Assembly: GCA_002733105.1 (NCBI GenBank)
Contig: NVUI01000002.1
Coordinates: 210,188 to 243,461, forward strand
Source of the DNA: Methylophaga sp.
GTDB lineage: Bacteria > Pseudomonadota > Gammaproteobacteria > Nitrosococcales > Methylophagaceae
Direction of reading: 5' to 3'
DNA: 33,274 nucleotides
Part shown: piece by piece, positions 1-33,274 of the stretch
Numbering within the stretch: the first letter of the stretch is position 1
Layout of the letters: every line of letters begins with the position of its first letter
Translations under genes and position numbers: made by a program
The notes under the pieces: model-generated
What the model saw: only the letters and a program-made list of their open reading frames with translations
Databases searched by the model: none
What the model was told of the DNA's origin: nothing

Positions 1-4
1 TATA

Positions 5-34
5 TTGACAGATTAAAAGTGCCTAGCTTAGAAT
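5..34 (+). promoter_or_regulatory. Possible sigma-70 promoter of the propionyl-CoA operon
   Basis: TTGACA at 5-10 is followed after 18 bases by TAGAAT at 29-34, which matches the -10 consensus in five of six positions. The transcript would have a leader of about 80 bases before the first gene at 122. No sigma-54 -24/-12 pair is visible here, although prp operons in other bacteria often use one. The window begins only four bases upstream, so operators further out cannot be seen. Confidence 0.4.
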
Positions 35-121
35 GCTTGTACTATAAATTTTATAACTATGCAGCTGACTACTAGTAAGCTCTCAGCTACAAAGCAACTG
101 CTTAGATAGAAAGGGAACACC

Positions 122-1003
122 ATGAACACTTATTTTCGGCCTCGCCGTTCTATGCTTTATGTTCCAGGTTGTAATCAACAATATCTGGAAAAAGCACGAT
201 CATTAGAAGTGGACTCCATTATTCTTGATCTGGGAGATCCTATCCTTTTATCTGCTAAAGAAACTTCTAGACAGAATATTGTTGCTGCATTGAAACAAGG
301 AGGTTATGGCTCTCGAGAAATAGTGGTACGTGTTAATGACCTTGATTCTCCATGGGGTCATGATGATGTAAATGCGATCGCTAATCTTGGTGCGGACGCG
401 ATTCTTTTCCCAAATATAGAAAGTGGTGAGGATGTCATTGCAGCTCTTGATGCATTAGAAAAAGCCGGCAATACTGATATTCCCATTATGGTGATGATTG
501 AAAGCCCTCTTGCGGTATTACATGCTGAAGAAATTGCCAAAGCATCAGATCGTATCGCATGCATGGTCATGGCAACATCAGATCTTATTTCTCATTTACA
601 TGCACGCACAACACCCAATAGAGCAGCTGTGCTGACGAGTCTGTCATTGGTTGTGCTGGCCGCGCGCGCTTATGACCGCTCAGTTATCGATGGTATCAAT
701 AGTAATCTTAAAGATATGCAGGCCTTTGAATATTCATGCCGCCTTGGTCGCGATATGGGCTTTGATGGCAAATCACTAGTCCACCCTTTTCAGCTGCCTT
801 ATTCAAACGATGCTTATACCCCAAAAGCGATGGAAGTAGAGTTTGCAAAAGAAATCATCAAAGAACTGTCTGCGGCGAATGCAGCTGGCCGTGGCACAGT
901 ATTGGTCAACGGAAAATTGGTTGAACATCACCATGTCACAGCAGCAAAGCGTTTGCTTAATCTAAGCGATATGATTACTCAATTGGAACTAAATAATGAC
1001 TGA
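122..1003 (+). CDS. CitE-like CoA-ester lyase (HpcH/HpaI family), possible beta-methylmalyl-CoA lyase
   Basis: This is a 293-residue cytoplasmic TIM-barrel lyase of the citrate lyase beta-subunit/malyl-CoA lyase family, a typical length. Family marks are the N-terminal RRSMLYVPG (8-16), Arg70 in VVRVND, the probable Mg ligand Glu127 in MIESPLAVL and the probable Mg ligand Asp154. An oddity is that the usual DLED motif reads DLGD (36-39), so a normally acidic residue is Gly38. The start at 122 has a good ribosome site (AAAGGGAACACC). The gene overlaps the next by 8 bases and that next gene is a mesaconyl-CoA hydratase. This makes cleavage of beta-methylmalyl-CoA to glyoxylate and propionyl-CoA, or the reverse condensation, the best guess. 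Malyl-CoA or citramalyl-CoA are alternatives. The family call is firm; the substrate is inferred from context. Confidence 0.8.
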   Translation: MNTYFRPRRSMLYVPGCNQQYLEKARSLEVDSIILDLGDPILLSAKETSRQNIVAALKQGGYGSREIVVRVNDLDSPWGHDDVNAIANLGADAILFPNIESGEDVIAALDALEKAGNTDIPIMVMIESPLAVLHAEEIAKASDRIACMVMATSDLISHLHARTTPNRAAVLTSLSLVVLAARAYDRSVIDGINSNLKDMQAFEYSCRLGRDMGFDGKSLVHPFQLPYSNDAYTPKAMEVEFAKEIIKELSAANAAGRGTVLVNGKLVEHHHVTAAKRLLNLSDMITQLELNND

Positions 1004-2072
1004 TTCTTATATAAATCAAGGCCGGTTTTTTGAAGATTTTAAATTAGACGAGCATATTCTACATGCCACTCCACGTACCATTACTGATGGAGATGCAGCC
1101 TTATATATAGCACTAACAGGATCAAGATATCCTCTTCACTGTGCGCAACCTGTTGCACATTCACTTGGCTATGCTAGTACCACTATTGATGATCTTATGG
1201 TCTTTCATATCGCTTTTGGAAAAAGTGTTCCTGATATTTCTGTTAATGCTGTTGCTAACTTAGGATATGCTGAAATCAAATTTTTACATCCCGTCTATGC
1301 TGGAGATACACTAACAACTAGCTCAACAGTGATTGGTCTCAAAGAAAACTCCACTAAAAAGACCGGCATTGTCTATGTTCGCTCAATTACTGTTAACCAG
1401 AATAATAAACAAGTTATTTCATGGGTACGCTGGGTTATGGTACGTAAAGGTGATATCAATGCACCGGCACCAAAAACGGTCATTCCACAGCTTGATACCG
1501 TGCTATCTGTCGAACAATTACCCATATTCCCACAATTAGATGCCAATGATTTTGATACAGCAGTCACTGGTTCAGACAAGCTATGGGATGATTTCATCGT
1601 AGGCGAACGTATTAATCACCCTGCAGGAATGACAGTGGATGACAGCGATCACACCTTAGCCACTAAGCTCTATCAAAATAATGCCAAATTACACTTTGAT
1701 GAACTGGCTATGCAGCAAACCAGTTTTGGCCATCGTCTTATGTATGGCGGCCATGTCATTTCAATCTGCCGAGCACTCAGCTATGACGGGTTAGAAAATG
1801 CCATTACCATCGCTGCAATAAATTCAGGCACACATGCCAACCCTAGTTTTGGTGGTGATACTTTTTATTGTTGGACTGAAGTGTTGGACAAATGGACTTT
1901 ACCAAATCGCACCGATCTCGGTGCCTTGCATCTACGTATGGTTGGACTAAAGAATCAAACGGCTGCCAGCCTAGACAGTAGTCATATTGAGCTTCAATCT
2001 AAAAAACAATATCACCCTAACGTAGTACTCGATCTTGATTACACCATATTAATGCCTCGTAATACGAAGTAA
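996..2072 (+). CDS. mch: Mesaconyl-CoA hydratase (beta-methylmalyl-CoA dehydratase), MaoC/double hot-dog family
   Basis: A 358-residue cytoplasmic protein with two hot-dog domains (about 1-160 and 190-355). It interconverts mesaconyl-C1-CoA and beta-methylmalyl-CoA. From memory of the Rhodobacter Mch sequence, similarity runs along the whole length. Shared segments are FFEDFKL near the N-terminus, HATPRTITDGD, VFHIAFGKSVPDISVNA, WVRWVMVRK at the end of the first domain, YGGHVISICRALS in the second, and a C-terminus ending LDYTILMPR. The length also matches (about 340-360). The ATG lies inside the end of the upstream lyase gene (ATGACTGA overlap), so the two are translationally coupled, as expected for consecutive enzymes. 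The next gene follows after 19 bases. In the ethylmalonyl-CoA pathway and the 3-hydroxypropionate bicycle this enzyme works beside a malyl-CoA lyase-type partner; here it sits with methylcitrate genes. Confidence 0.88.
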   Translation: MTDSYINQGRFFEDFKLDEHILHATPRTITDGDAALYIALTGSRYPLHCAQPVAHSLGYASTTIDDLMVFHIAFGKSVPDISVNAVANLGYAEIKFLHPVYAGDTLTTSSTVIGLKENSTKKTGIVYVRSITVNQNNKQVISWVRWVMVRKGDINAPAPKTVIPQLDTVLSVEQLPIFPQLDANDFDTAVTGSDKLWDDFIVGERINHPAGMTVDDSDHTLATKLYQNNAKLHFDELAMQQTSFGHRLMYGGHVISICRALSYDGLENAITIAAINSGTHANPSFGGDTFYCWTEVLDKWTLPNRTDLGALHLRMVGLKNQTAASLDSSHIELQSKKQYHPNVVLDLDYTILMPRNTK

Positions 2073-2091
2073 ATACAAATAAGGAATAACT

Positions 2092-3081
2092 ATGTCTACT
2101 CTTATTCATCCTAGCAAAGCATTATTTGATGGCGAACGTACATTACCCATCATTCCATCATGCGAGCATTTTGCTGGCAGTGAAAAGCTGATCCTAAAAG
2201 CACTACAATTCCAAGACTCTCTAGGGCCGATATTTGATATCACTTGTGATTGCGAAGATGGTGCTGCTGCCGGTACGGAGCGTGAACACGCCGAAATGAT
2301 TGTGCGTGTACTTAACTCATCCGCCAATAAACATAAAATGGCAGGCGTACGGATCCATGACTACACCCATAACGCATGGCAGCAAGATGTTGATATTATT
2401 GTATCTGGTGTAGGCCAAATCATTAGCTATATCACGCTACCAAAATCCACTGCAAAGAAACAAGTGGCAGAAATGATCGCCTACATTCAGCAAGTAGCAA
2501 AAAACAACAATATCAACCGTGAAATCCCGATTCATGTATTAATTGAAACTCATGGTGCATTACGTGATGTTCACGATATTGCTGCTTTGCCATGGTTACA
2601 AGTATTAGATTTTGGTCTAATGGATTTTGTCAGTGCTCATCATGGCCTTATTCCCGCTAGCTCAATGCGTAGTCCTGGTCAATTTGAACATCGTCTTCTT
2701 GCTCGAGCTAAAACTGAAGTTGTTGCTGCAGCCATCGCTAATGGGGTTATTCCTACCCATAATGTCACCCTTGATTTGAAGAATGCAGAGATCACTGCAG
2801 CCGATGCCCACCGAGCTAGATATGAATTTGGTTTTGCCCGTATGTGGAGCATCTATCCCACTCAAATCAATGCCATTGTTGATGCTATGAAACCGGATTA
2901 TAGCGAAGTTGTTGATGCCGCTGAAATCTTGATCGAAGCACAAAAAGCTGCCTGGGGCCCGATCCAATATGCAGGTGAATTGCATGACCGAGCTACCTAC
3001 CGTTACTTCTGGCAATTATTACAAAAGGCCAGAACAACAGGCCATGATTTGCCTGAAGCAGCCGAAAAAGCATTTTTTTAA
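2092..3081 (+). CDS. Second CitE-like CoA-ester lyase (HpcH/HpaI family, long form)
   Basis: This 329-residue protein belongs to the same superfamily as the first gene but to a longer, distinct subgroup. Visible features are CEHFAGSE (24-31), the acidic metal/catalytic motif CDCEDG (52-57) that the first paralogue lacks, VRIHDY in the first third, and [15 protein letters not shown], which carries the probable Mg-binding Glu. It has a good ribosome site (AAGGAA, 7 bases from the ATG) and lies 19 bases after mch and 11 bases before prpB. Proteins of this type occur in proteobacterial genomes as generic CoA ester lyases. A role in cleaving beta-methylmalyl-CoA or citramalyl-CoA is inferred from the neighbours. 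With the first gene it could form two different lyase steps, for example one giving glyoxylate plus propionyl-CoA and one giving pyruvate plus acetyl-CoA. Confidence 0.75.
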
Positions 3082-3092
3082 AGGATATCATC

Positions 3093-3983
3093 ATGAATTC
3101 AACCTTATCCCCTGGTGCAAAGTTTCGCCTCGCGGTTAATAGTGAACACCCTCTTCAGGTGATCGGTGCCATCAATGCTTATCACGCACGCATGGCTACC
3201 CAAGTTGGTTATAAAGCACTGTATATTTCAGGTGGTGGTGTATCCGCAGGTTCATTAGGTGTACCCGATCTTGGTATTTTAACCCTTGATGATGTGCTCA
3301 CAGATGTACAACGTATTACCAATGCAACAGATCTACCCGTATTAGTCGACATCGATACTGGGTTTGGCGGTGCATTTAATATTGCCCGTACCATAAAGGC
3401 AATGATTAAGGCTGGTGCAGCTGCTGTACACATTGAAGATCAAGTACAAGAAAAACGCTGTGGCCATCGACCCAATAAAGCGATTGTCAGCCAAGCCGAA
3501 ATGACCGATAGAATCAAAGTAGCAGTAGATGCAAAAACGGATGATGACTTTGTCATTATGGCCCGTACCGATGCACTGGCTGTTGAAGGACTACAGTCCG
3601 CCATCGATCGTGCTTGTGCTTGTGTAGAAGCTGGCGCAGATATGATATTCCCTGAGGCCATTACTGACCTCAATATGTATCAACAATTTGCCAAAGCGGT
3701 CAATGTTCCTATCCTCGCTAATATCACCGAATTTGGTAGTACACCCCTGTTTACGGTTGAGGAGCTAGCACAACATGATGTCAGTATCGCATTGTATCCA
3801 TTGTCTGCTTTTCGAGCGATGAATCAAGCTGCTCTCAAAGTATACGAAGCAGTACGCCAACAAGGCACTCAAAAAAATACCATCGATATGATGCAAACAC
3901 GCAATGAACTCTATGAATTTCTCGATTATCACGCTTATGAAGCCAAACTTGACCAATTATTTAGCCATGAAAATGAACGCTAA
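3093..3983 (+). CDS. prpB: 2-Methylisocitrate lyase
   Basis: PrpB cleaves 2-methylisocitrate to pyruvate and succinate, the last step of the methylcitrate cycle, in the cytoplasm. The 296-residue length is usual. The family signature KRCGHRP (121-127) with catalytic Cys123 is present, as are [16 protein letters not shown] (44-59) and the metal-binding DIDTGFGG (86-93). Isocitrate lyase is much longer, and a phosphonomutase would lack this combination. It starts 11 bases after the second lyase gene with a clear AAAGGA ribosome site and is followed after 51 bases by prpC. Position and order (B, C, D) match known prp operons, although the three genes placed before it are unusual. Confidence 0.95.
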
Positions 3984-4034
3984 TATTGAGTTTCATAATC
4001 TTAAATAAACCGGGTACCTAGTAAGGAAATAAAG

Positions 4035-5177
4035 ATGAGTACTGAGATTAAAAAGAAAAAAGGGGTGGCACTAGCAGGTGTTGCAGCAGGTACAACTGCA
4101 GTTTGTACTGTTGGTCATAGTGGCAATGATTTGCATTATCGTGGCTATGACATACTTGATCTTGCTGACCATGCTAGTTTTGAAGAAGTCGCTTATTTAT
4201 TGATCTACGGTAAATTACCTAACGCCACAGAACTACAAGCCTATCATGCTAAGTTAAAACAACTACGAGACTTACCTGATGCACTAAAAGCAGTGCTGGA
4301 ACAAATACCGGCTGATGCACATCCCATGGATGTTATGCGTACAGCATGTTCTATGCTCGGAACACTAGAACAAGAAGATGAAAGCCATTCAGATGAGGGT
4401 GCTCGACAAATTACTGATCGGCTAATGGCAAGCTTTGGCTCCATGCTTCTTTACTGGTATCACTTTAGTCATACAGGTAAACGTATTGATCTCAATAATG
4501 ATGAAGATTCCATTGCAGCACATTTTTTACACCTACTACATGGCCGCTCTCCTAGCGATCTGCACACTGAGGCAATGAATAAATCATTAGTGTTATATGC
4601 AGAACATGAATTTAATGCCTCTACTTTTAGTGCACGTGTTATTGCTGGTACCTTAGCTGATATTTATTCTGCTATCTCTGGTGCCATCGGTGCATTAAGT
4701 GGTCCAAAACATGGTGGTGCAAATGAAGCCGCAATGGTGATTATTCAACGTTATTCCTCAGCAGATGATGCCGAGCAAGACATCATGGCCCGTATGGCAA
4801 AAAAAGAAATTATTATTGGCTTTGGTCATCCTGTTTATACCCTGTCTGATCCACGAAATGTGGCTATCAAAGAAGTGGCTCGTCAGCTTTGTCAAAGTGG
4901 TAATAACATGAATTTATTCGATATATCAGACCGTATTGAACAAGTCATGTGGCGCGAGAAAAAGATGTTCCCTAACCTTGATTGGTACAGCGCATCTAGT
5001 TATCACATGATGGGGATCCCGACTAGTTTATTCACGCCAATATTTGTAATCTCAAGGGTAACTGGCTGGGCAGCACACATCATTGAACAACGGTTTGATA
5101 ATAAAATAATTCGTCCTAATGCTGAATACAACGGCCCAAATGAGCGTCCATATATAGCCATAGAACAAAGAGAATAG
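4035..5177 (+). CDS. prpC: 2-Methylcitrate synthase
   Basis: This 380-residue citrate-synthase-family enzyme condenses propionyl-CoA with oxaloacetate to give 2-methylcitrate. The catalytic triad is visible as His226 in GPKHGGANEAAM, His265 in the signature GFGHPVYTLSDPR (262-274) and Asp316 in LDWYSAS. The short length (citrate synthase GltA is about 430), the GHSGNDLHYRGYDI start and the flanking prpB and prpD genes favour methylcitrate synthase over the TCA-cycle enzyme. A ribosome site (AAGGAA) precedes the ATG. No PrpE-type propionyl-CoA ligase is present, so propionyl-CoA must come from another locus or from the lyase reaction of this operon. Confidence 0.93.
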   Translation: MSTEIKKKKGVALAGVAAGTTAVCTVGHSGNDLHYRGYDILDLADHASFEEVAYLLIYGKLPNATELQAYHAKLKQLRDLPDALKAVLEQIPADAHPMDVMRTACSMLGTLEQEDESHSDEGARQITDRLMASFGSMLLYWYHFSHTGKRIDLNNDEDSIAAHFLHLLHGRSPSDLHTEAMNKSLVLYAEHEFNASTFSARVIAGTLADIYSAISGAIGALSGPKHGGANEAAMVIIQRYSSADDAEQDIMARMAKKEIIIGFGHPVYTLSDPRNVAIKEVARQLCQSGNNMNLFDISDRIEQVMWREKKMFPNLDWYSASSYHMMGIPTSLFTPIFVISRVTGWAAHIIEQRFDNKIIRPNAEYNGPNERPYIAIEQRE

Positions 5178-5267
5178 TCCTCTAGAAATTTTTATAAAAC
5201 AAACTTAATCATTACATCTCTATCCCTAAGGATATTAACAACGTAACTGTAATAACAAGGATCCACC

Positions 5268-6728
5268 ATGTCATCTCCTATCTCCACCGTGCAACAAACA
5301 CCCGATCAAGTACTCGTTGATATTGCCGACTATGTTGACGATTACCTCATCACCAGTCAAACAGCATTTGATACCGCTCGTCACTGTCTAATGGATACTC
5401 TAGGCTGTGGACTAGAAGCCTTATCTTACCCTGCTTGTACCAAATTACTGGGTCCAATCATACCGGGCACACAAGTTCCCAATGGCAGCAAGGTGCCAGG
5501 TACACAGTTTCAGCTAGATCCGGTTCTTGCCGCTTTCAACATAGGCGCTATGGTGCGTTGGTTAGATTTTAATGATACCTGGTTAGCTGCTGAATGGGGC
5601 CATCCCTCTGACAATCTTGGTGGCATACTCGCTATTTCTGACTGGATTTCACGTACCCGTCAAAACACAGATTTACCACCATTAACGATGTATGACGTTT
5701 TAGTCGCAATGATTAAGGCACATGAAATTCAAGGTATATTAGCCTTGGAAAATAGCTTTAACCGTGTAGGTTTAGATCATGTAGTGCTGGTAAAAGTGGC
5801 TTCAACAGCCGTAGTAACAGGCTTATTAGGCGGTACTAAACAAGACATTATCAATGCCGTGTCAAATGCTTGGTTAGATGGACAAAGTTTACGCACCTAT
5901 CGTCATGCGCCTAATACTGGGTCTCGTAAGTCGTGGGCTGCTGGTGATGCCACAAGTCGTGCGGTCCGTTTATCTCTAATGACAATGAAAGGTGAAATGG
6001 GTTATCCCTCTGCTCTTACGGCAAAAACATGGGGGTTTTATGATGTTTCATTCAACGGAAAAGCCTTCAAATTTCAACGCCCTTACGGTAGTTATGTGAT
6101 GGAAAATGTGTTATTTAAAATTTCATTCCCTGCAGAGTTCCATGCCCAAACCGCTGTGGAGGCATCAATCCAACTTCACAGTCAAATTGGCTCACGCATA
6201 GATACAATAGAAAAAATTGCACAAATTGATAAAATTATTATCACCACACATGAATCTGCCATCCGTATCATTGATAAACAAGGTCCATTAACAAATCCAG
6301 CTGATCGTGATCATTGTATTCAATATATGAGTGCGATTGGCCTCCTTAAAGGTAGCCTTACAGCTCAAGACTATGAGGATAATACTGCTGCTGATCCTCG
6401 TATTGATGCTCTACGTGACAAAATGTACTGTATTGAGTTAGACAGTTATACGCATGATTATCTCAATCCAGAAAAACGCTCCATTGCCAATGCATTGCAA
6501 ATCTTGTTCAAAGATGGCAGTGAATCGGAGAAGGTTGCAGTGGAATATCCAATAGGCCATCGTAGCCGACGTGACGAAGGTATCCCTGAACTTGTCAAAA
6601 AGTTTAAAATCAATTTAGCACGTCGCTTCCCCGTCAAACAACAACAAGCAATATTTGATATTTGCTCAAATGAATCTCGACTTAGTGCACTTCCTGTACA
6701 TGAATTTATGGATTTATTTGTTATTTAG
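5268..6728 (+). CDS. prpD: 2-Methylcitrate dehydratase
   Basis: PrpD removes water from 2-methylcitrate to give 2-methyl-cis-aconitate, with no metal cofactor. It is 486 residues against about 483 in enterobacteria. The hallmark segment [20 protein letters not shown] lies around residue 100, and [15 protein letters not shown] and the [24 protein letters not shown] region follow. The ATG has a clear AAGGA ribosome site. It follows prpC after 90 bases without a visible terminator. Rehydration of the product to methylisocitrate needs an aconitase, which is not in the window. No acnD or prpF gene is present, so this is the prpBCD form of the pathway. It appears to be the last gene of the operon. 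Confidence 0.95.
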
Positions 6729-6826
6729 CCTGACCTCGGGATAATAATAGCCAAAACCTCATACTCTACAATTAGTTAACAACAAACACGACTTGCTAAA
6801 AAGAGTGCCCTTACGATTATTTTCAT

Positions 6827-6899
6827 CAGTATGCTTATTTTAGTAGATATCAAGGCGGAAGCTGCGTAGCAAATAGCCTAGCTAAAATTAAGCGTACTG
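6827..6899. repeat. Long imperfect inverted repeat between convergent genes
   Basis: The arm at 6827-6843 (CAGTATGCTTATTTTAG) pairs with the arm at 6882-6899 (CTAAAATTAAGCGTACTG), with one mismatch and one extra base. The 38-base centre holds GC-rich short repeats (GCGGAAGCTGCGTAGC). It lies between the prpD stop and the end of the convergent regulator gene, so it may act as a two-way terminator. The size and structured centre also suit a small palindromic genomic repeat. I see no run of T after either arm. Confidence 0.5.
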
Positions 6900-6985
6900 A
6901 ATGATTGGTAATCTCAAGTTCAGCTTATTTAGTCCCCCATGACAGCAAGCAAAAATCGATTTAAGCAGATCAACAATATAAAAAT

Positions 6986-8929
6986 TTAGGTGTCATTAGG
7001 CGACACAATATTATATTTATTTATTTTCCTATACACCGTTGCTCGACAAATTCCAAGATGTTTAGACACGTTAGTAATATTCCATTTATTCACTCTCAAA
7101 CTATTGAGCAAGACTTCATATTCTGAAATTTTTAAATGATCTTGTATCTGATTTTGTTGATTAGCTTGTATCTCTTTAGGCAAATGTTCTTCTCGCACAA
7201 CACCATCGGAGCACATGGCGGTTGCATACTTTGCTACATTAATCAGTTGTCTAATATTGCCTGGCCACGGGTATTGTTTTAACAGTTCAAATGCCGTATC
7301 AGAGATTTTTGTCAGTTTTGCTGTTGCATACGTTTCAAAGATATTGGCAATGACTTTGTGTTTGTCTGTTCTATCTCTTAAAGAAGACACTTCCAGAGTG
7401 ATCCCATTGAGCCGATAGTACAAATCTTTACGGAAGGTATCTTTGTCCAGCATTTCTGTTATACCTTTATTCGTTGCCGATATTAATTGTAGATCCAGAT
7501 AAATTGGGGTGGCACCTCCTAAAGGAATGACTTCCATTTCTGATAACACTCTTAAAAGACGTGTTTGTAAATGCAATGGCATATCGCCTATTTCATCTAA
7601 AAACAATGTGCCGCCATTCGCCTCTAACACTTTACCTTTCATGCCTTTTTTCAGCGCACCAGTAAAGGTACCACTCGAATAGCCAAATAATTCACTTTCA
7701 ATTAAGGAATCTGGAATAGCTGCACAGTTAATGGCAATAAATGGTTTGTCTTTTCTATTACTCTGCTGATGTATGGCTTTTGCTAACGCTTCCTTACCTG
7801 AACCTGTCTCACCAATAAGCAGCATATGCAAATCTAAATTTATGATTTGTTTGATTTTCTTACTGATAAGTTGCATATGTGCATCATCGCCAGTAAGTGC
7901 CGCAAGGTCGGGGTGTGTTTTACAACGAGATGGTTTGCATTTGATCACTGTATGACACTTTTCAGAAGGCGATTTAGATCGCTTTGGCATCGAAGGTGGC
8001 GTGATATCAAAAAAGAAAATAGTATCCCTATCGACGGTGACCATTTGATTATTGACCTGTACATTTTTACTAAAATCGTCAACTATTGTTGAAAAACTCA
8101 CATCAAAAACGTCATGCACATATTTATTTTTTAAGGATGAAAACTGCTTATACAGCAAATTATAAGCATTCTTGCTCGCAGCGATAATCATGCCATCGTC
8201 ATTAATCGCCAGCATGCCGGCCCGAATAATATCGCTAACATCGTTATAAGGGGATAACCGTATGATCCAACAATCTCTAAAGTCTTGCATAAAGCTCAAT
8301 ACTTCAATTTGCCTTGCATGCTGCTCAACCAAGCGCGCAACCAGTTTATTTTGACTGGCAGTTTCAGGTGTAAAGGTCGAGGCATTCAGTGCCGCAATCA
8401 CTTTGCCGTTACTATCAAAAATAGGAGAGACCGTACAGGTAACATTGAGCATTTCAGGGAAAAAATGCTCCCCGGCACGCACTAAAACAGATGATTCTTC
8501 GACTAAGCAGGTACCGACACCATTTGTTCCCGATACATTTTCCGACCAGTTGGTGCCAGAATACAAGCCCAGTTTTTTTAATATGTTTTCAGATTCTGGA
8601 TTATACCGACAATCCAGGGTGATCCCTTCATTATTGGTCAGCAAAACGGTATAGCCAATATCGACAATAAACCGATAAAGCTGATTAACACTATGCTGAG
8701 CCAATTCTTTTGTTTTCACAAAAGCCTGCTCATGGTGACGAAGGTCGCTCTGTTCAAGAATATGAGGAGAGACTCGCTGTGTCGGTGACAGTCCATGCTG
8801 CTCTATGCACCGAGACCATGAACGTTCAACCAATGAGCCGGTATTTGATACGTCCATCAGCCCTTGTTTATTTGATACTGCATTATAAACTCGTTCAATA
8901 TGCAGTTCTTGTTCTGCAGTGTATCCCAT
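6986..8929 (-). CDS. Sigma-54-dependent activator, AcoR type (GAF - AAA+ - Fis HTH)
   Basis: This 647-residue enhancer-binding protein opens promoters held by sigma-54 RNA polymerase. Its N-terminus has the AcoR-family marks RSWSRCIEQHGL (36-47) and a GAF domain (about 75-215) with SGTNGVGTCLVE. A PAS-like segment spans about 225-310. The AAA+ core has Walker A GETGSGKE (373-380), a sigma-contact loop reading GTFTGA (420-425) instead of the usual GAFTGA, and Walker B GGTLFLDE (439-446). A Fis-type helix-turn-helix ends the protein (about 605-640, NVSKHLGICRATVYRKI). AcoR relatives sense small ligands such as acetoin, alcohols or aldehydes through the GAF domain. It is convergent with prpD and close to several sigma-54 promoters, so it probably controls the porin and alcohol-oxidation genes. 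PrpR is less likely because the N-terminal domain is GAF rather than the PrpR_N type. No clear ribosome site precedes the ATG. Confidence 0.88.
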   Translation of the reverse strand: MGYTAEQELHIERVYNAVSNKQGLMDVSNTGSLVERSWSRCIEQHGLSPTQRVSPHILEQSDLRHHEQAFVKTKELAQHSVNQLYRFIVDIGYTVLLTNNEGITLDCRYNPESENILKKLGLYSGTNWSENVSGTNGVGTCLVEESSVLVRAGEHFFPEMLNVTCTVSPIFDSNGKVIAALNASTFTPETASQNKLVARLVEQHARQIEVLSFMQDFRDCWIIRLSPYNDVSDIIRAGMLAINDDGMIIAASKNAYNLLYKQFSSLKNKYVHDVFDVSFSTIVDDFSKNVQVNNQMVTVDRDTIFFFDITPPSMPKRSKSPSEKCHTVIKCKPSRCKTHPDLAALTGDDAHMQLISKKIKQIINLDLHMLLIGETGSGKEALAKAIHQQSNRKDKPFIAINCAAIPDSLIESELFGYSSGTFTGALKKGMKGKVLEANGGTLFLDEIGDMPLHLQTRLLRVLSEMEVIPLGGATPIYLDLQLISATNKGITEMLDKDTFRKDLYYRLNGITLEVSSLRDRTDKHKVIANIFETYATAKLTKISDTAFELLKQYPWPGNIRQLINVAKYATAMCSDGVVREEHLPKEIQANQQNQIQDHLKISEYEVLLNSLRVNKWNITNVSKHLGICRATVYRKINKYNIVSPNDT

Positions 8930-9232
8930 TTTTTTTTAAACAGTATATTTATTAGATATCTATTTGTTATTAGAAAATAATTACCGTCATACTTTTCCTC
9001 AAGTGTTAGCGCGTCCTATTAAATCAACAGCCAATTCGAGATCAACATTTAAATCTTGAATTTGAACCATAGCACATTTAAAAATATCTCGGACTTTGGC
9101 TACGCTTTCAATAGATCGCAATATCAAGGAAGCTCATACAGATTAGGCTACTTATGTTTGATATTATCGCAACATTCCCCTCCACACATTGTGTGGAGGG
9201 GCTGCTGTTAAGGTATGTAAGAGAGTCTCACA
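8930..9232. other. Intergenic region between activator and porin genes
   Basis: About 300 bases separate the start of the activator gene from the end of the porin gene (both minus strand). The first 70 bases are very AT-rich and probably hold the activator promoter, but I find no good -35/-10 or -24/-12 pair. The only clear structure is the porin terminator hairpin at 9177-9201. No convincing gene is present. Confidence 0.5.
9177..9201 (-). terminator. Perfect hairpin after the porin gene
   Basis: CCCCTCCACAC at 9177-9187 and GTGTGGAGGGG at 9191-9201 form a perfect 11-base-pair GC-rich stem with a 3-base loop, 32 bases beyond the porin stop. On the minus strand it is not followed by a T run, so it may work as a transcript stabiliser or a weak terminator. 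Confidence 0.65.
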
Positions 9233-10489
9233 TTAAAACGATACGGATGCTTCAACAACAAAACCATCCCACTCACAATCAGCAGACTGGTTACATGCAC
9301 CACCACCACTGCCAGCTTCTTCGTCTTGCTCCACATATTCAAACTTGATTAAGGTTGAATCATTCATCCAATAACCACCACCTACTTGCAGGCGGTCGCT
9401 TTGATCACCACCAGTGACACCACTAGTATCGTTATTAAGCACACCATAACGTGTGGCTAAATAAAAGCTCGGTGTCAAATCTACTCGGGCAAGTACGCCC
9501 CAGAAAGATTCCTTAGATTTAGAATCACTTAGACCCAAATTGGCACGAAATGAGCCTGATGTTTGGCCTGCCGGTGCAGTATAACTAAAGTCATCTTCAC
9601 CTTGACCATAAAAGCCTTGCAAAGTGACCGGTACACCTAATGAATCACCTGACCACATGGCATCAACTTGCCAGATATGACCTTTAATGCCTGGTAAGAT
9701 CCCCGGAGCAGTGTGACGTGCATTGGTGGCAGTTTTCGCGAATTCATAGTTATCACCATCACCAACAGTAATAAGTGAACGAATAACGCCGCCTTTGGCT
9801 AGTGTACATGCGCCACCAATACAGGAAGCATCGCCATCCATTATAAATAAGCCGGCACCAATACCAAACCCACTATTGGAGGTAAACGAAGTCCGTAAAC
9901 CATAATTATAGCCGCTGTCATCACTAAAATCAGAAAAGAATGATGGTTTAGTCACCGTGGCATTCCAAGAAAGCTTACCAGCATCCGTCTCATAATTACC
10001 TAACAACCAAGCACCTTCAGCAGCGGTAATTCTATCGTTGATTGCGTTACCAATCAGTGGGTTTCCCTGCACCGCGGCACCATCTGAGTAATGAATAAAA
10101 TTCATTGTTGTTTCAACAACATTACCAAAGCGGAAAATAACCTCATCCGTTAAGTCGATATCAACCCAAGCCAGATCCTGAGAAACCGCAAAAGAATTAC
10201 CAAAATCATTGGGCTCTTCTGCTATTTCAACAAAGGCACTCACTCTATCGGCAATATCAATATTAAACCACATCCCAAAACGAAGGCGATTAAAGCCGGA
10301 ATCCGCATCTGCATCACCCGCATTAACTAAAGCTCCCGCAGGGCCATCAACTTCGATAGCTGTTTGCCACTGTTGTGCTAAATATCCCCCTGCTTTTACT
10401 TTCCCGCCGAATAAATCGGTCTCAGCATGCACAGCAACACTAGCCCCTAATAATAAGGTTGTTGCAGCAACTAACTTTAAATTTTTCAT
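9233..10489 (-). CDS. Outer-membrane porin (beta-barrel)
   Basis: A 418-residue exported protein with a signal peptide (about 1-22, MKNLKLVAATTLLLGASVAVHA) and alternating aromatic/polar beta-strand segments throughout. Its C-terminal strand ends in Phe (VVEASVSF), the mark read by the outer-membrane assembly machinery. It resembles generic Gram-negative trimeric porins; the substrate cannot be read from the sequence. Two short Cys pairs (SCIGGAC near the middle, ACNQSADC near the end) could form disulfides in surface loops. A purine-rich GGGGG ribosome site lies about 10 bases before the ATG. A near-consensus sigma-54 promoter sits about 86 bases upstream, so expression is probably switched by an enhancer-binding activator. 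The neighbouring AcoR-type protein is the natural candidate, which suggests uptake of the inducing alcohol or acid. Confidence 0.82.
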   Translation of the reverse strand: MKNLKLVAATTLLLGASVAVHAETDLFGGKVKAGGYLAQQWQTAIEVDGPAGALVNAGDADADSGFNRLRFGMWFNIDIADRVSAFVEIAEEPNDFGNSFAVSQDLAWVDIDLTDEVIFRFGNVVETTMNFIHYSDGAAVQGNPLIGNAINDRITAAEGAWLLGNYETDAGKLSWNATVTKPSFFSDFSDDSGYNYGLRTSFTSNSGFGIGAGLFIMDGDASCIGGACTLAKGGVIRSLITVGDGDNYEFAKTATNARHTAPGILPGIKGHIWQVDAMWSGDSLGVPVTLQGFYGQGEDDFSYTAPAGQTSGSFRANLGLSDSKSKESFWGVLARVDLTPSFYLATRYGVLNNDTSGVTGGDQSDRLQVGGGYWMNDSTLIKFEYVEQDEEAGSGGGACNQSADCEWDGFVVEASVSF

Positions 10490-10574
10490 TAAATCGAACC
10501 CCCATAAATTTATATATCAAATGTACAATGTGTCTGTACGGACCACTTTTTTTATCGGCCCTAGTAGCCTCCAT

Positions 10575-10590
10575 AGCAATAACTTTGCCA
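10575..10590 (-). promoter_or_regulatory. Sigma-54 promoter (-24/-12) for the porin gene
   Basis: Read on the minus strand the sequence is TGGCAA-AGTTA-TTGC-T. It matches the TGGCAC-N5-TTGCW consensus in all but one core base, with GG and GC exactly 12 bases apart. It lies about 86 bases before the porin ATG and on the right strand. Confidence 0.75.
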
Positions 10591-10766
10591 GACTTCGAGT
10601 TACTGCATTATTCGGGCAGGAATCAACGATACAAAGGGCTCTCAGGATCATTCAATCTTATTGATAATAAACGATATTATCGAATACATCCTAGCGTTCA
10701 ACCACGCATGAAACACTTAGTATTTGGCTGTCAGTTCAAGATTATTTCATTTACCAACTGTATCGT

Positions 10767-10819
10767 TGCGACAATTGTTTATAAGCAATTGTTACAACAT
10801 TTAGACAGTGTGGTAACAA
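10767..10819. promoter_or_regulatory. Candidate upstream activator region of the porin promoter
   Basis: TGCGACAATTGTTTAT starts at 10767 and is nearly identical to elements upstream of the PQQ dehydrogenase (28197) and, inverted, glcD. Next to it is an inverted repeat TTGTTAC (10789-10795) / GTAACAA (10813-10819). The site lies about 180-230 bases upstream of the porin -24 element, a normal distance for a sigma-54 enhancer. The binding protein is inferred, not shown. Confidence 0.5.
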
Positions 10820-10869
10820 TTCATTTTTCTGCTGAAATAGGTACTTTATGTAGGACTTTGCATATTTGA

Positions 10870-11084
10870 TTGCTCCCAACTTGAACTTATTTCCTCATAG
10901 CCCATTTAGTGATTTTAAGGCTTACCTCAAACCTCATTGCCAACTTATTTTATCTATCAAAATAGACTATCTCGACTTAGCAATAGAAGTGGTCAAGGAT
11001 GTAAAAATCTTGGGGACTAGTAGCCGTTCACATACAGCAGTAATTGATGGGGACATTCTTAAGCCCATGAATTAATTAAACAAG
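10870..11084. other. Non-coding part of the porin-glcD intergenic region
   Basis: The gap between the porin and glcD is over 700 bases. Its left part holds the porin promoter and its right part the glcD upstream site. This middle stretch shows no supported gene: a 69-codon frame (10866-11075) has no ribosome site and no recognisable protein. I see no other clear structure. Confidence 0.4.
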
Positions 11085-11111
11085 TGTCGCATTTGTAACA
11101 TCTGTGAGACA
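11085..11111. promoter_or_regulatory. Inverted-repeat operator upstream of glcDEF
   Basis: TGTCGCA (11085-11091) and TGAGACA (11105-11111) form an inverted repeat with a 13-base spacer that contains TGTAACA. The same repeat with the same spacer occurs at 28177-28203 upstream of the PQQ dehydrogenase. On the minus strand an 18-base run (AAATGCGACACTTGTTTA) is shared exactly with that site. It lies about 130 bases before glcD. No sigma-54 -12 element is seen between it and glcD, so the controlled promoter is uncertain. Confidence 0.55.
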
Positions 11112-11241
11112 CAATTTATTTATCGTGACATTGTTAAAAAATGAACATAGTATTCCTTCCATATTTTATTTCACCTCTTAACATCTGGCGTTATTCATTT
11201 ACCAGATAAAGTGCTTTTTTATAAATTTGTATGGAATACAG

Positions 11242-12693
11242 ATGCAAAAATTCATTATCCGTTCGTTACAAAAAATAGTGACAAAAAAGAATGTGTTGCA
11301 GGAAAGGTGCGAATTAGTGCCTTATGAGTGTGATGCGTTGACTGCCTTTCGGGCGCTACCAATAGCGGTGGTGCTAGCTGAGACAGTTGAACAAATACAA
11401 GAAGTAATGTGCTTTTGCCAACAACATAAAATACCGGTGGTTTCTCGTGGTGCAGGTACAGGCCTTTCTGGAGGAGTATTACCTTGCGAAGATGGCATCG
11501 TATTAAGTCTGGCTAAATTCAATCGTATCATAGCTGTAGATCTACAAAACCGTACGGCAAGAGTTGAACCTGGTGTACGCAATATTTCTATCAGCCAAGC
11601 GGTAGAATCAGACAATCTTTATTATGCTCCGGATCCTTCCTCACAACTCGCCTGCACAATTGGTGGAAATGTTGCTGAAAATGCTGGCGGTGTACATTGC
11701 TTAAAATATGGGCTTACTGTCAACAATGTGCTTCAGGTGAAGATCGTAACCGCAAAGGGTGAATTAGTTACCTTGGGTAGTCAGGCTTTGGATGCGCCGG
11801 GGTATGATCTCCTTGCGGTAATAACGGGTTCAGAAGGTATGCTGGGTATCATTGTTGAAGTTACCGTTAAATTACTACCCATCCCTGAATGCACCAAAGT
11901 TCTCATGGTCACTTTTGATTCCGTTGCAAAAACGGGTGATGCCGTCACCAAAATCATTAGCAAAGGCATCATCCCAGCAGGACTTGAAATGATGGACAAT
12001 ATGACTATCCGTGCGGCCGAAGATTTTTTGCATATTGGTTATCCAATTGATGCTACTGCAATTCTTCTTTGTGAATTGGATGGTACGTTAGCTGAAGTCG
12101 AACAAGCAATAAATGAAGTCAGTTTATTGTGTAAAGAAGCAGGTGCGATTGAAATAAAATTGGCAAAAGATGAGGACGAACGCAAATTGTTTTGGGCGGG
12201 TCGTAAAGCAGCTTTTCCAGCAGTTGGCCGTATAAGTCCTGATTATTACTGCCTGGATGGCACGATTAAACGTAAATATTTAGCAGAAGTATTACAAAAA
12301 ATCGACAGCCTGTCAGATGAATATCAATTAAAAGTAGCCAATGTTTTTCATGCTGGTGATGGCAATTTACACCCTATGGTTTTGTACGATGCAAACAAAC
12401 CTGGAGAATTTGAACGAGTAGAAGAGCTGGGTGGAAAAATACTTGAACTATGCATCGCTGTCGGGGGAACCATAACGGGGGAGCACGGCGTAGGTGTAGA
12501 AAAACTCAATCATATGTGTCTGCAATTCAGCAGTGGTGAACTAGAACAGTTTCATGCGTTAAAAAGAGCCTTTGATCCCGATGGAATTCTCAACCCAGGG
12601 AAAGTTATCCCTACTTTACACCGCTGTGCCGAATTTGGCGCTATGCATGTGCATGATAACAAGCTTCCTCATCCTGACATTCCACGGTTTTAA
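11242..12693 (+). CDS. glcD: Glycolate oxidase, FAD-binding subunit
   Basis: GlcD is the flavoprotein subunit of the GlcDEF complex, which oxidises glycolate to glyoxylate and passes electrons towards the respiratory chain. The protein follows E. coli GlcD closely as recalled, including the FAD-binding RGAGTGLSGG, the segment YYAPDPSSQLACTIGGNVAENAGG, GLEMMDNMTIRAAEDF, FHAGDGNLHP, and GEHGVGVEKLN with a C-terminal PGKVIPTLHRCAEFGAMHVH. I chose ATG 11242 (MQKFIIRS) over an upstream TTG at 11227 because GGAA lies five bases before it. The product is 483 residues. It is followed after 8 bases by glcE and then glcF. D-lactate dehydrogenases of the same family lack this degree of match. Confidence 0.94.
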   Translation: MQKFIIRSLQKIVTKKNVLQERCELVPYECDALTAFRALPIAVVLAETVEQIQEVMCFCQQHKIPVVSRGAGTGLSGGVLPCEDGIVLSLAKFNRIIAVDLQNRTARVEPGVRNISISQAVESDNLYYAPDPSSQLACTIGGNVAENAGGVHCLKYGLTVNNVLQVKIVTAKGELVTLGSQALDAPGYDLLAVITGSEGMLGIIVEVTVKLLPIPECTKVLMVTFDSVAKTGDAVTKIISKGIIPAGLEMMDNMTIRAAEDFLHIGYPIDATAILLCELDGTLAEVEQAINEVSLLCKEAGAIEIKLAKDEDERKLFWAGRKAAFPAVGRISPDYYCLDGTIKRKYLAEVLQKIDSLSDEYQLKVANVFHAGDGNLHPMVLYDANKPGEFERVEELGGKILELCIAVGGTITGEHGVGVEKLNHMCLQFSSGELEQFHALKRAFDPDGILNPGKVIPTLHRCAEFGAMHVHDNKLPHPDIPRF

Positions 12694-12701
12694 TTTTAAA
12701 T

Positions 12702-13766
12702 ATGTTAAATTTAGATAACAGTAAACAGCTTGCTTTGATTGTTAACGATGCAATCAAAAATAAACAGCCATTAAAAATCTTCGGAGGAAATTCTAAATCC
12801 TTTTATGGCCCAAAGTCGAAGGGCGAACCTGTCTGTGTTGCAGAGCATTGTGGTGTCATTAACTACCAGCCCGAAGAACTGGTACTTACTGTTCGAGCAG
12901 GTACAACATTAAGCGAAATAGAATCCATACTGGCAGAACAAAATCAGAAGTTAATATTTGAACCACCCCATTTTGGTGCGAAAGCAACCATTGGAGGAGC
13001 AATTTCCTCAGATATAAATGGACCCAGCAGCCCCTGGTTTGGTAGCGTAAGAGACGCTGTTCTCGGTGTTAAAATCATCAACGGTCAAGGCGAGATACTC
13101 CACTTTGGAGGAGAGGTGATGAAAAATGTTGCCGGTTATGATGTCTCGAGATTGATGGTTGGCAGTATGGGAACACTGGGTCTTTTATTGGAAATTTCAC
13201 TCAGAATTTTACCTCTAGAAAAAAAAACAATCACCTTCCTGCTTGAAACAACGGAGGAAGAAGCAATACAACGTTGCAGCCAGCTAAACAGGCAGCATTT
13301 GCCTCTGTCAGCAATGGTTTATTATAACAACCTGCTATATATACGCTTGTCAGGTAATATTGCCAGCGTCAATTCTGCGTATAAAACATTGGGCGGTGAG
13401 TTACTGACAGACAACAATTTCTGGTATTCAATTCGAGAGCACACCCACCCGTTTTTTTATCAAACAGGAACACTATGGCGGATCTCTGTCCCGCCTGCCA
13501 CACCGCCAATAAACGATCTAGATGGTCATTGGCTGATCGATTGGGGCGGGGCACAACGTTGGTTTATCAGTGATATGGCAGCAGAAGTTGTGTATGCCAA
13601 AGTAGCAGATGTTCATGGCCACGCCACAATCTACCGCAACATTGATAGTATCGGTGACGTTTTCCACCCCTTAACAACATCACAAAGACATTTACACAAA
13701 ATGGTGAAACAGGCTTTCGATCCACACCGTATTTTTAATCCGGGACGTCTTTATGCAGACTTATGA
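12702..13766 (+). CDS. glcE: Glycolate oxidase, FAD-binding subunit GlcE
   Basis: GlcE is the second flavin-binding-fold subunit of glycolate oxidase, 354 residues, the usual length. Near the N-terminus is the FAD-binding stretch IFGGNSKSFYG. It is followed by GGAISSDINGPSSPWFGSVRDAV, GGEVMKNVAGYDVSRLMVGSMGTLG and a C-terminal FDPHRIFNPGRLY, all conserved in the family. It starts 8 bases after glcD and ends 10 bases before glcF, so the three are co-transcribed. It carries a shortened FAD-oxidase C-terminal domain compared with GlcD, as is normal for this subunit. Confidence 0.92.
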   Translation: MLNLDNSKQLALIVNDAIKNKQPLKIFGGNSKSFYGPKSKGEPVCVAEHCGVINYQPEELVLTVRAGTTLSEIESILAEQNQKLIFEPPHFGAKATIGGAISSDINGPSSPWFGSVRDAVLGVKIINGQGEILHFGGEVMKNVAGYDVSRLMVGSMGTLGLLLEISLRILPLEKKTITFLLETTEEEAIQRCSQLNRQHLPLSAMVYYNNLLYIRLSGNIASVNSAYKTLGGELLTDNNFWYSIREHTHPFFYQTGTLWRISVPPATPPINDLDGHWLIDWGGAQRWFISDMAAEVVYAKVADVHGHATIYRNIDSIGDVFHPLTTSQRHLHKMVKQAFDPHRIFNPGRLYADL

Positions 13767-13776
13767 GTAATTCTTG

Positions 13777-14988
13777 ATGGAATATAAAATTATAGCGTCG
13801 ATAAAAAAAACACCCCAAGGGAAGCAGGCGGAGGAAATTCTAAGTAAATGTGTACATTGCGGCATGTGTAACGCAACGTGCCCTACATACCAGCTGCTGG
13901 GGGATGAACTTGATGGCCCACGTGGCCGGATATATCAGATAAAACAAGTATTGGAAGGAGCCACTCCGACAAGAACAATGCAACTCCATCTTGATCGATG
14001 TCTGACTTGTCTAAGCTGTGAGACAACCTGTCCTTCTGGCGTTAAATACGGAAAACTAGCTGAGATAGGCAAACAGCTGATTGATGATAGCCTCCAACGT
14101 CCACTACATGAAAAGCTTTTTCGAAAAATTTTACGCATTATTCTACCTTACCCAAATCGATTGGGCCCTCTGGTGAGGATGGGTCAGATATGTCGACCCG
14201 TGTTACCTGCATTTTTGAAAAATAAAATACCTGAATTCCAAAATAAGCTTCGTTGGCCAGAAACAAAACATACTCGAACAATGTTGGTGCTCAATGGTTG
14301 CGCACAACCTGTTATGAGCCCGAACATAAACATGGCAACTGCCAATGTATTGGATAAACTAGGCATTAGTTTACTTTCAATTTCCAATAGTGGTTGCTGT
14401 GGTGCGGTTAGCCAGCATTTAGGAGCAGAGCATGAAGCAAAAAAATTCATGCGTGCAAACATTGACGCTTGGTGGCCCTACATTGAAAATGGTGCTGAGG
14501 CTATTGTAATAACAGCAAGTGGTTGCGGTACTGTGTTGAAAGACTACGGTCAATTGTTGGCTGATGATCCTGATTATTCACAAAAGGCATCTATCATTGC
14601 AACGCTTTCTCAAGATATTTCTGAAATATTGTCAACAGAGGATATGTCCAGATTGCATACACCGAACGAGAAACCAACTCTGGCTTTCCAGTCACCCTGT
14701 AGTTTGCAACATAGCCAACAATTAAGCGGTGTAGTTGAAAAAATATTAACCGATTTTGGCTATCGTTTAACGACGGTGAAGGATGCCCATCTATGCTGTG
14801 GTTCAGCAGGTACATATTCCCTGCTTCAATCAAATATTTCAAATCAACTTAAAGTTAATAAACTGAAAACTCTCGAAGAAGAGCAGCCTGAACTAATCGC
14901 CACTGCCAATATTGGCTGCCTTCATCATTTACAATCAGGCACCGATATTCCCGTTCAACACTGGATAGAAATTATTGATCGAATGTGA
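13777..14988 (+). CDS. glcF: Glycolate oxidase, iron-sulfur subunit
   Basis: GlcF carries electrons from the flavin subunits through two [4Fe-4S] clusters. The N-terminal motifs are CVHCGMCNATCPTY and CLTCLSCETTCPSG. Two CCG (heterodisulfide-reductase-like) domains follow, with SGCCGAVSQHLGAEHEA and LCCGSAGTYSLLQ. The product is 403 residues, as expected. I prefer ATG 13777 to the TTG one codon earlier; the ribosome site is poor, so translation may depend on coupling with glcE, whose stop is 10 bases upstream. It is the last gene of glcDEF. A 280-base regulatory gap then leads to the aldehyde dehydrogenase. Confidence 0.93.
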   Translation: MEYKIIASIKKTPQGKQAEEILSKCVHCGMCNATCPTYQLLGDELDGPRGRIYQIKQVLEGATPTRTMQLHLDRCLTCLSCETTCPSGVKYGKLAEIGKQLIDDSLQRPLHEKLFRKILRIILPYPNRLGPLVRMGQICRPVLPAFLKNKIPEFQNKLRWPETKHTRTMLVLNGCAQPVMSPNINMATANVLDKLGISLLSISNSGCCGAVSQHLGAEHEAKKFMRANIDAWWPYIENGAEAIVITASGCGTVLKDYGQLLADDPDYSQKASIIATLSQDISEILSTEDMSRLHTPNEKPTLAFQSPCSLQHSQQLSGVVEKILTDFGYRLTTVKDAHLCCGSAGTYSLLQSNISNQLKVNKLKTLEEEQPELIATANIGCLHHLQSGTDIPVQHWIEIIDRM

Positions 14989-15020
14989 TCTTACTATGAA
15001 CAATTTATCTTTTATGTTTA

Positions 15021-15048
15021 TGTAACACGTTGTTGCAACACCTGTAAC
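15021..15048. promoter_or_regulatory. Candidate activator site upstream of the aldehyde dehydrogenase
   Basis: TGTAAC occurs twice in direct orientation (15021-15026 and 15043-15048), 22 bases apart, around the perfect palindrome TGTTGCAACA (15031-15040). It lies about 165-190 bases upstream of the -24 element. The TGTAACA word also occurs in the glcD operator spacer, and an inverted TGTTACA occurs near the porin promoter, so the same activator may bind. Confidence 0.4.
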
Positions 15049-15211
15049 TGAAAATGTACACGGTGACCAATAAATCTATATTTTTTAATCTATTTTCATA
15101 CCTGTTCATTTTATATTTAACAAAAAATAATAATATTAAAATCAGTTCATTCAATAAGTTATTTAAACAACTCAGTTTAAAAAAACTGCTATTTTAGTAT
15201 CGCTATTTCAT

Positions 15212-15227
15212 TGGCATATTCTTTGCT
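15212..15227 (+). promoter_or_regulatory. Sigma-54 promoter (-24/-12) of the aldehyde dehydrogenase gene
   Basis: TGGCAT-ATTCT-TTGC-T matches the sigma-54 consensus with GG and GC 12 bases apart. It is 41 bases before the ATG at 15269. The flanks closely resemble the promoter at 28404 (shared TGGCATATT). Together with the repeats at 15021-15048 this gives a standard enhancer-promoter layout. Confidence 0.82.
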
Positions 15228-15268
15228 TTTTTAGTATTTTCAGCCCGAAATTTATGGAGATATAATTT

Positions 15269-16774
15269 ATGAATGCAAATGTAGAAGATATGACTGGCCG
15301 AGATGAAGTAGCGCAGTTTCTTGCTCAAGAAACAATACCGATGTTTATTAATGGTCAGTGGATATCACCAGAGGGTGTGAACACAATTGATGTTGTCAAT
15401 CCATCAAATGCTGAAAAGCTCACCCAAATCTATGCCGGCAATTCAATGCAAGTGTATCAAGCATGCCAAGCCGCACACCAAGCATTTGAAACATCTGGTT
15501 GGGCAACAATGCCAGTAACAGAAAGATCAGCGATATTGATGAAACTCGCAGATTTAATTGAGGAAAATGCAGCAGTACTAGGCAAGCTTGAGTCACTTGA
15601 TGTAGGAAAACCTCTCGCCGGTGTTGTTGATGGTGAAATACCCTTCTCAGGCCAATCATTTCGCTTTTTTGCACAAGTAGCGCTTGATTATGATAAATAC
15701 AGCACGCCATTAGATGCTGAAAACATTCAGGCACATTATGTTCGCAAGCCTTATGGTGTTTGTGGCTTTATCTTTCCATGGAATTTTCCATTTTTATTAT
15801 TGGCATGGGGCGCTTCAGCTGCTCTGGCTGCCGGCAATACCATTGTTATAAAACCAGCTGAGTTAACGTCATTGAGTTCATTATATTTTTGTAAGCTGGC
15901 CAAAGAAGCAGGTATTCCTGATGGTGTAATAAACGTGATCACCGGATACGGTTCAGAAGCAGGCATGCCTATCGCAGAACATCCACTGGTTCGCAGGATG
16001 TCATTCACCGGTTCACCTGAAGTAGGTCGTAAAATCGCTGAAACCTGTGCCCGTAATTTGATTCCAATCAAACTGGAATTGGGTGGCAAAGGTGCTGCCA
16101 TCATTTTTGATGATGTTGATGTGAAAGCAACCGCCGCAAGTCTGGCAGAAATAATAACCTCCAATACTGGCCAAGTTTGTTGTACTGCGTCACGTTGGTT
16201 GGTCCACAAAAATATTTACGATGAGTTCACTCGCGAAGTAAGCCAAGTGTTAAAAAATACTGTTATCGGCAACAGTAATGACGCGAACACTCAGATGGGA
16301 CCCATCGTCAGCGAAGTCCAACGTCAACGGATCCTGGATTACCAGAAAAAAGGCTTAGCACAAAATGCCACGGCGCTGGTTGAGGGCCAGATATTTGCTC
16401 CCGAAGGCTCTGAAGATGGTTTTTATCTTACACCGTCTTTACTTCAAGGAAGCAGTGATAATATTTGCTTTCAGGAAGAAATTTTCGGTCCATCTGCATA
16501 TATGGTGTCATTTAGTGATGAAGATGAAGCTATTGATTTGGTCAATAGCTCAGATTATGGTTTGGCCAATAGTGTATGGACTCAGGATCTAGAACGCGCC
16601 AAAAGAGTAGCCGAGAAGATGATTGTGGGCAATTGCTGGATCAACGCTCACAATGTTTTTGCCTACGGCTTGCCTTATGGCGGGGTCAATCTAAGCGGTA
16701 TGGGTGGTGGCGTTAATAGCGTTGAAACCTTTGAAGATTACTTAAGAGGCCAAACAGTGGCTCGCCCCTTGTAA
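15269..16774 (+). CDS. NAD(P)-dependent aldehyde dehydrogenase
   Basis: A 501-residue cytoplasmic class-3-fold aldehyde dehydrogenase that oxidises an aldehyde to its acid. Catalytic Glu270 is in LELGGKG and the nucleophile is Cys304 in GQVCCTASR; their 34-residue spacing is standard. The cofactor region includes FIFPWNFPFLL, KPAELTSLS and SFTGSPEVG, and the C-terminus has the usual PYGGVNLSGMG. Ribosome site GGAG lies before the ATG. The gene is monocistronic, behind a sigma-54 promoter and ahead of a hairpin. Genes of this type are typical AcoR-family targets in alcohol metabolism. Here it would oxidise the aldehyde from the PQQ alcohol dehydrogenase at 28523. The chain length of the substrate cannot be told; a betaine- or aromatic-aldehyde role is possible but not suggested by the neighbours. 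Confidence 0.9.
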   Translation: MNANVEDMTGRDEVAQFLAQETIPMFINGQWISPEGVNTIDVVNPSNAEKLTQIYAGNSMQVYQACQAAHQAFETSGWATMPVTERSAILMKLADLIEENAAVLGKLESLDVGKPLAGVVDGEIPFSGQSFRFFAQVALDYDKYSTPLDAENIQAHYVRKPYGVCGFIFPWNFPFLLLAWGASAALAAGNTIVIKPAELTSLSSLYFCKLAKEAGIPDGVINVITGYGSEAGMPIAEHPLVRRMSFTGSPEVGRKIAETCARNLIPIKLELGGKGAAIIFDDVDVKATAASLAEIITSNTGQVCCTASRWLVHKNIYDEFTREVSQVLKNTVIGNSNDANTQMGPIVSEVQRQRILDYQKKGLAQNATALVEGQIFAPEGSEDGFYLTPSLLQGSSDNICFQEEIFGPSAYMVSFSDEDEAIDLVNSSDYGLANSVWTQDLERAKRVAEKMIVGNCWINAHNVFAYGLPYGGVNLSGMGGGVNSVETFEDYLRGQTVARPL

Positions 16775-16869
16775 GAAAGCAATCGTTCACCGTCACTCCG
16801 GTTTATGCAGGCTAAACCGATTCTGCTCCTATGATTGCAGCCTGATAATAAGTAATTTTTACACTTTCT

Positions 16870-16894
16870 GTGGCCACTTTTAACAAGTGGCCAC
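16870..16894 (+). terminator. Hairpin after the aldehyde dehydrogenase gene
   Basis: GTGGCCACTT (16870-16879) and AAGTGGCCAC (16885-16894) form a perfect 10-base-pair stem with a 5-base loop, followed by TTTAATTAA. It separates the aldehyde dehydrogenase from the PEP synthase gene. Confidence 0.65.
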
Positions 16895-16933
16895 TTTAAT
16901 TAAGCAGATTATAAAAAGTTGGTTTCTTAAAAA

Positions 16934-19324
16934 ATGAATAAATATGTCATCCCTTTAGAGCAATTGAACAAAAATGACCTCAATCTCGTTGGTGGAAAAA
17001 ATGCATCCTTGGGAGAAATGATCGCCAATCTATCTTCTGCCAATGTGCGTGTACCCGGCGGTTTTGCAACCACCACAAATGTCTATTGGGATTTTCTTCG
17101 TCAGACAGGTTTAGAACAAAAAATTCAACTTATAATGTCTGAACTTGATATTACCGATATCAATGCCTTAAATAAAGCCAGTCAATCAATACAAAAATTG
17201 ATTGTTGAAACGCCCTTTTCTAAAGCTATTGAAACGGCGATACGTCAGGCATTTTCTTATATGATTAAACAATATGGGGGTGATGGTCTGGCTGTGGCAG
17301 TACGATCGTCAGCCACAGCCGAAGATCTCCCCGATGCTTCTTTTGCCGGACAACAAGAAACCTTTTTAAATGTCAGTGGCATTGACAATGTATTAACCAA
17401 AATCAAAGCCGTATTTGCATCCCTCTATAATGCCAGAGCCATTAGCTATCGGGTTCATCAAGGCTTTGCCCATGAACAGATTGCTATTTCAGCGGGCGTA
17501 CAACAGATGGTTCGAAGTAATCTAGCCACCAGTGGGGTTATGTTTACATTGGATACGGAATCTGGATTTCGCGATGTGGTATTTATTACTGCCAATTATG
17601 GCCTGGGAGAAACAATCGTCCAGGGTGCAGTCAACCCCGATGAGTTTTACGTCTATAAAAAAAGTCTAGCTAATAATTTACCCGCTATTTTAAGACGAAA
17701 CATGGGTAGCAAAGAAATACGAATGGTCTATGAGCACCAGCCAGAGCGGCAAGGAGTAACCATAGAAGATGTGCCCTTGGCCATGAGGAATAAGTTCTGC
17801 CTTGCTGACAATGAAATATTAGAATTGTCACGTATAGCTATGGCAATCGAGGCCCATTATCAACAGGCAATGGATATTGAATGGGCTAAGGATGGACATG
17901 ATGGTAAGTTATATATCGTCCAAGCCAGACCTGAAACAGTGAAAAATAAATCTGAGCGAATTCTGACTCAATACCATCTGAAGGAGAAAGCTGATGTCAT
18001 CATCACCGGCAGAAGCATAGGTCAAAAAATTGGAGCCGGTAAAGCTAGAATTATCGCACGGCTTGAAGATATGGATAAGCTGCAAGATGGCGAAATACTG
18101 GTGACTGATATGACGGATCCTGACTGGGAACCTGTCATGAAGCGAGCGTCAGCTATCGTAACCAACCGCGGTGGAAGAACATGCCATGCCGCCATCATTG
18201 CAAGAGAGTTAGGCGTACCTGCTGTTGTTGGCTGTGGCAATGCCACAACACTGATAAAAATGGGGGCCCCAATAACGGTGTCTTGCTCGGAAGGCGATAC
18301 TGGCTTTATTTATAATGCCGAATTACCATTTACTATAGATAAAATCCAACTTGATGAGATGCCGGATAAGCCCGTTAAGATCATGCTTAACGTGGGCAAC
18401 CCTGATCGTGCTTTTTCCTTTTCCTCCATGCCCAATGATGGCGTGGGGCTCGCTCGACTGGAGTTCATTATCAATCGCATGATCGGCATTCATCCTCAGG
18501 CCTTACTGGAATACGATGGCTTATCAGCCAAGCTAAAAAACATAATAAATTCAAAAATCCACGGCTATAAAAGCCCCATCGATTTTTATGTCGATAAATT
18601 AACCGAAGGCATAGCAACCATAGCAGCTGCGTTTAATCCTAAGCCTGTTATTGTGCGTTTATCAGACTTTAAATCGAATGAATATGCCAATTTGATTGGT
18701 GGCAATTTATATGAACCTGATGAAGAGAATCCTATGCTGGGATTCCGTGGCGCATCACGATATGTATCTGCAACATTCAAGGCCTGTTTTGAACTTGAAT
18801 GCAAAGCCATTAAAAAAGTACGCGATGATATGGGCTTAACAAATGTACAGCTCATGATCCCTTTTGTACGTCGCGTACCCGAGGCCGAGCAAGTGATCAC
18901 ACTGCTTAAAGAAAATGGCCTAACTCGGGGGGTCAACGATCTTAAAATTATCATGATGTGTGAAATACCTTCCAATGCCTTATTAGCTGATAAATTTTTA
19001 GAAAATTTTGATGGGTTTTCTATTGGTTCCAATGATATGACACAGTTAACGTTGGCCATGGATCGCGACTCAGGTCTGATCGCTGAAAATTTTGATGAGC
19101 GGGATCCTGCCGTTAAGATAATGTTAAAAATGGCTATCAATGCTTGCCAAAAGGCTAACAAATACGTTGGTATTTGTGGCCAAGGACCGTCAGATCACCC
19201 AGATTTAGCCGAATGGTTGGTAGAGCAAAACATCGAAAGTATTTCTCTTAATCCTGACACAGTGATTGAAACTTGGCTAGCCCTGTCCCAAGTATCTGCC
19301 GATGATAACGTCAGGCTCGATTGA
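16934..19324 (+). CDS. ppsA: Phosphoenolpyruvate synthase
   Basis: This 796-residue enzyme converts pyruvate, ATP and water to PEP, AMP and phosphate, the entry to gluconeogenesis from C3 acids. The N-terminal ATP-grasp part has [39 protein letters not shown] and IVQARPETV. The central swivelling domain has [18 protein letters not shown] with phosphohistidine His418. The C-terminal PEP-binding barrel has [36 protein letters not shown] and catalytic Cys748 in GICGQGPSD. Length matches PpsA (about 790); pyruvate phosphate dikinase would be about 870-900. The ribosome site is weak. It fits the neighbours because lactate oxidation and methylcitrate cleavage both yield pyruvate. Confidence 0.95.
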
Positions 19325-19377
19325 GCTCTCATGTTTTTCATTATTGAATCTGATGAAACTGAGTTGAGTTGTCTTAA

Positions 19378-20310
19378 ATGAATGATGTACTTACTATTAC
19401 TTTCCCATTGTTTAGTCTGGTACTCATAGGCTATCTGTTTGGTAAAACAGAGGTATTGAGCAGCACAAATGCGAAGGCGCTTAATGATTATGTGTATTAC
19501 ATTGCACTACCCGTACTGTTATTTTATCAAACAGCAAAAACACCCTTATCAGAATTATTAAATTACCCTTTTATTCTGGCAATCTTGTTGAGTAACCTTG
19601 CTATTTTAGCTATTTCTTTTTGGGCAGGAAAAGTGTTTTTTAAGCATTCGACCCAAGTTGCTTCTGTTTATGCTTTTTCAGCCTCCTTCCCCAATGTCGG
19701 TTTTATGGGCATTCCGTTAATTTTTGCTGCATTTGGAGAACAAGCGACTGTTCCTACTGTTTTAACGTTGATTATTGGTAATATCGTTGTGCTAAGTTTG
19801 GTTGTCATTCTGCTCGAATCGGGGGGGAAATCCGTTACGTCACGCTATACAATCATTAATCATTCTTTATTATCATTATTAAAAAACCCTGTGATTATGG
19901 GGGCCATATTAGGATTTTTGGTAGCATGGCAAGGCATCACTATGCCTATAGCCGTAAATAATTTATTACAAATGATAAGTCAATCTACCGCCCCCATTGC
20001 GTTAATTGCTATCGGTTTATCTATGATTGGCTTAGGCGTCCAAATAAAACTGAACGAACTATTTTCATTAGTATTTTTAAAACTGCTTATATTTCCGCTG
20101 GTCACCTTTTTACTACTATCTTATCTATTTGAGATAAAAAAAGAATGGGCAGTGCCGGCAATATTATTGTCTGCACTACCGACAGGAACACTCGTTTATA
20201 TCATCTGCCAACAGCATGATCTCTATATAAAAGAATCAAGTGCTGTTTTTCTAGTGACCACATTACTTTCTGTAATTTCTATCCCTCTGTTGTTGTATAT
20301 CTATCTATAA
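19378..20310 (+). CDS. AEC-family (auxin efflux carrier) transporter
   Basis: A 310-residue inner-membrane protein with about ten hydrophobic segments in two halves, as in the AEC/MdcF family of organic-acid carriers. Typical marks are the N-terminal FPLFSLVLIGYLFGK, LNDYVYYIALPVLLFYQ, the kinked FPNVGFMGIPL in the first half and LSALPTGTLVYIICQQHD in the second. Family members move malonate, malate or similar carboxylates. The substrate here is unknown, but a short organic acid would suit the region. It begins 53 bases after ppsA and is followed after 16 bases by the SMP-30-like gene, so those two are probably one transcript. Confidence 0.85.
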   Translation: MNDVLTITFPLFSLVLIGYLFGKTEVLSSTNAKALNDYVYYIALPVLLFYQTAKTPLSELLNYPFILAILLSNLAILAISFWAGKVFFKHSTQVASVYAFSASFPNVGFMGIPLIFAAFGEQATVPTVLTLIIGNIVVLSLVVILLESGGKSVTSRYTIINHSLLSLLKNPVIMGAILGFLVAWQGITMPIAVNNLLQMISQSTAPIALIAIGLSMIGLGVQIKLNELFSLVFLKLLIFPLVTFLLLSYLFEIKKEWAVPAILLSALPTGTLVYIICQQHDLYIKESSAVFLVTTLLSVISIPLLLYIYL

Positions 20311-20326
20311 ATAAAGGAAATTAACC

Positions 20327-21223
20327 ATGAATATAATTTCAAAAATCCCACATTATCTTTTTACCATATTATGGGCCACTATTTTTTCCATGAGTTCAGT
20401 ACAGGCTAATGAAATTAATCTTGAAAAGGCTTGGGAAACAGAAGCTATTTTTAAATTACCTGAATCTGTCATTTATGATGAGAAACGACAAGTTCTTTAC
20501 GTATCGAATATCAACGAAGATGGTTTCAAGCGTTTAGGCAATGGTTTTATTTCCAAAGTGAGTCTAGATGGGGAAATGATTGAAAAGAACTGGATATTGG
20601 GTATGGATGCGCCCAAAGGCCTAACGATAGTTGGCGATAAACTATATGCTACCGACATTAATTCTCTTATCGAAATCGATATTGAAAATGGGGAAATATT
20701 AAATCGATTCATTGCTCCCGCAGCGATTCATTTAAACGATGTTGCTGCTGATGATAAAGGGCAGGTCTATGCTGCAGATACACTAACAGATTCTATATAT
20801 CGGTTAAATAGTCTAGGGTTATTCTCTCTATGGTTGAATAGTTCTGCTCTGGAAGCCCCTAATGGTTTATATATTGAGGGAAAGAAAATGATTGTTGCCA
20901 GTTGGGGTTTCCCAACAGATGGGTTTAATACTGAAGTGCCAGGACACCTTAAAATCGTTTCTTTAATCGACAAAAGCATCAAACCATTAGGTAGTGGTAA
21001 ACCTGTCGGTAATCTAGATGGCGTTGAACCAGATGGAAAGGGAGATTATTACGTCACAGACTGGATTAACGGTAAATTATTGCACATCAGATCTAATGGT
21101 GATTCAAAAATCATTATGGATTTATCGGCTGGTGCAGCTGATCTTGAGGTCATTCTTGAAAAGAATTTGATCATTATTCCTATCATGATGGAAAATAAAT
21201 TAGTTGCTTATAAAATAAACTAA
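20327..21223 (+). CDS. Exported SMP-30/gluconolactonase-like beta-propeller protein
   Basis: A 298-residue protein with an N-terminal signal peptide (about 1-27, ending SSVQA-NE) and repeated propeller blades of the SMP-30/NHL type, for example PESVIYDEKRQVLYVSN, APKGLTIVGDKLYATD, LNDVAADDKGQVYAAD, APNGLYIEGKKMIVASWG and LDGVEPDGKGDYYVTDW. The acidic turn residues resemble the metal-binding positions of lactonases in this superfamily. The location should be periplasmic. It has a strong ribosome site (AAAGGAAATT) and lies 16 bases after the AEC carrier, suggesting a shared task such as lactone hydrolysis before or after transport. It could also be a non-enzymatic binding propeller; no catalytic proof is visible. 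Confidence 0.75.
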   Translation: MNIISKIPHYLFTILWATIFSMSSVQANEINLEKAWETEAIFKLPESVIYDEKRQVLYVSNINEDGFKRLGNGFISKVSLDGEMIEKNWILGMDAPKGLTIVGDKLYATDINSLIEIDIENGEILNRFIAPAAIHLNDVAADDKGQVYAADTLTDSIYRLNSLGLFSLWLNSSALEAPNGLYIEGKKMIVASWGFPTDGFNTEVPGHLKIVSLIDKSIKPLGSGKPVGNLDGVEPDGKGDYYVTDWINGKLLHIRSNGDSKIIMDLSAGAADLEVILEKNLIIIPIMMENKLVAYKIN

Positions 21224-21539
21224 TAAGCCATAATAAAACAGTGAAAAGGTGGGCATTAAAATTAAGCAAAAAATGATACACAACTGTCACATCAAAAGTG
21301 TAGCAATTCATATACACTTTGCGTATCAATATTAAATATCAAAATATTTTTTAATTATTACTAACAGGAAATTAGATGCTAACCTACTGTTTTGCATGAA
21401 TATACCCAACTACTCATGTCTCATCCCTTGATGATTCATATTGGCTTAGTAACGATGGAATAGATTTTGCTTTTCCTACTTTTCAAGGATGAAAAAACTG
21501 AGTTTTTAATAATAATATTTAACACAAATGGGGAAATTT
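21224..21539. other. Intergenic region upstream of the AmiS/UreI gene
   Basis: About 315 AT-rich bases. It contains a TGTCTCA half-site (21417-21423), a weak sigma-54 candidate (21456-21471) and the pair TGTCACA (21285 region) / GTGTAGC (21298 region). No gene or strong terminator for the preceding SMP-30-like gene is seen. Confidence 0.4.
21456..21471 (+). promoter_or_regulatory. Possible sigma-54 promoter of the AmiS/UreI gene
   Basis: TGGAAT-AGATT-TTGC-T keeps the invariant GG and GC at the right spacing but departs from TGGCAC at the -24 side. It is 69 bases before the ATG at 21540. A TGTCTCA half-site lies 33 bases upstream, closer than a normal enhancer. The call is weaker than for 15212 and 28404. 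Confidence 0.4.
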
Positions 21540-22034
21540 ATGAGTGATGCAATACTTGTTTTGTATGCTGCAGTTCTTGTTGTAAATGGCTGCTTTCTAT
21601 TGGGTAAAGTTGAAGCTAAATCAGTTTGGCCGGTGAATGTTATAGTGGGTGTGATTGCTATCATCTGCTCAATTTATATGGGGCTAACAGGTTCAGCTTT
21701 TGTAGCAACATTGCTATTACTTTTTGCAGTAGTCTTTGTCATAATGGGGATTAATCTTGCTTCTGGCTTAGAAGGTAAGTCAATGGGATACTACTGCCTT
21801 TTTGGTGTTCCCGTCTGTTTGATATGGGCCTATACATTCTATATCTCACTAGGCGCAGTAACGTTCGGTGTCTTTTCTGTCCTTTGGGCTGTTTTGTTCG
21901 GACTTTTTTCCGGAATATTAGCCTTTGGTAAGGAAAAGTGGGCTGGACCTACAGGTTATTATTGTTTTGCCATTGCTTTCTTTACCTTGCTTATCCCTGC
22001 CAGCCTTTCATTTAATGGTATTCCATTGCCATAA
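21540..22034 (+). CDS. AmiS/UreI-family small-solute channel
   Basis: A 164-residue inner-membrane protein with six hydrophobic segments, matching the AmiS/UreI family of urea and short-chain amide channels. The first segment reads LVLYAAVLVVNGCFLLGKVEAK, and the family-like loops LASGLEGKSMGYYCLFG and FGKEKWAGPTGYYCF are present. I chose ATG 21540 rather than 21528 because GGGGAAA falls between them at the right distance for 21540. No urease or amidase gene is nearby, so the solute is open. Family members pass small neutral molecules (urea, acetamide). A link to short alcohols or amides is only suggested by a weak sigma-54 promoter. It is a single gene, convergent with the lactate operon. 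Confidence 0.8.
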   Translation: MSDAILVLYAAVLVVNGCFLLGKVEAKSVWPVNVIVGVIAIICSIYMGLTGSAFVATLLLLFAVVFVIMGINLASGLEGKSMGYYCLFGVPVCLIWAYTFYISLGAVTFGVFSVLWAVLFGLFSGILAFGKEKWAGPTGYYCFAIAFFTLLIPASLSFNGIPLP

Positions 22035-22086
22035 ATACCGTGCTCTTGCTGACTTTTCACCGACCGATTGGTCAGTACTAGAACTG

Positions 22087-22137
22087 AGCCCCACATAACT
22101 TATAACGACCTAGGTTCAAACTATGTTATGTGGGGCT
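22087..22137. terminator. Two-way terminator between convergent genes
   Basis: AGCCCCACATAAC (22087-22099) and GTTATGTGGGGCT (22125-22137) form a perfect 13-base-pair stem with a 25-base loop. It lies between the AmiS/UreI stop and the end of lutC, so it can end transcripts from both sides. Confidence 0.75.
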
Positions 22138-22142
22138 TATCT

Positions 22143-22799
22143 TCAATGATTTTTGACAATGATCACATGTAAACTTTTAGGTCCATGTGCCCCAATCTGG
22201 ATCTCATACTCTATATCTGCAGTGCGACTTGGCCCCGTGATTAAATTTATTGTTCTGGGCAACGGCTCTCCACTTTTGCTAAGTTGTGCCCACACATCTT
22301 CCATGGTTTTAACAACCTTATCGGCGTCTAATACAATAAAATGATGATCAGGCAAGAAATTCATTCCGGTTGGCGATGAGGGTGATGAAAGCATGACCAA
22401 GGCGCCCGTTTCTTCTATTCCCATAACAGCAAAAGTAACACTGGTAGACAGTGCTTTTGGATTATATTGTGTTGTAGTATCAACACCTTCCCAATCCAGT
22501 GAGGGAAAGTCAGTATGTTGGGCGACCGTAATCACTGAACTAATTTGATGTTGGCTGACATATTTATGTACTTCGGTAATGATGTCTCTTTTATGGCTCA
22601 CCACCGAAACGGTCGCTTTGGCCTGTTCCAATTTAGAAATAAAAACGTCTAGGTTGGAAACATATTTAATTTCTGTAGATTTATTTTTCTTCATTCTTGA
22701 CCTTAAAATATTATCTTTATGAGAATATTCATCTGATTTTGTTGCAGAACGAATTTTTTGCAGAATGACTCTTTTTGATTCTTTGTTTTGCTCATCCAT
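22143..22799 (-). CDS. lutC: L-lactate utilization protein C (LUD domain)
   Basis: LutC/LldG is the small LUD-domain subunit of the LutABC lactate oxidase, 218 residues from the chosen start. I use the ATG at 22799 (MDEQNKES), not the frame's first start at 22865, because AAGGA precedes it and it overlaps the lutB stop by only 8 bases. The C-terminal half carries the LUD features GVDTTTQYNPKALSTSVTFAVMGIEETGALVM, SPTGMNFLPDHHFIVLD and ITGPSRTADIE, close to the family pattern. The N-terminal part is variable, as usual. It is the last gene of lctP-lutABC and reads into the hairpin at 22087-22137. Confidence 0.9.
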   Translation of the reverse strand: MDEQNKESKRVILQKIRSATKSDEYSHKDNILRSRMKKNKSTEIKYVSNLDVFISKLEQAKATVSVVSHKRDIITEVHKYVSQHQISSVITVAQHTDFPSLDWEGVDTTTQYNPKALSTSVTFAVMGIEETGALVMLSSPSSPTGMNFLPDHHFIVLDADKVVKTMEDVWAQLSKSGEPLPRTINLITGPSRTADIEYEIQIGAHGPKSLHVIIVKNH

Positions 22800-24219
22800 G
22801 ATGATCCTTTTTATATTTTTTCCATTGGGAATGAAATGTGCTTCCTTGAGGAGAAGGAAAATCACGTGATTGTGTCCAACTACGGGCTAACAGTAGCTTG
22901 TTAAAACGTCCTTTTTTTGCCCCCAAGAAGCTAAGTAATCGAATGCCGATATTAACTAGAAAATGATAAACAACGGGATAACTGGCTAGCTTGCCCCACA
23001 ACTGGATACCCCCTCTCCAAATCATTGAGCCTTTCCGTTCCTTGAACTGTCTGACACGTAATAATCGCAGTAGTTTTGGTAATGGAATTTTAACCGGGCA
23101 CACTGTTTCGCAGCGGCCATTTAGAGTACAAGCATTAGGTAGATCACCCGCTTCTTCAAGACCGATAATGGCGGGCGTTAGTACCGCTCCCATCGGGCCA
23201 GGATAGACCCAACCATAAGCATGGCCACCCACTGAACCATAGACTGGACAGTGATTTATACACGCGCCGCAGCGAATACAACGTAACATTTCGCTGAGTT
23301 CACTATTTAACAAATCAGTACGACCATTATCAATCAACACAATATGCATTTCTTCAGGTCCATCTTGATCATCACTACGCTGAGGACCAGTAGCAAATGT
23401 AGTATAAGCCGTAGACTCTTGTCCGGTCGCACTGCGAGCCAGTAAACGACTCAACATGGAAACATCATTTAGTGTGGGAACAATTTTTTCCAGACCTGCT
23501 GTAACAATATGCACTTTGGGTAAAGTACTGCATAAATCACCATTGCCTTCATTAGTCACAATGACACTTGTTCCTGTTTCCGCCACCAGAAAATTGGCAC
23601 CTGTTATGCCTATATCAGCATTCAGAAATTTAGAACGCATAATTTCTCGTACTTGTAAAACTAATTCTTCAACTTCTGTTAAGGGTTTATCGTAACCGTA
23701 CTTCTTATGATGCTTTGCAAAGAGTTCAATTATTTGTGCACGCGTTTTATGCACACATGGAACAATGATATGACTGGGAGGTTCATTCGCTAATTGAACG
23801 ATATACTCACCCAGATCTGTTTCGATAGGTTCAATGCCTGCTGCTTCCAAAGCTTCATTAATGCTGATTTCTTCACCGGCCATTGACTTGCCTTTGACAA
23901 CCGTTTTTGCATTATGTTTATGACAAATACCAACAATAATTTGTTGTGCTTCACTTGCATCTTTAGCCCAGTGAAGTTGCCCTCCTTGTGCGGTAAAGTT
24001 TGTCTCAAATTCTTCTAGATAATAATCAAGCTGAGATAATGTATGCTGTTTTATCTGTTTGGCTTTTTCTCTCAATAATTCAAAATCAGAGACTAAACTT
24101 ATAGCCTTAGCACGATTCTCTACCAATCCTTTTTTAACGGTAAATAATGATTTTTGTAGTTCCGGATCAGCTAATGCCTTGGTAACGTTGGATTTAAATT
24201 GTTTTGAATGTGGCTGCAT
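22792..24219 (-). CDS. lutB: L-lactate utilization iron-sulfur protein B
   Basis: LutB/LldF is the central subunit of the non-flavin lactate oxidation complex, about 475 residues. An N-terminal LUD-like domain (KGKSMAGEEISINEALE, LANEPPSHIIVP, FLVAETGTSVIVTNEGNGD) is followed by two Fe-S motifs, CIRCGACINHCPVY and CTLNGRCETVCPVKIPL. I choose ATG 24219 (MQPHSKQF), with GGAG 11 bases before it, over a TTG at 24246 inside lutA. It overlaps the next gene, lutC, by 8 bases, so translation is probably coupled. With LutA and LutC it oxidises L-lactate to pyruvate on the cytoplasmic side of the membrane. Confidence 0.93.
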   Translation of the reverse strand: MQPHSKQFKSNVTKALADPELQKSLFTVKKGLVENRAKAISLVSDFELLREKAKQIKQHTLSQLDYYLEEFETNFTAQGGQLHWAKDASEAQQIIVGICHKHNAKTVVKGKSMAGEEISINEALEAAGIEPIETDLGEYIVQLANEPPSHIIVPCVHKTRAQIIELFAKHHKKYGYDKPLTEVEELVLQVREIMRSKFLNADIGITGANFLVAETGTSVIVTNEGNGDLCSTLPKVHIVTAGLEKIVPTLNDVSMLSRLLARSATGQESTAYTTFATGPQRSDDQDGPEEMHIVLIDNGRTDLLNSELSEMLRCIRCGACINHCPVYGSVGGHAYGWVYPGPMGAVLTPAIIGLEEAGDLPNACTLNGRCETVCPVKIPLPKLLRLLRVRQFKERKGSMIWRGGIQLWGKLASYPVVYHFLVNIGIRLLSFLGAKKGRFNKLLLARSWTQSRDFPSPQGSTFHSQWKKYKKDHHG

Positions 24220-24226
24220 TAGATAA

Positions 24227-24991
24227 TTAACTCCATTTCTCACCAATAGCAGGATACTCAGCAGCCATGCCAGCCAAGACTTCGACAGTATGGTAAAAAC
24301 GGACTGCTTTCCCTTCTCGCTGACATCGTCCAGCGATATTCATTAGACATCCAAGATCGCCAGCTAAAACAACCTTAGCATCAACATCAATAATGTTTTT
24401 TACTTTATCGCTGACAAGGCTGGTTGATATATCAGGATACTTCACACAAAAAGTGCCACCAAATCCACAACAGATATCGGTATCTTTCATTTCTTTCAAC
24501 TTGAGTCCCTTGACCTTATTCAGCAACTGCCGAGGTTGAGATTCAATGCCTAATTCACGCAAGCCTGAGCAGCTATCATGGTATGTCACCGTGGAATCAA
24601 ACCGTGCGGATATTTCAATTTTTAACACATCATGTAGAAAAGTCAGAATTTCGTAACATTTATTTGAAAGCTTTTCTACCTTTTCTAAATAGTGAGGTTC
24701 ATCCTGAAAAAGTTCAGGATAATGAACTTTTATCATGCCAAGACATGAAGCTGATGGTGCAACCAGAAAATCATATTGTTCAAATACATCGATAACCTGC
24801 CGAGCAATATTTTTTGCCGTATCAATATCACCATTGTTAAAGGCGGGTTGACCACAACATACTTGTGCACTAGGAACGGTTACATCACACCCTGCTGATT
24901 CCAGTAGTTTTATCGATGCAAGTGCGATACTTGGACGCATAGCATCAACAAGGCATGTAACAAAGAAACCAATTTTTAATGTTTCACTCAT
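24227..24991 (-). CDS. lutA: L-lactate utilization protein A (CCG domains)
   Basis: LutA/LldE is a 254-residue protein with two CCG domains, PSAQVCCGQPAFNNGD near residue 40 and DICCGFGGTFCVKYPDIS near residue 175, which in this family bind Fe-S clusters. The start MSETLKIGFFVTCLVD is typical of the family. It begins 8 bases after the lactate permease gene and ends 8 bases before the lutB start, so permease and oxidase are one operon. In E. coli the comparable genes are ykgEFG and in Bacillus lutABC. There is no FAD-dependent LldD in the window. Confidence 0.93.
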   Translation of the reverse strand: MSETLKIGFFVTCLVDAMRPSIALASIKLLESAGCDVTVPSAQVCCGQPAFNNGDIDTAKNIARQVIDVFEQYDFLVAPSASCLGMIKVHYPELFQDEPHYLEKVEKLSNKCYEILTFLHDVLKIEISARFDSTVTYHDSCSGLRELGIESQPRQLLNKVKGLKLKEMKDTDICCGFGGTFCVKYPDISTSLVSDKVKNIIDVDAKVVLAGDLGCLMNIAGRCQREGKAVRFYHTVEVLAGMAAEYPAIGEKWS

Positions 24992-24999
24992 TTAAATAA

Positions 25000-26667
25000 T
25001 TACCCTGACCAAAATACAAAAAGCCAACCAATAATCCCAGCCATCAATAAATAATATGCCGTTGGTATCATCGTCTTACGAATAAGATTTCCTTCTTGAC
25101 CAATAAGCCCACAAGTTGCTGATGCTGCAACAACGTTATGTATACAGATCATATTTCCGGCTGCTCCACCAATGGCTTGTAAAGCAACAAGAAAAATCGG
25201 CGATAAATGGGTCTTAATACCAATATCAAACTGAAATAGTGAAAAGGTCATATTGCTGATCGTATTACTACCAGCAACAAACGCACCAAAAGCACCTATC
25301 ACTGCCGCAAACATGGGCCATGTCACCCCAGCAACGTCGGCCACTGCCTGTGCAAGTTCGATAGGCATACTGCTTAATCCAGAATTATTGTCTTGTGTTT
25401 GCAGCATGATCCGCACTAACGGAACGGAAAAAACTAACACTGGAACCGCTTTTAACAATGAGCTAAAACTATCCTTCAATATAAAAGCAGATTGTTGAAT
25501 TGATATTTTATAATAAGGGATACAGAGCGCCACAGTGGCCAGAAATAGCGTTCCAGGCAACAATAAAGGCTTAATATTAATACTGATATTCGTTCCCAGT
25601 ATATTTTCAAACGGCATTACAACTGATGAAAGTAAACTACTGAAGGGTAAAAATGGCAGGCGAGCAAGAACCAATAATAGGGTGACAATGACATAGGGCA
25701 TAATGGCTGCAAATAATGATTTTCGCTTTGGCTGTGTTTGTATTTTTTCAAACCGTGCATTACCTATCCAGTCTTTATGCCACTGTTTTTTATCTGGGAA
25801 ACGCCAAATATTTTTCGGTTGTAGAAAGCCCATATGAGCAGAGAGACTGGTAATGACAAGGGCAATTAAACCAGCGAATAATGAGGGGAATTCCGGCCCT
25901 AGAAACACACCAAATAAAACATAAGGAATGGTAAAACAAAGCCCAGAAAACAAAGCAAAAGGATAAACTTCCAATCCTTCTTTCCATGATCTATTGGTAC
26001 CAAAAAATCGCGTGACTAGGGCAACCACAAACAAAGGAATAAGCGTGCCAATAATACCGTGCAATATGGCAACTTGTGCACCAATTTGGAAAACCAGATC
26101 ACTTACATCACCGATCGAAGCGGTCGTACTCACATAGGTCTCGACCACTTGACTACCCGATAATCCGGTCTGGACACCAATTAAGATAGGCGTGCCCATT
26201 GCGCCAAAAGAGACTGCTGTGCTTTGAATGATTAATGTTGCCATCACAGCGGCCATGGCAGGAAAGCCTAACAACATCAAAAGTGGTGCTGCAACTGCTG
26301 CAGGTGTTCCAAAACCGGAAGCACCTTCAATAAAGGAGCCAAAAGACCATGCAATAATGAGCACCTGTATGCGTGGATCTGGCGTTATCGCTTTAAATTT
26401 ATCGCGTATTACCAGAACCAAACCGGTATGAAATAACATATACAAAAGCGTTAAAGCACCAAAAACAATATAAAGTATCTGCCCCGCAATAAGTAAACCT
26501 TCAATACTGGCAGCCACTATTCTTATGCCGGACATCTGCCAATAGAAATAACTCTCAACAACGGTGATTAAAAATGCCAACGGCATCACTCGACTAGCAG
26601 GCCACTTAAAAACGACGAGTAAAATAAGCACCAGTAAAAGAGGGAAAATTGAAAGAAAAGCGATCAT
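25000..26667 (-). CDS. lctP: L-lactate permease (LctP/LldP family)
   Basis: A 555-residue inner-membrane carrier with about 12-14 hydrophobic segments that imports lactate (and often glycolate) with protons. Family motifs are WSFGSFIEGASGFGTPAAVAAP around residue 110, STAVSFGAMGTPI around residue 155, GAFGAFVAGSNTISNMTFSLFQ and AIGGAAGNMICIHNVVAASATCGL near the end. Length matches LldP (about 550). It is the first gene of lctP-lutABC and divergent from the SHOCT gene. A candidate sigma-54 element and a pair of TGAGACA repeats lie upstream. Because LctP proteins often carry glycolate too, it may also feed the GlcDEF oxidase encoded 10 kb away. Confidence 0.94.
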   Translation of the reverse strand: MIAFLSIFPLLLVLILLVVFKWPASRVMPLAFLITVVESYFYWQMSGIRIVAASIEGLLIAGQILYIVFGALTLLYMLFHTGLVLVIRDKFKAITPDPRIQVLIIAWSFGSFIEGASGFGTPAAVAAPLLMLLGFPAMAAVMATLIIQSTAVSFGAMGTPILIGVQTGLSGSQVVETYVSTTASIGDVSDLVFQIGAQVAILHGIIGTLIPLFVVALVTRFFGTNRSWKEGLEVYPFALFSGLCFTIPYVLFGVFLGPEFPSLFAGLIALVITSLSAHMGFLQPKNIWRFPDKKQWHKDWIGNARFEKIQTQPKRKSLFAAIMPYVIVTLLLVLARLPFLPFSSLLSSVVMPFENILGTNISINIKPLLLPGTLFLATVALCIPYYKISIQQSAFILKDSFSSLLKAVPVLVFSVPLVRIMLQTQDNNSGLSSMPIELAQAVADVAGVTWPMFAAVIGAFGAFVAGSNTISNMTFSLFQFDIGIKTHLSPIFLVALQAIGGAAGNMICIHNVVAASATCGLIGQEGNLIRKTMIPTAYYLLMAGIIGWLFVFWSG

Positions 26668-26699
26668 AAATTTTTAACCGTGAAGGAATTAGGTGTTAA

Positions 26700-26715
26700 T
26701 GCAAAAGATATACCA
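26700..26715 (-). promoter_or_regulatory. Possible sigma-54 promoter of lctP-lutABC
   Basis: On the minus strand the sequence is TGGTAT-ATCTT-TTGC-A. It keeps GG and GC 12 bases apart and a full TTGC, but has T in place of C at the fourth position. It is about 33 bases before the lctP start, so the leader would be very short. Confidence 0.5.
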
Positions 26716-26854
26716 ACCATTAGAACAGATTATTTTCAATCTATTTCAACCCCAAAAAACTGCTATCCATCTAATAATACTAACAATTTTTTCATATTTT
26801 AAGATAGCATGAGAACCTGTTCCAAATTAATTTCAGCAAATATTCTCAATTTTA

Positions 26855-26882
26855 TGAGACAGATGTTCAGTTAAATGAGACA
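26855..26882. promoter_or_regulatory. Direct repeats of TGAGACA upstream of lctP
   Basis: TGAGACA occurs at 26855-26861 and 26876-26882, 21 bases apart (two helical turns). It is the same heptamer that forms one arm of the glcD operator. The pair lies about 140-165 bases upstream of the lctP -24 candidate, a normal enhancer distance. Confidence 0.5.
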
Positions 26883-27001
26883 GTCAATATATTCCTTTTT
26901 ACAAGCCCTTCTTTTAGTTTCCCAAACAAGATAGTTTGTAAAAATGTTCCAATCCATATTAGTATTAAACTTCAGTCATAACACTGATCACTAAAATTTT
27001 T

Positions 27002-28033
27002 ATGGAGATGCCTAAAAAAATGATGTCCTCAACCAGTAACTTAAATCGCCTTGTCATTAGCCTGTTTTTATTGCTTATTTATCTGCCAGCTAATGCGGCG
27101 ATAAAAGAGAATATAGTTTGGCAAGGAAACTATGATTATGTGGCAATAGTCCCTACAGAAAGAGCAAATCAACCGCCAAACAACCACCCTATCCAACTGA
27201 GTCCTCAAGATATTTATAACTTATTAGGCAGTATTCGCTTATCTGATCAAGACAACAGTTTTTTTAATCTTGATTTTTTCAGTTCCGACTCTGAAGATAT
27301 CGAACAATATCAGTTTGATAACCAAGTAGCGGCGTCAGCTGATGCATTATTTAACCCTAAAGAACTACGTAAAATTAGTGTGCCGATTTCAAAAGCCTTT
27401 GCAGGCTTAACATCAAGTCAAGATATTGTATTCAGCGTTTCCGGCTCTCATAGTGGTAGTTTTGGCAAAAGCACTAGAACCACAACTGCCCGTATTTTTT
27501 ATCAAGATCACCAATTACATCTGATCTTCGGTGAAGTCTTAGTAGACATTAAAAAGAAATACCTGCGAAAAGGGCTGTCATCTGATGTGCCCGAAAAAAT
27601 TGAAGACCATGACTTAAAGAATTTTAGATTAAAAATAGGATCTCGTACCGAAGCATCAAGCCATATCATGGTTTTACGTACCGATAATATGCATCGCTTA
27701 AATGTACGCCAACGTAAAACAAGAACGGACTGGCTCATCATTGATACCGCTCTTTTTATGGCTGCAATGGAACAACATAAAGTCACAGAAAAAACTAGCC
27801 ATGTCATTGCTGAAGAAACGGATGCACTGCAATCACAAACACAGCAACTTGCTCAAGAACAGCAGAAGTTGATCCAAAAAGTTGCAGATTTAGAAGAAGG
27901 AAAGGTGCAAGAACATGAGCCCAACCAAACACTAGAGCAGCGCCTGAGACAGCTTAAACAGTTACATGAACAAAATGTCATCAGTGATGAAATTTATAAT
28001 GAAAAAATGAGATCACTGCTCGACGAACTGTAA
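27002..28033 (+). CDS. Exported protein with C-terminal SHOCT motif, function unknown
   Basis: A protein of up to 343 residues with a signal peptide (hydrophobic LVISLFLLLIYLPANAA, cleavage near residue 33). The middle (about 40-260) is rich in predicted beta-strand, with ISVPISKAFAGLTSSQDIVFSVSGSHSG and LRLKIGSRTEASSH-like segments and no domain I recognise. A Gln/Glu-rich coiled coil follows (about 268-318). The C-terminus is a SHOCT-type motif (LEQRLRQLKQLHEQNVISDEIYNEKMRSLLDEL, with the typical leucine pattern and a Gly-less turn). SHOCT motifs are linked to oligomer formation. Starts at 27002, 27008 and 27020 are possible; GGAG at 27005-27008 favours 27020. It stands alone, divergent from lctP and followed by a hairpin. 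It is probably periplasmic or lipid-free envelope-associated. Confidence 0.6.
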   Translation: MEMPKKMMSSTSNLNRLVISLFLLLIYLPANAAIKENIVWQGNYDYVAIVPTERANQPPNNHPIQLSPQDIYNLLGSIRLSDQDNSFFNLDFFSSDSEDIEQYQFDNQVAASADALFNPKELRKISVPISKAFAGLTSSQDIVFSVSGSHSGSFGKSTRTTTARIFYQDHQLHLIFGEVLVDIKKKYLRKGLSSDVPEKIEDHDLKNFRLKIGSRTEASSHIMVLRTDNMHRLNVRQRKTRTDWLIIDTALFMAAMEQHKVTEKTSHVIAEETDALQSQTQQLAQEQQKLIQKVADLEEGKVQEHEPNQTLEQRLRQLKQLHEQNVISDEIYNEKMRSLLDEL

Positions 28034-28043
28034 AAACATAACT

Positions 28044-28075
28044 CACACCATTTCCGCTGACGTGGGGGTGGTGTG
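28044..28075 (+). terminator. Hairpin after the SHOCT gene
   Basis: CACACCA (28044-28050) pairs with TGGTGTG (28069-28075), and the stem extends inward with TTTCC facing GGGGG-type pairs. GGGCTTATTTT follows. It lies 11 bases after the SHOCT stop. Confidence 0.5.
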
Positions 28076-28176
28076 GGCTTATTTTCCCACCCGTAATCTC
28101 TCATCCCTTGCGCAAACTCACTAAAATAAATAACATCGGCCAACAATACCCAGAACAAAAAACCACTGCTAAGGTT

Positions 28177-28213
28177 TGTCTCAGGGGTGAGTTAAATGCG
28201 ACACTTGTTTATT
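28177..28213. promoter_or_regulatory. Inverted-repeat operator upstream of the PQQ dehydrogenase
   Basis: TGTCTCA (28177-28183) and TGCGACA (28197-28203) form an inverted repeat with a 13-base spacer, identical in layout to the site at 11085-11111. The right arm extends into CTTGTTTATT, and AAATGCGACACTTGTTTA is shared exactly (inverted) with the glcD site. It is centred about 214 bases upstream of the -24 element, as expected for an enhancer. Confidence 0.6.
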
Positions 28214-28403
28214 AAATTCAGACACATTTTATTGAAAAACGCTCTCAATTAGGGTCAGAATAATAAGTCTAATCTCAGCAGAGATGACCGATAGCATAAA
28301 AGACAATACGGCTATTTTATCTATTAAAATTAATCTGTTAGCTAAGATAAAATCATTAGTACAATCATCGCCATCTGTTCTGTACAACAGAAAATAGGTC
28401 AGC

Positions 28404-28419
28404 TGGCATATTACTTGCT
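28404..28419 (+). promoter_or_regulatory. Sigma-54 promoter (-24/-12) of the PQQ dehydrogenase gene
   Basis: TGGCAT-ATTAC-TTGC-T matches the consensus with correct spacing and is almost the same as the promoter at 15212. It gives a leader of about 90 bases before the ATG at 28523. A palindrome sits 11 bases upstream. Confidence 0.82.
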
Positions 28420-28522
28420 CTTTCCCAAACTGAACTTAAACATTAACTACTCTATGTTTAAGTTAATACTTGTTCGATATGATCGTTTTATTAACTAAAC
28501 AATACATAAAGGGGCATCAATA

Positions 28523-30280
28523 ATGTCTGATGTAAAGAAATTAGCTTGCACTGTCATTGCAGCTCTCGTGCTGAGTGCCAGCAGTCAAGCTGCCGAAGTA
28601 ACGACTGATAGGATTCTCCAAAATAAAGAATCACAGAACTGGTTGTCTCATCACAGAACACTTGATGGACAAAGGTTTTCTCCATTAAATAAGATTAATA
28701 AGAAAAATGTTAAAGACCTTAATGTTGCTTGGACATTTACGATGGGTGGCGTTGAAGGTGGTGGCATATGGCCACATGGCGGTTTACAAGGTACGCCTTT
28801 AGTTGAAGATGGAATTATGTATGTGACTGATGGTTGGGGAAGTGTCTATGCATTGAAAGTCACACCAACTGGTGGCGAATTATTATGGAAAATGGATCCT
28901 GAAACAGATAAGGAATGGGCTGGAGCAACCACATGTTGCGGTGTTGATAACCGTGGTATTGCTTTATGGAAAGACAAAGTAATTTCTCATACGCTTGATG
29001 GGCGTTTAATTGTTACTAATAAAAAGACAGGTGAAATAGAATGGGAACGCACCGTAGCAGACCCCGCTATATCTGAAACAATTACCGCAGCGCCGCTAAT
29101 CGTTAAAAATATGGTGATTACCGGTGTTTCTGGTGCAGAATACGGTATTCGTGGTTGGTTGGCTGCAACAGATCTCACTACTCATAAAGAAGTGTGGCGT
29201 TTCAAAACCATTCCTGAGCCAGGTGACGTTGCAAACGAAACATGGAAAGATGATCATAACGCTTGGGAAAATGGTGGTGGTTCAACTTGGGTTGTTGGTT
29301 CGTTTGATCCTGAAACAAACCTGATCCTCTGGGGCGTTGGTAACCCTGGTCCTGATTGGGATCCTGAGTATCGCCCAGGTGATAATCTCTACACTAATAG
29401 TGCAGTCGCTGTTGATGCCGATACCGGTGAGCTGAAGTGGCATTTTCAGTATACTCCAAACGATCCGTATGACTATGATGGTGTAAATGAAAATACCTTA
29501 GTAGACATTAACTATAAAGGTAAAAAACGTAAAGTCATGTTGCATGCTGATCGAAATGGATATGCATATGCCTTAGATCGTGCCACGGGTGAATTTGTCT
29601 GGGGCGAAGCCTTTGTGGACAAAATGACTTGGACATCAGGTCTTGATCCAAAAACAGGTCGTCCTCTAGATTACAATCCAAACTCGGATGTCCAACTTTA
29701 CGCAGAAGGAACAGCCCCAAACCGTAAAGATAAGGTAGGCGTTGCTTGTCCGGGTAATATGGGTGGTAAAAATTGGCCACCAACTTCTTACAATCCAAAA
29801 CTGCATCTTTGGTACATTCCTGTTATCGAAAGTTGTAATACGATGACAAATGACCCAGCAATTGTAGGCGCTCATAAAGACCATGGTGAATGGTGGACGG
29901 GTGGTGGACCTAGCCAGCATGAGCAAATCGTTGGTAGTGTTAAAGCAGTTGATCCAGATACAGGTAAGGTTGTTGCTACCTATCCAATGCAATATCCAAA
30001 CCTTGGTGGTACTCTTGCAACAGGCGGAGACCTAGTGTTTACTAGTCGTCCTGAAGGTGTCATTGCCGCATTGGATGGTAAGAGTTTGAAAGAGCTTTGG
30101 TCTTTCGATACTGGTGGTGGTTTGAATGCGCCTCCAATGACCTTTAGTGTTGATGGTAAACAGTATGTTGCTGTCCTCGTAGGTCTGGGTGGTGCTTGGC
30201 CTAAATGGTTTGTGGATGGTACAGCTGGACTAGAAAAGCTTGAGCCAAGCTCTTCGCTTTATGTCTTTTCTCTAAACTAG
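28523..30280 (+). CDS. PQQ-dependent alcohol dehydrogenase, predicted lanthanide-dependent
   Basis: A 585-residue periplasmic quinoprotein (signal peptide about 1-24, cleavage after SSQAA) of the methanol/ethanol dehydrogenase family. It oxidises a primary alcohol to the aldehyde with PQQ and passes electrons to cytochrome c. Propeller W-motifs repeat throughout. Key sites are the vicinal disulfide Cys138-Cys139, metal ligands Glu206 (SGAEYG) and Asn274 (GVGNPGP), and the base Asp317. Asp319 follows two residues later in YDYDGVNE. In XoxF, ExaF and PedH an acid at this place binds the lanthanide; calcium enzymes carry Ala or Ser. There is no haem domain. Overall it looks more like ethanol-type enzymes (RPGDNLYTNSAVAVD) than XoxF. 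It has a strong ribosome site (AAAGGGG), an upstream sigma-54 promoter, a following terminator and a cytochrome c gene downstream. Confidence 0.92.
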   Translation: MSDVKKLACTVIAALVLSASSQAAEVTTDRILQNKESQNWLSHHRTLDGQRFSPLNKINKKNVKDLNVAWTFTMGGVEGGGIWPHGGLQGTPLVEDGIMYVTDGWGSVYALKVTPTGGELLWKMDPETDKEWAGATTCCGVDNRGIALWKDKVISHTLDGRLIVTNKKTGEIEWERTVADPAISETITAAPLIVKNMVITGVSGAEYGIRGWLAATDLTTHKEVWRFKTIPEPGDVANETWKDDHNAWENGGGSTWVVGSFDPETNLILWGVGNPGPDWDPEYRPGDNLYTNSAVAVDADTGELKWHFQYTPNDPYDYDGVNENTLVDINYKGKKRKVMLHADRNGYAYALDRATGEFVWGEAFVDKMTWTSGLDPKTGRPLDYNPNSDVQLYAEGTAPNRKDKVGVACPGNMGGKNWPPTSYNPKLHLWYIPVIESCNTMTNDPAIVGAHKDHGEWWTGGGPSQHEQIVGSVKAVDPDTGKVVATYPMQYPNLGGTLATGGDLVFTSRPEGVIAALDGKSLKELWSFDTGGGLNAPPMTFSVDGKQYVAVLVGLGGAWPKWFVDGTAGLEKLEPSSSLYVFSLN

Positions 30281-30295
30281 TATTAGTAAGTCAAT

Positions 30296-30330
30296 AAAAT
30301 GCATAATCCTGAAAAGGGTTATGCATTTTT
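30296..30330 (+). terminator. Rho-independent terminator after the PQQ dehydrogenase
   Basis: AAAATGCATAA and TTATGCATTTTT form a stem of about 10 base pairs around TCC-TGAAAA-GG, ending in a T run. It begins 15 bases after the stop codon. Confidence 0.8.
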
Positions 30331-30471
30331 CTAGGTACAGTTTCAGTGTTTTTTCTTTCTTTTAATATTTAACCAGAAGGTTTAGAGACATTTCTACTGC
30401 CATAATATTTTAGACATGATGATGTTAAGTTTAGAATGCAATAACAACCATTAACAGAATGGAAATACGCT

Positions 30472-31311
30472 ATGTTTTTTATCAACCCTTTACTGATAAT
30501 CCGATCATCAACAGTAATTTTATTATTGCTACCTTGCCTACTGTTTGCTCATAATAACCCTGAGTTTATAAACAAACCTCTTAGCAGTGTTGAGGTTGAA
30601 TTATTAACAGCTTCTGGCAGCAATAAAAATGCTAATAGTGCAGAATTCATCATTGTTCCACCTAAAGAAACGGTGCGAGTAGTGTGGAGTGTAAATTCAG
30701 ACAATAAAGATAAGGTAATCTTTTCAGTAAAACAGGGTAACAAGATCATCGCGAAGGATATACAGAATGGAGCGGAGACAGACCCGAATCTCATTAATGG
30801 AGAAATGTTGGTCATAACCGATGTGAAAGGAGCTGAAGCCTCGTTTAAACTAGACATATTGGCTAGACTAATTGTGGTTAAAAACAAAAAAGGATCTGCT
30901 GATACTTCTGCAGGGAAAAGAGTTTATAAAAAGGCAAATTGTATGGGGTGCCATAAATGGCATGGCGCTGGAGGAGGAGGCTATGGCGGCGCAGCACTTT
31001 CTCTGAGAACAACTCAACTAGATTACAATTTTATTAAATATACCGTTCGCTGTGGCAGACCAGAAACCGGCATGCCTTATCATGGTCGTAAGTCATATAA
31101 AGGCGATGATATCAGTTGCTATGACGTAACAGGACAGGAGCTTGCAGAAGATAAACCACCTCGCGCAAGAAGCCTGATCAGTGAAAGAGATATTGATGCT
31201 GTAGTAAAATATGTGGTGAACGTAATTAAAGGCTCAGGTGAACCTAACTTCGACCAATGTGTTGCTTTTTGGGGTGAAAAATCACGTCAATGTGACAGCT
31301 TTAAACCATGA
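30472..31311 (+). CDS. Periplasmic c-type cytochrome with an extra N-terminal domain
   Basis: A 279-residue exported protein with a signal peptide (about 1-26). Residues 30-135 form a beta-rich domain with no motif I know (VELLTASGS, FIIVPPKETVRVVWSV). The C-terminal half is a class I cytochrome c with haem site CMGCHKWHG (157-165), a glycine-rich GGGGYGGAALSLR loop and probable haem ligand Met201 in TGMPYHG. Four more cysteines (194, 216, 263, 274) may form two disulfides. Similar cytochromes lie beside PQQ alcohol dehydrogenases elsewhere, so it is probably the electron acceptor of the enzyme just upstream. It has its own leader after a terminator, and GGAAA precedes the ATG. The next gene follows after 13 bases. 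Confidence 0.82.
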   Translation: MFFINPLLIIRSSTVILLLLPCLLFAHNNPEFINKPLSSVEVELLTASGSNKNANSAEFIIVPPKETVRVVWSVNSDNKDKVIFSVKQGNKIIAKDIQNGAETDPNLINGEMLVITDVKGAEASFKLDILARLIVVKNKKGSADTSAGKRVYKKANCMGCHKWHGAGGGGYGGAALSLRTTQLDYNFIKYTVRCGRPETGMPYHGRKSYKGDDISCYDVTGQELAEDKPPRARSLISERDIDAVVKYVVNVIKGSGEPNFDQCVAFWGEKSRQCDSFKP

Positions 31312-31324
31312 TCGGGATGATGAT

Positions 31325-32002
31325 ATGAAACGATTTATACCCCTTATATTCACCATAACTCTCATGCCATTATCACTAGTTTGTCATGCAGAGGAAACAA
31401 CAACTATTGAGCTGAAAAAGGAAATACGTGACATCGCCCTTGGCATGCATGTTACTGAATTACCAGCAGGTCGTTATAAGGATTTTACCTGTGTGGATCC
31501 TGACAAGGCTCTTGAAACCTTAAATGATTTTGAAGAATGCCCAGTCGATAATCTAAATCTTTATGAAGTTCGGCTAAAATACGATACTTCTGACAATGAA
31601 TGGGAAGCGGTAAATGACCGCTTTAAAGGCACCAGAATATCTGGCCATCCGGTAATATTGTCTATTCTGGTAGACAACAAGGGAGCAATACAGGGCATTC
31701 GAGCTTATACCGATCCTGATGCTTCACCATTCACTAAAAAACAAGCTTATCTATTATCAGATAATATCAAAAGGCATTATGGTAATACCGACTGGAAATG
31801 TGTGGAGAAGCCGCCGGGAGAAAGTGGAAACAAACCCATTAGTTCAATTTATATCGATCGTATGTGTAATAAAATTATTGACGGTAAAAGGATCAGGATT
31901 GGGGCCAAAGTCTACCGAGCCCTTAATCAAAAGGGTAAGGAATACACTAATTCGTCCACTTTCGAAATTATAAGCTTAATGGCTTTGTCTAATGCATCGT
32001 AA
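31325..32002 (+). CDS. Exported protein of unknown function in the PQQ dehydrogenase cluster
   Basis: A 225-residue protein with a clear signal peptide (MKRFIPLIFTITLMPLSLVCHA, cleavage near residue 22). The frame is open from 31238, but ATG 31325 starts the signal peptide, has GGGA upstream and lies 13 bases after the cytochrome gene. The mature part contains IALGMHVTELPAGRYKDFTC near its start, then three more Cys (in EECPVDN, DWKCVEK and DRMCNKI) that could pair into disulfides. I recognise no family. The pattern of a short domain followed by GHPVILSILVDNKGAIQGIRAYTDPD suggests a compact beta fold. Being next to the cytochrome suggests a part in alcohol oxidation, such as assembly or substrate/metal handling in the periplasm; this is inference only. 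Confidence 0.65.
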   Translation: MKRFIPLIFTITLMPLSLVCHAEETTTIELKKEIRDIALGMHVTELPAGRYKDFTCVDPDKALETLNDFEECPVDNLNLYEVRLKYDTSDNEWEAVNDRFKGTRISGHPVILSILVDNKGAIQGIRAYTDPDASPFTKKQAYLLSDNIKRHYGNTDWKCVEKPPGESGNKPISSIYIDRMCNKIIDGKRIRIGAKVYRALNQKGKEYTNSSTFEIISLMALSNAS

Positions 32003-32235
32003 CTGCGCTTATGTCCACATCCGCTATTTTCAATATTGGAGTTAGTATTTTTATAGCTTAGTGAAGACTTGTGGCCTACCCTGTTTGCCCTTCCATAAGG
32101 GAGCATTCTAACAGCAGCCCTAACATTTCGTCACATATTAGATGTTGCAAGCTCAATCAAGCCAGTGCCAAATTTTGATAGAGACTTGTCTGAAAATGTT
32201 TTAGGCGTTAAATGGCTTAATGCTAATTATAGTGT

Positions 32236-33177
32236 GTGTTTTTATTTTTGGATAAACAAGTGAAATATTTGCTTCTTATACCCATCCTACTTACTGCTAT
32301 ATTGCTTATCCTATACCAAATCTTTAATTATCCTAAGATCACAGAAATAGATTTCTATAGTGTATTCTCCGATGGCTTTGCTTCAGTCTGTATTCTAAGT
32401 GCAATTTTTGCTTTGAGAAAGGCTCTCAAAGACAGATACATGTATCTGTTTCTACTACCGGGATTTTACCTTCTGTTTATATCGCTAGTGACAGGCACCT
32501 TAAATGAAATATATGAGCCTCCTTTGCTAGTCACCACCCTTTTCGAAGATATGTTTCAGATAGTGGGGTATGTTTTAATCATAATAGGTATCTACGCATG
32601 GGGAAAACATAACGCTAAAATCATCTGTCGTTTGGATGATCTCGCAAGAACGGATAGTTTAACCCACTTATTAAATCGCAGATCATTCATAGAAAAGGCA
32701 CAAATAGAATTCAAAAAAAATCGACGATACCAAGATCAATTTTCTATTTTGATGATTGATATTGACCATTTTAAATCAATTAATGATAAATATGGGCATG
32801 CTTGTGGCGATAGAGCTTTAAAAAAGTTTTCCGATATCACTTCAGTACAACTACGTGATACAGACACTATCTGTCGCTGGGGTGGAGAAGAGTTTTTAGT
32901 GCTTATTCCTGAAAATAAACCAGAATCATCTATAGCTGTTGCTGAAAAGTTACGATCACATATTGAAAATATTTCAATTGTTAATGGAAAAGATGTTATT
33001 CATCTTACTGTAAGCATAGGAATAGCGATCATAGAGGCTAATGATCATTCTCTAGATGATTTAATTCATCGTGCCGACCTTGCACTTCTAGAAGCCAAAA
33101 AAAAGGGTCGAAATTGCGTGGTATTAGCGCCTATAGTACATAGAACTTTGTCGAGTTTTCGCTACGCTCTCACATAA
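32236..33177 (+). CDS. Membrane-bound diguanylate cyclase (GGDEF)
   Basis: A 313-residue protein with about five hydrophobic segments in residues 8-140 and a C-terminal GGDEF domain (about 145-305) that makes cyclic di-GMP from two GTP. Active-site GGEEF is at 216-220; LTHLLNRRSF and DIDHFKSINDKYGHACGDRAL precede it. The product-inhibition I-site RxxD (Arg207-Asp210) stands five residues before GGEEF, so feedback control is likely. No sensor domain other than the membrane part is seen. The start is uncertain: GTG 32236 gives the longest form but has no ribosome site. It is separated from the previous gene by about 230 bases with no visible operon link. Confidence 0.85.
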   Translation: MFLFLDKQVKYLLLIPILLTAILLILYQIFNYPKITEIDFYSVFSDGFASVCILSAIFALRKALKDRYMYLFLLPGFYLLFISLVTGTLNEIYEPPLLVTTLFEDMFQIVGYVLIIIGIYAWGKHNAKIICRLDDLARTDSLTHLLNRRSFIEKAQIEFKKNRRYQDQFSILMIDIDHFKSINDKYGHACGDRALKKFSDITSVQLRDTDTICRWGGEEFLVLIPENKPESSIAVAEKLRSHIENISIVNGKDVIHLTVSIGIAIIEANDHSLDDLIHRADLALLEAKKKGRNCVVLAPIVHRTLSSFRYALT

Positions 33178-33274
33178 TGATAATTATTTATTTTCAGCTT
33201 TGAGTTACTGGGAAATTGAAGATGGAACCGACCACTCACTCGTATTGAGAGGGGGCAGAAGAAACCATATTATT

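Follow-up and report, generated by a model that had tools for sequence, protein, structure and literature searches.

The locus raises the question of which regulator reads a motif that recurs ahead of several genes in the 33,274-nucleotide stretch of DNA analyzed here (the window). The original prediction described two 27-base copies of TGTCKCA-N13-TGMGACA with equal spacers, and both were found, at 11085-11111 and 28177-28203; the 18-mer common to them, TAAACAAGTGTCGCATTT, lies inverted at 11077 (forward strand) and 28194 (reverse complement), and the half-sites named at 10767, 26855, 26876, and 21417 are all present. The motif had been assigned to a single regulator, the protein encoded at 6986-8929. 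Computed sites, promoter matches, conservation, and co-occurrence support this reading, and we consider it highly probable from the sequence comparisons that the motif serves as the upstream activating sequence (UAS, or enhancer) of this sigma-54 activator.

The proposed activator (6986-8929, minus strand, 647 aa; gene acoR) has a GAF/PAS-like N terminus, a sigma-54 AAA+ domain, and a Fis-type helix-turn-helix (HTH). Pfam matched the AAA+ sigma-54 interaction domain above cut-off (Sigma54_activat, PF00158, 2.8e-63) and the Fis-type HTH with 32.7 bits against a cut-off of 22 (HTH_8, PF02954, 6.3e-8); for the N terminus it returned PAS_9 below cut-off only and no GAF match, and this region resembles the DhaR structure 4lrx (E 1.7e-4). 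The name "AcoR-type" originally given to the protein proved loose: among the models listed, the nearest of near-full length is DhaR, whose NCBIfam model covers residues 23-642, and because its 271.8 bits fall well below the cut-off of 551, the protein is not a DhaR equivalog. No AcoR model was among the best 25 of the 27 NCBIfam matches of the scan, and the 18 window genes scanned (of 25) include neither acetoin dehydrogenase (aco) nor dihydroxyacetone kinase genes. The DhaR score and this gene content set the system apart from those of the AcoR/DhaR one-component activators, which the protein resembles in its AAA+ domain, Fis HTH, and DhaR-like N terminus. The sigma-54-contacting loop reads GTFTGA, and GTFTGG in the homologue from G258 (a genome of the same class), as against GAFTGA; the variants GAFTGG and GSFTGA are described in Desulfovibrio vulgaris activators (PMC4641369).

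Sigma-54 promoters were scored with rough weights of our own (maximum 22.8). The expectation that the motif would track with such promoters held: the three window matches of at least 21 are all noncoding, as are five of the eight of at least 19.8, and each of those five lies ahead of a gene. Putative operators stand approximately 145 to 230 bp upstream of a -24/-12 element (TGGCA-N6-TTGCW or near) at the PQQ alcohol dehydrogenase, porin, and lctP genes, and weak ones do so at the AmiS/UreI and aldehyde dehydrogenase genes.

At the PQQ alcohol dehydrogenase gene, the strong operator TGCGACACTTGTTTA (28197-28211, plus strand) scores 20.4 bits, the joint top value, with a matrix derived from three G258 sites; the second arm of the pair, TGAGACA, lies at 28177-28183 (minus strand), and the noncoding promoter match TGGCATATTACTTGCT at 28404-28419 (plus strand) scores 21.8 of 22.8. 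The gene that follows (28523-30280, plus strand) encodes a PQQ-dependent dehydrogenase of the methanol/ethanol family (TIGR03075, 558.1 bits, cut-off 480.05), whose closest relatives in the PDB are 6zcv and 6zcw, which we take to be PedH. Between porin and glcD, a strong operator at 11077-11091 (minus strand) also scores 20.4 bits with the G258-derived matrix, and the second arm of the 11085 palindrome, TGAGACA with its flank, occupies 11105-11119 (plus strand). glcD has a strong operator yet no recognizable sigma-54 promoter, the best score ahead of it being 14.1 of 22.8, which counts against the enhancer reading. The operator upstream of porin, and possibly of acoR too, is TGCGACAATTGTTTA (10767-10781, plus strand; 19.7 bits, same matrix), with the promoter match TGGCAAAGTTATTGCT at 10575-10590 (minus strand; 21.3); the gene (9233-10489, minus strand) encodes a putative outer-membrane porin-like protein that has no Pfam match and a 55.8% identical homologue in G258.

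Upstream of the lactate permease gene lctP (25000-26667, minus strand; TIGR00795 over cut-off), TGAGACAGATGTTCA (26855-26869, plus strand) is followed 21 bp further on by a second TGAGACA (26876-26882, plus strand), making a direct pair, and the promoter match TGGTATATCTTTTGCA at 26700-26715 (minus strand) scores 19.8. The 17.1 bits of the 26855 site come from a matrix built including that site, which does not rank among the 15 best hits with the G258-derived matrix. Downstream of lctP lie lutB (TIGR00273 over cut-off) and the genes that we presume to be lutA and lutC.

The aldehyde dehydrogenase gene (15269-16774, plus strand; Pfam Aldedh, 4.1e-148; 79% to G258; no NCBIfam model over its cut-off among those listed) may be an additional target that the original prediction missed. 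It is preceded by the promoter match TGGCATATTCTTTGCT (15212-15227, plus strand; 21.8) and by a weak, degenerate operator candidate, TGCAACAACGTGTTA, the Gibbs site at -189 (15023-15037, minus strand); the top matrix score in this upstream region is just 4.4 bits, which is no good operator. For the AmiS/UreI gene, the promoter match TGGAATAGATTTTGCT (21456-21471, plus strand; 19.8) has the weak candidate TGTGACAGTTGTGTA at -179 (21277-21291, minus strand; 13.5 bits, or 10.7 with the G258-derived matrix). We rejected the 21417 half-site as the operator here, as it lies 33 bp from the promoter match and the weaker 21277 site is better placed. The HpcH/MaoC/methylcitrate run at 122-6728 was also rejected as a target, with a best sigma-54 score of 13.8 in its 121 upstream bases and no operator among the window's top 30. 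An integration host factor (IHF) site as an aid to looping was discarded: the consensus was absent from the seven operator-promoter intervals scanned, and the window holds 7 against 5.8 expected.

The form of the operator was drawn from a Gibbs search with one site per region in nine regions upstream of sigma-54 matches. These were hand-picked: the five noncoding matches in the window, plus four G258 matches next to genes homologous to those of the window, one of the four being the degenerate promoter TGGCAAAAACATTACT (score 18.3). The set omitted the remaining G258 matches and, for want of a sigma-54 promoter, glcD. The search converged on sites resembling TGCGACAnnTGTTTA, located between -154 and -219, with a score of 116.0 compared to a mean of 95.2 (standard deviation, 2.2; maximum, 102.9) in 180 Markov controls, real and control sets both run with 120 iterations and 8 restarts; the nine regions are not independent, because some are orthologous pairs. 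A shallower run (60 iterations, 6 restarts) was under-searched, the real set scoring 91.5 and 118 of 139 controls equaling or exceeding it. At this shallower depth, the score for the window's five regions by themselves was 67.7, and the highest among 139 controls was 66.2, a comparison of scores and not of motif letters. The matrix from three G258 sites placed 28197, 11077, and 10767 at the top of the window, followed by a site of 11.7 bits; a matrix from four window sites, applied to 73 kb of G258, ranked 65170 (upstream of acoR) first and 59744 (upstream of the PQQ dehydrogenase) third. Among 24 sigma-54-like matches elsewhere in the source genome, the best upstream 15-base score was 7.8 bits, compared to 23.1 for porin and 24.4 for the PQQ dehydrogenase. 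An exact TGMGACA occurred at -320 to -40 of 2 of these 24 matches (L013 and L021); therefore, half-sites alone are not specific.

These results point to a 15-base imperfect palindrome, TGCGACA-N2-TGTTTA with the core ACA-N2-TGT, as the likely binding unit, the 27-base "palindrome" probably being two such sites back to back. Alternatively, the same activator could recognize the whole 27-base TGTCKCA-N13-TGMGACA, its halves two helical turns apart and the TGTTTA flank incidental. The exact motif with its spacer of 13 occurs three times, twice in the window and once in G258, which fits this arrangement, as does a spacer search from 0 to 30 in the source genome, which found no spacing other than 13 in the cluster; the 21 bp between the lctP pair is likewise about two turns. 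We nevertheless think it unlikely, though deserving of some weight, since flanked single sites occur without a second arm (10767; G258 65170), both genomes retain TGTTTA at these sites, and a Fis-type dimer usually covers about one helical turn.

Assignment of the motif to the 6986-8929 activator was evaluated by comparison with other genomes. Within the genus (29 genomes), the exact palindrome and an activator match at E ≤ 1e-100 each occur in one genome, in both cases the source genome. In a sample of the class, where the best three candidates per genome were scored, the activator (at the level of E ≤ 1e-150) and the PQQ dehydrogenase are found in the same 2 of 369 genomes, the source and G258, which share 64% and 87% identity in these proteins, respectively. 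G258, with the sole close homologue of the activator in the class sample, carries an exact palindrome with both arms at 59752-59778, ahead of the same PQQ dehydrogenase gene, in agreement with the proposal that motif and activator travel together. The PQQ dehydrogenase operator aligns to the same place in G258 over 15 of 16 bp, and the 10767 site matches 16 of 16 bp of a G258 site upstream of acoR, in opposite orientation there. The porin and aldehyde dehydrogenase promoters align with G258 promoter matches over 17 of 18 and 16 of 17 bp. In all four upstream pairs compared, the top alignment falls on one of these elements, the operator in two and the promoter in two. No exact half-site accompanies the G258 porin promoter, and the G258 aldehyde dehydrogenase site does not rank in the first 12 with the window-derived matrix. 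A 19.7-bit match at G258 41011, inside an aceF-like coding gene that is presumably dihydrolipoamide acetyltransferase-like, was taken as chance.

Beyond this pair, the three genomes of the G258 family and order include one with the activator; the other two have one one-mismatch palindrome each. Around more distant homologues (15 class loci, L038-L052, 36 to 40% identity), up to 1.5 kb per side held scattered half-sites only and no palindrome with spacers of 5 to 25. A contig search for the activator returned only two Bacteroidota loci, 40 to 41% identical over part of the protein, from a sample that possibly excludes the source genome and its near relatives. PQQ dehydrogenases in 53 plasmid records were all below 60% identity, the best among the 10 listed being 41.7%. 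G258 is the one informative relative found.

A true shared operator could also belong to a regulator other than the 6986-8929 protein, either another enhancer-binding protein or an ordinary repressor or activator. The source genome has 11 sigma-54 activator domain matches, 10 of them over cut-off, and the ends of five of its enhancer-binding proteins were compared, gammaproteobacterial L073 being left out; moreover, the situation at glcD, where an operator is present but a sigma-54 promoter is not, is one that an ordinary regulator might show. We regard this as quite improbable. The window and G258 activators have exactly the same recognition helix, ICRATVYRKINKY, which is absent from the four other source-genome proteins compared, which we take to be NtrC- and PilR-like; motif and activator are found in the same genomes; G258 has the operator ahead of the activator gene as well; and a position approximately 145 to 230 bp upstream of -24/-12 fits an enhancer more than a repressor.

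The abundance of the motif was compared to expectation. In the source genome (2.06 Mb, 82.5% complete), the exact palindrome occurs twice, both times in the window, compared to approximately 0.05 copies expected in DNA of that length from a first-order Markov model fitted to the window (120 Mb of simulated sequence gave 3 matches) and no copies of a reversed control pattern. TGMGACA occurs 14 times in the window against 7.4 expected, a count reached by 0 of 100 shuffles. The original prediction listed noncoding copies only, whereas 6 of the 14 half-sites lie within genes (7805, 11379, 14019, 24001, 27945, and 28644); a one-mismatch palindrome also lies within glcF (13999-14025). The other eight half-sites are in noncoding DNA, which makes up 3,901 of the window's 33,274 nucleotides (binomial P = 5.6e-5). 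In a set of 1,260 letter-permuted motif pairs, no pair but the motif has as many as eight in noncoding DNA; the runners-up have five and either contain TGAGACA or correspond to a one-base shift of the motif. With up to three mismatches allowed, the palindrome shows no enrichment (6 observed and 3.9 expected, with at least 6 in 16 of 100 shuffles). This result and the intragenic half-sites may be counted in favor of chance, or of repeats produced by base composition in AT-rich intergenic sequence, but such an origin is scarcely credible given the Markov, binomial, permutation, Gibbs, and elsewhere-in-genome controls and the position conserved in G258.

Under the preferred reading, with the 6986-8929 activator acting at 15-base units, a Fis-type HTH dimer would bind each unit. 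The 27-base palindrome would consist of two divergently oriented units (a TGCGACA and a TGAGACA in the window copies), and pairing would let dimers assemble into the AAA+ ring, which would loop to RNA polymerase-sigma-54 waiting approximately 145 to 230 bp downstream and open the promoter once the N-terminal sensor binds its ligand. We infer this binding, looping, and dimer arrangement from the computed features above. Predicted targets are the PQQ alcohol dehydrogenase-cytochrome c, porin, and lactate permease-LutABC genes, with AmiS/UreI and aldehyde dehydrogenase probably and glcDEF possibly added; the porin transcript perhaps reads on into the activator's own gene.

Ligand and substrate we infer from gene content, which suggests, with less confidence than attaches to the operator, a small alcohol or diol, most simply 1,2-propanediol, degraded from alcohol via aldehyde and lactate to pyruvate. 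The lactate-oxidizing enzyme would be LutABC/GlcDEF in the window versus D-lactate dehydrogenase in G258. We tentatively propose a self-contained sigma-54 "alcohol-to-lactate" module, in which a GAF-AAA-Fis activator and a previously undescribed operator, TGCGACA-N2-TGTTTA, would control both a lanthanide-type PQQ alcohol dehydrogenase and the uptake and oxidation of lactate; the activator, its operators, and the key genes would move as a set between distant class members, while gene order and the lactate-oxidizing enzyme change.

The type of switch, a sigma-54 activator with upstream sites, is well known, whereas neither the landing sequence nor the gene set was found described in a literature search on motif and regulator terms. 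BmoR, an alcohol-responsive activator of Thauera butanivorans, is likewise an enhancer-binding protein, with an inverted-repeat UAS reported 193 bp ahead of the -24/-12 elements of PBMO, but controls an alkane monooxygenase (PMC8899819); this likeness is drawn from the description of that system and not from operator letters. At PBMO, the response reportedly stayed like that of the wild type after the putative repeat was removed, and the most important element was an IHF-like region (PMC8899819). Clostridial alcohol regulators (AdhR and others) are reported to use TGT/ACA inverted repeats 10 to 12 bp apart (PMC6615313), compared to the ACA-N2-TGT core here. Enhancer-binding proteins of D. vulgaris (DVU3023 and others) control lactate metabolism and transport genes, and some of their sites, like that at glcD, precede operons without a sigma-54 promoter; these are, however, two-component response regulators of a sulfate reducer, with most promoters less than 100 nt from the site (PMC4641369). 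According to that 2015 paper, pyruvate and lactate genes had not been described as under sigma-54 control outside its own taxon, Desulfovibrio.

If our reading is correct, PQQ alcohol dehydrogenase and lactate genes would be jointly controlled by an AAA+ activator, in contrast to the LuxR-type or two-component control of PQQ dehydrogenases described elsewhere (PMC6115532, PMC13390443). The exaA gene of Azospirillum brasilense Sp7 shares the PQQ alcohol dehydrogenase and sigma-54 control, but with a LuxR-type regulator (PMC6115532) in place of an enhancer-binding protein; the Pseudomonas ped cluster (PedE/PedH), which resembles the window system through the nearest dehydrogenase structures, 6zcv and 6zcw, is regulated by PedR1/AgmR and PedS2-PedR2 (PMC13390443). 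The analysis yields a concrete predicted operator for an uncharacterized sigma-54 activator and a regulon predicted from sequence, and the operator-activator pair could provide an alcohol or diol sensor. Written as a search pattern, the predicted operator is TGCGACANNTGTTTA.

Both copies of the palindrome TGTCKCA-N13-TGMGACA (11085-11111 and 28177-28203), the 18-mer that they share in inverted orientation, and the half-sites (TGMGACA) of the original prediction were all found where they had been placed. Exact matches were confined to these two places across the 2.06-Mb genome (82.5% complete, 22 contigs), with about 0.05 expected per genome under a Markov model. Allowing one mismatch added a single copy, TGTCTGA-N13-TGAGACA within the glcF gene (13999-14025), and a relaxed pattern (any base at K and M, spacer of 0 to 30) matched five genomic places, including both window palindromes, against two for a reversed control; at loose matching (three mismatches), no excess of the palindrome was seen. 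The original prediction named noncoding copies alone; of the 14 half-sites in the window, 8 are noncoding and the other 6 fall within genes. With noncoding DNA at 11.7% of bases, this constitutes an enrichment.

To define the binding unit, four pairs of upstream regions were compared between this genome (G000) and the class relative with the closest activator homologue (G258). The best aligned piece was the predicted operator for the PQQ dehydrogenase pair (15/16 bp, E 0.015) and for the G000 porin and G258 activator pair (16/16, E 1e-4, in opposite orientations), and a promoter element for the aldehyde dehydrogenase (16/17) and porin/porin (17/18) pairs; remaining pieces were weaker (E 0.02 to 0.94). 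When nine upstream regions were searched by Gibbs sampling, one site being taken from each by design, the sites chosen resembled TGCGACAnnTGTTTA and lay between -154 and -219, with a score far above those of 180 Markov-shuffled sets. Seven of the nine were clear or fair and two were poor, namely, the G000 aldehyde dehydrogenase and G258 porin sites. A matrix trained on either genome recovered the main sites of the other; the lctP site fell outside the top 15 with the G258-derived matrix, and in G258 the second-ranked match (41011) was a false coding match and the aldehyde dehydrogenase site lay outside the top 12. Given this unit, the 27-base palindrome is then two 15-base units facing apart, and the ACA-N2-TGT core suggests that each would be occupied by a dimer.

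Sigma-54 promoters were sought by a rough -24/-12 scan of both strands of the window (maximum score, 22.8). Three matches scored at least 21, all noncoding, before the genes for PQQ dehydrogenase (28404, +), aldehyde dehydrogenase (15212, +), and porin (10575-10590, -). Eight scored at least 19.8, five of them noncoding, including those before lctP (26700-26715, -) and the AmiS/UreI gene (21456, +). The five noncoding matches start approximately 50 to 120 bp 5' of the start codon and are oriented toward the gene; for glcD, no promoter was found in the scan (best score, 14.1). Genome-wide, TGGCA-N6-TTGCW gave 27 matches versus 6 for the reversed control, 24 of them outside the window. At -320 to -40 from these 24, no 15-base site exceeded 7.8 bits and exact TGMGACA occurred at two; upstream of the window matches, scores were 23.1 (porin), 24.4 (PQQ dehydrogenase), and just 4.4 bits (aldehyde dehydrogenase). 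The predicted operator is therefore not general to sigma-54-like sites in this genome.

The motif was found to track with the activator (6986-8929, -), as had been proposed. At E<=1e-100, none of the 28 genus relatives searched had the activator, nor did any of the 62 other order genomes examined, many incomplete. The same 28 lacked the exact palindrome, and the absence of the activator from them suggests that the cluster entered from outside the genus. Among 369 genomes sampled from the class, 17 had activator matches at E<=1e-120, namely, G000, G258 (64%), and 15 others (36-40%), and exactly two, G000 and G258 (87%), had the PQQ dehydrogenase at E<=1e-200. G258 carries one exact palindrome, upstream of its PQQ dehydrogenase gene (contig C8, 59752-59778), and half-sites before the aldehyde dehydrogenase (62149) and activator (65170) genes; no second palindrome was found with one mismatch allowed (reversed control, two forward matches and one reverse).

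The G258 cluster occupies a single contig in a different gene order, with homologues of the aldehyde dehydrogenase (79%), cytochrome (63%), porin (56%), GlcD (61%), SMP-30-like protein (71%), LutC (51%), and two uncharacterized proteins. The latter (27002-28033 and 31238-32002; 48% and 51%), for neither of which a Pfam match was found, are kept beside the G258 dehydrogenase cluster. The lut genes appear reduced there (locus L054, 1147-2227), with lutC present, lutA matched only in two short pieces, and lutB unmatched within the 73 kb examined. In G000 the activator gene lies downstream of porin on the same strand, so that the porin operator may drive it too, and in G258 an operator identical to that of porin sits directly upstream of the activator gene; together, these arrangements suggest positive autoregulation. 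Between the genes for porin and the activator (9177-9201), CCCCTCCACACA and TGTGTGGAGGGG form the 12-base arms of an inverted repeat that lacks a T-run on the minus strand.

The activator has clear AAA+ and Fis helix-turn-helix domains. Pfam found no GAF domain; we infer one at the N terminus because this region combines a PAS match under the cut-off with a DhaR-like stretch. DhaR, below cut-off, was the sole near-full-length family match among those listed. The recognition helix is the same in the G258 homologue and unlike those of four other G000 enhancer-binding proteins, which we take to be NtrC- and PilR-like. G000 has 11 PF00158 matches, of which this comparison covered five, the activator and these four; the other six are the loci L073 (substantial, 165 bits), L075, L077, L079, and L081 (all five over cut-off), and L083 (below cut-off). 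The sigma-54 contact loop reads GTFTGA in the activator and GTFTGG in the G258 homologue, versus GAFTGA. Judged from sequence, the operator set appears real and the local sigma-54 activator is the best assignment for the predicted sites, so that the proposal of one regulator was right in substance. Systems of this kind are well known; the operator sequence, the regulon, and the module appear new, to judge from searches of open PMC papers.

Predicted targets would comprise the alcohol dehydrogenase and its cytochrome, the outer-membrane porin, and the lactate permease with LutABC; the AmiS/UreI-type channel and aldehyde dehydrogenase are probably also regulated. LctP, LutB, and GlcF exceeded NCBIfam cut-offs and GlcD fell narrowly below (549.2 versus 567.9); no listed model reached cut-off for the aldehyde dehydrogenase (lactaldehyde model, 274.4 versus 650). 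The nearest PDB relatives of the PQQ dehydrogenase, 6zcv and 6zcw, share its Asp-x-Asp stretch (PYDYDG against GWDFDG), a mark of lanthanide use. In G258, a D-lactate dehydrogenase (Lact-deh-memb, 2.5e-131) is encoded between the two dehydrogenase genes of the cluster. That the G000 and G258 clusters carry different enzymes for oxidizing lactate points to a substrate whose breakdown ends in lactate. The simplest candidate is 1,2-propanediol; ethanol, 1-propanol, or ethylene glycol could serve instead.

An unusual mixture of genes lies at 122-6728: two lyases, the first of HpcH/HpaI type, with a MaoC/mesaconyl-CoA hydratase-like gene, and genes resembling those of the methylcitrate cycle. Four of the six carry labels from Pfam or NCBIfam, and the labels of the other two are putative. 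No predicted operator was found upstream of it. Cycloclasticus is described in PMC12510462 as using short alkanes with the help of a PQQ dehydrogenase and of methylcitrate enzymes, a picture that these methylcitrate-type genes would fit.
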